Of a stretch of 64,000 nt of DNA, positions 1-64,000 are shown one piece after another. The notes under the pieces were generated by a model. It was not told the DNA's origin, searched no databases, and saw only the letters and a program-made list of their open reading frames with translations. The stretch comes from Pontiellaceae bacterium B12227 (GTDB taxonomy: Bacteria > Verrucomicrobiota > Kiritimatiellia > Kiritimatiellales > Pontiellaceae): assembly GCA_029432775.1 (NCBI GenBank), contig JAROAZ010000008.1, forward strand, positions 62,001 to 126,000. Reading direction: 5' to 3'. The stretch's first letter is position 1; each line of letters starts with the position of its first letter. A program made the position numbers and the translations under genes.

Positions 1-1
1 A

Positions 2-358
2 CGCATTGTTCATATACATGGCAATCTCAGAGAGTGGTTGGCTAGATACTGGAAGGATAAAGGACTGGTATTTCCTTATTCGGAATCCAGTCTGAAACGG
101 TGGCGTTCAGAGATATATCGTAAGGCCGAAGTTGATTCCATTCAGGATGGGGCAAGGCATTCATTTGCCACCTTCTACCTAGCACTCAATACCATCGAAG
201 ATACTTTGGAGGAGCTGGGCCATAGCGATACACAGATGCTGTTCCGGCATTACAAGGGATTAGCTAAAAACCGTAAGGAGCAGGCAAAGAAATATTTCGA
301 TACCCGGCCACCAGCGGGTGTGATTGAGTTCCCGGCAGCAAGGAAGGGGGTGGCATGA
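2..358 (+). CDS. Tyrosine recombinase (integrase), C-terminal part, cut by window edge
   Basis: The frame is open from base 2, so the start lies left of the window. The visible 118 residues are the end of a phage-type integrase catalytic domain: ARHSFAT supplies an Arg and the following His, LGHSDTQ the second His, and FRHYKG the Tyr that would attack DNA. The position at the edge of a block of plasmid and defence genes suggests it moves element A. Its stop overlaps the next ATG (ATGA), so the two genes are probably translationally coupled. Substrate site and full length cannot be seen. Confidence 0.85.
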   Translation, partial: RIVHIHGNLREWLARYWKDKGLVFPYSESSLKRWRSEIYRKAEVDSIQDGARHSFATFYLALNTIEDTLEELGHSDTQMLFRHYKGLAKNRKEQAKKYFDTRPPAGVIEFPAARKGVA

Positions 359-1146
359 TGTATTATTCAATTGGTTCTCCTGAACAGACTAGTGCAAAGG
401 AGTTTCTTGAGTCGTGTTGTGGCAATGATCTTAAGGTAAAGGAGCTTGCCGACAAAGCAAGAGCTATGATTTTAAGCTATACAGAGCATCGTAAGTTCAA
501 CGCCGATCCGGCTGCTCTAGAAGAGGCTGTAGAATGGCTTGGGTTAGTTGCGTATGCAAACGAGTTAGAGAAAGGCCGCGGTAGCGAAACAGATTCTGCG
601 CAAAAACAGATTAATAAAGCTGGGCGTGGGGTATTTGTACGTAAATATCTTGAAGATCTAAATGACTCCCTAATAAATATGCCAGATGATGTGTCCCAAG
701 AACTGCAAGTCGCCCTTAATACAATAGGCAATGATTTCATCATTCAGCGTTCCAAAATAGAGCATCTAACAGGTAGACCTGTCAAATTGGATAGCAATGA
801 GGAGCGCATTGTCAGGGAGTTATTTTTGGATGCAACACAGCATTTTTCTGAAGCGATTGGCCTTGCTGTTGAACACATAGGAAAAAGCGGATTGTTTTTC
901 AAGAAGTCTGCTTACAAGGAACCTGATCAACTTATTGTTGAACTGGTACGTGTCTACAAAAGTATCTTTGAGTCATGCAATCAAAAGTCCAAGGCATCAG
1001 CTACACCTTCAGGGCCATTATACACATTTGTTGCAGAAACATATTCTTTGTTTGATCTGCTACATGAGGATGTGGAATCTGGGCTTAGAGGGGCATTGGA
1101 GAAAATTCTCAAGTCATTTAACGATGCAGACTTGTCCCTGGATTAA
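355..1146 (+). CDS. Hypothetical protein coupled to the integrase
   Basis: 263 residues, starting in the ATGATG that overlaps the integrase stop. No signal peptide, membrane segment or metal-binding motif is visible; it reads as a soluble, mostly helical protein. I do not recognise the family. The overlap with the integrase suggests a shared transcript and perhaps a role in maintenance of the element, but that is only inference from position. Confidence 0.6.
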   Translation: MMYYSIGSPEQTSAKEFLESCCGNDLKVKELADKARAMILSYTEHRKFNADPAALEEAVEWLGLVAYANELEKGRGSETDSAQKQINKAGRGVFVRKYLEDLNDSLINMPDDVSQELQVALNTIGNDFIIQRSKIEHLTGRPVKLDSNEERIVRELFLDATQHFSEAIGLAVEHIGKSGLFFKKSAYKEPDQLIVELVRVYKSIFESCNQKSKASATPSGPLYTFVAETYSLFDLLHEDVESGLRGALEKILKSFNDADLSLD

Positions 1147-1237
1147 GTGGGATAGGTCAGCATTACAGCATAGGCCAGATATCATAGGTTGATCCGTGAA
1201 AGGCAGGGAATGGTTCCTTGCCGAAACGGAGAAAACT

Positions 1238-1435
1238 ATGAGACCGAAGATCAGACCTCGCTGTTTAAAAGCAACCCCCGCCTCTGAGTATGTCGGCATT
1301 AGCAGACGTTATTTGACTCAATTATCGCAGGAAGGAAAAATTCCATTTTCCAAAATTGGAACCCGCACGTACCTCTACGACATTGCAGACCTCGACGACT
1401 TTATTGACTCCCGCAAGGTAGGAGGTGGCCAGTGA
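1238..1435 (+). CDS. Small helix-turn-helix protein, excisionase-like
   Basis: 65 residues from the ATG at 1238; a GTG at 1196 would add 14 residues of no recognisable character. The pattern ATPASEYVGISRRYLTQL, then GKIPFSKIGTRTYLY and a DLDDFI end, is that of the MerR-like/HTH_17 DNA-binding fold of excisionases and small regulators. Lying a gene away from the integrase it is a natural candidate for the recombination directionality factor. A second gene of the same fold at 28388 competes for that role. Confidence 0.7.
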   Translation: MRPKIRPRCLKATPASEYVGISRRYLTQLSQEGKIPFSKIGTRTYLYDIADLDDFIDSRKVGGGQ

Positions 1436-1689
1436 ACAAGGAAGATCAATTCCGTCCACCTGAGCCGCACGAAATCGCCGCCAAACGGGAGTTCATGCTC
1501 CAACAGGTGTCAGAGGACTTCCCATCAAAGCTAAACCATTTCCGCAAGGCTTACGGGGGTTCTTTACGATCTGCCATCACTGCGAAATGTAATGAGTGTT
1601 GCTGGGGAGATATAAAAGCTATTCGAGAGTGTACTGGTTATGCCTGCCCGTTATGGGAACAACGCCCCTATAGGGAGGTACGCTCATGA
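1432..1689 (+). CDS. Small Cys-cluster protein of mobile elements
   Basis: 85 residues with a GTG start inside the stop of the previous gene (GTGA overlap). The second half carries CNECC, then ECTGYACPLW and a YR pair: a four-Cys cluster likely to bind zinc. Proteins with this C-x2-C ... C-x4-CPL pattern are common in phages and integrated elements and have no established function. It sits in a tight chain of small genes running from the integrase to the primase. Confidence 0.6.
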   Translation: MNKEDQFRPPEPHEIAAKREFMLQQVSEDFPSKLNHFRKAYGGSLRSAITAKCNECCWGDIKAIRECTGYACPLWEQRPYREVRS

Positions 1690-1907
1690 ACGGCAACATA
1701 GACGCACCCCATGTCCGTCGCTTCTGCTTCCAATGCAAGGAGGTCACCGGAACCGTGTTCAAGCCGATGCCGGCCGGGATTGGAAATGCCTGCAATCAAT
1801 GCGGAATGTTCCGGAAGCAGAAGCCCTATATCTCGAAGCGTGAGTTCAAATCACTAAGGCCTGAACAGGCACAGGGTGGAAGTCATGAATCAAACCGAGT
1901 GGGTTAA
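1686..1907 (+). CDS. Small zinc-ribbon protein
   Basis: 73 residues with an ATG overlapping the previous stop. Two CxxC pairs (CFQC and CNQC), about 20 residues apart, form a likely zinc ribbon; the rest is basic. Probably a DNA- or RNA-binding accessory protein of the element. Function unknown. The 3' end overlaps the start region of the primase gene, consistent with coupled translation. Confidence 0.5.
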   Translation: MNGNIDAPHVRRFCFQCKEVTGTVFKPMPAGIGNACNQCGMFRKQKPYISKREFKSLRPEQAQGGSHESNRVG

Positions 1908-3117
1908 AATACGAAAACTCCTTTGGGATGACGATGAGCATATTCTGATTGTCGATGATGTGAGGCAAACTAAGCCGATGAAGCTGGCTGGTAAAATTAC
2001 CGTTCAGCCCAAAGCTCAGTTCTGCTGTGGCAATTCTTTCAGGCCGAGCACTTCCAGACGAAAGGACAATGTTCAACAATTCCACACATGGGTAATTGAG
2101 TTTGATGATATGCCTATAGAGGATCAATGCAAGCTATGGGAACAGTCCGATATGCCACATACCTTGCGGGTTTTTTCTGGCAACAAATCAATCCATGTCT
2201 ACATCCGCCCAGAGAAAAGTGTGGATGCCAAACAATGGCAGCAGATAGCGAGCGACCTGAAACTGATATTTCCCGATGCCGATATGCGGGTGCTAACCGA
2301 TAGATGCCGGTTGACTCGTCTCCCAAATGGCATGAGAGGCAATATCTGCCAAGAAGTGGAGACCATAAAATCCCGGGTAGCCCTGAAAACATTGACTGAA
2401 TGGATAGCCAGGCAAGATGTCATAAAGGATAAAGGGATAAAGGCATATAGTAATAAAGATATAGAGAAAAATAATAATGATGAGTCCTTATCGGGGGTAG
2501 GTAAGTCGATTAGGGCGATGAACCGGGCCAAGGAAATGCTCCAAGAGAGGTATCCTCAACAATACCGGTTATATCACCGACTTGTTGAAGCTCGTTTTAA
2601 AGCTGAACGGGGGAAACGAAACGAACGATTGATAGAGCTGATCACGTTCCTGCACGACTCTGTCTGCATGGATGTAGCTATGCTATTTGCAGAACACTTT
2701 TACAAAGCCAATGCTATTTGTTTTTCCGATCCAATAGAAACCCATATGAAGGAGGCGAAAAGCCATTGGAATAATCTAGAGTCTGAATATCCAAACAGAT
2801 TGTCGGCATCAGAAAGGGAGTACTATCTAGCCATAACTAACCGTGAAAAAACCTTCTTCCGAATCTGCCGCAGCCTTGCTCACAAAGAAGGCTCTGAAGA
2901 CAAGTTCAATATACCAATGGCCCATTTCGGCCACAGGATGAATCTTGATGGTCAAGAGGTATCTAGGCTGATCAATGTCTTCAAGGTATATGAACTACTC
3001 AAAACAGTTTCCAAGGGCAGTCAGCACAAGCAAAACAAAGATGGTGTATTGGAAAGAGGAACGGCAGGTACGTATTGCTGGCTACCCGGGGATAGCCAAA
3101 TGAATGATGTCATCTAG
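1885..3117 (+). CDS. Archaeo-eukaryotic-type primase domain protein
   Basis: 410 residues; the ATG at 1885 has GGTGGA just upstream, while the GTG at 1876 would add three residues. The N-terminal half carries the AEP primase signature: TWVIEFDD with two acidic residues, then FSGNKSIHVYI supplying the S-x-H motif, then DADMRVLTDRCRLTRLPNG resembling the third motif and its flank. The C-terminal half shows no Walker motifs, so no helicase is fused. Likely primes replication of element A. Final gene of the leftmost rightward operon. Confidence 0.75.
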   Translation: MNQTEWVKIRKLLWDDDEHILIVDDVRQTKPMKLAGKITVQPKAQFCCGNSFRPSTSRRKDNVQQFHTWVIEFDDMPIEDQCKLWEQSDMPHTLRVFSGNKSIHVYIRPEKSVDAKQWQQIASDLKLIFPDADMRVLTDRCRLTRLPNGMRGNICQEVETIKSRVALKTLTEWIARQDVIKDKGIKAYSNKDIEKNNNDESLSGVGKSIRAMNRAKEMLQERYPQQYRLYHRLVEARFKAERGKRNERLIELITFLHDSVCMDVAMLFAEHFYKANAICFSDPIETHMKEAKSHWNNLESEYPNRLSASEREYYLAITNREKTFFRICRSLAHKEGSEDKFNIPMAHFGHRMNLDGQEVSRLINVFKVYELLKTVSKGSQHKQNKDGVLERGTAGTYCWLPGDSQMNDVI

Positions 3118-3388
3118 GGAGGTATGGAGGGATTAGCTCTTCTCCATCGAAAAACTTGACCGAAGCCCATCTATGCGAGATTCAAGCTCACCTATATGCC
3201 CCTGTACCCGTCATATACCTCATAACCCGGCTCAGAGGGGCTATTACGGCTGGCAATTGGCTGTGTGACAACTGCAGTAATGAAGCCCAATGATGTATGC
3301 GAGTACGTGCGCGCGAGGGGTTCTCTCTAAGCCCTTATGATTTCTAAAGAAAAGACAGTGCAGTAAAGGAGCATTTGCGCAGTGTCGA
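3118..3388. other. Convergent intergenic region
   Basis: About 270 bases between the primase stop and the stop of the leftward beta-helix gene. I see no convincing ORF, RNA gene or strong terminator hairpin. Confidence 0.5.
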
Positions 3389-4930
3389 TTATTTCATTCG
3401 GGCTTCAATCTTATAGAACCCTGCAACTTCAGTATTATGAACTATATCTGTGAAACTGTTTTGAGGATAATCAATGAAATCTAGTATCAGTTGAAATGAG
3501 TTCGTCAAACTAGGAGTCCATAATACGTTGTACCAACGGCCAGCAACGCACGCCCATTCAATAGTAGTAATAGGGATTTCGCTGGTTATTGTGAAAAGTG
3601 ATGCGGGGTCTTTCGGATTGGTATCGAAAATATATTCGGCCAAATCATATTGAAGGTCGCCATCTGTATCGGATAAAGCAGTAGCGATGGATGTATTTTC
3701 AAAATATAGAATTTCCCAATCATCCATCATTCCATCAGAATCTGAATCGTAGGCTTGAGCATTATATTCATAAGCACCAATGTCTACGATTGCATTATAT
3801 ATCCGAGGATTACTTTCATAGTCTTCAGTCGATGTTTCTGCATAGGAGTTCCTTCCTGCATCTCGGCAAGGTGATGCTGCAGATAATCTGAACATATTAT
3901 CATCTGCGGATATGAACTGTGGTTCGTTTGTTGTGTTACCGGAAACTCCGGCTATGAGGTCAGGGGAACATGTGTTGTATGCCGCCGCCCCATAAACGTT
4001 GTCAGGAACATTATGATAAATAATGGAGTTATAACAAAATACACTATGTGTGCCGCCTGAGCTCCAACCCGCAGAATTCCCAACGATGGTACAGTTCCTG
4101 GCCGTTCCTGAACTCATACCGCCACCGTAATCTGAAGAATAGTTGTTCACTATTATGCAGTTTATCGCGTCAGAATTCCAAGCTCCTCCTCCATTGTCGG
4201 ATGACCTATTTCCTGAAATGTAGCAACTATCTAAATCTGTGTAGTATGCTCCTCCTCCATTTACTGTCGCTCGGTTCGATGAAATATCACAATTACTAGC
4301 AGATCCAAGGGAAACCCCTCCTCCGCTCATCTCCGCAAAATTGTCAGTTATGGTGCAGTTATGAAGTATACTTTTGTACGTGCCTCCGCCTTGTCCTCCG
4401 GTATTGATAAGAGTTTTTTTTGCTCTATTTCCTGATATGACAGAGTCCACAACAGTCCCTGAATAAACACCTCCACCTTCTCCGTATCGGTAGGATGTTG
4501 ATGCTTTGGATATATTGCCCATGATGACGCAGTTGCTAATTACGGGTGTTGTACCGGAGCAATATATTCCTCCGCCGTTGTAATCCGAACCATTAGTGAT
4601 TTTAAAACCTGAAAGGGTTATCGATGTGTCATAGAGATAAAAACATCGGGTGATACCTTTTCCATCCACTGTCGCATACTCAGAACCATTCACGCTTTCA
4701 ACCGCGATACCTTTCGTAATTAAGATTCTGTTAGATAGTTCATATAGTCCATCAGCAACTAATACGGAATCTCCAGTAGTTGCTACATCTACAGCATTTT
4801 GAATATTCGTTGCAGAGGTTGCCCAACTTGTATATGGAGAGGAAGGAGTAAGATTATTCATGTCAACGTAGTGCGTGTCCGCTTGTGCCCCAACAGCTGT
4901 CAGCGCTAGCAATGCAATTAAGCTCTTCAT
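3389..4930 (-). CDS. Secreted right-handed beta-helix protein
   Basis: 513 residues from the ATG at 4930, which has AGGGGG about five bases upstream and begins a clear Sec signal peptide (MKSLIALLALTAVGAQA). The upstream 37 codons in frame look non-coding. The body repeats units of the type NNGGG-Y--- C-I--N, as in NGGGIYCSG, NGGGAYYTD and NGGGAWNSD, a pectate-lyase-like parallel beta-helix that binds or cleaves polysaccharide. The C-terminus has DSDSDGMMDDWE and DTDGD, calcium-binding repeats typical of exported PVC proteins. It is opposite in strand to its neighbours and unrelated to mobility, so it is cargo or a relic of host DNA. Confidence 0.8.
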   Translation of the reverse strand: MKSLIALLALTAVGAQADTHYVDMNNLTPSSPYTSWATSATNIQNAVDVATTGDSVLVADGLYELSNRILITKGIAVESVNGSEYATVDGKGITRCFYLYDTSITLSGFKITNGSDYNGGGIYCSGTTPVISNCVIMGNISKASTSYRYGEGGGVYSGTVVDSVISGNRAKKTLINTGGQGGGTYKSILHNCTITDNFAEMSGGGVSLGSASNCDISSNRATVNGGGAYYTDLDSCYISGNRSSDNGGGAWNSDAINCIIVNNYSSDYGGGMSSGTARNCTIVGNSAGWSSGGTHSVFCYNSIIYHNVPDNVYGAAAYNTCSPDLIAGVSGNTTNEPQFISADDNMFRLSAASPCRDAGRNSYAETSTEDYESNPRIYNAIVDIGAYEYNAQAYDSDSDGMMDDWEILYFENTSIATALSDTDGDLQYDLAEYIFDTNPKDPASLFTITSEIPITTIEWACVAGRWYNVLWTPSLTNSFQLILDFIDYPQNSFTDIVHNTEVAGFYKIEARMK

Positions 4931-5460
4931 CTGCCCCCTTAAAACAACTCCACTTAAGATGGCGGCACACACCACCAATATATCAAGTTTAGTAAATATC
5001 AGTTCCGCTGTCTTCCGTCTACTCGCAAGCATGCCTATCATTTATAAAAATGACATCTAAATAACAATATTGCCCATTTGAATAAGAGTAGATAGAGGTG
5101 AAAAATTTGGCAGATGGTTGTCTAACGATTGCCGACTGATTAAATCACATGTAAAGCGTCAACCGAGAAGCCCGAATCCATTCCTGAATCGCGTTTCTCC
5201 TCAAATAGAGGTTATTACCCATATGCGAACTAAGCGCACAAAATAGTCTCGAAAAGTGGCTGTGATATTAGCGGAGTTAGGATCGGCCTATAGGCTCCGG
5301 CTAACGGATCTGAGATACCTTATGTTCGGATCCAGATCAGGGTAGTTACACCAATTTTTTTGCAATTTTCCCCTCACATACCCATGCCGCTCTTTTTCAG
5401 GGGTAACTCAGCGATACCTCAGCACACATAGAGGGAGGGGGACTAATCAATCATCATTCT

Positions 5461-5486
5461 GAAATGAAAGGGTGACCTTTCATTTC
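5461..5486. promoter_or_regulatory. Perfect 11-bp inverted repeat
   Basis: GAAATGAAAGG, a 4-base spacer, then its exact complement. No T-tract follows, so an operator or a stem-loop is more likely than a terminator. It lies about 170 bases before the gene at 5659. Confidence 0.5.
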
Positions 5487-5584
5487 TCAGCAACTTTTCG
5501 TTCCTCAAAGCATGCTTTTCTCCCTACGGGAAAGTTTTGATTTGATTCGGATATGTATTCGGATCACTGGCCGTTGTGGCCGAG

Positions 5585-5600
5585 CATACCCACGGGTATG
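5585..5600. promoter_or_regulatory. Perfect 7-bp inverted repeat, operator candidate
   Basis: CATACCC-AC-GGGTATG, about 60 bases before the ATG at 5659, a position suited to a repressor or activator site for the small-gene operon. Confidence 0.4.
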
Positions 5601-5658
5601 AATCACAGTGTGTTAGTCTGATGCTATTCGACTGATGCGCAGCTAATGGAGAATAACA

Positions 5659-5991
5659 ATGAAACGCAAAGTAACAGTAGCAAAGATGGTCGCGATACTC
5701 AAAGAAGCAGGATACAGCACCTCACTTGTAGAGTGTATGAGCTCCAAGCAGATAGAGCAGCAGGTCAGTAGCCTCGATCGCACTACAAAGCGTTGCATGC
5801 GAACCGCCATAAACAAGACCAACAAGAAGCACGTCACCCGTACCAAGGCAGCATTTGGTGCCGAAGTGTCATTCATCAGCAAAGCCATCAGTGTCATCCG
5901 TAAGGCCTGGGACGATGCGCAACAGGAAGTTGATGCCGAAGCTCTCAAGAATCGCATCGAGTTCCTGAACAACAACGCCGAGGCGAAATAA
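5659..5991 (+). CDS. Hypothetical small basic protein
   Basis: 110 residues, ATG preceded by GGAGAAT. Lys/Arg-rich and predicted helical, with no motif I recognise; the basic middle section would suit nucleic-acid binding. First gene of the rightward cluster that goes on to radC and the ArdC-like protein. Confidence 0.6.
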   Translation: MKRKVTVAKMVAILKEAGYSTSLVECMSSKQIEQQVSSLDRTTKRCMRTAINKTNKKHVTRTKAAFGAEVSFISKAISVIRKAWDDAQQEVDAEALKNRIEFLNNNAEAK

Positions 5992-6056
5992 ATGATCTTC
6001 ATAGCCTGTGCACTGTTTATGGGGATTGATCCCCACCCCAACACAAGGAGCAAGCA

Positions 6057-6254
6057 ATGGGATGGCATATAGGTGGTACTTTTTGCGAGTGCCTAAAATG
6101 CGGCCGGCAATTCATGGGATCATGCACGATGGCTCTTTACGACCATATGGTTCGTGACCACGGACTCAGCGGGGTTGAGGCCCTGGCAAGTTCTGTAGAC
6201 TCGGTGAACCATAATGTCACCCAAGAACATTACACGATTCCAGGCATTGGATGA
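6057..6254 (+). CDS. Small C2H2-type zinc-finger protein
   Basis: 65 residues; AAGGAG lies eight bases before the ATG. CECLKCGRQF followed by YDHMVRDHG gives a C-x2-C ... H-x4-H arrangement like a single C2H2 finger. Prokaryotic single-finger proteins of this kind are common on plasmids and often act as DNA-binding regulators. Role here unknown. Confidence 0.6.
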   Translation: MGWHIGGTFCECLKCGRQFMGSCTMALYDHMVRDHGLSGVEALASSVDSVNHNVTQEHYTIPGIG

Positions 6255-6290
6255 CGGATCTGAGATCCGATTGTCGCGGATCTGGATCCG
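6255..6290. repeat. GGATC-type palindromic repeats
   Basis: A perfect 7+1+7 palindrome (CGGATCT-G-AGATCCG, 6255-6269) followed by CGGATCTGGATCCG (6277-6290). The first motif recurs exactly at 6330-6344, and close variants lie at 5305, 6766, 28893 and 29054. Confidence 0.7.
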
Positions 6291-6323
6291 GTGTCATATT
6301 CAAAAAAAACAAACCTGTTAACG

Positions 6324-6360
6324 GCGGTTCGGATCTGAGATCCGGGCCGCTTTTTCTTTT
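6324..6360 (+). terminator. Rho-independent terminator in the radC leader
   Basis: GCGGTT-CGGATCT-G-AGATCCG-GGCCGC can pair along its full length using two G-U pairs and is followed by TTTTTCTTTT. The loop and upper stem are a copy of the GGATC palindrome. It ends only 28 bases before the radC ATG, so it terminates the upstream gene or attenuates radC. Confidence 0.75.
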
Positions 6361-6388
6361 CATACAAACCATAAACCAAGGAGACATT

Positions 6389-6841
6389 ATGTTTGAAATC
6401 CATACTCAACTCGCTGTTCGTGAGAGATCTGAACAAGGCCCATTGATCATCACGCCAGAGCAGTGCGCCAAGTATCTCTCAAGTATTGAGGATCTGGCAC
6501 AGGAAGCATTCGTCATCATTACGTTGAATACGAAGAACCGGGCAATCAGCAAACATCTGATTAGCCTGGGTACCCTCAATTCCGCACTGGTTCACCCCCG
6601 TGAAGTTTTCAGGGTCGCCATCATGGACTGCGCGAACGCACTGCTGCTGGCACACAACCACCCATCGGGGGATGTCACACCTTCCGCTGAGGATATCAAG
6701 ATTACCCGCCAGCTTGTATCCGCCGGCCAGATCATGGGGATCAAGGTTCTGGATCATGTCATCCTCGGATCCGGATCCGGATCCCAAACCTCTAATCCAT
6801 TCCTGTCTCTGCGCGAGGCTGGACTGGTTAAATTCAGTTAA
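6389..6841 (+). CDS. radC: RadC-like JAB-domain protein
   Basis: 150 residues from the ATG at 6389, with AAGGAG upstream; the longer frame back to 6251 runs through the terminator hairpin and is not real. The JAMM motif is present: HNHPSGDVTPSAED, with LDHVILG following. This is the shortened form carried by plasmids and islands. Despite the name, RadC proteins have no proven repair role. Oddly, the loop after LDHVILG reads GSGSGS, encoded by three tandem GGATCC units that look like an inserted repeat. Confidence 0.9.
   Translation: MFEIHTQLAVRERSEQGPLIITPEQCAKYLSSIEDLAQEAFVIITLNTKNRAISKHLISLGTLNSALVHPREVFRVAIMDCANALLLAHNHPSGDVTPSAEDIKITRQLVSAGQIMGIKVLDHVILGSGSGSQTSNPFLSLREAGLVKFS
6766..6784 (+). 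repeat. Triple GGATCC repeat inside radC
   Basis: CGGATCC-GGATCC-GGATCC in frame within radC, encoding the Gly-Ser stretch between the JAMM domain and the last strand. Related to the intergenic GGATC palindromes. Confidence 0.7.
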
Positions 6842-6870
6842 ACCAAACAACAAACCAAGGCATAAGCAGC

Positions 6871-6900
6871 GGCTCTTACATTTTCGTGAGGGTCTTTTTT
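6871..6900 (+). terminator. Terminator-like hairpin before the 6927 gene
   Basis: GGCTCTTAC / GTGAGGGTC pair through a 6-base loop with G-U pairs and are followed by six Ts. A clamp GGCA (6859) / TGCC (6902) encloses hairpin and T-tract. The next ATG is 27 bases on. Confidence 0.65.
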
Positions 6901-6926
6901 GTGCCTGCAACAATAGGAGATACATC

Positions 6927-7340
6927 ATGATTAAGCTAAATGCATCCTTCAGTAAGAAGGTTCCCGCAGAGCAGGAGTATAGCTCTAAATCGTTTCTGGC
7001 TTCGGTGGAAGTAGAGCTTCCCTCTGGCGCCAGTGCCCAGGAACTTCGTCAGAAGATCCACGATACGTTTGAACTCGTTAAGCAGTCCGTGGAGGACGAA
7101 ATCAGTGCACAGGCGAAAGAATCATCCGGTACTCAGCAAGGCCCTCAGAAGCGCACTGACACATCAGGAAATGCCAGCAACAAACAGATCAAGTATATTC
7201 TCGATCTGGGCAAGGCCCGGCAAAAGGCATTGTCGGATCTCAACGTCGAAGCGGGTCGTCTGTACGGCGTCGATTCGATCTACAACCTGACCAAAATGGA
7301 TGCGTCACGATTCGTTGATGCCCTGAAGCAGGCTGCCTGA
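6927..7340 (+). CDS. Plasmid-type protein, possible DNA-binding accessory
   Basis: 137 residues from the ATG at 6927 (AGGAGA upstream). The C-terminal third (NKQIKYILDLGKARQ ... ASRFVDALK) matches a short helical module seen at the end of replication and recombination accessory proteins of plasmids. The N-terminal half is an unassigned alpha/beta segment, and the middle is a Ser/Gln-rich linker. Likely part of the element establishment set with radC, the PD-(D/E)XK nuclease and the ArdC-like protein. Confidence 0.65.
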   Translation: MIKLNASFSKKVPAEQEYSSKSFLASVEVELPSGASAQELRQKIHDTFELVKQSVEDEISAQAKESSGTQQGPQKRTDTSGNASNKQIKYILDLGKARQKALSDLNVEAGRLYGVDSIYNLTKMDASRFVDALKQAA

Positions 7341-7363
7341 AACCAATAACCAAACTATCGAGC

Positions 7364-7400
7364 AAGCCCCGTCATGCAATTCGGCATAACGGGGCTTTCT
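7364..7400 (+). terminator. Terminator-like hairpin before the PD-(D/E)XK nuclease gene
   Basis: AAGCCCCGT pairs with ACGGGGCTT, with an inner ATGC/GCAT stem, and is followed by a short T-rich run. The nuclease ATG follows 25 bases later with AAGGAG between. Confidence 0.7.
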
Positions 7401-7424
7401 TGTATCTATACCAAGGAGATTGAA

Positions 7425-8243
7425 ATGACCCTGCAAGAACTCAGAAAAAGACCACACTGGAGCTATAGCTCTCTCAACAGCCTACTGAACATCTGTTCGC
7501 TGCAATGGTACTTCCAGAAGATTGCCAAGCTCACACCCGCCCATGTATCAGTCAACCTTGTCAATGGTTCCTGCTACCACCGCACCCTCGATCAGATCTA
7601 TTTGGCCCGCAAGCTGGAGATGCCATTCTCGGCAGAGGAAGCCATGGACCTCTATACGGATGACTGGAGACGATCCTCCAAAGAGGAAAGCATTAAATAC
7701 GGCAAACTCGATGTTCAGGAAGTCGAGGAACAGGGCAGAGGGCTGATCAAGATCGCCTACGAAAACATAGATCCCACGGAGAAGATTCTTCAAGTGGGAG
7801 AAGTGTTCTGCGTACCGGTGATCCATCAGGGAGAATTTCTCACCAAACCCCTGATCGGAGAGTTTGACCTCGTCGTTGAAAAGGAAGGGAAACCTTTGGT
7901 AATCGACTGGAAAACCTCAGCGACCCGTTGGGCAAAAACCAAAGCTGATAAGTCACTACAAGCCACAGCCTACAGCTATGCCTACCAGCAGAAGCATGGG
8001 TTGAAGCCCAAAGTAAGGTTCGACGTGGCGGTAAAGAACAAGACGCCAGTATTCGAGCGATATCCAGCCTCTCGGGATCCGGACAGCTGGAACCTGCTCG
8101 GCACACTGGCATCCAAGGCGGAGGAAATAGTTAAGCATGACCTCTACTACCCTTCTTTGGAATCGTTTGCCTGCTCGGACTGTCCGTTCAAGGGCGCCTG
8201 CGAAGAATACTGTAAAGGCGGAGTAAAAGCCGAAGCAGCCTGA
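7425..8243 (+). CDS. PD-(D/E)XK nuclease, RecB/Cas4-like
   Basis: 272 residues from the ATG at 7425. SYSSLNSLLNICSLQWYFQ opens the fold as in RecB-family nucleases. GEFDLVV supplies the motif II Asp, and LVIDWKTSA supplies D-x-K, followed by the QATAYSYAY Gln/Tyr motif. CSDCPFKGACEEYC near the end gives Cys residues for a Cas4/AddB-like iron-sulfur or zinc site. Probably a DNA end-processing exonuclease used in replication or recombination of the element. Confidence 0.85.
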   Translation: MTLQELRKRPHWSYSSLNSLLNICSLQWYFQKIAKLTPAHVSVNLVNGSCYHRTLDQIYLARKLEMPFSAEEAMDLYTDDWRRSSKEESIKYGKLDVQEVEEQGRGLIKIAYENIDPTEKILQVGEVFCVPVIHQGEFLTKPLIGEFDLVVEKEGKPLVIDWKTSATRWAKTKADKSLQATAYSYAYQQKHGLKPKVRFDVAVKNKTPVFERYPASRDPDSWNLLGTLASKAEEIVKHDLYYPSLESFACSDCPFKGACEEYCKGGVKAEAA

Positions 8244-8352
8244 AGTATAGCTCATCCTGAGTTCAGCCAGATGAGCAGAAGATAATGGCATCACCCAAAG
8301 TCTTCAGGAACTCGGACGACTGATCCTGAACCAACAACCAAAACTAAAACTA

Positions 8353-8394
8353 GGCACGGAACGAAGCTCCCATGGTGGGAGCTTTTTTTGTGCC
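8353..8394 (+). terminator. Terminator-like hairpin before the ArdC-like gene
   Basis: AGCTCCCA-TGG-TGGGAGCT is a perfect 8-bp stem followed by seven Ts (8365-8389). GGCAC (8353) and GTGCC (8390) enclose it, repeating the layout seen before the 6927 gene. Confidence 0.8.
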
Positions 8395-8415
8395 TACAAC
8401 GAAAGGAAATGAACC

Positions 8416-9339
8416 ATGAGTGGTAGAGACAAAATAAACGGGCTTATCACCCAGAAAATGATCGATCGCATCACCGAATTAGGTGAATTGCCGTGGCGCA
8501 AGCCATGGACATCCGCATCAATGTGGCCAAGGAACTTAATCAGCCAAAAACGTTACCGTGGGTGCAACGTATTCCTTCTGCATTCCCTTGGATATGCTTC
8601 GCCCTACTTCTTAACTATGAAGCAGGCTAATACCCTTGGCGGGAAGATCCGTAAGGGGGAGAAGGCCTGTCCCGTCGTGTTCTGGAAGATGATTGATCCG
8701 GAAGATAAAAATGCGCCAAAGGATGATCCGGCATCAAAGTGCCGACCGATACTGCGGTATTACTCCGCATTCAATGTGGATCAGTGTGAAGGCATCCCGG
8801 AGGAAAAAATTCCTTCCGTGGAAATTCCCGCGAGGAACGTCTATCCCATCGCGGCCGCGGAAGAGGTGGTTCGTGGTATGCCCAATCCCCCTAAGATCAT
8901 CTACGGAAGATCTCAAGCCTCCTACGCACCATCCTTCGATACCGTGCAAATGCCGAATCCTGAGTGGTTTGAGTCGGATGAGCATTTTTACTCCTGCCTT
9001 TATCATGAGCTAGCGCACAGCACGGGGCATGAATCCCGTCTGGCCCGAAAAGCTATCACCTCACCAAACGGCTTTGGATCCAACCCCTATGCCAGAGAGG
9101 AGCTGGTTGCAGAAATGACTGCAGCCTTCCTATGTGGCCAATGCGGGATCCTGAACGCTGTGGAAGGCAACAGCGCGGCTTATCTCAAGGGCTGGCTCCA
9201 ACGCCTCCATGAGGATCCTTCCCTGCTTATATCTGCGGGGAGCATGGCTCAACGAGCCTTCGACTACATCGTCGATATCCAATGGGAGGAAAAGACTGCT
9301 GCAATGGAAAAACCTCAATCCGACAGAATCGCAGCCTAA
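8416..9339 (+). CDS. ArdC-like antirestriction protein with zincin domain
   Basis: 307 residues. The N-terminal ArdC-type ssDNA-binding domain (about 1-130) shows LPWRKPW, YRGCNVFLL and IRKGEKACPVVFWK. A zincin metallopeptidase domain follows with YHELAHSTGHESRL, i.e. HExxH and the third His, and a later REELVAEMTA that belongs to the fold. Such proteins coat or protect incoming single-stranded DNA and relieve host restriction early after transfer. This supports a conjugation- or mobilisation-derived origin of element A, although no relaxase or mating-pair genes are in the window. Confidence 0.9.
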   Translation: MSGRDKINGLITQKMIDRITELGELPWRKPWTSASMWPRNLISQKRYRGCNVFLLHSLGYASPYFLTMKQANTLGGKIRKGEKACPVVFWKMIDPEDKNAPKDDPASKCRPILRYYSAFNVDQCEGIPEEKIPSVEIPARNVYPIAAAEEVVRGMPNPPKIIYGRSQASYAPSFDTVQMPNPEWFESDEHFYSCLYHELAHSTGHESRLARKAITSPNGFGSNPYAREELVAEMTAAFLCGQCGILNAVEGNSAAYLKGWLQRLHEDPSLLISAGSMAQRAFDYIVDIQWEEKTAAMEKPQSDRIAA

Positions 9340-9356
9340 TCGGAAGGATGAAAATC

Positions 9357-9539
9357 ATGCTGAACATATACCACGACGAACAGGCCATTCGGGCCGAGGC
9401 CATGGCTATGGCCGATGACATGGGTGTTGACCCGGCATTTGCCGCGCACCTGGTCAATACATTCGATCCCATCAGAGTGATCGAGGAACTAACAGCACTA
9501 CAGAAGGAGATTGAAAATGCGTGCCGAGAAACAAAGTAA
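9357..9539 (+). CDS. Hypothetical small acidic protein
   Basis: 60 residues from the ATG at 9357, with GGAAGGA suitably upstream; the ATG at 9348 lies directly against that ribosome site. Acidic and helical, no recognisable motif. Its 3' end overlaps the next gene, so the two are probably coupled. Confidence 0.5.
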   Translation: MLNIYHDEQAIRAEAMAMADDMGVDPAFAAHLVNTFDPIRVIEELTALQKEIENACRETK

Positions 9540-9810
9540 AAAGCTATTCGAGCTGGGAATGGTCGTCATGACTCCCGGCGCCGCTTCACTGCTGGTGGCA
9601 TGCGGAATAGACACCTGCGATATCATTGAACGTCATCAGTCCGGTGACTGGGGAGAACTCTATCCCGATGACTGCAGAGTGAATGATGATGCGGTGCGTT
9701 ACGGTAGCCAGATCCTCTCCGCTTACAAGTTCGAAGAAGGGCAACGGCTCTGGATCATCACTGAGGCGGACCGTTCGGTCACTACGCTGTTGCTACCATC
9801 CGAATACTAA
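9517..9810 (+). CDS. Conserved plasmid-related protein
   Basis: 97 residues from the ATG at 9517 (GAAGGAGA upstream). The pattern GMVVMTPGAAS..., RHQSGDWGEL, ...ILSAYKF and the ending WIITEADRSVTTLLLPSEY belongs to a family found beside ArdC and RadC genes on plasmids and islands. Its biochemical role is unknown. Last gene of the rightward establishment cluster. Confidence 0.8.
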   Translation: MRAEKQSKKLFELGMVVMTPGAASLLVACGIDTCDIIERHQSGDWGELYPDDCRVNDDAVRYGSQILSAYKFEEGQRLWIITEADRSVTTLLLPSEY

Positions 9811-9823
9811 AGAAGAATCATTT

Positions 9824-9845
9824 CCCGGAGGTATTCGCCTCCGGG
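9824..9845. terminator. Strong hairpin between convergent genes
   Basis: CCCGGAGG-TATTCG-CCTCCGGG, 8 perfect G/C-rich pairs, 13 bases after the stop at 9810. No T-tract, so any termination would be weak or bidirectional. Confidence 0.55.
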
Positions 9846-10014
9846 AACTAAATGACTGAAAAATAGTCTGTAAAGGCCTGTCTCGGCCAGTTGGTTCCTG
9901 AATTAACGGGATTAACGAAAAAAGGTGGCATCGTGGATTATTAAGGAGAAACTAGGCGTTTTCAACACGGGAATTAACGCACAAAGAAATGTTAATATCT
10001 AAACGTGGAGTGAA

Positions 10015-13000
10015 TTAAAGATTCTCAATTAAAACCGTATAACACCATCCTTGATGTCTAATGGTAGGGTCTAACAAGTCCCAAAACCTGACGTTGTTCT
10101 GTTGCATATAAGGTCCACAAGTATAACGCATAATATTTGAGATGCGAAAAGTACTTTGTATTGGTGAAATCATTTCTTCACCCCTTGCTGATAAACGAGC
10201 AATACACTTCCCGTCATGGCATAGATTCCTTCCGGAGCGAGTCAGTTGATCACCTCGGCAGACATTGCCTTTAATATACTCTTGGATTAGTTTTTTAACC
10301 TGTGAGTTTTGCCCAGGCCAACCGATATAAACCTCTTTTGGAGATCCGGACAACGCATGATATCCGTCCGTATTTCCCCCTAAATATAGTAACTTCTTGA
10401 ACCAGGATGTCTCTCGAACACCCCACCCTATGCATAAGTGGTCCCTTGCCCTTGTCATAGCAACATAATAGAGCCTGGCCTCCTCAGCCGAATCAACCAA
10501 TTCGGGTTTAACATCTCCATCACTCATAAATGGAAATGATTCTTCCGACGGCATGATTATTACAGAATCATATTCCAATCCCTTCACCTTATGCACTGTC
10601 GACACCGTTATTACGTTCTGCAACGACATCTCCTCGTTTTCCCAACCGACCATTCCGTGATGAGCCTTCAGCCGCTCCAAATCCGAAACCTTGGTTTCTC
10701 GAATGAAGTTTGTTAGATCATCAATGCGCGGTCGTCCGCACTCCTTTCGGATGAGTTCATAAACTTTGTTTAATTGAATGATCGAAGATTCAACATCTGC
10801 ATATGACAGGTTTTTGAAACGCTCTATCAGTTCCTTCCACACGTATGAATCAACAAATGCGAATTGATCCAGAGTAGAACATAAATCTAACAAGCCTCCA
10901 TATGTTCTAAGTTGATACAGAGTCAGATCTTCGCCTCCCAACACATTAATCTTGTCATATTCAACACCGACACTGACTAGACTTTCATAAACGCGTAGAC
11001 ATTCGCGATTGGAGCGGCATAAAACCGCTATAGTTTCATCATTTTCATATGAGCTTCGTGCAAGCTCAATCCCATCATCCCAATTTGAGAAATCCTTTAT
11101 ATTGGCGACATCTGATCTGATAGCTGTGAGTTGCCCGTCTTCTTTCATTCTATCAAACCCGATTGACGCAGAGACTTTGGCAATCATCGAACACGCCCGA
11201 ATAACTATATCAGGAGCTGACCTATAATTTAAACACAGTTGATGTTCTGCTGGAGCAAACCTCTTACTGAAATTGCGGAAGTATGCAACAGCCTCTTCTG
11301 GAGCATCTCTTCGATGCTGCCGAATCCACTGCCGCCTATTCCATGTTAGAATATCTTGATCATCATCACCGATCACCATCGCACCACCGGCACAATGAGA
11401 AACCATGCTTTCTACGACATTGAAGAAATCCTCATTCATGTCCTGAAATTCATCAACTAGAATAGCCCGATATCCCCCAGAAACATCTTTAGAAAACCCT
11501 TCATCATTCGCCATTTTTTGTCCAAATGTATGCACAGCTTTCCCTATTGCATCCTGATCATACTCATCATCCGGGGGTTGATGGCGCAGAGAAAAACTGT
11601 GAAATGTCGAAACATCGAGCCTATTTACATAACTTCCATACCCCAATACTCGGAACAGATCTCTGATCCGTTTTCTAATTTCAAATACAACCGCGCGGTT
11701 AAAAGCCAATACAAGTATCTGCCCAGGGTTGATACCCTGAACATGAATCAAATGCGCACAACGCATCAGCAGCACATGAGTCTTGCCGGACCCGGGCCCA
11801 GCATTTACGAGTAAATTATTTCTATATGGGGCAGTACAAACTGCTTTCTGCTGTTCATTTAATCGATCGATTTCAGCCCCAAAGCGCTCTCTTCGAACAT
11901 GAACAAGGATCTCTTGAAGAATTTCATTTTCCTGAAGGACCTTATCATCAACATCACCAACGACATTCTCTAGAAGTTTTTCAATGTCATCCCCCGTTAA
12001 AGCTTCAAAATAGTCGTCAATGAATTCCCTGCGATTTTCCATGGGCATGACTGAGAGTAAAATCATGCATTGTGCTCTTAATTCTTGTAGGCGATGCTTA
12101 TCAAGCATCTCTGCGTACACATTTTGTATATCATGGGGTTTATCCGGCTGATATTGCTGCCCCTCATTCTGATCAGGCAATGGTTGCGCTGAGTTAAGCG
12201 ATACGATCGTGACCCACTCATCTTCACTACCTTTGAGAGTATAAATCCCAGAGTATTCCAAGAGTTTGAATAGCTGTTTTAACCTAGACAACCGGAGGTC
12301 GTCATCAAATTGGGTGATGAATGAATCAAGGCTGATTTCAATTACATCAAAGAGTCCGTCATCAATTTCATCAATGAACTTAGCCAAATCCCGCATCTCT
12401 TGTGAGTATCTTTCATATTCACGAAGCACAGGAATTGTTGCAGCTCCCACTGCCCAGCAATAGATCGGTGACCCATTAGAATCCAGAGTTTCTTTTATTT
12501 CGATTCCTGAATACCGAGCCAGTCTAAGGGTTGTGTTAATTGCACGATATACTTCGCGCTTAACCTGAATCGAAGCTACTATTGGAACATCTCGGTCACA
12601 TTCCATATCCCCCGATAAATAATAATACTCTGATGTATTACTTCCAATAACCACTCTTCTGAGCTCGATTCTTGGAGGAAACTCTATTTCAACAGGATCT
12701 CTATCGCCATATGCCTTTAGCTCACTAATTGCTTCAATGAATGCTGCGCGCTGTTTTTCAGAGTATCTCACAACGATTTCGCGACAGTTAAGACTATCAT
12801 CCCTGACGGTTAATAATATTCTTCCGATATCATTGATTGTTCCATCCGATTGTTCCGCACCGATTTTCCATTCATCATGAGCAACTGCTTTCACAACTGA
12901 ATGCAACTCCACACCAACGCGACTGCTATACCAATGCAAAAGATCTTTTTCGAATTCCTTGCGAGACAGCCTGTGTAAACCCTCTCCTTTAGCTTTAACA

Positions 13001-16000
13001 ATTACATTGCAGGAGCACTGGACCAATTCCCAATATTGTTCCGAACTTCTGGTGTTGTACCTATTGATTTCAAGTTTCTTCTGATACACTAAATAAGGTG
13101 TTTTATTTAGTTCATGTAGTCCCGCGAATAACTCGTCTAAATCGATACTTCCGACAGCTCCCGTTAACTCAGATATTGAGATACTCATTTCAATAAATTC
13201 ATTTTCGGTTTTTATAACATCAGATGGGCTAGTCCCATTTTCATTGATTGAAGAAGGAGATATTAAAGCCAGTAAGCCTTTCTTCAAACCACGTACAAAA
13301 CGGCCGAATGCCGAACTAGAAGCATCTGACTCCGGTTTATTTCCACATTCCGCGACCACCGATGCACTATCATTCAGGATTGCTAATACTGCGGCCGCGA
13401 TGCGAGAAGCCAGAGTTTTACTTCCAGACAAACCCTGAAGCCCCGCCGGTCTCACTGATAACTTCATGAAAGGAGGATGTCGCCCTTCAACAACTAAAAC
13501 CCCAGCTCTTTCCAACCAGAATAAACAGGATGTTAATTGATTCTCATCATAGGACTTTCCATTCACTCGGATAGTTGCCGGTATCAGGCATACATGTTTA
13601 TCAACCGTTGGGAACTCGACAGATCGCTCAGCACAGTATCCAAGAACCTCCTGTAAGTCAGGAGGGCGTACAGCCTTATCTTGCAACAAGCCAATATTGT
13701 GCTCTAGGTTTCCTCTGTTATACAGCAAGGTTGCATCAACCTGTTCTTTACCGGCTTTTAACCTTTCACCCTTATCACGCCCAATGCGTCCCACCTCCTG
13801 AAGATAGTCTTCAATATATGTTGGAGGGCGGTGATGAATGCATGCATGAATATGCGGAATATCCATTCCCATACCGAAAGCTTTGGTACAAACGAGAACA
13901 TTAGTCTGCCGATCATACAAAGAAGCACAGACCTCCTCTTTCAGGCCTTCCGGCAGACCCGCATGAAATGGTAATGCCTTGAGTTCTGGTACAGACGATT
14001 CAGGTTGGCTGGATAATATATTCAGGAAATCACTTATCATGTGGCAGTCCTTGCGCCTGCTCACAAAGATGATGACTGCACTACTCTTGAGATTCATCTC
14101 TGAAATGATTTTAATAATAGAATTAATTTTCGGATCTTTTGATGGATCCTCTTCATTCTCTTGTACATCTAATGAATTCAAACGAATAAATGGTTGAATC
14201 GGGTGAGGCATTTCACTCGGTAGATCAGAATAAGGACCATATTTTCCAAGACCCACCTCTTTTTCCAAATCCCGTCGATTTCGCTGAGTGACTGTAGCTG
14301 AAGTTAACAGCAGCCGGTGAGGATTGCCTGGAAAAGAACCTTTTTTGAACCATTTGGCGATATACTGGGCAGCATATAGGTAGTCCGGTCGGAATTCGAA
14401 ACCCCATTCGCTGACACAATGTGCTTCATCAAAAACAATAAACTCCAGTCCTCGGTCCATTCTTCGCCGACGCTCGAGAACCTCTGTAAATCGAGAAATT
14501 CGAAACCTTTCGGGAGCAACAAACAATAGTTTTACCCGGCCATCCAATATACCCTGATAAGCATCTTGATTTAACCAGGGGTCTCGACCCCCGCTCAGAA
14601 AATCCACGGACTCTCTAAAATGTCGTTTCCATAACCCTTCCACTTGATCAGCCATTAGCGCTCTCAAAGGGGTAACAACAACAGTCAGACGTCCTGTATA
14701 AGTGGAGCGAAGCAATGCTGGAAGGTGAAATACAATTGATTTCCCTCCCCCTGTAGGTAGCCGAAGCAACAGATCGTCAGTATTCCAAAGCAGTGCATTT
14801 ATCGCTTCTTGCTGAGGTCCTTCTCTGAAATCAGAATACCCCCAGTGTGCTTCAAGAAAGGTGCGATATTCTTCGTAGGTACTCGGAATATCTTTTACAG
14901 CTCTTTTTGGAAAACAAATTTCATCATATATTTCTAAATTTTGCTTATCCAATAGTTCATCGAGAGAATAAAAAGGAAGCGGTTCCCACGGAAGGTCTCG
15001 GCGCATTCCAATGGGCCCATCGCGCAACCTGGAATCTAATATTACTACTGGTAGTTCTAATACACCGCCATCGCTGGTTAGAGTTGCAATCCAACCTGGC
15101 AAGAATGCCGATATGCAATCCCACACATCTTTGCTCGCAACCTTAACTTCGTCAGTTTGATACGGAATAACACCAACATCAGGAACACTGCCCAGCTTTC
15201 CTGCATCATCTCCCGACTGTAGGTTTTCATCATTAGAGCCATCATTAGTAGAAGGAGCCCCAGTGCCAATATCCGAGTGTAAAAGGCAATACCAAGAGTG
15301 CAGAGGGACGTCATCAATTGCTATTCGGACTGGAATATTTCTATGCGATGCCGCCTGAATATATTTTGGTAGATTATCAAGAGAGCATATCTGAACTTTA
15401 TGTCCGTGATCATAAACATACTCTAGCTGCCTGAGAGGCGAATCGAATTGTGTTGCGGTATACGAAAGGCTCGCAAGATGCTTTTGCAGTCGCGAGGCAT
15501 CACCTGTCATACGCATAGCTAAAATCAGGAGTACTCCGTCCTCTTTACATTTTTTAAGAAGGTTCAGAGTACAATGTAGAATATCAGCCAAATATAGATC
15601 ACGATTTTCGGTATCAGGGGAAACAAACAATCGATCAACAGTGAGTTTACTGGCATCTCCATCTGACCACCGAGGCAGGCTAACGCAGGTATTAATCGTT
15701 GAAACCGGATTTCGTTTTATCTCAGATAAATCCAGCCAAGGTGGGGGAGCAGAAAAAATGACCCATCCGCACTTTTCCTCTGCATATCCAATTTCATCCC
15801 GCAGTATCCAGGTATGCGTGTTATTCGCTCCTTTTATTTTAATCAGCCTACGGCCTGTAAGTGCGAGGTCCACGTCAGGAAAGTATTTCAATAATTCCGG
15901 GTCACTAACCCTACGTCCATAGTGCTCATTCCATTCGCGAAATACATCTAAGGGAGAATGAACATTTAACTGATGTTCAGATAATAAGTGATTCGCATCA

Positions 16001-17562
16001 TCCCGTGCTAACCTAAACAAATCATTGCTCAAATAACACAGTGCAGCGGTGTTGCCATGATCAACATGATGATTTGCATGACGCTCTTGATATAAACTTC
16101 TTTGCAAATCATTTTTAAACAACCAGTTTGGTATCATAGACAAACGAACCTGCACGCCAGAGAGACTTGCATCAGACACCACAATTGAAATGATCTTGGC
16201 AAAAAGATCGTCCATATCTACGGCCACTTGAGTGCAGATATCCGGCAGTAGTTCAGGGTCCTGAAGATTCCTTTCAGCAGAGTGGTAAATAACCCGGCAG
16301 TCGACCTTCCATTTAAAAGCCCCACAACCACTTTCAGGGTACAAATTAACTTTATCAGCAACTACTTCATTATTTGGGGGATATGTTCTACCTGAAATAT
16401 CTGATAACAGTTTCCCGTCATGGTGCAGGTTATCCACTAAAGTGTGAATACTCAGGAGCGTATCATTTAAAATAGGTTTAAGTTTTCGATACTGACTTTC
16501 GAAGAGAGCATACGTTTCAGCAGCATCGGCATCGGCCTGATGAGCACTCTGATTTACAATCAAAGCATGACAGTCTTTCCATGGCTCAAGTAGCCAGGAA
16601 ATAATTAGCGTATCCCAAATTCGAATATCCGAGGGGAATTCAACCTCTTGCTTCATCAGAATAGGCCAATCCCATCTGATAAAATTGTGTCCAACTAGAC
16701 AGGGAGATCCGAGGGATTGAATGCTCTTAGTAACGCCATGCTGAAGTTGTTGTTTACTTATCGGCAACCCAGGAGTGCCTTTGACGGCATCTGACCCCTC
16801 AGCATTTTTCCACCCAATTTGGAAAACATCTTCGCCATTGCTTTCGAGATCAATAGCAACTACTTCAGCTTTGATTATATAATCCCGAAGTTGTTCGCGA
16901 ATCAACGGAAGAACATTGGGGCTACACTTATAGTCCGTTAGTAACTTCTTAGATCTGAACACCTTTAAGGGAAGGTCTTGAGGCTGAAAAAAACGGTCGC
17001 AAAAAAAACTATAATCTTTGGATGTAGCTGAATAAAAAGGAGAGATGACGATAGCTTCTAGTAAACGTAGATATTCTCCAAGGTTTTCAGAATTCTTCAG
17101 AGCTTCAAGTAGCTGAATCCCTAAGCGTTTGTCCGGGCTAAGCCGAATCTTAGGTGTAGTTTTAGCTACCTTTTCCCACTCATCGATATACCAGGTAACT
17201 TTAAGGATTCCCTCCCACTCCCCAATGCTCATATTGGCGAGTTCCTCGTTTCTTTGAGCGTCAAATTTAGCTATTTCAATTTTATCTTTTGTATTCAGAA
17301 GTTTCCATCTAACAACTCCTGATTCCCAATCTTGTTTCTTTAGTTTGTAGCGAAAGGCATCACCACCTAGGGCAAACATACAGTATCTGCCTTCAGCATC
17401 CGCAATGTCTTTTGATGGTGCATTTACCAATGCCTTGATATGGGCAAAGAATTCCTTGCCATTTCGGTCTCGAATGAAGCCATAACCACGTTCCGTACAT
17501 TTAACCAACTGTCCGCAGAAAGCATAGTGTAGGAAATGGTCGCTAGTATTCACTGATGACAT
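10015..17562 (-). CDS. Giant CSD-DEDDh exonuclease-RecQ-UvrD fusion protein
   Basis: 2515 residues in one uninterrupted frame. Residues about 10-70 are a cold-shock-like fold (GYGFIRDRNGKEFFAHI). About 233-360 form a DEDDh 3'-5' exonuclease: AIDLES, GHNFIRWD and HQADADAAE. After a long unassigned stretch, about 905-1330 is a RecQ-type SF2 helicase (PTGGGKS, DEAHCVSEWG, GRIGRDKGE). About 1895-2440 is a UvrD-type SF1 helicase (NAGPGSGKT, LVDEFQDMNE, VHKVKGLEYD, YVAMTRARD). Each catalytic motif appears intact. Last gene of the leftward operon, 85 bases after the DUF6998-like gene, and by eye more AT-rich than the methyltransferase. Likely unwinds and degrades foreign or damaged DNA; a defence role is inferred. 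Confidence 0.9.
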   Translation of the reverse strand: MSSVNTSDHFLHYAFCGQLVKCTERGYGFIRDRNGKEFFAHIKALVNAPSKDIADAEGRYCMFALGGDAFRYKLKKQDWESGVVRWKLLNTKDKIEIAKFDAQRNEELANMSIGEWEGILKVTWYIDEWEKVAKTTPKIRLSPDKRLGIQLLEALKNSENLGEYLRLLEAIVISPFYSATSKDYSFFCDRFFQPQDLPLKVFRSKKLLTDYKCSPNVLPLIREQLRDYIIKAEVVAIDLESNGEDVFQIGWKNAEGSDAVKGTPGLPISKQQLQHGVTKSIQSLGSPCLVGHNFIRWDWPILMKQEVEFPSDIRIWDTLIISWLLEPWKDCHALIVNQSAHQADADAAETYALFESQYRKLKPILNDTLLSIHTLVDNLHHDGKLLSDISGRTYPPNNEVVADKVNLYPESGCGAFKWKVDCRVIYHSAERNLQDPELLPDICTQVAVDMDDLFAKIISIVVSDASLSGVQVRLSMIPNWLFKNDLQRSLYQERHANHHVDHGNTAALCYLSNDLFRLARDDANHLLSEHQLNVHSPLDVFREWNEHYGRRVSDPELLKYFPDVDLALTGRRLIKIKGANNTHTWILRDEIGYAEEKCGWVIFSAPPPWLDLSEIKRNPVSTINTCVSLPRWSDGDASKLTVDRLFVSPDTENRDLYLADILHCTLNLLKKCKEDGVLLILAMRMTGDASRLQKHLASLSYTATQFDSPLRQLEYVYDHGHKVQICSLDNLPKYIQAASHRNIPVRIAIDDVPLHSWYCLLHSDIGTGAPSTNDGSNDENLQSGDDAGKLGSVPDVGVIPYQTDEVKVASKDVWDCISAFLPGWIATLTSDGGVLELPVVILDSRLRDGPIGMRRDLPWEPLPFYSLDELLDKQNLEIYDEICFPKRAVKDIPSTYEEYRTFLEAHWGYSDFREGPQQEAINALLWNTDDLLLRLPTGGGKSIVFHLPALLRSTYTGRLTVVVTPLRALMADQVEGLWKRHFRESVDFLSGGRDPWLNQDAYQGILDGRVKLLFVAPERFRISRFTEVLERRRRMDRGLEFIVFDEAHCVSEWGFEFRPDYLYAAQYIAKWFKKGSFPGNPHRLLLTSATVTQRNRRDLEKEVGLGKYGPYSDLPSEMPHPIQPFIRLNSLDVQENEEDPSKDPKINSIIKIISEMNLKSSAVIIFVSRRKDCHMISDFLNILSSQPESSVPELKALPFHAGLPEGLKEEVCASLYDRQTNVLVCTKAFGMGMDIPHIHACIHHRPPTYIEDYLQEVGRIGRDKGERLKAGKEQVDATLLYNRGNLEHNIGLLQDKAVRPPDLQEVLGYCAERSVEFPTVDKHVCLIPATIRVNGKSYDENQLTSCLFWLERAGVLVVEGRHPPFMKLSVRPAGLQGLSGSKTLASRIAAAVLAILNDSASVVAECGNKPESDASSSAFGRFVRGLKKGLLALISPSSINENGTSPSDVIKTENEFIEMSISISELTGAVGSIDLDELFAGLHELNKTPYLVYQKKLEINRYNTRSSEQYWELVQCSCNVIVKAKGEGLHRLSRKEFEKDLLHWYSSRVGVELHSVVKAVAHDEWKIGAEQSDGTINDIGRILLTVRDDSLNCREIVVRYSEKQRAAFIEAISELKAYGDRDPVEIEFPPRIELRRVVIGSNTSEYYYLSGDMECDRDVPIVASIQVKREVYRAINTTLRLARYSGIEIKETLDSNGSPIYCWAVGAATIPVLREYERYSQEMRDLAKFIDEIDDGLFDVIEISLDSFITQFDDDLRLSRLKQLFKLLEYSGIYTLKGSEDEWVTIVSLNSAQPLPDQNEGQQYQPDKPHDIQNVYAEMLDKHRLQELRAQCMILLSVMPMENRREFIDDYFEALTGDDIEKLLENVVGDVDDKVLQENEILQEILVHVRRERFGAEIDRLNEQQKAVCTAPYRNNLLVNAGPGSGKTHVLLMRCAHLIHVQGINPGQILVLAFNRAVVFEIRKRIRDLFRVLGYGSYVNRLDVSTFHSFSLRHQPPDDEYDQDAIGKAVHTFGQKMANDEGFSKDVSGGYRAILVDEFQDMNEDFFNVVESMVSHCAGGAMVIGDDDQDILTWNRRQWIRQHRRDAPEEAVAYFRNFSKRFAPAEHQLCLNYRSAPDIVIRACSMIAKVSASIGFDRMKEDGQLTAIRSDVANIKDFSNWDDGIELARSSYENDETIAVLCRSNRECLRVYESLVSVGVEYDKINVLGGEDLTLYQLRTYGGLLDLCSTLDQFAFVDSYVWKELIERFKNLSYADVESSIIQLNKVYELIRKECGRPRIDDLTNFIRETKVSDLERLKAHHGMVGWENEEMSLQNVITVSTVHKVKGLEYDSVIIMPSEESFPFMSDGDVKPELVDSAEEARLYYVAMTRARDHLCIGWGVRETSWFKKLLYLGGNTDGYHALSGSPKEVYIGWPGQNSQVKKLIQEYIKGNVCRGDQLTRSGRNLCHDGKCIARLSARGEEMISPIQSTFRISNIMRYTCGPYMQQNNVRFWDLLDPTIRHQGWCYTVLIENL

Positions 17563-17647
17563 CCTGAATTAATCGATACGGCCTGCCAAGTTACACCTTG
17601 CATCTGCATTTCCAATGCTTGAAGGAATTGGTCGATCCGATTCATGG

Positions 17648-18100
17648 TTATTTTATGCGCTCCAATTGTTCCCCGGGCGATAGTGAAGCGGCCAGCTTTT
17701 GAACGCGGCTCAATGAAATCTGATACTGGCCATTTTTCGGTCGTTTCCTATCCTTGAATTGCTCCCAGATCAGTTCTCCAGGACCGTTGTAAAATTCATC
17801 GAATGAGCCATCGGGGTTGATTTTGATAATGATGGTGTGCTCCGGGCGGCTCCGAAAAGCAACGCTGTCCCGCTGGGTTGCTTTGATTTCCACTTCTCTG
17901 CCGTCTGGTGATTTAGCATCAAACCCTGCGTTGGAGGCTGACATTAATTCCAAACCGTAGGCATCGGCAACGAGACACTCTCCAATGCTTCCGACCATGT
18001 GTCCATCCGGGGTGAAGTGACGATCGGGAAACATCGTCTCCAGCTTATGAACCGATGCGTAGATATCCTGAACGATAGACTGAAATTCCGAATGGTTCAT
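17648..18100 (-). CDS. DUF6998-like PD-(D/E)XK nuclease-fold protein
   Basis: 150 residues; the ATG overlaps the upstream stop (ATGA) and has GGAGGGTAAGG before it. PDGHMVGSIGECLVADAYG, NAGFDAKSPDG and VEIKAT give the E ... D ... E-x-K arrangement of the restriction-endonuclease-like fold; the SVAFRS and NGPG segments fit the DUF6998 family as I know it. In this operon it may be the effector nuclease or a DNA-end sensor. No activity can be read from sequence alone. Confidence 0.75.
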   Translation of the reverse strand: MNHSEFQSIVQDIYASVHKLETMFPDRHFTPDGHMVGSIGECLVADAYGLELMSASNAGFDAKSPDGREVEIKATQRDSVAFRSRPEHTIIIKINPDGSFDEFYNGPGELIWEQFKDRKRPKNGQYQISLSRVQKLAASLSPGEQLERIK

Positions 18101-18792
18101 ACCTTACCCTCCTCGGCGTCGCGGTCCTGGCGGAGGTAGATGGTGATGTCGGTTTCGGGGATGGTGAAGGTTTTTAGCAGGTCGCGGATTAGGTTGCGCA
18201 GGTGGTTGGCGGAGAGGTTGACCTCGGCGAACAGGCCGGGAACTACTTTAGACGCAACGCGCAGTTTGGCGGGGTCGGAGGAGAAGTAGACGTTGCCGCG
18301 CCGGGTTTTGAAGTCGGGGTTTTCGGGCAGACCAGTGAATCGTTCGTTGTCGCGTGCGTTCAGGATGCGGCAGACCTGCTCGAAGATGCGGCGCCATGTG
18401 TTGACCTCTTTAAAGCCCTGCCCGCAAAGCACGAAGCCGTAGGGGCGTTTGAAGGTAAAGTCTTCTCCGATGCCGTGCGCCTGCTCGCGGTCAAGATCGC
18501 GGATGATGCGGTCATTTTTTTGTTGATCCGATTCCTGGGCCGCCGGCGTGGTCTCCTCTTCCGGCTCGTCGATCCGGACGGCGGTGTATTGCTGCACCAG
18601 TTCCGAGATTTCACCGGACAGCCGATCAAAACCGATCATGCGCTCATTGTAGGCTTGTTTAAACTCCACGCCCTCTTGGAGAGCTTCGGGATCGTTGTGA
18701 TCGATGCTGAGCCAAATGTCATCCGAGAGTGCCAGCATGTTTTCCCGCACCCGCTCCAGATCCTGCAGAATATTACGTATCGTGTTGGTCAT
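18097..18792 (-). CDS. Unknown protein of the defence operon
   Basis: 231 residues, starting within the 3' end of the previous gene with TGGAGAAAAAG upstream. Residues 1-75 look coiled-coil-like. The C-terminal part (FKRPYGFVLCGQGFKEVNTWRRIF ... FTGLPENPDF) resembles a compact alpha/beta domain I cannot name. No catalytic motif is visible. The gene is clearly GC-richer than the SIR2 and giant-helicase genes. Its tight overlap on both sides suggests a fixed partnership with the PLD-like and DUF6998-like proteins. Confidence 0.65.
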   Translation of the reverse strand: MTNTIRNILQDLERVRENMLALSDDIWLSIDHNDPEALQEGVEFKQAYNERMIGFDRLSGEISELVQQYTAVRIDEPEEETTPAAQESDQQKNDRIIRDLDREQAHGIGEDFTFKRPYGFVLCGQGFKEVNTWRRIFEQVCRILNARDNERFTGLPENPDFKTRRGNVYFSSDPAKLRVASKVVPGLFAEVNLSANHLRNLIRDLLKTFTIPETDITIYLRQDRDAEEGKV

Positions 18793-20041
18793 CTTTTTCT
18801 CCAGCGGCCATAAATTCGTTGAACGGCTTGTCCCAATCTACATATTCATAAGCCTGCCGCAGGGCCTCTTCGAAAGCGGGTTCTTTAAGAGTTTCATAGG
18901 TGACATCGCGGAACTGAACATCGAATTTCATTTGATCAATAAGGCCCTGAGCATCCGGCGTTTCGCGAGCCAGCTCATTTGATAGCCACTTTCTGCAAAT
19001 ATCATTGGTCAGTTTGCCGGAAATCTGATTTACAAGTCGGGCAGGTGGATTCGCTTTTACCAAGGGGATATAATAGCTCACCACCTTTTTCATCGAACGG
19101 GCAATCTCAACCTTCAGTTTTTCCTTCAGCTCTTCCTGATAGTCTTCAATAGCGCTTTGAATGTCGGCAATCGCTGCATCCACTTGGGGGCGCCGGGCGC
19201 GCAGGATAACCCGTTTCCATGGTTCTCCGAGCGATTTAGTAAAATCATCCAGAAAATTTTTGACCATGGCTTTAATCTGTTCAGTCGAGGCTTTACTTCT
19301 TTTTTCTAACAGATCAAAGGTGGTATGCAGGCGGTGCGCGATATCCTCGTCCTTTCCAAGTTCCATAATATGTTTGGGTATTCGAATGCGACGCTGCGAG
19401 ATATGACATCCTTTCAAATGACAATCGATGTACTGAATATATGGCTCGAATACGTGGACCCGCCTAACAACATCAAACTTAACGGGGGGAGCCTCAATCA
19501 ATCGTTGTTTCACTTCCTTCAGCTTCGACTCTGAGACAGCCTGCACCCCCACTTCGACAGGAGTATTCCGCAACTCTTGACGCACCTCTTCCGTTGGAGC
19601 TTTTTCTATGGCCTCCTCTTTCTCTTTCGGAGATAGACGTATGATTACTTGATGGATTTGTTCTGGGGACATTTGGATCGCATTCGGGGTTTCTTCGCTT
19701 TGCGGTTCCACCTCCAAATATTCAGCAGTGGGAGTGAATATGTACCCCGTGGCATCAACAATCAACACAGCCGTTCGTAAGCCTGGTGAGTCATGCAAAT
19801 ATACTCCAGCCTCATGTAGTTTGCTGACCCCATCAATATCTCCATACCCCATACGCATTACGCGCTCATCCAGATCGATGCTTACTGTAATCTTCTCTCG
19901 GTCTATTCGTTGGGCGGCATCGACCAGCGCAGCGGCCACCACGCATTGAACCCCTGGTGCGATATAACAAACTCGATGGTTCGCAGACTGAATATGCGAT
20001 GCTATGCGAGCGGAATTTAACGCAGTAAATATATTACTCAT
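18773..20041 (-). CDS. PLD-like protein with degenerate active site
   Basis: 422 residues from the ATG at 20041, with GAGGGGGA eight bases upstream; a TTG two codons earlier is unlikely. The N-terminus (about 1-110: RIASHIQSANHRVCYIAPGV, SIDLDERVMRMGYGD, AVLIVDATGYIFTP) follows the beginning of a phospholipase-D-like domain, but I find no H-x-K-x4-D motif. The rest is helical and charged, with a coiled-coil-like centre. Likely a structural or DNA-recognition subunit. Confidence 0.65.
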   Translation of the reverse strand: MSNIFTALNSARIASHIQSANHRVCYIAPGVQCVVAAALVDAAQRIDREKITVSIDLDERVMRMGYGDIDGVSKLHEAGVYLHDSPGLRTAVLIVDATGYIFTPTAEYLEVEPQSEETPNAIQMSPEQIHQVIIRLSPKEKEEAIEKAPTEEVRQELRNTPVEVGVQAVSESKLKEVKQRLIEAPPVKFDVVRRVHVFEPYIQYIDCHLKGCHISQRRIRIPKHIMELGKDEDIAHRLHTTFDLLEKRSKASTEQIKAMVKNFLDDFTKSLGEPWKRVILRARRPQVDAAIADIQSAIEDYQEELKEKLKVEIARSMKKVVSYYIPLVKANPPARLVNQISGKLTNDICRKWLSNELARETPDAQGLIDQMKFDVQFRDVTYETLKEPAFEEALRQAYEYVDWDKPFNEFMAAGEKDDQHDT

Positions 20042-20080
20042 GATCAACAGTCCCCCTCAGGACAGCTCATTTTTTCGCCC

Positions 20081-21091
20081 TTACTCATCAGCGCCCTCAC
20101 TATTTTCAAATTTTGACAGTTCGTGAAACCAATCCTGAAGTTCCGGCAAAGATTCGGTTTTGAATATCCCTATGTCTTCAGATGGAATTCCGTAAAAGGA
20201 GGCGTTTCTTTTCCATTCAAATGTTCGGCGCGGCCAAAGGGCTATGGATGATTGAAAGAAATCAGTCTCATGCATCATATGATCGTAGGGAATAAAATCA
20301 GACCAGTTATCTGAAAGGTGAGCGATCGAAGCTGTATCGATCAACTCGACGTGGCACAATCCACGCGATTCTTCATCTCCCCAGGCATCCAGCAGGATTT
20401 TGCGGGCATTATAATCCGTTTTGGGCGCAGAATATCCAAAGATCGTCATATGAAATGATTGCTTAACTCTCTCCTGAACAATGGCCCAGTCGCGTTTGAT
20501 GAATGAATCTTGTGCATAATCTTTATCAGCTTCGGGATATAGAAGCTGGCCCGTAATCAATTTGGTTTTGCAGACAGGGCAAGACATACCCCCTAAGCCG
20601 AGTACATCGTGATCTTTGCAAGTAGAATATGAGACGCACCCATGCAAGAAACGCAAATCAGGAAGGTCGCATCCCTCTCTGTTTCTTTCATAAGCCTGAA
20701 GTAAAAGAGGATCCCAGTTAAATGTCGCGATTACATCTGATTTGCGTAGGCCAAGAACCAGGTAGTCGTAAATCGTCGGATGGTCCGGGAGTTCCATCTC
20801 TTTAAAATATCTCTTTAGCCGGCTCTCTATATTAGCTAGTTCCTCTGAAAATTCAGACTTTGATTTTATCCAGGAATATTGAGATTCAAAATCCGTCGCA
20901 GGAGCATTGGACTTTAAAACAAGATCGCTCCATGCTTCTCCCAAAACAGAGGGCAATTCATTCATGAGCGGAAGATGCCGCCCATTTCTATCTCCATATG
21001 GGAAAGCGGCCTTGCTGGCTCCGGCACCCAAAAACACAACATGAGGGGGCGGATTCGGCACAGGCTTTTCTCTCACGGAATATTCGCTCAA
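20081..21091 (-). CDS. SIR2-domain protein (putative NADase)
   Basis: 336 residues. VVFLGAGASKAAFP is the nucleotide-binding start of the SIR2 fold, ATFNWDP supplies the Asn/Asp motif, RFLHG the catalytic-type His, and TIFGYSAPKTD the late motif. A CPVC pair with two earlier Cys may form the zinc site. SIR2 proteins in defence systems deplete NAD+ during infection; whether this one does is inference. Start: TTG overlapping the methyltransferase TGA, with GGAGGG six bases upstream. Composition is more AT-rich than the flanking methyltransferase. Confidence 0.8.
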   Translation of the reverse strand: MSEYSVREKPVPNPPPHVVFLGAGASKAAFPYGDRNGRHLPLMNELPSVLGEAWSDLVLKSNAPATDFESQYSWIKSKSEFSEELANIESRLKRYFKEMELPDHPTIYDYLVLGLRKSDVIATFNWDPLLLQAYERNREGCDLPDLRFLHGCVSYSTCKDHDVLGLGGMSCPVCKTKLITGQLLYPEADKDYAQDSFIKRDWAIVQERVKQSFHMTIFGYSAPKTDYNARKILLDAWGDEESRGLCHVELIDTASIAHLSDNWSDFIPYDHMMHETDFFQSSIALWPRRTFEWKRNASFYGIPSEDIGIFKTESLPELQDWFHELSKFENSEGADE

Positions 21092-24000
21092 GTCGCGCCC
21101 TCCACGATGGCGATTTCTTCGGGGGTAAGGTCGTAGAGTTTATAGATGAGCTCGTCGATTTCGGCTTCGAGTGTTGAGACATCGGCAGCGGGGTCATCGT
21201 GTTTCAGCACCAGAATTTCTTCCACCCGTTTAACAATCTCATCTTTCTGAGAGGCTGTGGCAGAAGCAATTGATATTTTTTGCATCCGATCGCCCCGAAA
21301 CTGAACACGGCCGCCATTCCAGGGATCGCCCCAGGCGGGAAATTCACTTCGATAAAAATAATCCATCAGCAAAGAGTTGAGTATGCCGAGTATATACTCA
21401 GGCTCATCAGTAACGATGATGAATCCCGTTTTATTGATGCACAACGCTTCCTGATCATAAAACGCATGCAGTTCTTTGGAGGTCTCATTGTAAACAAGTT
21501 TTGGCAAATCAAACTCGGCATTATAAGCACAAGAACGCATCTCCCAGTAATACTGGCCTTGGTCATCTCTGGCGATGAGCCTTTCTGTATGGGGTTTTAG
21601 ATGCTTGTAGATGGCGGGATAAGCCTTCTTGAATGTGGCCTCGGCCTTGGAGTCAGACTGCCCTGACCATGGCCATGTTGCGTTGGCACTACTATAGATA
21701 TTGATCACATATAACTCGTTAAAGTCGGCGTACCAGCGCTTGATGTCCTTTCCACGCAACCACGGTTTAATGAGGTCAGCCGAGTTTTCGTCTTCCGCTA
21801 TAAGGATGTCCCGCGTTTCTCGGTCGATGACGAAGGCTTCATTAAATCCCGTTTTGATTCCATAATAGAATCTTCCATCAACATATTCGCCAAGCGGTGT
21901 GCCTGTTTCACGCAGTTTATCGAGCAGGTGCATTTTTTCGGGGCCGTCCAGCGACCATCCAGTATCGCTGAGATTGGATGAATCTAAATCAAAACCCGTC
22001 GAAGCCATGGTTTCCGGCAAGTTACGAATACCCTCCACTTCTTTCACGGTTGCCGCGCGAATACTCCCGCTTTCTGATGGTTGGTTGCCTGCGAGAATAA
22101 TACAAGGATCAGTTCCTGCTTCGAAAACCGGCAACTCACCAAAATCGATTAGGATCTGAATATCATTTTCCTGATTCAGGTATTTTCGGAGAGCCTTACC
22201 GTAACCTGCCCGGAAAAACTTATTGGAAGTAATGAAGCAGAGATGTCCGGCCTGATTCAGCAACCGGATTCCACGTTCATAGAAAAGGCAATAGATATCG
22301 GCGGTTGCAGTGTAGGTCTGGAATTTCTGCGTTATCCATTTGTCCTTTTGCGCCTTGGAAAACTTTTGAATCTGAATGTAGGGCGGATTGCCAATAACGA
22401 TATCGAACCCCTTAAGATCGAACATCCATTCAGGATCGAAGAAAGAAGAGGAGGCGTTCTGGTCGTAGGGGTCCCACCCGGCAAGCTGGCGGGCGGAGGC
22501 GTTGCTCCAGCCGTTGGAAACGAGTTCGGTTGCAATCTGTTCACGCAACTCTTTATCGCGTTTGCGTTTGTCCCGTTTGGTTTGGGGGGTTTTCGCGCCA
22601 AACAATTCGTGCCTGACTTTTTTGAGTTCCTTTTCCAATGCCTGAACTTTTGGATTCTCAAAGAGCTCTCCTTGATTTGCAGGTTTCTCGACATGGATTA
22701 GGGTGTTGGCGGTAGCAAACTTCGTTTCGAGGTTCGGCAAAGGACGGATGCCAAAGTTGGTCTTCTCTGCATTAACCTTTTGGTCAACGATCAATGAAAT
22801 AAAGAAACGGAGTTTGCTTACCTGGGTGGCGATGGACTGGATATCGATTCCGTAGATACAGTTTTCGATAAGATACAATTTTCGCCCATAACCGAGTTCA
22901 TTGCTGGAGAAGGCCTCTTCAACATCTGTCTTCTGCGCGTCCAGCTCTCTAAGGGTATTTTCACGGACGGTTGAATCGTCAATATTTTCCGCAGCAGCAA
23001 TGGTGGCATCTACCTTTTCGAGCTGCCGGTCGCGCCAGAGCCGGTTTTGGGGATCGAGTTTTCCGAGCACAAATTCGAGCTTGTGCAGAATGCCCATCGG
23101 GAAGGCCCCGGAGCCACAGGCGGGGTCGAGAATCTTGCAGTTGTCGATGGCCGCAATAAGCGCATCCTTTTCGGCATCAGAAAAAGCGTGCTCCTTTTCC
23201 GTATAGGCAAAGAGGATTTCGAGGCCTTCTTTGGCGTCGTCTTCGGACATGAGTTCCGCTTCACACAACGCTTTTTGCAAATAGGCTTTGAGGGATTCGT
23301 CGACCATGTAGTCCACGATGGTACGCGGAGTGTAGAAGGAGCCGGTTTGTTTGCGTGCCGTGGTTTTTGTTTCAGGATTATATGAGGCCAACAGGTTTTC
23401 AAATACCTTGCCAAGCAGCTCGGGGTCGAGAGCGATTTCCTCTTCAATCGGGGTGTTTTCCACAATGGTAAACTTATAGCTTTCCAGAATCGGAATCAGG
23501 CCGCGCACGGTCTCCTTCTTCCGCTTTTTATCCCCGTATACATCACTTAGATCAATAGTATCCTTTTCTGCAAAGAATAGAAAATCCGGCACTTTCAACA
23601 CATTGTCTTCGCGGTCGGAAAAACCGTCTTCGTAGAGAATGACATCGCCCCCCTGCGGGCCTTTCTTTTCCGGATGCACCTTATCCAGACACTCGAACAG
23701 CCCGCCGTTCATAAACGGCACGGTCGATTCCAGCAACTCTACAAAAGAGCCAGAATCTTGAAAGCAACGCTCATAGCGCATGAGGGTCGTGACGTTACGG
23801 TGCTGCCGACCCACTTTACGGAACTCGCGTTTGCCACTGGTCTGGTTTAATGTTGCAAAAAAGAGATTCTGAAGAACTGCTTTGTAGAACCGCGTGTCTT
23901 TTGATTGCGCATCAAAATCCTTCAGCACATCCTGTTTCAACTTTTTCGGATTAAAGAGCAAATCCGGAACCAATCCCTTTTCCTTAATGAACCAGACAAA

Positions 24001-24846
24001 CAACAGACGGGTCAGCAGTCGTATCAGATTCTTAGCATCGTGTTCTTTGACCTTTTCCGGATCTTTGAACAGGTCACCTTTATCGGCTTCGGCACTGTCG
24101 TGCGGAAAGTGAACGTGCTGGGTGGCCCAGAAGTACCAGTTGGAGAGTTCCCGGTAGAACTTTTTATTGAGCGCGTCCACATCGAGAGTTTTCTGCCACG
24201 CATCATGCAGCTGGGCAAAATTTTGAGGTGCATGCTCGTTTACGATATGCTCCAGTGATAGATCGTAAAGAATGTCAATATGGGCGCGGTGGGGATTGGC
24301 GGCGCGGATGTCTTTGATCAGCGTGACCTTCTGGATCACATCCTTATCGGTATCGCGTTTGTTCAGTCGACGGTTGGCAATGGCCAGGGTGAGCGTCAGC
24401 TCGCCATCGAGCCGGAACAGGATCATGGCCGGCATGTCAAACAAGCGATTCACTTCGCGGGTAATTTCCGAGAGCTGGGTCCGGGTGTAGTGCCCCTTTT
24501 TCAGGTCGAGCGCGAAGAACAGGTAGGATTGGTAGTTCTTGCCGTCATACGCCGTGCCGGAATCAAAATCAAAACTGCCCTGGGCAGCGGCCTGCTGCAC
24601 CTCGGCATCGGTAAGCTGGAAGAGAAAGTCCATCGTTTCCCAGCAATCGAAGAGCGCCTTTTCGCGGTTGAGCTTGCGGTCCCGCGTATCGAATTGTTCG
24701 ATAAAGGCGTCCGGAGTGTTTTCCATCTCCATGACGCGATCACTCTTGTAGCCCAGCGAATTAAACAGCGCTGTTGCGTTTTCGCACAGTGATCCGCTAC
24801 GAAACCCTTTCAGGCTTTGGACAATTCCATTTTTCGAGTTACTCAT
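21088..24846 (-). CDS. Eco57I-type adenine-specific DNA methyltransferase
   Basis: 1252 residues. SAM-binding motif I is LDPACGSGAFPMGIL near residue 573, and the amino-MTase motif IV is IGNPPYIQ near 818, so N6-adenine is the expected target. The C-terminal about 350 residues (GYGKALRKYL ... WLRGKDIKRWYADFNELYVI) look like a TaqI/Eco57I target-recognition domain. The first about 450 residues may contain a nuclease domain, but I cannot place a catalytic motif, so it may be a type IIG enzyme or the modification arm of a helicase-driven system. The start lies four bases after the helicase gene. Confidence 0.85.
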   Translation of the reverse strand: MSNSKNGIVQSLKGFRSGSLCENATALFNSLGYKSDRVMEMENTPDAFIEQFDTRDRKLNREKALFDCWETMDFLFQLTDAEVQQAAAQGSFDFDSGTAYDGKNYQSYLFFALDLKKGHYTRTQLSEITREVNRLFDMPAMILFRLDGELTLTLAIANRRLNKRDTDKDVIQKVTLIKDIRAANPHRAHIDILYDLSLEHIVNEHAPQNFAQLHDAWQKTLDVDALNKKFYRELSNWYFWATQHVHFPHDSAEADKGDLFKDPEKVKEHDAKNLIRLLTRLLFVWFIKEKGLVPDLLFNPKKLKQDVLKDFDAQSKDTRFYKAVLQNLFFATLNQTSGKREFRKVGRQHRNVTTLMRYERCFQDSGSFVELLESTVPFMNGGLFECLDKVHPEKKGPQGGDVILYEDGFSDREDNVLKVPDFLFFAEKDTIDLSDVYGDKKRKKETVRGLIPILESYKFTIVENTPIEEEIALDPELLGKVFENLLASYNPETKTTARKQTGSFYTPRTIVDYMVDESLKAYLQKALCEAELMSEDDAKEGLEILFAYTEKEHAFSDAEKDALIAAIDNCKILDPACGSGAFPMGILHKLEFVLGKLDPQNRLWRDRQLEKVDATIAAAENIDDSTVRENTLRELDAQKTDVEEAFSSNELGYGRKLYLIENCIYGIDIQSIATQVSKLRFFISLIVDQKVNAEKTNFGIRPLPNLETKFATANTLIHVEKPANQGELFENPKVQALEKELKKVRHELFGAKTPQTKRDKRKRDKELREQIATELVSNGWSNASARQLAGWDPYDQNASSSFFDPEWMFDLKGFDIVIGNPPYIQIQKFSKAQKDKWITQKFQTYTATADIYCLFYERGIRLLNQAGHLCFITSNKFFRAGYGKALRKYLNQENDIQILIDFGELPVFEAGTDPCIILAGNQPSESGSIRAATVKEVEGIRNLPETMASTGFDLDSSNLSDTGWSLDGPEKMHLLDKLRETGTPLGEYVDGRFYYGIKTGFNEAFVIDRETRDILIAEDENSADLIKPWLRGKDIKRWYADFNELYVINIYSSANATWPWSGQSDSKAEATFKKAYPAIYKHLKPHTERLIARDDQGQYYWEMRSCAYNAEFDLPKLVYNETSKELHAFYDQEALCINKTGFIIVTDEPEYILGILNSLLMDYFYRSEFPAWGDPWNGGRVQFRGDRMQKISIASATASQKDEIVKRVEEILVLKHDDPAADVSTLEAEIDELIYKLYDLTPEEIAIVEGAT

Positions 24847-24850
24847 AAAT

Positions 24851-27800
24851 TCAACCTTTAATAACCAGCCATGTAATCAGTTCAAAATCGTCGTGATCGT
24901 TGACTTGTTCTTTTTTGTCGGGGATGACAAACCCGCGCCCGGACTGAAGACCGGCAGCAATCCGCTTTTTAAATGTTTTGGAAATGGATTTAACGGTTTT
25001 TCCCAGGAGTTCGTTATAGACGGTCATATCTTTGCCGTCCTGTGTTTCACGATCAAACAGGTCGCAGAGCTCCTTGTAGGGCTCTTCCTTGCCTCGGCAC
25101 AGGTTCTGGAAGATGGAGAGGATCTGTTTGACATGGGTAAAGCCGAACCGCACTTCACCATCGTTACGGATATAAACCAGATAGTACGGACTGAGCGGAT
25201 TGACATTCGCCTGTTTCTGGTCGGTAGGAGGATTTTTATGCCGCAGGCAGAAGATGACTCCCGGCTTTACGATTTCATGCCAATTCTTATCAAACAGGTC
25301 TGCGTCCTTCATCTTGGCCAATGTCGGAACAATTCCATACAACCCCATCGGGGCATCTTCCAGAGTGCGCCGGTTGGCTTCCAGATAGTTGAGCAGCTCG
25401 ATGCGGAAGTCATCCAGTGTAAATTCACTGAGCGAGACGTTGTCATCCATCTCTTCCAGGTCAAGGACTTCATCCTTCAGACGCAGCAGTTGCTTTTCCC
25501 GGTAGGACAGCTCTTCGGTCAGCAGATCCTTGATCTGTTCGGTGTTGAGCAGATCATCTTCGCCGGTGGCCGCCAGATCCACCAAAGCCATGCGGGCTTC
25601 CACCCGTTCTTTCAAATTGATGTATTTATTCAGGTCGGGCGTCGGCCAGAAGTTGACGAGCTGGATTTGGGTGTTGATGCTGCCTAAACGGTCGATACGG
25701 CCAAACCGCTGAATGATACGCACCGGATTCCAGTGAATGTCATAGTTGACCAGAAAGTCGCAGTCCTGGAGGTTCTGTCCCTCGGATATGCAATCGGTGG
25801 CAATCAGGATGTCGATCTCGCCTTCCTGAGGCATGCTGCGTTGCATCTTGTCCCGATTTTTTGATCGGGGTGAAAAGTTGGTCAGGATAGCATCAAAATG
25901 GGTCTGAAACTTGAATCCCTTTGGTTTAAACGTGGCACGGTTTTCGCCGGTTCCTGCGACCAAGGCAATATTAAGCCCATGATCTTCGAGAGCCCAATCT
26001 TTCAGGTTTTCATAGAGGTAATGCGCTGTATCGGCAAAGGCGGTAAATACCACCACCTTTTTATTTCCATCATTCAACGGTTTTTTCAGTTTCGCATTAA
26101 TGATCTCTTTAAGATCCTTCAGCTTAGCATCGCGGTCGGGTGTAACGGAGACGGCAGCACTGTAGATGCCGCATAGTTGTTTCCGATCAGCCTCGAGATC
26201 GATCAGCCAATCTTTGATGTTCAGATGCTCCAGCCTGTATTGGAGTTTTTTACCGACCATCAATCTTTCTTCCAGCTCGGAACGGTCATCGTCATCCATG
26301 TCTAGCAACATGTCCAACTGAGAAAAATCAGTTGTATACTGATCTCGGTTTTGGTCGAAATGCTTAATCTTTTCGATGAGGTCTTCGATCTTTTTTATCG
26401 TGCGATCTATCGATAATTCGAAGGCTTCGATGGAGCTTTCTAATCGTTTCAGATAGTTCACCTTCATCATCCCGATCAGGGACTTCTCACGGGCGGATTG
26501 GCTCTCGAAAAGGGTCTTTTGCTCTCCGGGCTTGATGTATTTATCCTTGTGTTCATCGGGCAGGTATTTTGATGGATTGAAGATCGACAATTGGTACTGC
26601 GAAATATCCTCATTCAAGTCGTCATAGGTCGGGAATCGCTTTTTCAGGTCGATCTCGGGATACATTGCAATCGGGGGCAGCCGTTCTGGAAACTTACCTA
26701 TCTCCTCGATGTTGTAATAGTTTTCGATGTGCCTACGCGACCGGGCAATGGTCAACGCATCCATCAATTTGAAGAACGCCGAGTCCAGTGACTCCAAAAG
26801 CGACCCCACCTTCCTGCCTGGATTTGTTTTGTGATCTGCCCACTTGGAAAACTTCGCCTGTGAGTTTTTCATCACCTGGGCGATACTGTAGACATCCAGC
26901 GGCTCATGGTAGGCATGATCGTCGCCCTGCGTAATCAGCAGCATCTGATTGCGCAGATCCTTCAAGTTGGTGTTTAGCGGGGTTGCGGATAGCAGCAGCA
27001 CCTTGGTATCAACGCCTTTTTGAAGTATGTCCTCCATCAGGCGTTGGTATCGGCTTCGACGAATTATTTCTCCACTTTCATCCTTTTTGCCCGGCGTGTT
27101 ATTTCTGAAATTGTGCGATTCGTCGATGACGATCAGGCCGTAGTTGCCCCAGTTGTGGGTTGCCAAATTGACATCTCCAGACATGCCCCCATCACGACTC
27201 AGATCGGTATGCGAAAGAACCGTATAGCTAAATTGATCCTCTGAAAGAATATTGCGTTCATCATTTTCCCGATAGACGGTCCAGTTTTCTCTTAACTTTT
27301 TCGGACATAAAACCAGCACCCGGCAATTAATCTTTTCAAAATATTTGATAACAGCCAGAGCCTCGAAGGTTTTCCCCAGCCCCACGCTGTCAGCGATAAT
27401 GCAGCCGTTGAATCGCAGAATTTTATTGATGGCCCCTTTTACGCCGTCCTTCTGAAATTCATAGAGCATGTCCCAGACTTTGGTTTCATAAAAGCCGGTC
27501 TTGGCATCCAGCATGCCGCCCTTATCCGCCTCGGAAAGGAATCCTTCGAAAATATGGAACAGTGTCTTAAAGTAGATAAATTCAGGCGGATGATTTTCGT
27601 ATAGCTGTTCTAGGTAGGACAGCACCTCGGCCTTAACATCCTCGACTATTTCCTCATCCGCCCAAATCTCGTCAAACCAGTTGAGTAGGTCCGTCCGATC
27701 GCGGTTGTCGTTTACTTCAAGATTGAGTTCGATGTTGTTTCTTGATCCATTACTCAGCCCCAGGCCGCTCACGGTAAAGTTTGAACTGCCTAGCAGGGCC

Positions 27801-28204
27801 TCCTGCACGCCTCCGTTTTCCATGTGGTACATTTTGCCATGCAGGAACCCGGGGCGTTTAACCGAACGGACATCGACTTTATCCTTGATCCACTGGGCAC
27901 ATTCTTTGGCGATCAGCTTCTGTTCCAGGCGATTCTTGAGTTGTAGCTGAGAGTCTTCGATATCGAAGGCCTTCTTGTCCGTCTTTTCCGGATCCAATGA
28001 TTGGATAAACTTGGGTTCGCCAAACAGAAAGCGGAGATGATCAACCGAATCCAATTCTTCTTTCAGGGCCTGGTGTGCATAAATCGTGAAATAGGCCGAA
28101 ACGAAAGAAAGTTTTGACCCGGACTGGATCTTATCTTTTAAAAAATCCCCGACACCTCCTCGGTTATGATTGTCCCGTATTCCCGATAAATTTACTCCAG
28201 ACAT
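24851..28204 (-). CDS. PLD-SNF2 helicase of a restriction-like system
   Basis: 1117 residues from the ATG at 28204 (GGGGTGG upstream); the ATG four codons earlier has no ribosome site. The N-terminal about 180 residues are a PLD nuclease-like domain: FLHGKMYHME and LLGSSNFT, an H-x-K motif with Glu where Asp is usual. SNF2/HepA-type helicase follows: DSVGLGKT near residue 273, IDESHNF, LLLSATPLN, ATDCISEGQNLQ and QRFGRIDRLGS. PLD-helicase and Eco57I methylase pairs occur in several antiphage islands and probably translocate on and cut unmodified DNA. First gene of the operon. Confidence 0.85.
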   Translation of the reverse strand: MSGVNLSGIRDNHNRGGVGDFLKDKIQSGSKLSFVSAYFTIYAHQALKEELDSVDHLRFLFGEPKFIQSLDPEKTDKKAFDIEDSQLQLKNRLEQKLIAKECAQWIKDKVDVRSVKRPGFLHGKMYHMENGGVQEALLGSSNFTVSGLGLSNGSRNNIELNLEVNDNRDRTDLLNWFDEIWADEEIVEDVKAEVLSYLEQLYENHPPEFIYFKTLFHIFEGFLSEADKGGMLDAKTGFYETKVWDMLYEFQKDGVKGAINKILRFNGCIIADSVGLGKTFEALAVIKYFEKINCRVLVLCPKKLRENWTVYRENDERNILSEDQFSYTVLSHTDLSRDGGMSGDVNLATHNWGNYGLIVIDESHNFRNNTPGKKDESGEIIRRSRYQRLMEDILQKGVDTKVLLLSATPLNTNLKDLRNQMLLITQGDDHAYHEPLDVYSIAQVMKNSQAKFSKWADHKTNPGRKVGSLLESLDSAFFKLMDALTIARSRRHIENYYNIEEIGKFPERLPPIAMYPEIDLKKRFPTYDDLNEDISQYQLSIFNPSKYLPDEHKDKYIKPGEQKTLFESQSAREKSLIGMMKVNYLKRLESSIEAFELSIDRTIKKIEDLIEKIKHFDQNRDQYTTDFSQLDMLLDMDDDDRSELEERLMVGKKLQYRLEHLNIKDWLIDLEADRKQLCGIYSAAVSVTPDRDAKLKDLKEIINAKLKKPLNDGNKKVVVFTAFADTAHYLYENLKDWALEDHGLNIALVAGTGENRATFKPKGFKFQTHFDAILTNFSPRSKNRDKMQRSMPQEGEIDILIATDCISEGQNLQDCDFLVNYDIHWNPVRIIQRFGRIDRLGSINTQIQLVNFWPTPDLNKYINLKERVEARMALVDLAATGEDDLLNTEQIKDLLTEELSYREKQLLRLKDEVLDLEEMDDNVSLSEFTLDDFRIELLNYLEANRRTLEDAPMGLYGIVPTLAKMKDADLFDKNWHEIVKPGVIFCLRHKNPPTDQKQANVNPLSPYYLVYIRNDGEVRFGFTHVKQILSIFQNLCRGKEEPYKELCDLFDRETQDGKDMTVYNELLGKTVKSISKTFKKRIAAGLQSGRGFVIPDKKEQVNDHDDFELITWLVIKG

Positions 28205-28242
28205 ATTCCACCCCATTCAACCACAGATACAAAATTGGAAAA

Positions 28243-28271
28243 ATGATAGAGTGCGGTACGTGTTTCAGCAA
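28243..28271 (-). promoter_or_regulatory. Candidate promoter of the defence operon
   Basis: On the minus strand TTGCTG and TATCAT are separated by 17 bases and lie about 40 bases before the ATG at 28204. Four and five of six positions match the sigma-70 consensus. No other good candidate was seen in this gap. Confidence 0.35.
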
Positions 28272-28387
28272 GACCAACCCCTTAGAAAGATACTTCCTCA
28301 CTTACCCTGGGCCTTAGTATTATTTACTAAACCCGATCAAAGTCCATGATTGCAATGACAACCAAACATCATAATAGGAGGAATAAA

Positions 28388-28687
28388 ATGAAAACCGCGA
28401 CCATTATCACTATTGCAACCATCCAGGAAGCCGACAGATCAATCCCTAAAGCCAAACGGGAAAAGGTCATGGATGTCCTGCTGGATAGCAGCACCCCCCC
28501 CATCACCCAAGAAAAAGAATTAATCAATACACGGCAAGCCGCAGAAATAATCGGGATCCATCCTGTCACGCTACGAAATCTCGCCCAGAAAGACACTATT
28601 CCCGTCATCCGCTTCTCAGCACGTAAACTCCGTTATGACCAGGCAGCAATCGAAGCCTACGCCCAAGGCCAAGGAGTGAACCAATAA
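28388..28687 (+). CDS. HTH_17-type DNA-binding protein, divergent from the defence operon
   Basis: 99 residues from the ATG at 28388, with AGGAGG eight bases upstream. The C-terminal half (LINTRQAAEIIGIHPVTLRNL ... IRFSARKLRYDQAAIEAY) is the winged-HTH of excisionases and small regulators. It shares a 180-base promoter region with the defence operon, so it may regulate it. Being close to the tRNA-Phe end of element A, it may instead be the excisionase. Confidence 0.75.
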   Translation: MKTATIITIATIQEADRSIPKAKREKVMDVLLDSSTPPITQEKELINTRQAAEIIGIHPVTLRNLAQKDTIPVIRFSARKLRYDQAAIEAYAQGQGVNQ

Positions 28688-28951
28688 CATATATATTCGC
28701 AACTCTGAAGCTCATGAAATCGCTTCAGAACCGCGAATCACCCATCAACATGGGTCATGGGTAATCTCTGTAGCCGGCAATGCCTTTTAAGGTTCTATGC
28801 GCAACAGACGAGATACGTGAAAATCCTGATGTTAAAAATATGTTATCATCAGGCGTATCAAGATCACATAAACTGCCTAATATTCCATTTTCCCGGATCT
28901 CGATCCGAAAAACAAAAAACCTCTAAACCGTTAAGTATTAGAGGTTAAAGG
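28688..28951. other. End of element A, no gene seen
   Basis: Contains a two-part stem-loop (TTCGC/GCGAA around CTGAAGC/GCTTCAG, 28696-28737) after the HTH gene, a GGATC-type palindrome (28893-28907) and the tRNA-Phe terminator. No ORF of note. If element A is inserted at tRNA-Phe, one attachment core lies at the right edge of this stretch. Confidence 0.45.
28907..28946 (-). terminator. Rho-independent terminator of tRNA-Phe
   Basis: On the minus strand AACCTCTAA pairs with TTAGAGGTT (9 bp) and is followed by TTTTGTTTTT. It starts a few bases after the tRNA CCA. Confidence 0.8.
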
Positions 28952-29027
28952 TGGTGGCGAGTCCCAGAATTGAACTGGGGACACGCGGATTTTCAATCCG
29001 CTGCTCTACCGACTGAGCTATCTCGCC
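28952..29027 (-). tRNA. tRNA-Phe (anticodon GAA)
   Basis: A 76-base cloverleaf with encoded CCA. The acceptor GGCGAGA pairs with its partner except at position 7 (A-A). D-arm GCTC/GAGC, anticodon stem GCGGA/TCCGC with loop TTGAAAA (GAA), and T-arm CCCAG-TTCAATT-CTGGG are all intact. Its 3' end points toward element A, the usual orientation when an element has integrated into the 3' half of the gene and restored it. Confidence 0.95.
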
Positions 29028-29077
29028 GTTTGGAAGTCCCGGGTTGACTTCCGTTCAGATCCGGAGATCTGAAAATA

Positions 29078-29122
29078 TGGTCGGGGCGACTGGATTCGAA
29101 CCAGCGACTTCTACGTCCCGAA
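29078..29122 (-). pseudogene. 3' remnant of tRNA-Pro (CGG), candidate attachment site
   Basis: 45 bases identical in layout to the 3' part of a tRNA: loop TTCGGGA with anticodon CGG, half stem CGTAG, T-arm GCTGG-TTCGAAT-CCAGT, acceptor strand CGCCCCG, A and CCA. The 5' half is missing: the adjoining sequence (29123 onward) cannot pair with CGTAG or CGCCCCG. A core of this extent is typical of sites used by tyrosine recombinases. The missing half lies on the prophage side. Confidence 0.8.
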
Positions 29123-29304
29123 AACAGTCTTTCAAACACATTACGTTTCATAAAGTGTCATCTATCTGCACGAACGGAAGGAAGGTACCAAATGATTCCC
29201 TAAAGGCAAGCGTTAATGAAAGAAGATGAAACACGGTGCTTTTCTACATGCTAAACCCGAAGTATCCCCCGAAGTTTTTTTGCTCATAATTCCGGTCGAA
29301 ATAT

Positions 29305-29336
29305 ATAAAAAAATCCGACCGGTGTGCCGATCGGAT
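29305..29336 (-). terminator. Terminator of the prophage late operon
   Basis: On the minus strand ATCCGATCGG-CACA-CCGGTCGGAT (10 pairs, one G-U) is followed by seven Ts. It lies 24 bases after the stop of the gene at 29360 and closes the leftward operon. Confidence 0.85.
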
Positions 29337-29359
29337 GCGCATGATCTCAATGATGCTTT

Positions 29360-29683
29360 TCAGGGAAGCTGGGCTTCCAGGTCTTTGGCGGAGTCGCCTT
29401 TGCTCCAGGTCTGGAGAATTTCAAGGCGGGTCTGATTGACGTGGTTGTACATTCCGCGGGCCTCATCCCCAGTGACGGCCTGATCATCGAGCATGGGCTC
29501 GATTAGGGCGGTCAGTTCGTTGAGGTGAGTTACGGTTTTTCGGACCCGGTCGATCACTTTGGTGGCCTTGCGGGATTTCAACAGCTTCTGAAATACAGAA
29601 GTGAGCAGCTTGGCCACGATCTGTTCTAGCGGCAGATAGCGGAACAGGCTGATTCCGATTTTTGCGAGTATGACTTTAAGCAT
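29360..29683 (-). CDS. Small phage late protein, amphipathic N-terminus
   Basis: 107 residues; AAGGAGG lies seven bases before the ATG. The first 35 residues are hydrophobic to amphipathic (VILAKIGISLF, IVAKLLTSVF) and basic residues follow; the rest is helical. Size, place and N-terminus would suit a lysis-related or membrane-associated protein, but no family is recognised. It is the last gene before the terminator and is cut off from the other late genes by the cargo pair. Confidence 0.55.
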   Translation of the reverse strand: MLKVILAKIGISLFRYLPLEQIVAKLLTSVFQKLLKSRKATKVIDRVRKTVTHLNELTALIEPMLDDQAVTGDEARGMYNHVNQTRLEILQTWSKGDSAKDLEAQLP

Positions 29684-29812
29684 GGTTTTGCCTCCTTATA
29701 TATAGAGGAAATATCAAATGAAGGTTTTGACCCTTTAAAATGAAAACACTAACTTCCGCGATGGCAGGGGAGTTCTAATGCAAGCTCTTCTTAACACGTT
29801 ACGGAGAAATTG

Positions 29813-30796
29813 ATGAACAAGGATCTAACCTTCGATATAGCATTGCGCTTGGCAGAACGAGATGACACCCCTTTACATGTATTGTCGGAGATATGCGCTT
29901 CAATGGAAAATTTGACGCGTGATACTTGGATTCCTTTTGGGCCCAATCCAAAGGTTCTTTTAGCATCTGCCCTTGCCAAGAACCCTAATCTTCCCGCCTT
30001 TAATTTAGATTCATTGACATACACAAATTTTTCTTCAGAACAGACGCTAAAACTCATTGCAAAGCATCCTAAAACACCCCGCGATACACTACAAACTTTA
30101 GCAGAGAGTGGATATGTTGAGGTGCGCTTTGAGGTTGCGCGGAACCCGAACACTCCGAACTGGCTATTGGCAGAACTTACGACATCAGATGAAAATAATG
30201 AAGTTCGTAACATTGCTTCTGAGAACAGAAATGCAACGCCTGAAGAATTGAAGTTTGATTTGGCTGTGGGCCGATGCGTGCGTTACGCAAAAGAGTGGCA
30301 TGCAAAAAGTGAAGAACTAGCGGAATTGGCGACAGTGGATAGCGCTGATGTTAGGATAGCAGTTGCAGAGCACAGAAACACCCCGCATAGTACAATGGAA
30401 GAATTGGCACATGATCAGAAATGTACTGTTCGAAAAGTTCTCGCGGATAATACCGAAACCCCAAGCGCAATACTCAGAACCCTGGCGAATGATACTAACG
30501 ATGAAGTACGCAAAGCTGTTGTTTTAAACTACAATACCTCAAGTGAGACTTTAACGGCACTTGCAAAAGATGAAGTTGCCGATATACGCAGGATTATTGG
30601 TTGTCGCAGCGCAACGACTGAGGCGTTAAATTTACTAGCGAAAGATAAGATTATTGATGTTCGCCAAGCTGTTGCAGGTAATCACAACACCCCAAACTCA
30701 ATACTCGAAGAACTCGCTAGCGACGAAAACCCCAAGGTTCGAGATTCGGCCAACAAGTGTATTACAGACAAAAAGAACCCTTTCTCTCAATATTAG
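29813..30796 (+). CDS. HEAT/LRV-like repeat protein (prophage cargo)
   Basis: 327 residues from the ATG at 29813 (CGGAGA upstream). About eight units of roughly 22-24 residues share the pattern VR-xxVAxNxNTP-xxxLExLAxD (EVRFEVARNPNTP, DVRIAVAEHRNTP, DVRQAVAGNHNTP). This forms an alpha-solenoid like leucine-rich-variant or HEAT repeats, a protein-binding scaffold. It runs against the prophage genes and is more AT-rich than they are, as expected of an accessory (moron) gene. Possible roles are a defence sensor or an immunity protein; neither is shown. Confidence 0.75.
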   Translation: MNKDLTFDIALRLAERDDTPLHVLSEICASMENLTRDTWIPFGPNPKVLLASALAKNPNLPAFNLDSLTYTNFSSEQTLKLIAKHPKTPRDTLQTLAESGYVEVRFEVARNPNTPNWLLAELTTSDENNEVRNIASENRNATPEELKFDLAVGRCVRYAKEWHAKSEELAELATVDSADVRIAVAEHRNTPHSTMEELAHDQKCTVRKVLADNTETPSAILRTLANDTNDEVRKAVVLNYNTSSETLTALAKDEVADIRRIIGCRSATTEALNLLAKDKIIDVRQAVAGNHNTPNSILEELASDENPKVRDSANKCITDKKNPFSQY

Positions 30797-30816
30797 ATTT
30801 CACCGACGACTGGCAG

Positions 30817-31272
30817 ATGATGTGGTCGTTGGGGCATTTTTTAAAACCGATTAAGAAAAAGCAACTCATGCACAGCATTGTTTTCATGAAGGAATCAATC
30901 GATAAAGTCTTTTGGGAATACGTTTCCGAATCATTGTTTTCACCCGGAGGATCTATTAGCGAATTTCAACGGCAAATCATGGAATTGGGTGCTGCCGCTG
31001 GTAGCGCTGAGATGGCAGAACACCTAAGTTATGCTTATTACCATGAAATAATCGATGATGGTTCTGAACCCTACATGGAAAAAGCTTTGGAATGGAACTG
31101 CATTGAGGCCTATCTAAAGAATGCCCCCTGGAGGCAGAGTGTATGGGACTCGGATTTCGAGCCAATCGTGAAAGCAAAAATTGAAAGTCATATCGAGTTG
31201 TGGATAGACCTCCACCCCGAAGTAACAAAAGAATATCAAGAAGGATACTATGTGCCCCGAAAGAGGAGATAA
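30817..31272 (+). CDS. Hypothetical partner of the repeat protein
   Basis: 151 residues if started at the ATG at 30817; a GTG at 30757 would overlap the previous gene by 40 bases, and the ATG at 30868 is another choice. Acidic and helical, rich in Trp and Tyr, no recognised motif. Lies 20 bases after the repeat protein on the same strand, so the two probably form a unit. Confidence 0.5.
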   Translation: MMWSLGHFLKPIKKKQLMHSIVFMKESIDKVFWEYVSESLFSPGGSISEFQRQIMELGAAAGSAEMAEHLSYAYYHEIIDDGSEPYMEKALEWNCIEAYLKNAPWRQSVWDSDFEPIVKAKIESHIELWIDLHPEVTKEYQEGYYVPRKRR

Positions 31273-31323
31273 ACGTCGGCAAGGTTGCGCCCTGCACGTT
31301 CATTCCGGGGGCACAATACAGGA

Positions 31324-31545
31324 CTATTTCAGCCAGGGAATTGCTTTGAGCAGTTGAAGAACGCCGTCCCCGTTTGCGGCAAGGGTGACCACAAGGGCGG
31401 TGATGAAGACGAGGCTCCAACGTTCGAGCTTGGTGACGCGGCCATTGGTTTTAACGGCGTGGGCGTGAATGTCTTCGAGCTTCTCGTCTATGCGGTCAAA
31501 GCGCTGTTGGCAGCCATCGGGTAACTCGCTACATGATTTCATCAT
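31324..31545 (-). CDS. Holin-like coiled-coil/TM protein (XhlA type)
   Basis: 73 residues from the ATG at 31545, with AGGAG seven bases upstream. Residues about 15-45 form a coiled coil (QRFDRIDEKLEDIHAH ... RVTKLERW) followed by one membrane segment (SLVFITALVVTLAAN). That layout is typical of XhlA-like phage holin components. No endolysin is recognisable beside it. Confidence 0.7.
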   Translation of the reverse strand: MMKSCSELPDGCQQRFDRIDEKLEDIHAHAVKTNGRVTKLERWSLVFITALVVTLAANGDGVLQLLKAIPWLK

Positions 31546-31554
31546 TGAGCTCCT

Positions 31555-31586
31555 GGCAATAGGCACTGGGCACTAGGCATTAGGGG
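31555..31586. repeat. Dispersed GGCACTAGGC-type repeat, copy 1
   Basis: Degenerate units such as GGCACTGGGCACTAGGCATTAGGGG. Related copies: 35091-35124 (intergenic, after the decoration gene), 33206-33238 and 33579-33613 (both inside signal-peptide codons). Confidence 0.7.
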
Positions 31587-31595
31587 AAGGTTGGG

Positions 31596-32078
31596 TCATT
31601 TTTGTTTCCTGAATTTCGGGGCGGGTTTCTTCGTGCTGAGGGTGCGGGACTTAGTCTCGAGAAGCGCGATGGCTCCGTCGACATCGCCGGCGCCGATTTT
31701 ATGCAGCAGGTTCTGGCGGAGTACGGTCATGTAGATCTCGGAGTCGGCATCGATGGAGATCGCGTAGGTGATTATATCTACGGCATTGGTTTTGGCCGTC
31801 CGGTCCTTAAAGCGCTTGCCATCGACGAGCTTGTAGTTGGAATTCCTGACTTTGACCGGGAGGCTTTTTTCGTCAGCGAGACTGTCGAAACAGAAGACAG
31901 AGGTCAGAAGACAGAGGACGGCTATTTTTACCACAAAGGAACGCAGAGGCGAACCACTGAAAAAACGAAGCACACGAAACGGTGCGGATTGGGTTGGAAC
32001 CACAGAATGCACAGAAGACACAGAATTGAGACTGGATAAGGAGTAATTCCGGTGCGGAATCGAATTTTGGTTATTCAT
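31596..32078 (-). CDS. Exported small protein with repeat-derived leader
   Basis: 160 residues from the ATG at 32078 (AGGAACC upstream); the longer frame to 32477 only overlaps the gene upstream. A long N-terminal region ends in a hydrophobic stretch (VVKIAVLCLLTSVFCF) and a likely cleavage site before DSLADEK. The codons for the leader contain tandem CCTCTGTCTTCTG-type repeats found elsewhere in the prophage. The mature part is short and basic at the end. It belongs to a run of exported proteins between head and holin-like genes. Function unknown. Confidence 0.55.
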   Translation of the reverse strand: MNNQNSIPHRNYSLSSLNSVSSVHSVVPTQSAPFRVLRFFSGSPLRSFVVKIAVLCLLTSVFCFDSLADEKSLPVKVRNSNYKLVDGKRFKDRTAKTNAVDIITYAISIDADSEIYMTVLRQNLLHKIGAGDVDGAIALLETKSRTLSTKKPAPKFRKQK

Positions 32079-32088
32079 AAGGCGGTTC

Positions 32089-32568
32089 CTAGTCGTTGGT
32101 TTTGGTGAGCAGTAGGTTGGCGAGTTCATCGATTTCGGTCTGGGTAGCCTCGGAGGCGAACCAGACCTGGAGGACTTTGGTGGGCATTGCATCGAGTGGG
32201 TGGTTGCGGAGATAGTCGAGCACGAGGGCATTGGCCTGCGCCGGGGTGAGCAGGCTGTTTCGCAGGGCATATTTGACGGCGGAGGAAAAGCGCTTCTCAC
32301 GACCGAGTCCGGCCGGGGTGAGTTCCATGGTGGCCCCCATTTTCGCGTAGACTTCAGCGGGCGGATCGCCACGCCAGAGAGCCTGCCGTTCGTTGCAGAA
32401 GGCGATCTGTACAGGTGTGGCCCGCGGATCGGTCTTGGCGGTTTCCAATCCCTGGACAGAATGGGTTTGCTTGGCAAGCTGGATCAGCTCCCCCACCTTA
32501 GGGGTTTCCTGCGCAAAGGTGCTAACCGCGCCGACAAGCAGCACGAACATCAGGACGTTTCGGGTCAT
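32089..32568 (-). CDS. Exported small protein of the late operon
   Basis: 159 residues from the ATG at 32568, which overlaps the upstream stop (ATGA) and has GGGAGAG upstream. A clean Sec signal peptide (MTRNVLMFVLLVGAVSTFA) precedes a helical mature protein (SVQGLETAKTDPRATPVQIA ... LLTPAQANALVLDYLRNHP). No catalytic motif is seen. Phage structural operons rarely encode Sec-exported proteins, so envelope targeting during exit or entry is possible. Confidence 0.6.
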   Translation of the reverse strand: MTRNVLMFVLLVGAVSTFAQETPKVGELIQLAKQTHSVQGLETAKTDPRATPVQIAFCNERQALWRGDPPAEVYAKMGATMELTPAGLGREKRFSSAVKYALRNSLLTPAQANALVLDYLRNHPLDAMPTKVLQVWFASEATQTEIDELANLLLTKTND

Positions 32569-33251
32569 TGTATTCTCTCCCATTCTACGATTGGTGAAAA
32601 CTGCAAGGCGTCGTGCCACGGCGAGGGATTTACGAGCGCGCCGCTTGTGGCATCGATTTGCTGGTACGGACTAGCGTGAATGGAACTGTTGTTCCAGGTG
32701 ACGAGCCAGTGGCCGTTCGTCATGCTGGCCGGAGTCATCCACGGGAATTTATTCAGATCCATATCGGGGTAGAAGACCATGGCCCCGATGCGCCCCGGGG
32801 TATTGAGCGGCTCATCATAGGTAACGCTTAGGCCAAGGTCTGTGTGCGGGCGCAAAACGAGGTTATCGGGATAGGTCCGGGAGTTGTCGCAAAAGTAGAG
32901 GATGCCCTGATCATCAATCAGCGGGCCGGGAAAGGTGAATTCGATCGAGGGCCGCATGGAGGTGTAGATGTAGCGGAGAGGATTGCCCGATACCTGAGGA
33001 TCATCAGAGACGTATTTGATGGTGCAGTCGGCCATGACTGGCGGGCCGGTATAGATACCGATGCCGCCCGCGTTGTCGGGTAGGATGCGGGGCACGGCAT
33101 AGGGCTGTAACGTGAGTTTTAGACGGTATGCGGGCGGGATGCCGTTATAGCGTTGGCCATCGACGAGCCAAGTGGCGGAGGCTAGTGCTGCGGAGCAGCA
33201 CAGCCAGGCAACAGACACTAGGCACTTGGCATTAAGGAAAGAGATTTTCAT
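32565..33251 (-). CDS. Exported beta-rich protein of the late operon
   Basis: 228 residues; the start overlaps the upstream stop (TAATG), with GGAAAAG upstream. The signal peptide (FLNAKCLVSVAWLCCSAALA) is encoded by a copy of the GGCACTAGGC repeat. The mature part is beta-strand-rich with many Pro, Tyr and Trp residues (YVSDDPQVSGNPLRYIYTS) and could be a carbohydrate- or surface-binding domain. No family recognised. Confidence 0.6.
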   Translation of the reverse strand: MKISFLNAKCLVSVAWLCCSAALASATWLVDGQRYNGIPPAYRLKLTLQPYAVPRILPDNAGGIGIYTGPPVMADCTIKYVSDDPQVSGNPLRYIYTSMRPSIEFTFPGPLIDDQGILYFCDNSRTYPDNLVLRPHTDLGLSVTYDEPLNTPGRIGAMVFYPDMDLNKFPWMTPASMTNGHWLVTWNNSSIHASPYQQIDATSGALVNPSPWHDALQFSPIVEWERIQ

Positions 33252-33622
33252 TAGTCGCTTTTCCGGATGAGTTCGAGGGTGCCATTGGTGGCGGTGGTTG
33301 AAATTACGAGAGTGTCGCCGAAGTTGAAGGGGTAGTCGGCCTCGGGGATCCAGGTAACATCCTGCACATTGGTCAGGGTTATGGTGGAAAGCAGAAATTC
33401 CGTTCCATTGCTAAGCCGCTTGATGGAGACGGTTGGATCGACAGGCTCTGTGAAGTGGAACAGGAGCGCGACGGGCTCCCAGCAAGAGCGCTTCTGATTG
33501 TTGGCAACAACAACCTCACCGGTTGAAAGGGAATAGGTTTTGGAGAAGCCGGAGGCTAGTGCTGCAATGCAGCACAGCAAGGCAAAAGGCACTAGGTACT
33601 TGGCATCAGGGAAAAACTTCAT
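33251..33622 (-). CDS. Exported small protein with duplicated leader
   Basis: 123 residues; GGAGG lies eight bases before the ATG. Its signal peptide (FPDAKYLVPFALLCCIAALA) is nearly the same as that of the next gene at both protein and DNA level, whereas the mature parts differ. This implies a duplicated leader segment. The mature domain looks like an immunoglobulin-like beta-sandwich (PVDPTVSIKRLSNGTEFLLS). Confidence 0.6.
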   Translation of the reverse strand: MKFFPDAKYLVPFALLCCIAALASGFSKTYSLSTGEVVVANNQKRSCWEPVALLFHFTEPVDPTVSIKRLSNGTEFLLSTITLTNVQDVTWIPEADYPFNFGDTLVISTTATNGTLELIRKSD

Positions 33623-34023
33623 TGGGCAACCTCCGGAGCGGAATAGGATGGCGATGGAGCGCGGGAAGAACTGGCGGCGGGGATGGATTCCATCCAGATG
33701 CCGCGCAGAAAGACGTCGGCGCGAATGGCTGCGGCGTTTTCAGCCTCGGACAACGTCTTATCCATCTCCCCTTTTAACTGAAAGATTATGATGTTGGTGG
33801 CGTGCCGCAGGCAGGCCGGCGGCAATGAGTCGGCGGTTTCATCCATCACGGTATCCGGGTTGGATTCAATGGCGGCGCGGAATTCTCCCGCGACCATAGC
33901 GACGATATCATCCAACCGCCCGTATTTGTCCGAATTAGCAACGAGCCATTGCTGATAGTCTGCTACCAACGCCGGACTGAAGGCGGTTTGGATGGATTCG
34001 GATGTGACGGGAGGCCAGGACAT
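33619..34023 (-). CDS. Putative head-completion/connector protein
   Basis: 134 residues; its stop overlaps the next start. Starts with SWPPVTSESIQTAFSPALVADYQQWL, then RAAIESNPDT and RHATNIIIFQLKG, a helical layout like head-completion (gp36/DUF1320-type) proteins, whose genes follow the capsid gene in Mu-like head modules. The assignment is mainly by position, and the similarity is weak. Confidence 0.5.
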   Translation of the reverse strand: MSWPPVTSESIQTAFSPALVADYQQWLVANSDKYGRLDDIVAMVAGEFRAAIESNPDTVMDETADSLPPACLRHATNIIIFQLKGEMDKTLSEAENAAAIRADVFLRGIWMESIPAASSSRAPSPSYSAPEVAQ

Positions 34024-34065
34024 GGTTTAGTTGATCGTTGTTAGTTGGGGGTTGTTGGGAAAGAG

Positions 34066-34122
34066 AGCCCGGTCAGGGACCGGGCCTACAACAGGCGGCG
34101 GGTTCATCGAACCCGCCCTACC
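34066..34122. repeat. Two variable-stem hairpins with constant tail
   Basis: GCCCGGTC-AGG-GACCGGGC followed by CTACA, then GCGGGTTC-AT-CGAACCCGC followed by CCTACC, between the capsid stop and the connector start. The same layout with other stems recurs across the prophage. Confidence 0.7.
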
Positions 34123-34123
34123 C

Positions 34124-35065
34124 TTATGAAGTTGCGATGTTGAGACGGTGGGCGGCAGCGGAGTTGCTCACCTTGACATCTTCAGACCAATCGAACTTGG
34201 CAACTTCAACACGGCCGTCGTCACGCATGTAGGACCCCGGCACCATGAACTGGTTCATGAGGCGGAAGGTTTTCATGAACGAAGGATCGCGCCGGGAAGG
34301 CTGCGCCTTACGGGCGAAGACGAGCACGGCGTCGTCGAGCAGGAAGTTAATGTCTTCATCGACTCCTTCCGGAGCATCATCAAACACCATGTAGCTGGTG
34401 CGGACTTCCGGCGAGCCGATGAACATCTGGCCGGCATTCGCCTGGGTGGGCACAGCGAGGCCAACACCGGTACGGGCACCGGAACCGACCACAAAACGCC
34501 CGCGTACTTTGGACTGGTTTTTGAAAACGTTCCATGCGCTGGCACCGAACAGTACGCCAACGCCCATGAGCGAACCATACTTACAGGTTTTGATTACATC
34601 GAGAATGGCGTCGTCGATATCGGCCACCGGATCGGCTGCATCATTCCAGGTGAGGTCGGAGCCGGGACCAACGGCGTCGACGGCGAGATCGATCACCGAC
34701 TTTTCGTGAGCGAGCGCCGCGACTTCGGCAACGGCAACCGCGCCTTCGCGCAACATGTTTTCCAATCCCTGGGATTCAAGCTGCTCCAGGTTATCGACCG
34801 GATAATCGAGCGCGTGTGGTTCGCAGTTGTAGGTTTCGTCGGAAACCTCGAAGCGCAATTCCGAGGCCCGGCCACCGAGTGTGCGAAGCGTCTTCGGAAT
34901 ATGGAACCGATTTTTCTCGGTGTACTTCTTATAGCGTCCGGTCGAGGTGGGCACCTCAATGGTCGGGGCGATAAAATCCGCCACCGGCATGATGGCGCTT
35001 TGTGCGGCCCCTTGGGCGAACTGGCGAAGCATCGGATTGGTACTGATTTCGGATAAGCGGCTCAT
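34124..35065 (-). CDS. Major capsid protein (HK97-fold likely)
   Basis: 313 residues; AAGGAG lies seven bases before the ATG. The N-terminus is helical with MPVADFIAPTIEVPTSTGRYKKY, then an E-loop-like region, LEQLESQGLENMLREGAVAVAEVAALAHEKSV split across helices, and the end WSEDVKVSNSAAAHRLNI, all usual for coat proteins of this type. Gene order (protease, decoration, capsid, connector) supports it strongly. No delta domain is seen, since scaffolding is on the protease gene. Confidence 0.85.
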   Translation of the reverse strand: MSRLSEISTNPMLRQFAQGAAQSAIMPVADFIAPTIEVPTSTGRYKKYTEKNRFHIPKTLRTLGGRASELRFEVSDETYNCEPHALDYPVDNLEQLESQGLENMLREGAVAVAEVAALAHEKSVIDLAVDAVGPGSDLTWNDAADPVADIDDAILDVIKTCKYGSLMGVGVLFGASAWNVFKNQSKVRGRFVVGSGARTGVGLAVPTQANAGQMFIGSPEVRTSYMVFDDAPEGVDEDINFLLDDAVLVFARKAQPSRRDPSFMKTFRLMNQFMVPGSYMRDDGRVEVAKFDWSEDVKVSNSAAAHRLNIATS

Positions 35066-35124
35066 TTAATTCTCCTTTTAGTCGAATATTAAGGCACTAG
35101 GCACTGGGCAATAGGCATTAGGGG

Positions 35125-35547
35125 TTAAGTTACGGTGATGACTCCGAGGGGAAGCGGACGAAGCAGCAGAAGCTGGCCATCAACGGCGAGCTCTTCGGCA
35201 ATACCGATACCGCGATAGTCACCGGCATCTTCCGGCAGTACGGTGACTTTTCCGGCTTGGCCTTCTACAGCAGGATCGGCAAGTACCAACGTATCGCCGG
35301 GATTGCAGGTTCCAACGATTGGAACTCGGATATTTTTATCGGGATGAACCGGCATGAAGTAGCCGTTCTCGCCTGCCCCCGCTCCTTCGAGCACAATATA
35401 GGGAACAAGATCATCCTGCGCGGTGGGCAGCAGCATCTGCGCCGCGCCGGCATTTTGTGACAATGTCACAAAAAGGTCAGCGGCAGCGGTAAGGTCTTCG
35501 CCGCAGGGCTTGACGATCGGGCCGGACTTTACGTTTGTTTGACTCAT
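35125..35547 (-). CDS. Capsid decoration/stabilisation protein (DUF2190-like)
   Basis: 140 residues from the ATG at 35547 (AAGGAGT upstream). Small and beta-rich with GYFMPVHPDKNIRVPIVG, GDTLVLAD and EDAGDYRGIGIAEE. Proteins of this sort between protease and major capsid genes stabilise the shell. Ends about 60 bases before the capsid gene; a copy of the GGCACTAGGC repeat lies in that gap. Confidence 0.7.
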   Translation of the reverse strand: MSQTNVKSGPIVKPCGEDLTAAADLFVTLSQNAGAAQMLLPTAQDDLVPYIVLEGAGAGENGYFMPVHPDKNIRVPIVGTCNPGDTLVLADPAVEGQAGKVTVLPEDAGDYRGIGIAEELAVDGQLLLLRPLPLGVITVT

Positions 35548-35607
35548 GTTTGACTCCTTATTTTTCGCCACAGAGGGCGCAATGGGACACAGAAAATAGC
35601 TCCTCAA

Positions 35608-36660
35608 CTACTGCATCAATTCTTGCTCAGCGCGGCGGAAGGCATCGGGGTAGCCCACGCTTTCGGTTTTCATAATTTCGCTGGCACGGTTGCGGATCTT
35701 GACGGCGTGCGCTTCCGATTCGGGTTGAGCGTCGCGGTTATGCGTCGCCTTGATTTTTGAATCCCGGTTATGCAACGGGCGGCGAGTATCCGCTGCCGGT
35801 TTCTTGACCGGTTCCGGGGTTTTCAGGTTTTTGAATACCGCCTCAGTAAGTTGACGGTTTTCAATAAACTGCGTGCGGACTTCTTCGCGGTTGTCAATGA
35901 CGTCGGCATGCTCTTCAAGAAAAGCGTCGGCATCCGCTTCGAGCTGCGCCTTTTCGAGATCAGCGATTTTGGATTCAGCCGTTTCAGCACGGTTGAGCAG
36001 CGCTTCGACCTCGCCAGGCGGCGTGATGTTTTCAATGGCGGACTGGATCACTTCCGTATCTGCTTCGGGCGGCAGATCGAGTTTCTTGAGCAAAGCATCA
36101 ACAATGGCTTTCATTAATTCCTCCTGAGTTAGGTTGGGGTCCTTATAAGAAGATGCGTTTTCAAACGGGCCATCACTGGCGCGATTGGAAAGGGGCAGAA
36201 TTCCTTTCAGATTGGGATCGTTGGTGACGGCCGCATTGAGCAAGCGAACCGGGCGCAGACGATTGTCGCCCAGGTCCTCGCAATCGGCCTTCGCCCAAAC
36301 AGGGGAAAGGAAGCGATAGCGGCCGCCCTTTACGGCGGTTTCGCCGATGTCGCTCCACCGGATATTGGCGAAAAGCCCGCCGGTGTCTTCAGATTCACGG
36401 AACTGCAGATCTGTAATCCAGCCTGCTGCTTCGGAATGTTTTTCGGCGTCCAGCGAGAAATGATCAAAGTCGATCAGAAGGCCGGGAAAGTTTTCTGACT
36501 CGCGACGCGCGTTTTCAAACGCGCCCACCATGCGAGTGCAAGCTTCGGCATCGATCACCTGATTGATTCCGGCTGCTCGGTGCGGAAACTCGCCCAACGG
36601 AGCGAGTTGATACCAGTCGTCCTCGGGCAGTTCAAAGTTGCGATTTAAAATAAAATTCAT
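35608..36660 (-). CDS. Mu-I-like head maturation protease with scaffold
   Basis: 350 residues; AAGG lies before the ATG. The first about 170 residues match Mu gpI-type proteases: LLIDFDHFS, EAAGWITDLQ, GGRYRFLSPVW and LLNAAVTNDPNL. From about 180 to 330 an acidic coiled coil (IADLEKAQLEADADAFLEEH) is the likely scaffold, made as part of the same protein. It should cleave scaffold and capsid proteins during head maturation. Confidence 0.85.
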   Translation of the reverse strand: MNFILNRNFELPEDDWYQLAPLGEFPHRAAGINQVIDAEACTRMVGAFENARRESENFPGLLIDFDHFSLDAEKHSEAAGWITDLQFRESEDTGGLFANIRWSDIGETAVKGGRYRFLSPVWAKADCEDLGDNRLRPVRLLNAAVTNDPNLKGILPLSNRASDGPFENASSYKDPNLTQEELMKAIVDALLKKLDLPPEADTEVIQSAIENITPPGEVEALLNRAETAESKIADLEKAQLEADADAFLEEHADVIDNREEVRTQFIENRQLTEAVFKNLKTPEPVKKPAADTRRPLHNRDSKIKATHNRDAQPESEAHAVKIRNRASEIMKTESVGYPDAFRRAEQELMQ

Positions 36661-36679
36661 CTTACCTTAATGTGGAAAA

Positions 36680-37855
36680 TCAAACGGAGGGAGTCTTCCC
36701 GGCTTCATCCGCGGGCAAAGTCGAGAGGGTGTAGCCGGTTTTTTCCGAAATCTCCTCCGCTTTAACTTCGAGTCCAGCGGCCTTGAGCAACAGGGCATCC
36801 TGAACCACCTGGCGGGTTTCCTGCGTAAGGTTGGGCGAGAATTCGAAGTAGGCTAGAACGGGCTGGCCGGGAAAATGTTGCTCCAGCAACGGGACATCGA
36901 TGGCGTTTTGTAAAACACCCGCAAGGGTAACGGCATCGGATTTGGCAATCTGCAAGAAAGTGTCCTGATGGGCACCACCTGCCAGGGTGCCGCTACCGGA
37001 TTCAGCAAGCATCGTTAATAGTCCGCCGGTCGCGGCAATAGTGATTTGCTCGTCGAGATATTTAATCTGTTCCTGAAAGGGCGGCTTGTCCCCTCCTCCA
37101 TTCACAAACTTGATGTCGCTTTCATGCGGCAGAAAACCGCGTCCGTCGGACAGGATCTGCTCGGCAATGGTTTGATACTCGGTCTGCTTGTCCTCCGGCA
37201 CATTGGGCGGACCGACCAGAAAAATGGACGGAATGCCGTAGACCGCAAGATAGGAATCCCAGTCGCGTTGAGATAGATTTTTGCGCAGGTAAAGCACGCT
37301 TAGGATGCGGTCGAGCGCGGCGGTTTCATGAATAATGAAATCGGCGGAATCGATGGGCTCGCCGCGCATTGTGCCGGGATTCGCTCCGGCGTTGTATTCC
37401 CAATCCCCGAAAAGACCATCCCGAAGCCAGAACCATTGTTCGACGGGTTCGAGCCGTTCGATGAGGCCGTTGGCTGCCCAGTGTTTTTCAAGGTGGGCGA
37501 AGCCCCGGAAGAAACCGGTGAAAAGAAATGAAACGGCTTCGCGGAAATTGGCGATATTGTCGTAAACAAGGCGAAGGAAGTCGGCCTGTTGCTGTGCGAG
37601 CGGGTTGTCCTGCGCCTGGGAGCAGATACGAATGTCCCAGTCAAGTGAAAGCAGTGCAGCCCGGCGCCGCTGTATGACGGAATGGATCATCGCATCGGAA
37701 CGCTCCATATAATAGTAGAGCCATTGGAGATCGGCATATTTTCCGCGCTCTCCCGCTTCCTGCAGGGCTGTGAGGCGAGACATGTTGAGACCGCGCAATG
37801 GATTGTAGGCATCGCGCCAGCCATGATTTTTCTGGAGATAGATTGAACCGTTCAT
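36680..37855 (-). CDS. Portal protein, DUF935 (Mu gp29) family
   Basis: 391 residues; GGGAAAG precedes the ATG. The start (NPLRGLNMSRLTALQEAGERG split by Tyr-rich turn YADLQWLYYYMERSDAMI) and VIQRRRAALLSLDWDI are characteristic of DUF935 portals. EQWFWLRDGLFGDW and IHETAALDRILSVLYLRKN fit the stem and clip regions. It forms the dodecameric DNA channel of the head. The usual length for the family is somewhat greater. Confidence 0.9.
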   Translation of the reverse strand: MNGSIYLQKNHGWRDAYNPLRGLNMSRLTALQEAGERGKYADLQWLYYYMERSDAMIHSVIQRRRAALLSLDWDIRICSQAQDNPLAQQQADFLRLVYDNIANFREAVSFLFTGFFRGFAHLEKHWAANGLIERLEPVEQWFWLRDGLFGDWEYNAGANPGTMRGEPIDSADFIIHETAALDRILSVLYLRKNLSQRDWDSYLAVYGIPSIFLVGPPNVPEDKQTEYQTIAEQILSDGRGFLPHESDIKFVNGGGDKPPFQEQIKYLDEQITIAATGGLLTMLAESGSGTLAGGAHQDTFLQIAKSDAVTLAGVLQNAIDVPLLEQHFPGQPVLAYFEFSPNLTQETRQVVQDALLLKAAGLEVKAEEISEKTGYTLSTLPADEAGKTPSV

Positions 37856-37943
37856 TACTTTCCCTATGTCCTCCGGCCATTATCGGTCGCTGCGCTCGCG
37901 GGTCGCATGATTTCCTCACTTAAAACTGAAAAATCAAACGGGC

Positions 37944-39215
37944 TTACTCGAGTGACCGCGATCGAGGGAACCAGCGGGGTCGAGATTTTAGACCGTTGGA
38001 AAGCGGAATAATCGGGCCGCAGGACTCGGTCTCCCAGCGGCGGTGATTCGCCAAAGCCAGTGCGATGACGCAGTCATCATGAAACCCGGCAGGTGCGTTG
38101 TAGGAGATCCGCCCGCGTGCTGAAATCTCGTATTCATAACGCTGCATTTCATTTGTGAGGACATTCCATTCCGTGGGCCAACTGACTTTTTGCTGTTCGA
38201 CAGCGACTATCAAACGCTGGATCAGCTCCACCTTTGAAACGGATGAGAATTTGAACGGTTCGATATTTCCATAACGCCGGGAAAGATCGTCGTAGATCGG
38301 ATCGCCGGCGCCGGTGGCGTCGAGGATCAACCTACCGCGCCACTTACGGGCGAATGCAAGGATACGATCCTTCTGCACCGGCCAGTCGAGTTGATTGAAC
38401 CGTTCCATTTCCAGGCAGCGACCATTACGGGAGTTCATCGCAACCAAAACCGTGAAATCGGTATGCTTGGCCACATCACATCCGATCACTACCGGCCCCG
38501 CGCGGTCATCGCGGGTAAGAGCCGATTCAGGAAACAGGCAGGACGAAACCTTGCGGAATACGCCGGCAGAATCTTCAAGGAATTGGGCTTCATATTCCTG
38601 CTGGAAAACATCAGACGGCAGTGTCCGCCTGGCATCCTCCCATTCCAAAGCCGGAAAATATGGACTGTCGGAGCTGGGGAAACTAAACGCGGCATAATCG
38701 GGTTCATTTGGATCTTCGCCCCGCGTGAACATGTCGTAGAACCAGTTTCGTCCTTTCGGCGTGGAGATAAACACGGCCCAGCCCTGAGTCTGGGCAATAG
38801 TGGGACGCAAAATGTAGTTCCACACATCGAGCGGAACCAATGCCGCCTCGTCGATGACCAATCCTCGAAAACCATAACCACGAATATTTTCGGGGTTGTC
38901 GGCGGACAGGAACCAGATACTAACGGTGCCGAAAGGCCCGTCAAATTCGGCGCGTGACGGTGTGCGGCCAATAAAACGAACAAAGCCACCGGCAATATCG
39001 CGCAGCGCTTCCTTGCCACGGTCGGCCACGTTGTAGGTCGGCGCAATCCAACCATAGTCGCCGGGTGCGAGCGCACCACGATCAATGAGTTCCCCAGCTA
39101 AGCAGAGCGTTTTTCCGAATCGGCGTCCGGTGCAGACAACGCGGAATCGCGTGTCGCGGGCGTCGTGGATTTGCTGCTGGCCTCCGTGGGGACTGTAGTT
39201 GAGAGTGATAGCCAT
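37944..39215 (-). CDS. Terminase large subunit
   Basis: 423 residues from the ATG at 39215 (TGGAGTC upstream); the longer frame to 39293 adds unlikely sequence. Walker A is TGRRFGKT, Walker B is LVIDEAALVP, and the C-terminal RNase-H-like nuclease shows GCDVAKHTDFTV, ILDATGAGD and FHDDCVIAL. It packages DNA into the head. It overlaps the small-subunit gene by 118 bases in another frame. Confidence 0.9.
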   Translation of the reverse strand: MAITLNYSPHGGQQQIHDARDTRFRVVCTGRRFGKTLCLAGELIDRGALAPGDYGWIAPTYNVADRGKEALRDIAGGFVRFIGRTPSRAEFDGPFGTVSIWFLSADNPENIRGYGFRGLVIDEAALVPLDVWNYILRPTIAQTQGWAVFISTPKGRNWFYDMFTRGEDPNEPDYAAFSFPSSDSPYFPALEWEDARRTLPSDVFQQEYEAQFLEDSAGVFRKVSSCLFPESALTRDDRAGPVVIGCDVAKHTDFTVLVAMNSRNGRCLEMERFNQLDWPVQKDRILAFARKWRGRLILDATGAGDPIYDDLSRRYGNIEPFKFSSVSKVELIQRLIVAVEQQKVSWPTEWNVLTNEMQRYEYEISARGRISYNAPAGFHDDCVIALALANHRRWETESCGPIIPLSNGLKSRPRWFPRSRSLE

Positions 39216-39457
39216 TGTACGACTCCATCGTTTTCGATTTGTAGCGATGCTTCTTTGGGAAGCAGTGGCATGATGATTCGGCGGAAGAACCAAACGGGAT
39301 CGCGTTCGAGCGACTTCTGAAGACCTTCGCGAAGTGTTTCCAGGGTTCCTGCTTCATTGAGCAAAGAATCAAGTGCACCCAAGGCCTGCATACGACCCCC
39401 GCGAGTGCCTTTTTTCTTTCCTGAAGGATTGCCAGATTGTCCGGGTTGAAATTGCAT
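39098..39457 (-). CDS. Putative terminase small subunit (DUF5681-like start)
   Basis: 119 residues; GAGGAAC precedes the ATG. QFQPGQSGNPSGKKKGTRGG is the opening found in many small-terminase-like proteins, followed by a helical stretch (LNEAGTLETLREGLQKSLERD). The last about 39 codons overlap the large-subunit gene and are Ser/Thr-rich and of low complexity. Confidence 0.65.
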   Translation of the reverse strand: MQFQPGQSGNPSGKKKGTRGGRMQALGALDSLLNEAGTLETLREGLQKSLERDPVWFFRRIIMPLLPKEASLQIENDGVVQWLSLSTTVPTEASSKSTTPATRDSALSAPDADSEKRSA

Positions 39458-39767
39458 AGTTGTTCCTCACTTAAAGAGAGAAAATCAAACGGGAGCAGAT
39501 TTTGTTTCAAGGCGTTGCAGGCTCCTGCTAAGAGCAGGGAAATGCAGGGGCGCGGAGCGCACGCGCAGCGCTGGAAGGGGGGTCCCTCCGGGGGGAAACC
39601 ATCCGGTTGGCTTCGCCTCCGGTTCCGTTGCCGTTCCCTATGGTCACTGCTTTCGCAGGCTCAAGCCTTCCTCCCGTTGGTCGTCTCGCGCTGCTCGGCC
39701 TCGCGCCGCTCGGGCGAAAAGTTCCAGACATGAACCACGACCTTCGGACGTTATTTCACCGCTGGTG

Positions 39768-39793
39768 AAATTATCTATCGCTTCGCTTTCGGG
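39768..39793. repeat. 26-base repeat, copy 1
   Basis: The segment AATTATCTATCGCTTCGCTT with flanks is identical over 26 bases to 48161-48186. In both copies it is preceded by a small hairpin whose stem differs (TTTCACC/GGTGAAA here, TTTGC/GCAAA there). Confidence 0.8.
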
Positions 39794-39892
39794 GAAACTT
39801 ATTTTTTTGGAAGGGGGTCCGGGGGAAACCTTTTGTGCCACTCCCGTTGGTCGTTGCTTCGCATTCGCGAAGCCTCACTGCGCAAGCTTGTG

Positions 39893-40060
39893 TCCAATGG
39901 TTGGAAGTTTTGAAACGGATTGAAACGCCGTTTGGGGCCCCACACCCCTACCCCTCTCCCATCGGAAAAGTTCCAAGGATTGGAAACCTTGAGTTTCCAA
40001 TGTCTGGAAGATCCAATTGCCCCGCAGGGCAGACGCTGGCGGCCGTTCCAAACATTGGAA
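39893..40060. repeat. Cluster of TTCCAA-N3-TTGGAA palindromes
   Basis: Four sites: a variant at 39893-39906, perfect at 39971-39985, a variant at 39995-40009 and perfect at 40046-40060. Further copies lie at 46613-46627, 47506-47520 and 48216-48230. Could be binding sites of a dimeric regulator. Confidence 0.75.
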
Positions 40061-40241
40061 CTTCTTTCCTCGGGCGGGGGCCTAGGGGCGTGACCAGCGA
40101 GCTTGCGAGATGGGCGCGCCATGGCCGGGCGGGAGGGGGATGCGGTGGGCGTAGGCGATAGCCGGAGCCCGCGCGACCACGCCTGCCCCGCCCGGGCTGG
40201 TGATGCAGTGGCCGGAGTCGGACACCCTTCCGAGCAAGCTC

Positions 40242-40314
40242 GCATAATGACTTGTTATGTTGGGTGGTTGAAATTCTATTTCCAAAAGCCACTGAACATA
40301 ATCAAGCATTATGC
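40242..40314. repeat. 73-base long imperfect hairpin
   Basis: Arms pair as GCATAATG/CATTATGC, CTTG/CAAG, TTATGTT/AACATAA and GGTGG/CCACT, about 24 pairs with single bulges at 40250 and 40302 and one mismatch. AT-rich against a very GC-rich background, so it may be an inserted unit. Confidence 0.8.
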
Positions 40315-41187
40315 GGGTTTGCGAGTTTGCCCCCGCCAGCGCGAATACCTGGAGCGGTGCCGGAGGCAGCAGAGAAGCTAGGGGCGTGCGAGGAACGAAC
40401 CGCTCATTGCTTCTACAAACGAGGAATAAACGCATAGCCCCGCAGGGCAGGCCGTAGGCCCCCGGAGGAAGAACGGCCCGGGCGGCTGAAGATTTGGAGA
40501 GAGCCTGCGAACGGAAATCTTGAGCCGTTCGGATCAGCCGGACTTCCGGAGCGCACTTGAAGCGCTTGAGCCGAATTTGCGTGGAGCTCCCCGAAGGGCT
40601 TGGCCGGGCGAGCTGGCGTAGCCTTGTTTGCCCGGTGAGCGGAGCGCAAAGGCGGCTGATGCGCTGCCGTGGCGGTAATAGCCGCCACCCATACCGCGCT
40701 GACAAAGGAGAATTTGTGAAGGAAGTGGAATGAGCACAGCCTGCAGCAGCCCGCGCTGACCAGAAACGCTGCCTCCGATTGTGACCTAAGAACTTTGGAC
40801 GGGGTGGAACCCGTCCCTCCACTTTAAAGCGCTGGTTGCGGAAGGCTGGCGGAATGAAGCTGGATGAACAATTTCTTCTTTGGCTCTGAACGCGGCGAAC
40901 ATCCCCCCGTTGCGGGGGGCTTGGGGGGTAACTCGAATCAGCGCGAGGTGAACTTTGTGGATGATGGTGAACAAAGGGAAGCTGGTCGGCCATCGTAGAT
41001 GAGTCGCCAGCTCCCGACGTGAACCGGAAGAAACAAAGGGCGCCTGGCGGTGCGGTATAGGTAAGCTGGAATCGTGACAGCGTTCTGCGTAGCAGGTTCT
41101 GAGCGCGAAATTACTCTCTACAGTCGCAATCAGCTGCGTAAGGGATGGCGGGCGGGAAATAGTACAACGGACAAAACCGAAGTAGTA

Positions 41188-41694
41188 CTATCCATCAGGT
41201 AAGCCAGGCAATTTTCCGACATTGTGAAGGTTGTCCTTGTAATCTGAACTTAAATTCCAATCACCGCCGCAATACTTGGTAATGCACCGAGTCCCTTCCG
41301 GCGGCATGTAGGAGTGCAGCGAAAAGTGAAGGTAAGGATACTGCTTTGAGAGACGACGAAAAAACTCCCATGGGGGCGACCATGCTGTACTGAAGCCGTA
41401 AACCAAACTGGACTTGGTAACACGGATCAGCTTGCTGCAATCGTGTACGTCCCACTTACAACCCCAGTTGTCGGCCTGCCATTTCATATCCACCGGCCAC
41501 CCGTCTTTTTCCAGAACATAGAGTCCTTTTAGAATGTCTTCAGGCGGAGGGGGGAAGAAGCGCGCAAACATAAAGTCGGACTTACGAACTTTTCCCTTAG
41601 CATCCGTGTAGGTACCGCACGCCTGGCGACGAAAAGCACGGCGAGCCTTTTCATGGCCCGTGACGTATAGTGTATTCCCAACCCAGTTTGGCAT
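41188..41694 (-). CDS. Api92-like phage protein (ferredoxin-like fold)
   Basis: 168 residues with GGAGG eight bases before the ATG. MPNWVGNTLYVTG at the start, NWGCKWDVHD in the middle and TAWSPPWEFFRRLSKQYP later are hallmarks of the api92/DUF1281-type proteins of phages and islands. Their function is unknown. It is separated from the terminase genes by the long non-coding block. Confidence 0.8.
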   Translation of the reverse strand: MPNWVGNTLYVTGHEKARRAFRRQACGTYTDAKGKVRKSDFMFARFFPPPPEDILKGLYVLEKDGWPVDMKWQADNWGCKWDVHDCSKLIRVTKSSLVYGFSTAWSPPWEFFRRLSKQYPYLHFSLHSYMPPEGTRCITKYCGGDWNLSSDYKDNLHNVGKLPGLPDG

Positions 41695-41785
41695 TTTAAC
41701 CTCCTACAATTTCATTGATGAACTTACCAAAACACGTACAATTAAACACGCATTTTTGTAAGCGCAATGTAACAGGAGAGCAGAG

Positions 41786-42952
41786 ATGGCAACGACGAAC
41801 TCAACAACAAATGTACTCCATGCAAATGCACCAAAAGGCTTCGATTTAGCTTCCGAGATAAAACGAGCCAAAGAGGTATGGGTAGTTACTGCCTTTGCCC
41901 ATTGGTCGGGCTGGAAGCAAATCCGCAATGGAATCTTAAGCTCGAGAGCAAAAACGACTCTGGTGGCCGGGCTAGACTTTTGCCAAACCGAACCCCGAGT
42001 ACTCAGGGACTGGATAGGGAAAGATCTGGGGGCTCTTAGAGCGAAGGCATTTATACATGTGGGCAAACGAACCTTTCACCCAAAAATCTTTGTCGTTGAA
42101 GGAAAAACAACCTTTGCCCTTGTTGGCTCCGGGAATCTTTCTGCGGGAGGGTTGGGCAACAACGTCGAGTGTTTTTCGTATATCGACAAAGTGAAGACCG
42201 TCGGTGAAATCAAAGCGTGGCTCAAAATGGCACTCGAAAAGAATGATGAATTTGTACCGATAACGACCCAATATATCAAAACGTACGAAGCCAAGTGGAA
42301 GCTAGCCGAGAAATCCAAAAAAGCCACCGAGAAAAAAGGATTGGAGGCAACGTCCATTATCTCTAAGGCCAATAAAGCAAAAATGAAGGATTGGAGTGCA
42401 GCCGTTGCGGAGGCTAAGAAGTACTTTAAATCATCAGAATTTGGATGGCATAAAGACCAGAAGAATGCTGCAAAAAGAATTTTAAAAGTACTGCACTATC
42501 CAGAGTTCAAATTTGATAAAGCTGACTGGGACGAATTCTATAAAATAAAAAACATGGGACACCTAATACCCATCTATAAATACCGCGTTTTTAGGCAACG
42601 AACCAAGCTACAGAAGTCTCTTCGGATATTAGCGGATAAGTCATTAAATGTTGCTGATCGTGTAGACGCAGTTCTTGACCCCTCAAAAGCCAGTCATGTT
42701 ACGCACTTGGGCATTAATGCTGTCACAAAAATTCTCGCTTCAATGGAGCCAAAAAAATACCCGGTATGGAACGCCCCAGTAAAAAAAGCTCTAGCTTATT
42801 TTGGTTATGAAAGTCCGAGGGGCGCTTCTGTGGGACAAAAATATGCGGCTTATGCTGAACTCATGAAAAAATTCATGAAAGACTGTGGAGCCCCCGACAT
42901 GTTGGCACTCGATTGCTTTTTCTACTATAAGAACTGGGAAATAAATCAATAG
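41786..42952 (+). CDS. PLD-family protein with C-terminal helical domain (cargo)
   Basis: 388 residues, with AGGAGAG before the ATG. The N-terminal about 150 residues are PLD-like: VWVVTAFAHWSG, RTFHPKIFVVEG (H-x-K) and LVGSGNLSAGGLG. The C-terminal part (HLGINAVTKILASMEPKKYPVWNAPV) resembles helical DNA- or nucleotide-handling domains found in nuclease-type defence proteins. It runs against the prophage and is AT-rich, so it is likely acquired cargo, perhaps excluding other phages. Confidence 0.75.
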   Translation: MATTNSTTNVLHANAPKGFDLASEIKRAKEVWVVTAFAHWSGWKQIRNGILSSRAKTTLVAGLDFCQTEPRVLRDWIGKDLGALRAKAFIHVGKRTFHPKIFVVEGKTTFALVGSGNLSAGGLGNNVECFSYIDKVKTVGEIKAWLKMALEKNDEFVPITTQYIKTYEAKWKLAEKSKKATEKKGLEATSIISKANKAKMKDWSAAVAEAKKYFKSSEFGWHKDQKNAAKRILKVLHYPEFKFDKADWDEFYKIKNMGHLIPIYKYRVFRQRTKLQKSLRILADKSLNVADRVDAVLDPSKASHVTHLGINAVTKILASMEPKKYPVWNAPVKKALAYFGYESPRGASVGQKYAAYAELMKKFMKDCGAPDMLALDCFFYYKNWEINQ

Positions 42953-42966
42953 CCGACTGTTCGAGT

Positions 42967-43449
42967 CTACCCACTCTTCCGACGGCGGGACTGCTTAGCA
43001 ACCTTTTCGGGGAAGAGAGCCTGTAGTGCCGGCCAGTCACGTAGGGCACGTTTGTGTCGCATCTCGGCGAGCTGGATCGACGTACCCTGCTGCTCCGCGA
43101 TTTCGCGGTAGGACCAACCGAGAAAACGTAAGGCAACGATTTCACGAAGCTCGGGGTCAAGGGTAAGCAATCCCTGGAGACAAGTGGCAAAGGTTGAGGC
43201 CGGGAGTAGAGTGTCGTCCGGTAATGAACAGCGAGCAGCAGAACCGGGGTCGCGGCCCCCGGCTACAGAAAACGAGGACAAGGCAGGCTGGAAGCCCGCG
43301 GCACGGTCGGGATTCTCTTCATCGAAAGGCACGGAGAAAAATGTATCTTCACCGAGTTTGCATTTCGCGCACGGGGTCTCTTTCCAGGGTTTGGAAGTAT
43401 AGTCACCGCGCTGGATGGATTCATAGTGTGGGCATTTATGGCATTGCAT
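42967..43449 (-). CDS. Zinc-finger protein with sigma-70 region 4-like HTH
   Basis: 160 residues from the ATG at 43449; an ATG at 43506 is an alternative and the frame is open to 43728. CHKCPHYES and PCAKCKLGE give two CxxC pairs. The C-terminus (LDPELREIVALRFLGWSYREIAEQQG) is a region-4 HTH. Phages place such proteins before the terminase to control late transcription. The central linker (GFQPALSSFSVAGGRDPG) is encoded by dispersed repeats of the prophage. Confidence 0.65.
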   Translation of the reverse strand: MQCHKCPHYESIQRGDYTSKPWKETPCAKCKLGEDTFFSVPFDEENPDRAAGFQPALSSFSVAGGRDPGSAARCSLPDDTLLPASTFATCLQGLLTLDPELREIVALRFLGWSYREIAEQQGTSIQLAEMRHKRALRDWPALQALFPEKVAKQSRRRKSG

Positions 43450-43598
43450 AGCTGGATCCGGTTTGGAGTTGGAGGTTTTGAGTTTGGTGTAGCCACGGAA
43501 CGACATGGACAAACTTGGATGGAAGGGCGTAACGCGGGATGCGTAACCATGGTGGAGGGGCCGGCAAGATGCCGGTGGTACGACACGGATTAGCGAGC

Positions 43599-43834
43599 GC
43601 GTCAGTAATGACGCAGGTAGGCATGAGCAGAGCGCGTCGGTTCCGGACGAAATTAATACTGACGCGGATACTGACGCGCAGGAAACCCTTGCAAACAGGG
43701 CTCTGCGACAGTGCGTCAGTATTTCCACTAAATATATAAATAATATATAATAGGGATAAATCCCCCGATTCCCGTGCCGAACAGGGCGAAAAAGTACTCT
43801 GAGAGACTTTTTTAATCGAAGTGGAAACTGACGC
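43599..43834. repeat. Iteron-like repeats beside AT-rich tract, candidate replication origin
   Basis: TACTGACGC or its complement at 43599-43607, 43657-43665, 43669-43677 and 43713-43721, with a half site at 43609 and an eight-base match at 43827-43834. An A/T-only stretch runs through 43728-43750. This lies between the sigma-like and primase-helicase genes with no other gene, a classic place for a phage origin. Confidence 0.6.
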
Positions 43835-43841
43835 GCTTCCG

Positions 43842-46049
43842 CTAAAAGGGTGTTGTTTCATCGGTTCCCCTTCCTGAAAGCTGCGAAATATTAATGATCC
43901 AAACGCGGGTGGTATGACGACGCCCCTGCTCCATCGAATAGCCTTGAGAGGCGAGCTTGGATAGTTCGCGACCGACTTTGGCGGGCGTGTATTTGGCGGC
44001 GATGACGGCGAGGCCGTCGGTATCGTTGAGCATCGCCGAAAGTAATTCTGTGGAGGATCCTTCCCAGGTGTCCTCCACCTGCCCCTCGAAAAACTTCAGC
44101 AGCACTTCGAGAAATGAATAGGCGCTGGATGAATGGCGTGCCGCCTCGAACAAGGAATCCTCACAATAGGTCTTAACCCCGTAACGGGATTCGCCCAGGA
44201 CTTTGTCCGGCGGTTGCCAGTCGAGTAACCAACGAAGAAAGAACGGGAGCTCGGCAGTAATGATGGATTCGATATCGCGCGGGAAGGTAAATGTATCTCG
44301 CTCGGCAATCCGGAAGAGATTGATTTTGTCTCGGTTGGACAGGTCGACATCGGGCAGAATACGAATAGACTCGGGATCGGTATTACACGTAACCACCACC
44401 CTTCCGTTCCACTCGATCAGTTTGTCGACCCGGTATTTCTCGCGCACGGAAAAGGTACGATTGGCGGCCATCTTCTTGATAAGGGCTGAGAACTTGAGAT
44501 GCGACTTGTTATCAGTAAGGGGAACAACGTCGTCGACCGCCCAGACGGCACTGGTAAACAGATGACTATTGAAACCGTCCTCTCCAGACAGGAATGAGCT
44601 GGCATCGATATGGCCGCCGAAGATACGGGATAGAATCACATTGGAAAGCAGTGTCTTCCCCGTATTTGGAACTCCGGCAAAGAAAGAAGCCTGCCCGGGG
44701 CGCATCCGGCCTTCGAGGGCGGATTCGTACCACCGCTTCAACCAGGCGTAGAAATAGTCCAGCTGTTCCTGGGGATCGAAGAAGCCGGCGAAGTAGTCCC
44801 TTATCCAGGGATAAGGGCAGTTGGTGGTTGGTGGTTGTTGGTTGGTGGGCGGTGCGGATGGATCGGACATTGGGGACAATGTCCCTCCAGAGGCGAGATC
44901 ATGGATCTCGGCTACAGCTGCGGCCTGGTAATATTCTTCTTCGGTGGCAGGTTGGAGAACGGTGACGGTCGACGTATTGAGTACGCGGTTGCCGCCGACC
45001 AGTACGATGCCTTTGGGCCGATGTACCAACGGAGCGGCGCAATGAATGTCTTGCTGATCCTGGATTCGGAGCATGGCCTGTTCGATTTGACTAAAGTTTT
45101 CACCGCGCGGAGCCTGAGCACGCAGGCCACGATCTACTTTTAGATAAAGTGCTATGTCGGCCTTACTGTAGGATCTCCATTCGCCACTGCTTCGTTGTCG
45201 CCAGTAATCGCGACCATCGAAATAGACATCGGTAACACTGCCGCCAATCCGATCTGCCTCAAACTGTTTAACAAACTGACGGCCCAAAATAACCGACCAC
45301 GGAACAAAGGCCGTACCTCCGGTAAAGCATTGCATACCGGATTCACGTACTACGGCCGCGGTCTCGTTATCTGCTTCAGCATCCCAAAAGCGAACGCCAC
45401 GGGCACCTTCATAGAATTCGCCCTGCCATATGCCGGGAAACTGGCGCTCAACCTCTGCTGCCACGACGTCCATAGGAATAACCGGACCGAGTTTCTGCCA
45501 TGCATAATTGTGGGAGGATTCAACCGCCCACTGCATCATGAAAGCGGGCGGAATCTCATCGCCGGACAGGGAAAGCCAATCCGTACCGGCTTCATAATAT
45601 TTGCAGGGATCGTCCAACGCCTCGGCATCAAGGCCGACCAGCAGTTTGGTGAGTCGGAGCTTCTTTCTGATGTGCCGCATAAGCTTGGCGGTAAGATCAT
45701 TCCGATGCAACGGGAACGGCTCTGCCAGTTTCCACAACAGACGAGCCCCGCCGGAAGTAGTACGGCAAATGTATTGCGGCCTGAAGTCTACGCAGCGTTC
45801 GAGCACGCTATCGCGCATGTACTGATCAATTTTACCGTCGTAATCCGCCACGATCCAATGGAGCACATAGGCTGGATTGTTTTTTGAGTCGATTCGAGCC
45901 CCGGCAATAAGGCCTTCATAGCCGGAATAGAATGTGTGCTTCACATCAGGATTATTCCACCGGGTCTTGGGCGGTGCCTTTGTTTTGGTTTCCCATGGCG
46001 AACATTCGGCGGTGCGGGATGAGGATAGATTGGGTATGGCTAAGAGCAT
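43842..46049 (-). CDS. Primase-SF3 helicase replication protein
   Basis: 735 residues. The N-terminal third looks like a primase-polymerase domain (VLHWIVADYDGKI, CRTTSGGARLLWKL, LVGLDAEALDDPCKY). The C-terminal half is an SF3/DUF5906-type helicase: FFAGVPNTGKT is Walker A, AVWAVDDVVP is Walker B, followed by VVVTCNTDPESIRILPD with the sensor Asn. It primes and unwinds at the phage origin, which probably lies just downstream. A linker near residues 385-415 contains codons from hairpin repeats (44866-44916). Confidence 0.85.
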   Translation of the reverse strand: MLLAIPNLSSSRTAECSPWETKTKAPPKTRWNNPDVKHTFYSGYEGLIAGARIDSKNNPAYVLHWIVADYDGKIDQYMRDSVLERCVDFRPQYICRTTSGGARLLWKLAEPFPLHRNDLTAKLMRHIRKKLRLTKLLVGLDAEALDDPCKYYEAGTDWLSLSGDEIPPAFMMQWAVESSHNYAWQKLGPVIPMDVVAAEVERQFPGIWQGEFYEGARGVRFWDAEADNETAAVVRESGMQCFTGGTAFVPWSVILGRQFVKQFEADRIGGSVTDVYFDGRDYWRQRSSGEWRSYSKADIALYLKVDRGLRAQAPRGENFSQIEQAMLRIQDQQDIHCAAPLVHRPKGIVLVGGNRVLNTSTVTVLQPATEEEYYQAAAVAEIHDLASGGTLSPMSDPSAPPTNQQPPTTNCPYPWIRDYFAGFFDPQEQLDYFYAWLKRWYESALEGRMRPGQASFFAGVPNTGKTLLSNVILSRIFGGHIDASSFLSGEDGFNSHLFTSAVWAVDDVVPLTDNKSHLKFSALIKKMAANRTFSVREKYRVDKLIEWNGRVVVTCNTDPESIRILPDVDLSNRDKINLFRIAERDTFTFPRDIESIITAELPFFLRWLLDWQPPDKVLGESRYGVKTYCEDSLFEAARHSSSAYSFLEVLLKFFEGQVEDTWEGSSTELLSAMLNDTDGLAVIAAKYTPAKVGRELSKLASQGYSMEQGRRHTTRVWIINISQLSGRGTDETTPF
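44866..44916. repeat. Two variable-stem hairpin repeats inside the helicase gene
   Basis: GACATTG-GGGA-CAATGTC followed by CCTCCA, then CGAGATC-ATG-GATCTCG followed by GCTACA. Same layout as the copies at 34066, 46146 and 49008. Confidence 0.7.
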
Positions 46050-46145
46050 ATTGGCATTTCCGATTTTAGATTTTTGATTTCCGATTGGCGGGTCTCCGAC
46101 GGGAGCAACAACAAGGCAGGCTGGAAGCCCGCGATACGAAGAGCA

Positions 46146-46170
46146 GCGGTCTCGGCGATACCGCCCTACC
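46146..46170. repeat. Variable-stem hairpin repeat
   Basis: GCGGTCTC-GGC-GATACCGC followed by CCTACC, in the gap between the polymerase and primase-helicase genes, next to an AGGCAGGCTGGAAGCCCGCG-type repeat (46114). Confidence 0.65.
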
Positions 46171-46203
46171 CTGACGACTGATCAACATGGAAACTTCCTC
46201 CCG

Positions 46204-48210
46204 TTATTTCGTGTAGTGCTTGTGAATGGTGGCTTCGGCTTCGACCGGACAACCGGCAATCCACTCCGGAGTAGTCGACATGATGGCGAGGATCTGTTCA
46301 CGGGCCTGGTCTGCCATGGACTCGGGAACTTCGACGATCACCTCGTCATGAACATGGAATACGATGCGGCCGATACCGGCACGCTGGATTGCCAAAAGGT
46401 GTTCGGCAAAAACGTCGCGGGCTGTGGCCTGTACGAGGTTCTCGGTAAGCAGTCCGCCGTAGAGTTTGCGTCTCCGGCCACCCCGCTCCGTGGTGGCGGT
46501 ATAGTAACCGTGTGGATTCTTACAGACGGACAGGTAACGAAGCTCCCGACCGGATGGCAGCTCGACATGATAGTCACCGCCGGCACTGCGCTTGAATTCT
46601 CGATCGAGCCGCTTCCAAAGGTTGGAAATACGAACGTTCTTTGAGCGGAAGTCCTGCACGCTCTGTCGGGCCTCGGCGAATGTAATGTCAATACCGCCCA
46701 GATTCTTGGCCACCGCCACGAACTTCTTCGGCCCGCAGCCGTAACCCAGGCCAAGGGTTCTGGCTTTGGCCAGAGAACGCATGCCCGAATCGACATCCTT
46801 CAACGGGCGTGAATCAGTGTAGTCCATGGTCGAGCGCGCGTGGGCCTCATAAATATCGACGCCATCGCGAACGAGATCGAGAAAGGCCTGATCATCGATC
46901 AGCCAGGCAAGAACGCGCGGCTCAATCTGGCAGAGGTCGGCAACAATGAATACGTTGCCGGGTGCCGGAATAAAACAACGGCGAAGATCAACATCGAACA
47001 GTTCACCGCGCGGCATGTTCTGTACGTTGAACCCGGCATCGCCGGACCAACGCCCCGGTACTGCGCCGAAATATTTAAGGCCATACGGGAAGCGACAAAC
47101 GTGAGATGTGACGATTGCCACTGCACTTCGTTTCGTTGCTGTCGCAAGCTCCAGCCTCGCTTCGCGTGAGTCGTGATTCGGTGCGGACTGCGGCGCGCTC
47201 GGAGAGCACGCCCTACCCTCTACAAAGAGGCGGGAGCGGACGGTGTTGAATCTTTTGAGGAGCATATTGGTTCGACGATAGATCCGCATGGCATCGACCC
47301 AGACATATTCAGAACCATACTTTTCTTCCCACGCTGCGCACTCGGGAGAATCCATAGCGAGGGAAACCGGGCAAGGTATACCAGCCTCGCGACAGGCAAT
47401 ACCCAGCTTTTGGCGGGACAGCGGTTTGTCTTTGTAGATATCCTTTACCCAGGGAAGCTGCTGGACCGCATTGAATCGCTGGGACTCCAAAGACTGGATA
47501 GATTTTTCCAACCGTTGGAAGTCGACGACAATCCCCTGCTGGCCCCATTCATAAGTAAGCGTAGCCAGTTCCTGTTCTTCTTCCGGCCAAAGATGATTGT
47601 AGCGATCCCAAAGAAGATAGCAGAGCCGAGCATCCTCCAAGGCATAGGCCGTCATATCCTCGTTATCAAGGAGCTCTGTGCCGGATTGGCCCTTGGCTTT
47701 GTCGCGTTGGGTTTTGTCAACGTCGATATCGAGAAGCTGTTTACAAGCTCCTTTCAAGGATCGTGGCGCCGACAAGTAAACCGACATGGAAGCGGTACAG
47801 CGCCAGACAGGAAACTGGAAACCTGAAATATGAGACTTGAAATCAGGAATAACTTTCAATGACTGGAGGCGCTTGAATACGAGCGAATCAAAGGCCGCAT
47901 TATGGGCAACGAGGATTGCGTTGTTGAAGATTTCCCATTGGGCAAAACCTTCGGGATGGCCCGCCCACTCAAACGGACCGGATGCGGTGGTTCCGTAAAT
48001 CGACATGAGGTAGCAGTCAAATTTTGAATGATGGACGTATGACCACGCATCCATCTTTTTGAGGGAATAGTCACGGTCGTAATAGGTTTCAAAGTCGATG
48101 GCCAGCACCGTTGGTGCAGTTAATGGTGAACCGCTCCCTTCGGGCGCTATTTGCATTCGCAAATTATCTATCGCTTCGCTTTCGGGTTGGTTATTCGTTA
48201 TTGGAGGCAT
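46204..48210 (-). CDS. Family A DNA polymerase with 3'-5' exonuclease domain
   Basis: 668 residues from the ATG at 48210; the longer frame is not supported. The exonuclease domain has LAIDFETYYD and VAHNAAFDSLVF, the polymerase DLCQIEPRVLAWL (motif A), KARTLGLGYGCG (O helix) and HVHDEVIVEVPE (motif C). It is the phage replicative polymerase. A segment at about residues 331-371 (ACSPSAPQSAPNHDSREA) is encoded by dispersed repeats inside the polymerase domain, as is part of the N-terminus. No clear ribosome site; a TTCCAA-type palindrome ends six bases before the start. Confidence 0.85.
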   Translation of the reverse strand: MPPITNNQPESEAIDNLRMQIAPEGSGSPLTAPTVLAIDFETYYDRDYSLKKMDAWSYVHHSKFDCYLMSIYGTTASGPFEWAGHPEGFAQWEIFNNAILVAHNAAFDSLVFKRLQSLKVIPDFKSHISGFQFPVWRCTASMSVYLSAPRSLKGACKQLLDIDVDKTQRDKAKGQSGTELLDNEDMTAYALEDARLCYLLWDRYNHLWPEEEQELATLTYEWGQQGIVVDFQRLEKSIQSLESQRFNAVQQLPWVKDIYKDKPLSRQKLGIACREAGIPCPVSLAMDSPECAAWEEKYGSEYVWVDAMRIYRRTNMLLKRFNTVRSRLFVEGRACSPSAPQSAPNHDSREARLELATATKRSAVAIVTSHVCRFPYGLKYFGAVPGRWSGDAGFNVQNMPRGELFDVDLRRCFIPAPGNVFIVADLCQIEPRVLAWLIDDQAFLDLVRDGVDIYEAHARSTMDYTDSRPLKDVDSGMRSLAKARTLGLGYGCGPKKFVAVAKNLGGIDITFAEARQSVQDFRSKNVRISNLWKRLDREFKRSAGGDYHVELPSGRELRYLSVCKNPHGYYTATTERGGRRRKLYGGLLTENLVQATARDVFAEHLLAIQRAGIGRIVFHVHDEVIVEVPESMADQAREQILAIMSTTPEWIAGCPVEAEATIHKHYTK
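48161..48186. repeat. 26-base repeat, copy 2, inside the polymerase gene
   Basis: Identical to 39768-39793 and in frame, encoding the PESEAIDN part of the polymerase N-terminus. Confidence 0.8.
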
Positions 48211-48215
48211 GTGAA

Positions 48216-48230
48216 ATCCAATGGTTGGAA
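48216..48230. promoter_or_regulatory. TTCCAA-type palindrome before the polymerase start
   Basis: ATCCAATGGTTGGAA, a one-base variant of TTCCAA-N3-TTGGAA, five to six bases upstream of the ATG at 48210. The position would let a bound protein block translation or transcription. Confidence 0.45.
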
Positions 48231-48298
48231 TATTTAGAGAAGTAAGGGCGAAAGGGATGCCCCCAGCCTCGGAACGAAGCTGGAAGCATCGTCTACGG

Positions 48299-49117
48299 TT
48301 ACAGCAGGGTTGTGATGAATTCGACAAACTCATCATCGTGTTTTCCGTGCTGACGCAGACGGGGAACGTAGACCAGGTTCGTGCCGAGTTTTTCCCGGCG
48401 GACCTGCAACGTCCATTTGCCCTTGTGCAGCTCAGGCTGCCCGGTCTCCTTATTACGCAGGGCGAAACGGGCGGCCGTGTTGATCGCTTTCCCGGCCCGA
48501 CTGTAGGCCGAACCCTTTAGCGTCCAGAGCGCCAGTTCGTAGGCCTTGTCATCCACACCCTGAATGGAGAACTCTTCTGCCAGCTCATCGGATGGGGCTT
48601 CAATCAGCAGCAGTGCAGTAAGGATCGGGCGCCACGGAGGTTTTTCATCGCCCCGCCAATCGATCCAACCGCCCCGCTCCTGTACCTCTTCGAGGGTCTC
48701 AACAATCTCCGGAGTATCCTCCACACCATAGTCGAGGTTCTCCTGAAACTGCTTTTTGGCATTGAGGACCGTGACGTTGATCGGGTCGGACCAGACCTTC
48801 GGATCCTGCCCCGGCTCCAAAAGGACAATGTCCTTGTTGTAGACGATGGAGCCGGGCTCGAAGTCTTCGGACATAGGACCGACGGCCTGAACGATATTGA
48901 TGCGTGGCAGCCGAAAGTCCTCTTCAGCAAAGTCGCCCATCAGGCCGCCGATGGCCGGGATGTCAGAGGACGGAGTACAGAGGGCAGAGGGCGGCACTAC
49001 GGTGGGAGTCATCGGGGACGATGACCCTCCAGTCGGTGCGGACTGACCGAGGTCATGGCCCTCGGCTACATCTTTGGATGCTGATTTTTTGAACGATGTT
49101 TTTTTCTTAGCTGTCAT
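48299..49117 (-). CDS. Phage ssDNA-binding-like protein
   Basis: 272 residues; AAGGAG lies before the ATG. An N-terminal Lys/Ser-rich tail encoded by hairpin repeats (49008-49070) precedes LPRINIVQAVGPMSEDFEPGS, WSDPINVTVLNAKKQ and YVPRLRQHGKHDDEF. Order between the DUF2800-type nuclease and polymerase is that of the ssDNA-binding or DUF2815-like proteins in phage replication modules. Function inferred from context. Confidence 0.6.
   Translation of the reverse strand: MTAKKKTSFKKSASKDVAEGHDLGQSAPTGGSSSPMTPTVVPPSALCTPSSDIPAIGGLMGDFAEEDFRLPRINIVQAVGPMSEDFEPGSIVYNKDIVLLEPGQDPKVWSDPINVTVLNAKKQFQENLDYGVEDTPEIVETLEEVQERGGWIDWRGDEKPPWRPILTALLLIEAPSDELAEEFSIQGVDDKAYELALWTLKGSAYSRAGKAINTAARFALRNKETGQPELHKGKWTLQVRREKLGTNLVYVPRLRQHGKHDDEFVEFITTLL
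49008..49070. repeat. Two variable-stem hairpins in the ssDNA-binding-like gene
   Basis: GTCATCG-GGGA-CGATGAC with CCTCC and GACCGAGG-TCATGG-CCCTCGG with CTACA. In frame, coding for the disordered N-terminal tail. Confidence 0.7.
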
Positions 49118-49183
49118 TGGTATTACTCCTTGGGTTTAGTTTTAGGTTTTAAGTGCGAGGCAGGCGGGACGCCTGCGGTACAG

Positions 49184-50251
49184 CTACCGCTCCTTGGCCA
49201 GGTAGGTGACTTCGGTTCCAGTGACGCAGAGGCCTTCTGCGGATAAGAGCTGATTCATACGGCGGATGGCTGCCGCGCCTTTGCCGCGCTCCTGCCGACT
49301 CTTAACGGCCTTTTCCAATGCCGTTACTGAGATAGAACAGGCGGGGAGGAAGTCATTAAGCGGAACATCAAATTCGTCCTGGATGATTTCCCAGACGAGA
49401 AGGATGTCCTTGATGGTGCGCTGTCCTGAACGGAACTTGAGGCCATAGCCAGGGATCTCCTGACCATCCTGCACCATATCGAGAGCGTGCTTCCGCACAC
49501 TCTGCGCCCAGTCCGCCAAGACCGGCGCAAGCTTGAGAGCCAAGGCCATTTGTTTGGGATCGGTAATGTTGGACGGGTGCATTTCATCCGGCAGTTGCAG
49601 CTCATCGGAATAGCTGGTCGCGATCGCCAATGCTTTGGATGCCAGAGCAGGACACTCGGCTTTGCGACCGCAATACTCGCAGTTTTCCGGGTGTGGATTA
49701 TGCGGGCTGTTTTCGTCTTCCGCTTTTTGGATCACATCCGACAGACGGGCTTTCATGCGGGCATAGTCTTTCGTGCGGAAAAAGCTATGGACGGATTTAG
49801 TGTCACAACGCGGTTGTAGGAATACGACATCGACGAGCTCGACATCGAACCGATCAAACACACCGAGTGCGTAGGCCCAGCCCTGCAGGTTGATTTCAGC
49901 AGGATCCACGGGAACCCGGCCCATTTTATAATCGATGAGGACGGCTTTATCGGAGCCGACGAGCACAACATCGGCCGTTCCGAAAGTGAGGCCGCAGATC
50001 TCCAGTCTCAACTCGTTGTGGCGGGTGCATTGGGATATGGATGCCTGCAAACGCGATACATCGGTAATGCAGGATTCAACCTGAGCGCACTGCTCGGGAT
50101 TGAGTCCTTCCAGATTATTGGTTTCCGCAGCTTCGTGCATGCGGGTACCTTCGTCGGCCGCCGCGGACGAACCCGGGCGGTTCTGCCAGTGCGGACAGAT
50201 TTCCTTATTTTTCAGGGATGAGGGGCCGTGCTTTGCATGTTTAGTTGGCAT
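49184..50251 (-). CDS. DUF2800-like PD-(D/E)XK nuclease
   Basis: 355 residues; AAAGGAAA precedes the ATG. KHGPSSLKNKEICPHW and DEGTRMHEAAE open the fold. GTADVVLVGSDKAVLIDYKMG gives the D ... D-x-K catalytic residues, with NLQGWAYALGVF following. CEYCGRKAECPAL provides late Cys residues. Phage DUF2800 proteins occur with polymerase A and primase-helicase genes and are thought to process DNA ends in recombination. Confidence 0.8.
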   Translation of the reverse strand: MPTKHAKHGPSSLKNKEICPHWQNRPGSSAAADEGTRMHEAAETNNLEGLNPEQCAQVESCITDVSRLQASISQCTRHNELRLEICGLTFGTADVVLVGSDKAVLIDYKMGRVPVDPAEINLQGWAYALGVFDRFDVELVDVVFLQPRCDTKSVHSFFRTKDYARMKARLSDVIQKAEDENSPHNPHPENCEYCGRKAECPALASKALAIATSYSDELQLPDEMHPSNITDPKQMALALKLAPVLADWAQSVRKHALDMVQDGQEIPGYGLKFRSGQRTIKDILLVWEIIQDEFDVPLNDFLPACSISVTALEKAVKSRQERGKGAAAIRRMNQLLSAEGLCVTGTEVTYLAKER

Positions 50252-50360
50252 GGGGTTTCCTTTGGTTGGTGGGGTTCGTGATGAGTGAAACGTGAGGCGT
50301 GATCGCCGAGCTACGGGGGATGCGCAGACAGAGATGTCCGCGCCACATGGAGGAGCCTAA

Positions 50361-50822
50361 TCATGAGTCGGCCTCCTGGGCCTTAAGATCTTCGGCGCGG
50401 CGCTTGAGGATGCGGTGTACATCGCGGGCCGCACCGAGGGCATCGCCGGAAAAGATGATGTGCACGTCGTGGACGTATTCCAAAATAGAGAGCTGCCGAT
50501 AGATGAACTGCGGCGTCACCCGGCCCCGCATGAAGACGGAATAATCGAAGTGGTCAACGTCTTCCCGGTTGGCCTCGACCACATAGAAGATGCGAGGCAT
50601 GTGATGAATCGACCGGGCTCGGCGAATCTTCTTCAGCTCGCGGGTAAAGCTGCGGGACATGGCCAGCGACTGGATGAGGTCAGCCAGTGATTTGCGTTCG
50701 ACGGCAAAGGCGTTTTGGTCACCTTCGATGGCATAGTCGAATGTGGCGATGGTGCCGCGTACCGCACGAGCCGGTTCGAAGATGAGGGGGTTTTGTTCCC
50801 GGGTGTCGCATCGGATGATCAT
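50361..50822 (-). CDS. ERCC4-type nuclease
   Basis: 153 residues; the ATG overlaps the upstream stop. RCDTREQNPLIF, DYAIEGDQNAFAVERKSLADLIQSL split over two strands supply the D ... GD ... ERK-x3-D motif of the ERCC4/XPF family. Phage versions cut branched or flap DNA. It fits the replication and recombination module. Confidence 0.85.
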   Translation of the reverse strand: MIIRCDTREQNPLIFEPARAVRGTIATFDYAIEGDQNAFAVERKSLADLIQSLAMSRSFTRELKKIRRARSIHHMPRIFYVVEANREDVDHFDYSVFMRGRVTPQFIYRQLSILEYVHDVHIIFSGDALGAARDVHRILKRRAEDLKAQEADS

Positions 50823-51220
50823 TGGGCACCGCCAGACTGTTTTTTGGAACCACTGATAGACGCGGAGGAACGCTGATTATTCGGTGCGGACGGATTTTTA
50901 TTGCCACGAGAAGGCACAAGAGAACACGAAGACGGTGCGGAGTGCGAATTTGATTGTTGCTCTGCGGTCGGGGGCGGCGAGTTCGGCGAACACGCCCTAC
51001 CTAAAGACGGGTCACGCATGAAGGCAGGCAACGGGTCGTGGTCGTAGGCAAACTGGAATTCGAGCCAGAGATCGGCCTTTGCCACCGTGTCGCCACCGTG
51101 TGCGAGCTGATAAAGTTCTTTGAAGCGGTTCTTCAGCGCCTTCGGCGGTGAAGCGTGAGGTGTGAAACGTGAGTCGTGATCGGAGGGGGGATCCGCCTTC
51201 GGCGTTGGTACGTGATTCAT
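50819..51220 (-). CDS. Hypothetical protein with repeat-derived tails
   Basis: 133 residues; AAGGAC precedes the ATG. Only the centre (ALKNRFKELYQLAHGGDTVA ... LWLEFQFAYDHDP) looks like folded sequence. The N-terminus and the Ser/Pro/Asn-rich last 60 residues are encoded by dispersed repeats, including a variable-stem hairpin at 50973-51001. The helical core might bind DNA or the ERCC4 nuclease. No family recognised. Confidence 0.5.
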   Translation of the reverse strand: MNHVPTPKADPPSDHDSRFTPHASPPKALKNRFKELYQLAHGGDTVAKADLWLEFQFAYDHDPLPAFMRDPSLGRACSPNSPPPTAEQQSNSHSAPSSCSLVPSRGNKNPSAPNNQRSSASISGSKKQSGGAQ

Positions 51221-51232
51221 AGTACGTAGTCC

Positions 51233-51577
51233 TTAGTGCGTAGTGCTTAGAGAGGCCGGGGCCGGCAAGATGCCGGCGGTACGTTCGTTGACAAGCGCGA
51301 GGATATCGGAGCGGCGGAGCCGGAAGGCGTTATGGTAGATCTCAACTTTGGTCAGACGACCATCGCGGATCATGCGCCAGAGCGTGGCACGGGAGACTCC
51401 GAGAAGTTTGGCGCTGTCGCCCATACCCATGAGGAGAGGGCCCTCATCAGAGGGCTGAGGACCGAAGTCGGAAGACGGATCGGCTTCGCCTTTAAGGATG
51501 GCGAGGGCCCGATGCTTCGCCTCGTCGTCAGCAGTGAATACTGCCTGGATTATTTCGTCGTTTGAAACGTTCTGCAT
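51233..51577 (-). CDS. HTH_17-type regulator of the prophage
   Basis: 114 residues, with GGAGCAG before the ATG. MGDSAKLLGVSRATLWRMIRD and YHNAFRLRRSDILALV form an excisionase/MerR-like DNA-binding domain. The last 15 residues (AGILPAPAS) come from a GGCAAGATGCCGG repeat that runs through the stop region. First gene of the replication operon, after a terminator. It may act as regulator or as recombination directionality factor. Confidence 0.75.
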   Translation of the reverse strand: MQNVSNDEIIQAVFTADDEAKHRALAILKGEADPSSDFGPQPSDEGPLLMGMGDSAKLLGVSRATLWRMIRDGRLTKVEIYHNAFRLRRSDILALVNERTAGILPAPASLSTTH

Positions 51578-51607
51578 TTTTCTGCTCCGATTTTGTTTTC
51601 GCGGAAC

Positions 51608-51644
51608 AAAAAAAACCTGCTCCGCGTTGAGTACGGGGCAGGTT
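51608..51644 (-). terminator. Rho-independent terminator
   Basis: On the minus strand AACCTGCCCC / GGAGCAGGTT pair with one mismatch and are followed by eight Ts. It separates the gene at 51692 from the replication operon. Confidence 0.8.
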
Positions 51645-51691
51645 GTAGCAGTAGGCTCAGGGATAAGTGGCGGGCACGTGCCCCACTAATT

Positions 51692-52594
51692 TTACCAATC
51701 GGGGAAATCGCCTTTTTTCAGGTGTTTTTTCAGAGCAGATTCTGAGAGGGACACGTGCTGAGCCGCTCTTTTTCTAACCTCGGTAAAACTTAGGGCCGGA
51801 TTTTTGCGATGGTAGGTCCACATGTAGTGCCTAGCCTCTTCATATTTCAGAAGGAAGGTCTGTGCCCTGGCTTTGCCCCCGGCAGAGGCAGAGTGCTTAG
51901 TTTTGGAACCTCGCGACGCATCGGGCAGGGCTTTTTTCACAATGGAGTCGATCCGGGATTCGAGCGGATCGGGACAAGTGCACTCGGCACATGGACCGGG
52001 GCAAGTGCCGGTGAATCCCCCTTTCGTCTGAGAAAGACATTCCCGCAACGGCACCGAAGAGATCCCGCGTTCCTTAAGCAGGTGGACGGAGCTTTCCCGG
52101 CGGGTGGCAAAGAGGATGCAGCCGATCTTTTCGGGATCGGTACAGTCCTCAATGGCCTTGTGCGCCTCCGACTCGGTGTAAGCCAGGCAGACATAAACAT
52201 GCCGAAGCTCGGTGGAGGTCTGGCAACGACCGAGATACATCAGGTTGTCGCGCTTGCGGCCACCCGCCGGTTTTACATTAAAGGTTTTCCGCAGGGATGC
52301 GCGCAGTCGGCCGGAATTGAGACGGTAAGCCTGAACGTCCTCCCAATCGAGAATCAGATCTTCAAGGTCATCGTTCCCCTCTGGCGGAACAGCGCAAAAT
52401 TTGAGCCCCACCTCCTTTACCGAGAGCGGAACGGCCGGTTTTTCCGGTGACGGAAAGTATTCGGCCATACGGTCATCGCATGGAGTGAGAAACGGCTTTA
52501 CAGAAGAGAACGAGCGACCAAACCGGTGTTTCCACCAATCCAGCGACTCAAATACTTTACGATGTCGAAACAGTTTTCTGACCGGAAATTCCAT
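51692..52594 (-). CDS. Hypothetical basic protein at the prophage right end
   Basis: 300 residues; the ribosome site is weak. The N-terminal part is mixed alpha/beta with RKTFNVKPAGGRKRDNLMYLGR; a Cys-rich patch (CPGPCAECTCPD) in the middle may bind metal; the C-terminus (FTEVRKRAAQHVSLSESALKKHLK) is an HTH-like tail. It is set off by its own terminator, as expected of a regulator. Family not recognised. Confidence 0.55.
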   Translation of the reverse strand: MEFPVRKLFRHRKVFESLDWWKHRFGRSFSSVKPFLTPCDDRMAEYFPSPEKPAVPLSVKEVGLKFCAVPPEGNDDLEDLILDWEDVQAYRLNSGRLRASLRKTFNVKPAGGRKRDNLMYLGRCQTSTELRHVYVCLAYTESEAHKAIEDCTDPEKIGCILFATRRESSVHLLKERGISSVPLRECLSQTKGGFTGTCPGPCAECTCPDPLESRIDSIVKKALPDASRGSKTKHSASAGGKARAQTFLLKYEEARHYMWTYHRKNPALSFTEVRKRAAQHVSLSESALKKHLKKGDFPDW

Positions 52595-53082
52595 GCTACA
52601 GGCCCCCCCCAGAGTAAAATTGATTACACGTAGCGGGAACCTCAGTGAATAGAAACAATGCCCCGTCTAACAAATATAAGCTAACCCCAGCACGGCAAAA
52701 GAAAAGCCCGAATTTTTCGACAGACTGTGAATAATTTTCCAACCCATAGAACCGCAATAAGTTCCGCCCCGAAAAAATATTTTGGCCGGAAAATAAGAGG
52801 AAAACGCTTAGATTTTACGCGGTTTTCACTCCTCCTTGCATACACTTTTCCGAGAAACGATCGCAAACGTTAGAGAACTGCAGGATTTCGGTATCTATTT
52901 GCTCGGAATATGGCTAAAGGCGAGGGAACTCTTAACAACATACATATCTATTACCAATGCTGACATTCTCTGATAAAGATTAAGATGGTTGGCTAGGGGC
53001 AGACTTCAAGAAAGAGCAGGGAGCGGAACATCATTTGATAGAACCTCCTCAGATTCCACCTCGGATTTGACAACATTACCAT
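52595..53082. other. Presumed junction of prophage and host DNA
   Basis: About 490 bases with no gene. I looked for a tRNA or for a copy of the tRNA-Pro core and found neither. AT content rises relative to the prophage. Confidence 0.4.
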
Positions 53083-53817
53083 TCAGTATCTGGTGGGCTT
53101 GGGTCGAGTCGGATGGCAACGCAGTCCAGATTTATCGAAGAAGGCCCCTACAGGCAGTTCTTTGATTTGTTCCAGTTTTTCCCAAAGCCACTCATTCGAT
53201 TCCAGGTGAATAATGATTTCACCTCGGATATCTGTTACCGTAATGACATATCCGTAATAATCCCTCCCCCGTTTTTCGCCCTCAGTCACATGCTGCATTA
53301 ACTCAACTGCATTTCCTGTAAAAACATGAGAGCGGTCATTTCCGACCATCGGAGTGAATACTGATTCGCCACGATCCAGCAGTATATATTTATCGCCATA
53401 CGCTTTAACTTCGTTGCCGATAGCCCAATATTCCACCTTCAACTCATAGTTATAATCACCCCGATCATCCTGACGAATTCTCACGCCGAATTCATAATCG
53501 GTAAAGGAAGCATCCACATTCTCAATAAACGGTCCAGTCTCAACGAAGCGCTGATTGGCTTTTTTCAAAAATCCAATCACAAACTTCGGCGCATTCAACA
53601 GGGTAAGGTATTCACGATCTTCCGGCGAAAGATTGACAAGCGGCACCTTGACCGTTTTACCTTTGGAAGATTTGAGGACCAGCTTATCGCCGATAATATT
53701 GATATATTCCCCCTCAACTGTTTTCCCGCTGAAATTCCAAATTCTGGACTCGGCTAGAGCGTGATCCGACATACTCAGCCCGAGGAGGCCCATTAAACAC
53801 AGCACTTTTTTCTGCAT
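53083..53817 (-). CDS. Secreted SHD1-domain protein
   Basis: 244 residues from the ATG at 53817 (AGGAGT upstream), with a Sec signal peptide (VLCLMGLLGLSMSDHALA). Residues about 24-70 (RIWNFSGKTVEGEYINI, VPLVNLSPEDREYL) are an SHD1-like domain, frequent in exported proteins of Verrucomicrobia and relatives. The rest is a beta-rich domain of unknown role. It follows the two TonB-like anchored proteins on the same strand and may share their transcript. Confidence 0.75.
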   Translation of the reverse strand: MQKKVLCLMGLLGLSMSDHALAESRIWNFSGKTVEGEYINIIGDKLVLKSSKGKTVKVPLVNLSPEDREYLTLLNAPKFVIGFLKKANQRFVETGPFIENVDASFTDYEFGVRIRQDDRGDYNYELKVEYWAIGNEVKAYGDKYILLDRGESVFTPMVGNDRSHVFTGNAVELMQHVTEGEKRGRDYYGYVITVTDIRGEIIIHLESNEWLWEKLEQIKELPVGAFFDKSGLRCHPTRPKPTRY

Positions 53818-53827
53818 GATCAACTCC

Positions 53828-54916
53828 TTAATAGTCCCTGAATATCGGACCATTGGTGACACTGGCTTCACCCTCAACCATGTCTTCATAAATGGCATCG
53901 ATCAGTTCATAGGAAGGTTCTGCGGTCTTAAACATAGGAAGTATCGGACCACCCTGCTTATTACGCTCATACTCCACGCCTTCAACCTCAACGGCTAACA
54001 TGGAACAGAAGGTGCCTCCCGGAACCTCGCCGATGACGACTTCCATATCCAGCGGTTCTCCGGCCTTGAGAGAGATCCAATCGCCGACGACCGCCGTGTT
54101 GTTCCCCATATAGAATTTCCTGCTATCCGCCGAACTGCTGGACCATCCATCAAGTCCCGGTTGTACCGCATCTTCTGTGTCACCGGGCCAACAGCCGTTC
54201 AAAACAACCTTGCCTCCCACCTTAACGGCCAGGATATCATCACCATGTCCCCAGAAGCGGAAAGTGATATCATCCTTATACACAAGGTGACCGGTGTAAT
54301 GAACGGCCCAGCAATACCCAATGGTCGATCGTTCATCAAAGGCCGAGGGAGCAAGAGCCGATTTGATGGGTGGTATCATAAAACTGGTAGCATACAATTT
54401 TTTGGGAGAGCGGTAGAAACGCGCAATACTGGAAGGTTTCCAGCCTCTGGAAAAAAACCGATTTAATTCGGAACGGATCATATCCGGATCCATGGTAACC
54501 GGTCGGCCACCGCGATCGCGCTTGAAATCAATAAAGGTGCCGACGAAATCGCTTCCAATACTCTGGCCTGAGCCGAAGATTGTAACTTCTTGCAGGTCCG
54601 GTATAATTTCAAAGCCGCCCACACCTCCGGCAATACCGTCTGTGATACCACTCATTTCCGGTAATTGAATATCCGGCATACTGGCCCGTTTAACCTTGGT
54701 TACAATTCTCGTAGTGGCTTTCGGCTTTGCAGATTTCTTGACCTTCACTTTGGGCTTTTTAAGCTTCATTTTTGGGCGATCCACCGGCTTGGGAGGAACG
54801 AATTTTTTCTCTTCCCTTTGCTGAACGGTAAAAACCACCAGAAGGCCGGCCAATGAGAACGCGGCTGCATGAACCGCCAAACTGATCACAAATCCGCTCG
54901 GAGCTCCTTTCACCAC
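53828..54916 (-). CDS. Membrane-anchored protein with PA14-like domain
   Basis: 362 residues, probable GTG start. A TonB-like N-terminal anchor (VISLAVHAAAFSLAGLLVVF) is followed by a Lys/Pro-rich stretch (RPKMKLKKPKVKVKK) and a Gly-rich hinge. The centre (YTGHLVYKDDITFRFWGHGD, KVGGKVVLNGCW) resembles a PA14 carbohydrate-binding domain. Paralogous at the N-terminus to the next gene. Likely spans the periplasm; partner unknown. Confidence 0.65.
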   Translation of the reverse strand: MVKGAPSGFVISLAVHAAAFSLAGLLVVFTVQQREEKKFVPPKPVDRPKMKLKKPKVKVKKSAKPKATTRIVTKVKRASMPDIQLPEMSGITDGIAGGVGGFEIIPDLQEVTIFGSGQSIGSDFVGTFIDFKRDRGGRPVTMDPDMIRSELNRFFSRGWKPSSIARFYRSPKKLYATSFMIPPIKSALAPSAFDERSTIGYCWAVHYTGHLVYKDDITFRFWGHGDDILAVKVGGKVVLNGCWPGDTEDAVQPGLDGWSSSSADSRKFYMGNNTAVVGDWISLKAGEPLDMEVVIGEVPGGTFCSMLAVEVEGVEYERNKQGGPILPMFKTAEPSYELIDAIYEDMVEGEASVTNGPIFRDY

Positions 54917-54959
54917 GCCCCTTGATTTTACATTTTAATTTTTCATCATTCGGTTCACT

Positions 54960-56303
54960 TTATTTCACTGAACTCTTAATGGCCTCAAGCCCGGCAATTG
55001 TGCGGTATTGCCCTTTAAAAAAGCCGGTAAGCTTCTTGAAGTTATCTTCCGTCCGTCCATCCCGGTACTCATTCCACTCGGCATCTACTTTCGTAAAACG
55101 CACAGCATTGAATGATACTTCAGATGCCGTCTTTTTCTTGTTCGAAAGACCTCTCTTTAACTGAGCGTCCCGGGGCTTGTACTGTTCACGCACCTGAATA
55201 AAGGCCTGCGCATATTCATCTGGCTTATGGTAATAAAATTCAGGTTCAGGCGGTCGCTCGATATCGGGAAAATAGGCCCGATTCATATCCCATGGGTTAT
55301 CCCGACGAATAACGCGTGGCGGTTGTCCGCTGGCGGCCCTTGTCTTGTTTTCCTCATCCAGCATGATCTTTGCTTTTTCATATGATTCCTTCCAACGACG
55401 ACCGGCAGAACCATTATACCAATCGTTATCACGATCATCCTTCACAATTCGCTGGTGTCCCCACCAGGAGGTCAGCAGAAAAACAGCATCGGCCTGTTGC
55501 TGCATGGCAAGCATGGCAGGTCGATACCATAACTCCTGACGTTCAAACTTACCCGTCAGAAAATTTTCTGTGCTTTCAGCGCCGCCCGGCCCTAATGTTG
55601 CCCCCCCCCACTCGTTTGCTCCCATGCCGGACCGAACGGCATTAAGCGGCTTCAACCACTGCTCGACTTTTACAACATTTGCTGAGCTGGCAGACACCAG
55701 TTTCGGAAAGAGAATAAACGTCCGGCCGCTGTCATATACTGCAACATTAAAAAGTGCTGTAGGCGGAAGTCCTTTCACAATTTTTACAAGCTCATTTTTT
55801 ATGATCGTATAGGCAGGAATGCCTCCCATTTCGTCGTACATCATTTCCGGGGAGGAATCTAATATGATAAATACCTTTTCACCTTTTCCTTTGATGCCGA
55901 ATACTTCAATTTCAGGCATGCTGAATCCTAAAGATCCGGCACCCCCGAGCCCACCGGCAACACCTCCTCCAAGGCCTCCCTTGACCCCCGAAATCTCCGG
56001 CATTTTAATCTCCGGCATCGTCTGGTTCATTTTAGGCTGAACGACGATCCGTTTACGCAACTTTGGATTTTGAATGCTCTTCTTCTTAATATTAACCGGC
56101 ACCTGAAGTTTTTTCAGAGCCATTTTAGGGCGATTGACCGGCTTGCCCTCAAAGGCTTTTTCATCTTTCTGTATAACGGTAACCGCAACGAAAAAAAGTG
56201 CTATAACAATCAGCACAGCATGAATACCAAGACTAACCAGTGCAGCACTGGACTTCGCATGCTTTGCAAAAAAGCGATTTCCTGTCTTTGAAGGTGCTTT
56301 CAT
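54960..56303 (-). CDS. Membrane-anchored VWA-like protein
   Basis: 447 residues. An N-terminal anchor (ALVSLGIHAVLIVIALFFVAV) is followed by the same Lys/Pro-rich linker style and a Gly repeat (GGLGGGVAGGLGG). KVFIILDSSPEMMYDE begins a von Willebrand A-like domain; the usual MIDAS DxSxS is DSSPE, so metal binding is doubtful. Pairs with the downstream gene as a TonB-like or surface-assembly unit typical of this phylum. Confidence 0.65.
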   Translation of the reverse strand: MKAPSKTGNRFFAKHAKSSAALVSLGIHAVLIVIALFFVAVTVIQKDEKAFEGKPVNRPKMALKKLQVPVNIKKKSIQNPKLRKRIVVQPKMNQTMPEIKMPEISGVKGGLGGGVAGGLGGAGSLGFSMPEIEVFGIKGKGEKVFIILDSSPEMMYDEMGGIPAYTIIKNELVKIVKGLPPTALFNVAVYDSGRTFILFPKLVSASSANVVKVEQWLKPLNAVRSGMGANEWGGATLGPGGAESTENFLTGKFERQELWYRPAMLAMQQQADAVFLLTSWWGHQRIVKDDRDNDWYNGSAGRRWKESYEKAKIMLDEENKTRAASGQPPRVIRRDNPWDMNRAYFPDIERPPEPEFYYHKPDEYAQAFIQVREQYKPRDAQLKRGLSNKKKTASEVSFNAVRFTKVDAEWNEYRDGRTEDNFKKLTGFFKGQYRTIAGLEAIKSSVK

Positions 56304-56393
56304 AATGGAGCCCTACCGTGGATATATTTTTAATTCATCAACATTCGTTTAGCTGCAGGCCAAACGCGGCATCCAACACATTATACAATGCGC

Positions 56394-57209
56394 TTAATCC
56401 TGATTGAGAACCCGCCTTACCTCATTGATTAGCAGAGGATACGCTGGTCGCTCCATGCCATGATTGTAGCCGTCCAGCTCCATGACGCGGGTGTCTTTGT
56501 GGCCGGCGACGCGCATCATACGCATCATGTAGGCATTTTCCTCGTAGCGGCCGAGCAACTCCAGCTCTCGATCTCCGGTGATGAGCAACAAAGGCGGGGC
56601 GTCGGCGCGGACATGGTAGAGCGGCGCAAATTCGTCAACGATCGGTTGGTGCCCGGGAATCCCGCGTTCACCGCGGACCGTAAAGTGCGTGATGGTATGC
56701 CCACTAAATGGAATTAACCCAGCGATCTGATTCGCATCAACACCATGTTTCTTGAGATAGGATTTATCCAACCCGACCATACTGGCGAGGTAGCCGCCGG
56801 CGGAGTGGCCGGAAATGAAAATCTTTTCCGGATCGCCGCCGTATTGGTCGATATTCTTGAACACCCAGGCTACGGCGGCGGTGGCATCCTCGATACACAC
56901 CGTGGCGGGCACCTTCGGGCTGAGCCGATAGGCCGGTGCGACGATACACATGCCCTGGTTGCGGATTTCGCCGGGGATGTATTTCTTGCCGCTGGTCAAG
57001 CCGCCGCCGTGGAACCAGATGATGACCGGCACCCCCTTTTCCGATACAGGATGGTAGATGTCCAACACGCATTTTTCATGTGCGTAGGCATCCCCTGCGA
57101 TATCGGCGGCATGCCGGTAAGGAACCTCCTTCTTGATCTCATATTCGGCGGCCATGACCGCCGCGCAAGCGCTTGTGGCCAGGAAGAGCAAAACAGACCT
57201 TCTATTCAT
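56394..57209 (-). CDS. Exported alpha/beta-hydrolase (esterase)
   Basis: 271 residues from the ATG at 57209, overlapping the transporter stop by eight bases; ATG at 57218 is possible. Signal peptide (LLFLATSACAAVMA). WFHGGGLTSG is the oxyanion hole, SGHSAGGYLAS carries the nucleophilic Ser, GDRELELLG lies near the Asp, and GYNHGME has the His. Fits acetyl or feruloyl esterases acting on polysaccharide. Related to the esterase at 62783. Confidence 0.85.
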   Translation of the reverse strand: MNRRSVLLFLATSACAAVMAAEYEIKKEVPYRHAADIAGDAYAHEKCVLDIYHPVSEKGVPVIIWFHGGGLTSGKKYIPGEIRNQGMCIVAPAYRLSPKVPATVCIEDATAAVAWVFKNIDQYGGDPEKIFISGHSAGGYLASMVGLDKSYLKKHGVDANQIAGLIPFSGHTITHFTVRGERGIPGHQPIVDEFAPLYHVRADAPPLLLITGDRELELLGRYEENAYMMRMMRVAGHKDTRVMELDGYNHGMERPAYPLLINEVRRVLNQD

Positions 57210-58644
57210 TTTGACCATCAACCTTCTTTGTCCCGTGGAGTTCCCCACGGCGTTTTTCAAGCTCCAGACGAATTTCATGGCAGCGCTGTTCGTTGAGCGG
57301 GTAGAAACGGACAAGCAATAGCATCACGCCTGCCATGGCGATCGGGAAAAAAACGTAGAGCATACGCATGCGCATGAGCGTATCGGCTGTCTGGGCTCCC
57401 TCCAGCGCCACCTCGAACCCGGACACTTTTAGGATCACCCCTGCCAAAATCGCAGCCAAGGAAAACCCGAGTTTCTGGATCCAGCCGAGAATAGCCGTAT
57501 AACTCCCTTCCCGGCGGCAACCTGTCTTCAGTTCATCGTAATCGATCACATCGGTCTGCATGGAGGGAAGAATCAGCCAGGTGCCGGTCACGGCAGGCCC
57601 GATCAAGGCGGCACTGATGATTTGCCAATAGGGATGCTCGGGCGTGATGAGCCACCACTGAGAAAGCGTCGCAAACAGATAGCTGGCACCGCAGATATAG
57701 AGCGTCGGAATTTTGCCCAATTTCCTCGAAAGCCAAGTGAACAACGGGATGGTGACCGTGGAGAGAATCATCATGGCCGTCCCGCCGTATCCCGCTACGA
57801 GACCAGCGGAGGATTTATCGCCACCGAACACATAATAGGTGCTGACATAAAACCCGATCGTTCCGACCGACTGCATAGCAATCGTCATCAACAGCATCAT
57901 GGTGACGAGCAGCATGGCCACGCCATTGGTCAAAGTGGCCTTGCAGCTCCCCCAGAACGGAACACGCTCCTGTTTTTCAGCCTGTGCATAGAACGGCTCC
58001 TTCACGTAGAGCATGGGGATAATGCCGAAGGTCAAGAACAACAATGAAGTGATCCCGGCCAGCCAACGCGTGCCCTCGAGTTCATCGGAAAAACAATCAA
58101 GTGTGATAAACCAAAGCAACCACCCCATACCAACCGTAACAACGTTGATGACAATCTGGCGGAAGCCCAACACATTGGTTCTCTCATGCGTATCGGGTGT
58201 CATCTCGCAGGCCAGACTGAAATAGGGCACCGAATAGATAGTTAATGCAGTGTAATAGGCCAGGCCTACACCGATAAAATAGATGATAGTTAAAATCGGC
58301 GTCCATTCGCGCGACATCATCCAAAGCAACGGGAAGGTGATGGCGCAGATTATTCCCCCCAAAACAATGAATGGCCGACGCCGTCCCCACTTGGACCGGT
58401 AGTTGTCGGAAAGGTTGCCAAAAAACGGATCGGTGAAGGCGTCCCAAATCCTGAAAACAGCCATCGTTACCGCCGAAAGTACGGGGCCGATACCGAGTCC
58501 CATATTCAAGACGACCAGCGCAATGCGGTCGATGATCTGCATACCCGGAATCAGGGCAAGCGATGCCAGCGAATACAGCCACTTCTGCGAAAAGGCAACC
58601 TTGTCTTCCGGCTTTATCTGATAGTTCTTTTTCTTTTCCGCCAT
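57202..58644 (-). CDS. GPH-family sugar:cation symporter (MFS)
   Basis: 480 residues, about twelve membrane segments. SDNYRSKWGRRRPFIVLGG is the loop motif typical of MFS/GPH carriers, and FRIWDAFTDPFFGNLSD is a characteristic first-helix motif. Imports glycosides or uronides with a cation. Overlaps the esterase gene, which suggests import of sugars released after deacylation. Confidence 0.9.
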   Translation of the reverse strand: MAEKKKNYQIKPEDKVAFSQKWLYSLASLALIPGMQIIDRIALVVLNMGLGIGPVLSAVTMAVFRIWDAFTDPFFGNLSDNYRSKWGRRRPFIVLGGIICAITFPLLWMMSREWTPILTIIYFIGVGLAYYTALTIYSVPYFSLACEMTPDTHERTNVLGFRQIVINVVTVGMGWLLWFITLDCFSDELEGTRWLAGITSLLFLTFGIIPMLYVKEPFYAQAEKQERVPFWGSCKATLTNGVAMLLVTMMLLMTIAMQSVGTIGFYVSTYYVFGGDKSSAGLVAGYGGTAMMILSTVTIPLFTWLSRKLGKIPTLYICGASYLFATLSQWWLITPEHPYWQIISAALIGPAVTGTWLILPSMQTDVIDYDELKTGCRREGSYTAILGWIQKLGFSLAAILAGVILKVSGFEVALEGAQTADTLMRMRMLYVFFPIAMAGVMLLLVRFYPLNEQRCHEIRLELEKRRGELHGTKKVDGQNE

Positions 58645-58650
58645 GGCGCC

Positions 58651-59310
58651 CTACTTGACCAGACCTACCGGTTCAACTACAAGCTCCATGGCACCGATGT
58701 AGCTGAAGCTGCCCGATTTGGTGCCGTAGCTAACCTTCAACTGGCCATACACGTTCGGCTTTAAACTCTTAAGTTCGGCAACATTCCCATCGTTACCGCC
58801 GGAGGAGCCTTCCGAAGAGACACCCTTGCCTGAGGTTTGCAGATCAACCGTGAACGTTCCATTTCCACCTTCGACGGTATAGGTCGTTACTCGCTTATCC
58901 TGGGCGTTACGGGAGGCAAAGATTCTGATGCTGTAGGAGCTTAGCGCATCCAGATTGGTCAGTTTAAATGTACAGTTGCTTGAGGTGGCATTGTAGAAAT
59001 AGTCGGACGTGGCCGTCGGAACCGCAAGATTACCAAGCTGTTTCGCGGCGGGATTTTCCAACCCGCCGTTTTTACCAACCGCATAGTTGGTTTCAAAGTC
59101 CAACCCGATACCCGCATATTCCTTTTTCGTATCGACCAGATAGTGCAGCACCGGTTCGTTTACGTTGTTCCAATGGTTGCCATTGATATCGGGCGCATCG
59201 GGAGTCGGGACAGCCCCGAAATCCAGCAGAAATGTGCGGGCTCCCGCCGCACTGGCCAGCAGAAAGATACCGGCAACCAACACTCTGGATTTAAAGAAAG
59301 GTATTTTCAT
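58651..59310 (-). CDS. Secreted beta-sandwich protein
   Basis: 219 residues; GGGGATAC precedes the ATG. Signal peptide (VLVAGIFLLASAAGARTF), then LLDFGAVPTPDAPDINGNHWNNV, the opening shared with the two genes upstream. No PEP-CTERM tail. Likely a carbohydrate-binding fold. Six bases upstream of the symporter gene and probably in the same operon. Confidence 0.7.
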   Translation of the reverse strand: MKIPFFKSRVLVAGIFLLASAAGARTFLLDFGAVPTPDAPDINGNHWNNVNEPVLHYLVDTKKEYAGIGLDFETNYAVGKNGGLENPAAKQLGNLAVPTATSDYFYNATSSNCTFKLTNLDALSSYSIRIFASRNAQDKRVTTYTVEGGNGTFTVDLQTSGKGVSSEGSSGGNDGNVAELKSLKPNVYGQLKVSYGTKSGSFSYIGAMELVVEPVGLVK

Positions 59311-59380
59311 GAGAAGTATCCCCTGGTTGAAAAAAAGGCGCAGGCCTTTCCTGCGCCATACTTGAACTTACTGTGAATGA

Positions 59381-60124
59381 CTACAGCATGAACATGCGGC
59401 GGACAAAGAGGACACCGAAGCCCAGCGCCGTTACCAAACCGAGCGTCGCCGGTTCCGGGATCACTTCAATCTGCATTGCGTTGATGTAGCCATCGGACTC
59501 AACCCAGAGGCTGTTGGCATATTGCGGACTCAACCCGCTGATAGTCACAACGCGATTCTCGTTGTGCTGCCACTCGAATCCATTGATCGATTCGTTGTTG
59601 TGCGCCAACCCTACCGACCCGACCACTGTACTGTAGTCATTGCTGGTAAAAACAGTGTAGGTCGAGGTTCCGGGCGTGTCGTACTTATGGGAACCATAAA
59701 ACGTCAGGTTGTAGGTCTTGGTCGGATCCAGCCCCTGGATGGTGAAGGTATTGTTTCCGGCATAATAGTCATACACGGCCTCGTCGGCACCCAAATTACC
59801 TAGAGCCACGCCATCGTAGACCGTGGCCGTCGGATCGGCGGTGCTGCCAGATGGTCCATTGAAATAGTCGGAGCCTCCTGCGGAAGAAAAACCGAAATCA
59901 ATGGCTGTTGTGTTCCCGTCCTTATCGGTCATATTGGAATAATAGGCACCCGACCAGACGCTGTTCCAGTGGTTTCCATTTTCATCGATGCCGGCGCCTC
60001 CGGCATCCACGCTGGCGCCGCGGTAGCTACTATCGTTGCCGAAATCGACCAGGATGACTTCCGCAGGCACCTGAATGGCCACCGCCGACAATGCGGTAAG
60101 AATTGCTATTGCTTTTGTTTTCAT
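59381..60124 (-). CDS. Secreted beta-sandwich protein with PEP-CTERM tail
   Basis: 247 residues from the ATG at 60124 (AGGAGAAAC upstream). Signal peptide (AIAILTALSAVAIQVPA), a domain starting ILVDFGNDSSYRG, and at the end IPEPATLGLVTALGF followed by a membrane stretch and RRMF: a PEP-CTERM sorting signal for exosortase-dependent surface delivery. Its domain is the same kind as those in the 783-residue protein upstream. Confidence 0.85.
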   Translation of the reverse strand: MKTKAIAILTALSAVAIQVPAEVILVDFGNDSSYRGASVDAGGAGIDENGNHWNSVWSGAYYSNMTDKDGNTTAIDFGFSSAGGSDYFNGPSGSTADPTATVYDGVALGNLGADEAVYDYYAGNNTFTIQGLDPTKTYNLTFYGSHKYDTPGTSTYTVFTSNDYSTVVGSVGLAHNNESINGFEWQHNENRVVTISGLSPQYANSLWVESDGYINAMQIEVIPEPATLGLVTALGFGVLFVRRMFML

Positions 60125-60199
60125 CGTTTCTCCTTTATCTGAATCCATGCATGCACCGGGAAGCACTTCTGCACTGACCGGCGCATGCTAATCTAGCCC

Positions 60200-62551
60200 C
60201 TACTGGTTTTCAATGGTCATACGGACGAACTTGGAATCCTCTGTTGCAGGAACCAGGTTAGTGACCGACTCAAAGTCGGCATCGATGATTCCTGTTTCCG
60301 CCACCTCGGTGTAGCCCCCATTCGTCCAGGTTCCGTAGACGAGGTTGTTGTTAACCTCAAGGTAGTAGTTCAATCCGGAATTTCCGGTTCTGCGGGCATA
60401 GACATATTCGAACATATTGGTTCCGCCCACTTCCATTGTGCCGTATTCCGGCAGGTTGCCGTCCACGAAACCGTTGGTCGGGTTGCCGCCGAAGCCGAAT
60501 TCGTAGATGTTCAGCTGGCCGTCGTTATCGTCGTCGCCATATTCGCCTTCCGTCAGTCCATATTCAAACGACCAGGCAAAGTACGGGCTTCCGCCGGAGC
60601 CAAAAAATCCGATATTATCAATCAGACTGCGTCCCGCATCACCAAACTCATCTACACGGATCTTGAAGGTCGCCGACTGTCCCAACGAAAGCGTGTTGTC
60701 CGCCAGGCCGGTCAAATCAACATCAGTATCATGGAAATTCGTAATGCTGCCGTCCAACGTCGGGGATTCGGCGAACGAGGTAATAGACCACAACGTAGTT
60801 CCGGGAGCTACGCCAGACAGGTCGCCGCCTTCGTACTCCAGATAAAAGTAACGCGGCGAACCGGCAAACCTTGCTCCCCAGTCGAAGCGCAGTTCCTCGA
60901 GCGAGATCGAATCCAACGCTTCGTTGGTAATCGTGACCAGAACATACTGATTGGACTGCAGTGAGATGGCGGAAGTACCAACATCGTACGGCCCCGTCAA
61001 ATAGTCTTCGTTGGTGTCAGACCCGTAGAATTTATCGATGCAGTTGTAGTCGGAAACATATGATGCGCCGCCACTGGCAAGATCAATTATAAGATCCGCA
61101 CCGGAGGCCGACTGTGTACCTTCTGCAGTAGTGTCGAACCATCCGCCCAGCAGGTTGACCGGGTCGGGAATAACGTCGATTCTCATCGCATTGAGGTATC
61201 CATTGGCTCCACCGGGGCCACCGAACTCGACGTATAGGATGTTAGATGCCTGCGGGGCAATCTGGGCAATGGTGGCCAACCGATCCTTGTTATGCACGAA
61301 TTCCTGGCCGTTGATGGGTTCATTGTTGTGCGCCAGCGTCACGGAATCCACCAGGTTGGAATAACCGCTGTCTGTGTAGACGGCATAGGTGGTAGAGCCG
61401 GGCGTGTCGAACTTGTGTGAACCATAGAAGGTTAGGTTGTACTTCTTCGACGGATCCAGGCCCTGGATCTGGAAGCGACCGCGCGAAGAACCGTTGGTTC
61501 CGACAAAATAGTCGAACGCCGCCTCGTTAATCCCCAGCGCTCCCAAGGCATATGCATCGATATCGGTGTTGAGCACATCGGTTTCCAAGGTGGCGGTTGA
61601 TGTGGCACCCGCCGGCCCGTTGTAGCTGTCGCGCCCGTGGGCACCGGGACCGAAGTCGATCGTGGTGGCGTCCCCGTTGATGTCCAGCATATTGGCCACA
61701 TAGCCATAGCCGATCACATTCCAGAAGTTCCCGTTTGCATCCGGGCTGTCCACCGAAAGGCTGCGGTAGGTGGCATCGCTACCAAGGTCGATCAATACAG
61801 TTTCAATTTTGGAAGGAACCGGTGGCGGTGTATCGAGGATCTCGATGGACATCGCATTTATGTAGCCACTGTTGGTTGAAGTGAGTCCGCTGACGGCAAC
61901 AATGATTTCATCATTTACATCCGGCGTTGCAATCACCGAGGCGGCGGCGCTCTCGTTGTGTGCCGCAAAGACACCCACAACCAAATCGCTGGTCTGCAAT
62001 CCTTCGCCACCGGTTACTGCATAGCGAGTGGTACGAGTTTCATCGACACCGCCGCTCTCCCCTCCCGGATACTTATGGGAACCAAAAAATTTAAGTGAAT
62101 ATATTTTTGCAGGATCCAACCCGGCCAGCTTGAACGTAAAGTTTGTACCGGAACTGGCGGAAAAATAATCAAAGATCGCATTCGTTACCCCCAGATCGCC
62201 AAGAGCCACCGCATTGAAGGTGGAATTCGTGACTTTGCTTACGAAATAATTCGGACTGTTTGTGTCGGCCGATGTTGCTCCGGCAGGTCCATTAAAACTG
62301 TCGGTCCCATGGCCGTTGACCCGCAGCAGATGGATCGTACTGGCAGAGTTGACGGTAGTAACCATATTGGACGGATCGGCGCCAGCACCAACTTCGTTCC
62401 AATAATTCCCGTTTTCATCCGGTTCCGATACGCTTAGCGAGCGATAGGCACCATCGTTACCGAAGTCCACCAAGATTTTCTCCGCATTGACCCCACTCCC
62501 GAGTCCTAAAGCCGCGATCATCGCGACTACTGTTCTTATCTGATTCTTCAT
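60200..62551 (-). CDS. Large secreted protein with two tandem beta-sandwich domains
   Basis: 783 residues from the ATG at 62551 (GGAGG nearby). Signal peptide (VVAMIAALGLGSGVNA). Two copies of the same domain start with KILVDFGNDGAYRSLSV (about 23) and TVLIDLGSDATYRSLSV (about 270), each with SLKFFGSHK or LTFYGSHK and a closing INAMSIEI / LNAMRIDV. A third, different beta domain and a thrombospondin-like acidic turn (YGDDDNDGQLNIYEFGFGG) follow. Probably surface-attached and carbohydrate-binding. Confidence 0.8.
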   Translation of the reverse strand: MKNQIRTVVAMIAALGLGSGVNAEKILVDFGNDGAYRSLSVSEPDENGNYWNEVGAGADPSNMVTTVNSASTIHLLRVNGHGTDSFNGPAGATSADTNSPNYFVSKVTNSTFNAVALGDLGVTNAIFDYFSASSGTNFTFKLAGLDPAKIYSLKFFGSHKYPGGESGGVDETRTTRYAVTGGEGLQTSDLVVGVFAAHNESAAASVIATPDVNDEIIVAVSGLTSTNSGYINAMSIEILDTPPPVPSKIETVLIDLGSDATYRSLSVDSPDANGNFWNVIGYGYVANMLDINGDATTIDFGPGAHGRDSYNGPAGATSTATLETDVLNTDIDAYALGALGINEAAFDYFVGTNGSSRGRFQIQGLDPSKKYNLTFYGSHKFDTPGSTTYAVYTDSGYSNLVDSVTLAHNNEPINGQEFVHNKDRLATIAQIAPQASNILYVEFGGPGGANGYLNAMRIDVIPDPVNLLGGWFDTTAEGTQSASGADLIIDLASGGASYVSDYNCIDKFYGSDTNEDYLTGPYDVGTSAISLQSNQYVLVTITNEALDSISLEELRFDWGARFAGSPRYFYLEYEGGDLSGVAPGTTLWSITSFAESPTLDGSITNFHDTDVDLTGLADNTLSLGQSATFKIRVDEFGDAGRSLIDNIGFFGSGGSPYFAWSFEYGLTEGEYGDDDNDGQLNIYEFGFGGNPTNGFVDGNLPEYGTMEVGGTNMFEYVYARRTGNSGLNYYLEVNNNLVYGTWTNGGYTEVAETGIIDADFESVTNLVPATEDSKFVRMTIENQ

Positions 62552-62782
62552 TGCTCTACCTCCTGTTTGCATGATTGATCTCCATTTAGCCGGGCGCTTT
62601 GCATACACCGCATACTCCATGCTCGGTGTATACGCCCGCCCTCTATTTCAGTCAAGCGATATTCGGAATATATTTTATTATATAGTAACATTGTTTGTAA
62701 AAATGCCTATTTAAGCGGATTTACGTCAGAGCAGGAAATTCGATCTTAGGCGAAACATTCATACACCTTGTATTTAACCGGA
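62552..62782. other. Intergenic region with likely promoter
   Basis: About 230 bases, with an AT-rich stretch near 62660-62700 that could hold the promoter of the 60200 gene. No RNA gene seen. Confidence 0.4.
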
Positions 62783-64000
62783 TCATTGCATCCCTCTATC
62801 CACTTTCAGCATGAATTTAAGCAAATATTGCAAGCCAGGGCGTTCGACGCCGCCGTGGTCTTTGCCCTTGAGTTCGTGCAGCTCGACGTTCTTGTGGCCA
62901 TTGAGCTTGAGCATGCGCAGCAGGTAGGCGTTTTCCTCGTAGCGGCCGAGCAGCTCCAGCTCGCGGTCTCCGGTAACAAGCAGCACCGGCGGAGCATCGC
63001 CACGTACATGATTCAGCGGAGCAAGGCCATTGACCACTGGTTTTGCGCGGTCGATACCCTGTTCCTCGCGAACCGCCACATGGGTGATGGCCTGTCCGGC
63101 GAGCGACACGATGCCGGCGAGATCATCTGCATTAATGCTATGGACGGCAAGCCATTGCTTGTCGAGACCGACCATCAGGCTGAGATAGCCCCCCGCCGAT
63201 GCTCCGGCCACAACGATTTTCTTAGGCGATCCGCCCACTCTTTCGATATTCTGATAGACCCAGGCCACGGCCGCCGCGGCATCTTCGATGTATTCCGGAG
63301 CCTTCGCCTGCGGTGCAAGACGGTAATCGACCGCCACCACAGCGAATCCTTTGTTCATCAGTTCGCCGGGAATGTAGCGGTTGCCGCGCTTCAGTCCTCC
63401 GGAGTGAAACCAAACGACTGTGGCAAAATCTTCGGTGCTTTCCGGGTAGTACACATCGAGCTTACAGCGTTCCTGCATATAGCCGGTAACATCCTTCCCC
63501 CGGTACGGAATATCCCGCAGCGTTTTATAGGTGGTGGGCAACTTGGCCGGCGCGGCCTTTTGCGCCGCCGGTTCCACGCCCCCCATGGCGGAGAGGTCGT
63601 TGAAAGCCACGGCATAGTTGTTGCTACCGTGCCCGTCGTCCACCTGAATGTGAAGCCCCGTGAGCTTCGACAGATCCAGCCCCGGTGTGCCGCCTTCTTT
63701 CTGCACCTTATTCGGCGCGTTGAAATATTGGATCAATTCCTGGCGGCCGGGGTAGCAGTTATACCAGGAATAGGCGTTCACCGTGCCGTCCGCATCCTCG
63801 AGCACGACCACGAAACCAACCTCGCCATCCAACACTTCCGCATCGAGCTTCATACGGTCGTGAGCCGAAACATCGAGCGAACCCAAATGAGTGTAGACCC
63901 CTCCAAAATTATTCGCCCGCACCACGCAAGACGTAGCACCCGGCACTACTTCGCTAGTCGCCCAACCTTCGTAGGGCTTGCCCTGCGGTTTCCAATCATC
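62783..64000 (-). CDS. Alpha/beta-hydrolase with N-terminal beta domain, partial
   Basis: The frame is open to the right edge (405 residues seen), so the start lies outside; the GTG at 63946 is internal. The first about 130 residues are a beta-rich domain (LDVSAHDRMKLDAEVLDGEV). The hydrolase follows: WFHSGGLKRG, AGASAGGYLSLMVG with the Ser, GDRELELLGRYEENAY and KDHGGVE with the His. Closely similar to the esterase at 56394 over this domain. Probably a carbohydrate deacylase. Confidence 0.85.
   Translation of the reverse strand, partial: DDWKPQGKPYEGWATSEVVPGATSCVVRANNFGGVYTHLGSLDVSAHDRMKLDAEVLDGEVGFVVVLEDADGTVNAYSWYNCYPGRQELIQYFNAPNKVQKEGGTPGLDLSKLTGLHIQVDDGHGSNNYAVAFNDLSAMGGVEPAAQKAAPAKLPTTYKTLRDIPYRGKDVTGYMQERCKLDVYYPESTEDFATVVWFHSGGLKRGNRYIPGELMNKGFAVVAVDYRLAPQAKAPEYIEDAAAAVAWVYQNIERVGGSPKKIVVAGASAGGYLSLMVGLDKQWLAVHSINADDLAGIVSLAGQAITHVAVREEQGIDRAKPVVNGLAPLNHVRGDAPPVLLVTGDRELELLGRYEENAYLLRMLKLNGHKNVELHELKGKDHGGVERPGLQYLLKFMLKVDRGMQ

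Follow-up and report, generated by a model that had tools for sequence, protein, structure and literature searches.

The window analysed here is a stretch of 64,000 nucleotides from Pontiellaceae bacterium B12227. An ORF check of the window placed seven minus-strand genes, P1 to P7, at positions 10015-28216 (Table 1). The distances at the junctions are +4 bp for P1/P2, -4 bp for P2/P3, +33 bp for P3/P4, -20 bp for P4/P5, -4 bp for P5/P6 and +85 bp for P6/P7; thus P1-P6 are tightly packed (-20 to +33 bp), and P7 follows only after 85 bp. An earlier reading made from the sequence alone (the sequence-only reading) described seven genes in one leftward run with overlaps or short gaps, and the coordinates and junctions bear this out. 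It also took the SIR2 and giant genes to deviate in composition. The GC contents of P7 (0.428) and P3 (0.448) are indeed low relative to those of P1, P2, P4 and P6 (0.471-0.492), and the GC3 of P7 is as low as 0.370, but P5, at 0.573, deviates too.

Table 1. Genes of the locus, with positions in the window
Gene	Position	Strand	Description
P1	24851..28216	-	HKD (PLD) nuclease fused to SNF2 helicase, 1121 aa
P2	21088..24846	-	DUF4391 + Eco57I-type N6-adenine methyltransferase + TaqI-like target recognition domain, 1252 aa
P3	20081..21091	-	SIR2-like putative NADase, 336 aa
P4	18773..20047	-	catalytically degenerate PLD-like protein, 424 aa
P5	18097..18792	-	coiled-coil protein, possibly SeqA-like C-terminal domain, 231 aa
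P6	17648..18100	-	DUF6998 protein, PD-(D/E)XK-like motif (read by eye), 150 aa
P7	10015..17562	-	giant CSD?-DEDDh-RecQ-UvrD protein, 2515 aa
HTH_17 (excisionase-type) gene	28346..28687	+	divergent from P1; Pfam HTH_17 2e-8

The HTH_17 gene is a possible regulator. Small HTH genes also precede P1 relatives at three other loci, L012 (annotated), L017 and L191 (both read by eye). A tRNA-Phe adjoining the operon was considered as an integration site and rejected, its 3' end having no second copy in the window at up to 3 mismatches.

The helicase-methyltransferase pair

The naming of P1 as a PLD-SNF2 helicase agrees with its Pfam domains, PLDc_2 at residues 83-185, SNF2-rel_dom from residue 255 and Helicase_C; its match to the PADLOC model C3a139 HKD+Snf2 has an E-value of 1.2e-134. 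Among 50 sequences, the window's included, H126 and K128 are retained in 96%, and the HxK, GSSN, Walker A (GLGKT) and DESH motifs are conserved. P2 is, as had been read, an Eco57I-type methyltransferase, with Pfam matches to Eco57I (1.8e-39), TaqI_C (5e-10) and DUF4391 (0.008). Its N-terminus aligns with stand-alone DUF4391 proteins (hhalign probability 96, E 4.8e-9). Across 83 sequences including the window's, DPACGSGAFP and NPPY are conserved, and the N-terminus holds no conserved PD-(D/E)XK. Might P2 alone be a type IIG enzyme that both cuts and methylates, with P1 as an accessory? Its best PADLOC model is REase_MTase_IIG (7e-105), but the best-matching stretch (736-1166) spans the methyltransferase and recognition parts, and the N-terminus is a DUF4391 domain without a conserved D/ExK. 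We give this explanation next to no probability, and the label 'type IIG-like' used earlier fits poorly, P2 being without a conserved nuclease motif.

How constant is the pair? One scan yielded 457 P2 relatives. In 86 loci with a P2 relative, tblastn placed P1 upstream of P2 in 59 of the 73 that are testable. It is absent there from the other 14, two of which carry P1 elsewhere in the locus; therefore P2 may work without P1. These counts replace an ORF-based one (57 of 74 testable among 89 loci), because an antisense ORF had hidden P1 in L027. P1-P2 thus presents a conserved translocase-nuclease and a methyltransferase with a recognition domain, as in ATP-dependent restriction-modification (R-M) of type I, III or ISP. 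DUF4391 is fused within P2; it also stands as a gene of its own next to P1 relatives that are paired with site-specific (type III-like) methyltransferases.

The slot behind P2 and the accessory genes

The gene following P2 varies in type, being an ABC ATPase, SIR2, TIR, GmrSD or AbiJ gene; with the conserved P1-P2 pair, this upholds the idea of a helicase-methyltransferase core extended by modules. Such slot genes numbered 51 in 89 loci, and 45 were scanned; left aside were L018 (a duplicate of L019), L068 (cut by a contig end), and L029, L056, L063 and L069 (which looked spurious). SMC_N is matched by 19 of the 45, and the others include SIR2_2, TIR, GmrSD and AbiJ. Of 48 slot genes selected by a gap limit of 120 bp, 27 begin at the P2 stop or as much as 60 bp ahead of it. 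Among the 74 loci with sufficient DNA, 23 lack a slot gene by the rule applied. Across 34 rows, labelled by hand from scans and by reading (L038, L045 and L062 by reading only), the slot type switches 12 times, compared with 11-13 times in 30 shuffles. This count passed over rows without a recognisable slot gene, the long-branch rows L014, L107 and L023, and doubtful labels; it supersedes a less strict first count of 15.

In the window the slot is taken by P3, a putative SIR2-like NADase judging from its motifs. The tentative assignment as a SIR2 protein draws on GAGAS, FNWD and LHG, read by eye, and on a weak colinear match (E 0.015) to the SIR2_2 protein of L027, and goes without a Pfam match at E 0.1. 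The three motifs are retained in relatives at 72% and 38.5% identity. The 72% identical one, in a second genus (G206), lies directly behind a C-terminal half of a P2 relative. Its exchange as a module between that genome and the window is not supported, P1 there being likewise similar (67% identical). Another relative, in two pieces, lies within the type I R-M operon hsdM-hsdS-hsdR of G147. Plasmid relatives of P3 do not lie beside a methyltransferase; therefore its coupling is not obligatory.

P4 had been read as a degenerate PLD-like protein, and its AlphaFold model (pLDDT 76.4, pTM 0.44) supports this. PLD enzymes make up most of the best Foldseek matches of the model (E 0.006-0.1, none below 0.001), which suggests a PLD-like fold for the N-terminal part. 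The invariant columns across seven P4 sequences include no histidine, against an active PLD, and P4 is modelled here as an inactive PLD; a four-row alignment showed no conserved stretch. Besides the window, P4 relatives occur in three methyltransferase contexts: in BREX-1, beside P1-P2, and beside a DUF1156 methyltransferase and HKD-SNF2 (L104).

For P5, the only Foldseek matches with probability above 0.9 are SeqA (0.97 and 0.91; E 0.23 and 0.49, none below 0.001). In hhalign SeqA ranks 4 of 501 with a weak probability of 3.7, and the predicted C-terminal domain weakly resembles it. SeqA binds half-methylated adenine sites. In comparison with E. coli SeqA, P5 has matches that are weak by E-value, a coiled-coil N-terminus and an R-M operon setting. 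Relatives of P5 share a contig with HKD-SNF2/methyltransferase pairs in all four testable genomes (G015, G083, G263 and G158); searches of viral contigs and of plasmids found none. P3, P4 and P5 matched no PDB sequence, and by BLASTP neither P4 nor P5 resembled the two hypothetical genes at the Nostoc locus L014.

P6 is DUF6998-like as proposed (Pfam 3e-53), with a nuclease-like motif read by eye and a PADLOC mREase_II match of 1.8e-7. One relative stands behind P2 in L043, and another between an SNF2 helicase and a methyltransferase in a DISARM/ARMADA-like operon (L188). For P7, read as CSD-DEDDh-RecQ-UvrD, the two helicase halves stand (Pfam DEAD of RecQ type 5e-30, UvrD-helicase 1e-29); the cold-shock match is weak (E 0.028, under the Pfam cut-off) and the DEDDh motifs were seen by eye only.

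Do these genes make up one system? P1-P7 are not one conserved system, contrary to the earlier idea of a single seven-gene unit. The full set occurs in none of the 86 P2 loci, many of which are cut by contig ends; with the same truncation, P3, P5 and P7 are each found in none, P6 in one (L043) and P4 in two near-identical viral contigs. Within the searches made, the exact set is found in this window only. A dedicated machine that needs all seven proteins, P7 included, would suit the common strand and short spacing and is very unlikely in view of these counts. The P7 relatives looked at are all stand-alone genes, among them a nearly full-length one in G015, whose P2 and P5 sit on another contig; the low GC3 of P7 and the gap before it likewise argue against such a machine. 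Neither a GajA nor a PsyrA partner (Gabija, PsyrTA) appears among the PADLOC matches of P3-P6, and P7 is probably an independent defence gene.

Are the homologues then scattered without a conserved neighbourhood, the pattern that the sequence-only reading set against its own proposal? For P7 they are. P3 and P6 have homologues of both sorts, some alone and some next to methyltransferases, and those of P4 and P5 recur beside methyltransferases; relatives of P3-P6 thus recur beside adenine methyltransferases. Defence genes cluster in any case, therefore neighbours need not interact. The locus might be a plain defence-island juxtaposition, in which an R-M system of two genes, a SIR2 gene standing by itself, the small accessories and the giant helicase are uncoupled. 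Relatives of P3, P6 and P7 lying away from methyltransferases in several records, and the absence of the seven-gene set elsewhere in the searches, favour this explanation. However, the P2/P3, P4/P5 and P5/P6 junctions overlap, P3 recurs directly behind P2 in the second genus, and P5 shares contigs with the pairs in every testable genome. We regard mere juxtaposition as somewhat unlikely, while leaving it a substantial share of the probability.

Relation to known systems

The hallmark genes of DISARM and BREX had been reported missing, and drmB, pglZ and brxC are indeed absent among the Pfam, PADLOC and NCBIfam matches listed for the seven (for P1, P2 and P7, the best 25 PADLOC matches each). 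DISARM calls for drmA and drmB, with drmC, beside drmD/drmM; the matches listed for the seven proteins do not provide them, P3-P6 being without any such match. The match of P1 to a DrmA model (5.7e-21) is of a generic helicase kind, lies in the helicase part and is weaker than that to DrmD. The DrmD match (NF038317) reaches 155.6 bits against a cut-off of 610, and that of P2 to PglX (NF033452) 72.1 bits against 500. The resemblance to DISARM suggested earlier therefore does not amount to membership. Could the locus be DISARM, BREX, a BREX-related system or ARMADA in a degraded or variant form? P1 does match DrmD, and P2 the DrmMI and PglX models, but the scores stay far under the cut-offs, the matches listed for the seven hold no DUF499 in addition to the genes named above, and the P1-P2 pair is widespread. 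We consider this highly improbable.

Other systems share parts of the arrangement. C3a139 'HKD+Snf2', found together with DUF4391 and a type III-like Mod/Res pair, has the P1 family and DUF4391 in common with the window; it has a separate site-specific (Mod-like) methyltransferase gene, usually with a Res-like helicase, whereas here there is an Eco57I-type single chain with fused DUF4391. In type ISP enzymes such as LlaGI, a translocase, a gamma-type adenine methyltransferase and a recognition domain form one R-M enzyme; here there are two chains, and HKD replaces the Mrr-type nuclease. According to PMC12839542, BREX-related Type-2 systems have a Swi2/Snf2 helicase with an HKD nuclease on its N-terminal side, an N6-methyltransferase and auxiliary effectors adjoining the core, all of which the window shares, and a P4 relative adjoins the DUF1156 methyltransferase in L104. 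However, by Pfam the seven include neither a DUF499 ATPase nor DUF3780, and the methyltransferase is not of DUF1156 type. Going by PMC12458937, an SNF2 helicase adjoining a PglX/DrmMI-like methyltransferase is a likeness to class 1 DISARM and ARMADA, and ARMADA II has an extra UvrD-type helicase; in contrast, no YprA-like helicase was recognised among the seven, and P1 and P2 fall far below the DrmD and PglX thresholds. As for the effector, PARIS beside BREX is a back-up effector next to an R-M-like core (PMC12839542), and DSR-type SIR2 NADases use SIR2 as an NAD+-depleting effector; in the window the candidate effector is instead a small SIR2-like protein. The accessible parts of the literature, including PMC12839542, PMC10853773 and PMC12458937, describe neither the Eco57I-type P1-P2 pair nor DUF6998, P4 or P5 in defence.

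A probable restriction core with exchangeable effectors

What, then, might the locus do? The explanation we find probable is an R-M core formed by P1-P2 with exchangeable effectors, SIR2 serving as a back-up. Gene order, families, conservation of the pair, slot turnover and recurrence of P3-P6 are observations; from them we infer all of the catalysis as well as the docking and the trigger. P1 and P2 would form an ATP-dependent R-M core, in which P2 would recognise the site through its TaqI-like domain and methylate adenine. P1, docked through the DUF4391 domain of P2, would translocate on DNA without the mark, and its HKD nuclease would cut that DNA. In the slot behind P2 would sit an exchangeable second-line effector, here the presumed SIR2 NADase P3, which would deplete NAD+ once the core is blocked or overrun. 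The earlier suggestion of SIR2 as an NAD-depleting back-up is in this respect judged likely. P4, as an inactive PLD, and the possibly SeqA-like P5 would be recurrent methyltransferase partners, probably scaffold or reader subunits, and may link P1 or P3 to the state of DNA methylation. P6 would be an auxiliary PD-(D/E)XK-type nuclease, and P7 a neighbouring, independent helicase-nuclease gene.

A more specific version can be considered for the accessories. Methyltransferases of the Eco57I/MmeI type methylate a single strand of their asymmetric site; every self site would therefore be permanently half-methylated, a state that a SeqA-type domain could read. P5 might then read half-methylated self sites, with P4 as a non-catalytic PLD adaptor, and signal to the core that the self mark is there. 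P3 would be held silent until the mark is lost or P2 is inhibited by a phage, which would make the locus a restriction core with a methylation-gated suicide switch, the accessories coming from a pool shared with type I R-M, BREX and ARMADA-like systems. We hold this version to be unlikely.

The locus points to a restriction core of two genes that is widespread and has a slot for interchangeable effectors. It ties the uncharacterised DUF4391 to an HKD-SNF2 partner common to methyltransferases of two kinds, and it brings out P3-P6 as accessory proteins found repeatedly in operons of R-M, BREX and ARMADA-like type. If it is true that P5 reads half-methylated DNA, this would give a testable answer to how suicidal effectors are gated by the self mark.

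Layout and conservation of the gene set

The seven-gene run claimed by the sequence-only reading was confirmed as seven minus-strand ORFs (see table), with gaps from P1 to P6 of +4, -4, +33, -20 and -4 bp, in order, and then 85 bp to P7. They encode an HKD-SNF2 helicase (P1), an Eco57I-type methyltransferase (P2), a SIR2-like protein (P3), a degenerate PLD-like protein (P4), a coiled-coil protein (P5), a DUF6998 protein (P6) and a giant CSD?-DEDDh-RecQ-UvrD protein (P7). The deviating composition noticed for the SIR2 and giant genes also holds, the GC being low in P3 (0.448) and P7 (0.428), and it is high in P5 (0.573). No promoter-like site was found around the P6/P7 junction; two terminator-like sites are there, both on the opposite strand.

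Is the set conserved as a system? A P2 scan of 84,980 species genomes gave 457 relatives; the 79 best loci were retained, and seven viral-contig loci brought the number to 86. P1 lies upstream of P2, on the same strand and within 6 kb, in 59 of the 73 testable loci, and is not there in 14, two of which carry it elsewhere in the locus; the other 13 have too little DNA for the test. Because the P2 loci span at most 10 kb beyond the match and many end at contig ends, the absences are lower bounds: relatives of P3, P5 and P7 occur in 0 of the 86 loci, of P6 in one (L043), and of P4 in two, which are viral contigs (L018, L019) with identical core sequence. The single seven-gene system proposed earlier did not stand, and the seven-gene set is not conserved as a system.

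Coordinates of the operon, its surroundings and features of related loci
Feature	Sequence	Coordinates	Strand	Remarks
Seven-gene operon	window	10015-28216	-	P1 to P7
Mobile-element genes	window	5659-9830		left of operon; RadC-like, PD-(D/E)XK exonuclease-like, ArdC-like ORFs (read from translations)
Prophage-like region	window	31500-52600		right of operon; major capsid-, protease-, portal-, terminase-, DNA polymerase A-like ORFs (recognised by reading the translations)
Stand-alone HKD-type gene	window	41786-42952	+	PLDc_2 E 4.3e-6; low-GC patch of prophage-like region, strand opposite to neighbours; possibly phage-borne cargo
Degenerate short-repeat protein	window	29810-30796	+	beside tRNA-Phe; read by eye; apparently unrelated to operon
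Second, distant HKD-SNF2/methyltransferase pair	own genome, G000:C11 (L175)	8405-15843		P1 E 7.8e-44, P2 E 5e-175
SLFN_AlbA_2-type gene beside P1 or P2	L189	2576-4249		Pfam
SLFN_AlbA_2-type gene beside P1 or P2	L025	4019-5545		by reading
SLFN_AlbA_2-type gene beside P1 or P2	L013	6688-8232		from its annotation (RNA-binding domain protein)
Second SNF2-type helicase directly after P5	L170	12848-16453
Second SNF2-type helicase directly after P5	L171	4330-7788

The P1-P2 core

P1 joins an HKD domain to an SNF2 motor (Pfam) and matches the PADLOC 'HKD+Snf2' model at 1.2e-134. Over 50 sequences including the window's, H126, K128 and the G-S-S-N motif are 96% kept, the helicase motifs are conserved, and the HKD aspartate (third letter) is absent from its usual place. 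P2 is by Pfam an adenine methyltransferase of Eco57I type with a TaqI-like recognition domain. Profile comparison (4 sequences against 7) identifies its N-terminus as a DUF4391 domain (probability 96, E 4.8e-9); no PD-(D/E)XK is conserved there over 83 sequences, and on these features type IIG membership fails. Three plasmids carry an annotated DUF4391 gene flanked by a P1 relative and a gene for a site-specific DNA methyltransferase. Of 28 viral loci that contain a P1 relative, at least 16 have a same-strand gene of 203-262 aa directly after P1; DUF4391 tests covered some of these genes. Since DUF4391 is fused in P2 and separate beside the site-specific enzyme, the combination of HKD-SNF2 and DUF4391 is common to two methyltransferase kinds.

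The slot after P2 and the accessory genes

What stands directly after P2, where the window has P3? A slot gene (same strand, gap of no more than 120 bp, 90 aa or longer) is present in 51 and absent in 23 of the 74 loci with enough DNA, out of 89. Within the 86 loci there are 48 slot genes; the start of 27 falls on the P2 stop or no more than 60 bp ahead of it, and 16 of these overlap P2 by 4 or 1 bp. SMC_N is matched by 19 of the 45 slot proteins scanned; other types are SIR2_2 (L027), TIR with TPR (L101), GmrSD (L041, L073), AbiJ_NTD4 (L085 and one more) and FRG (L067). L044 probably carries Gabija, given that GajA is matched at 1.3e-225 by one slot protein and that L044 includes a UvrD-type neighbour. 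On the P2 tree, L024 has a 74% identical P2 (706 columns) followed by an ABC ATPase, against SIR2 in the window. Slot type changes 12 times over 34 labelled rows, against 11-13 in 30 shuffles, so almost no inheritance of it is visible. In the second pair of the window's own genome the slot differs again: reading by eye suggests a nucleotidyltransferase-like gene there, and L191 has a similar one after P2.

The accessory genes were surveyed in an even draw of 288 genomes from the phylum, the own genome among them. P3 occurs in two others. One is G206, where a copy of 72% identity stands immediately after a P2 C-terminal half, and where a separate contig (L189) ends within a P2 N-half that P1 precedes; the other is G147, with the copy in two pieces inside an hsdM-hsdS-hsdR operon. 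P4 occurs in one other (G144), near a contig edge. Of three further P4 relatives, one is flanked by pglX and pglZ in a BREX-1 system (36%), one comes after an HKD-SNF2-like helicase beside a DUF1156 methyltransferase (42%), and one, in Caballeronia (24%), has transposase genes before it and a McrC fragment after it. At E 0.001, P5 was found in ten genomes including the own, with substantial matches in five others. It stands 41 bp (G263) or about 1.1 kb (G083) after P2, ahead of a second HKD-SNF2; 2.1 kb beyond an ordered HKD-SNF2, Eco57I-type methyltransferase and ABC ATPase (G158); about 4 kb after P2, holding a stop, in a 20-kb stretch with P1 and mobile genes (G015); and just downstream of a contig end (G192). 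Of the other four matches, one is a 37-residue fragment in G098 with a P2 relative about 5 kb away, and three are weak. Some systems have two SNF2-type motors, since a second helicase directly follows P5 in L170 and L171. In one other genome, G187, P6 has a DpdE/DrmD-type helicase on one side, a DrmMI-type methyltransferase on the other and a DEAD helicase upstream. P7 (at E 1e-60) likewise occurs in one other, G015, where it stands alone. Two P7 relatives are split genes. Among the plasmids examined, no methyltransferase lies beside relatives of P3, P6 or P7, except that the Hymenobacter P7 relative shares an island with one. Most likely, P7 is a neighbour.

Predicted folds and mechanism

The P4 model (five rows; pLDDT 76.4, pTM 0.44) matches in its N-terminal part mostly PLD enzymes and also TrmBL2, whose sensor domain is PLD-like, at E 0.006-0.1 with none below 0.001; no histidine is among the invariant P4 columns. 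For the P5 model (five rows; pLDDT 77.7, pTM 0.63), two of 350,542 chains match with probability above 0.9, both SeqA at weak E of 0.23 and 0.49. In profile comparison SeqA ranks 4th among 501 entries, 500 of them decoys; the alignment spans 89 columns, has a probability of only 3.7, and puts P5 N192, invariant in five sequences, on a SeqA asparagine of the DNA-contact loop. Pfam SeqA has no match in the own genome. The likeness of P5 to SeqA, as modelled, is a lead short of proof.

How might the operon work? Membership of DISARM, BREX and BREX-related Type-2 fails on the features tested by Pfam, PADLOC and NCBIfam scans of the seven proteins. BREX auxiliary effectors (PMC12839542), the HKD-SF2 components that serve restriction in CxC systems (PMC10853773) and ARMADA (PMC12458937) offer functional parallels. 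The best-supported reading is that the core would act in ATP-dependent restriction-modification, with an exchangeable second-line effector, SIR2 in the window, and accessories that may serve as reader or adaptor.
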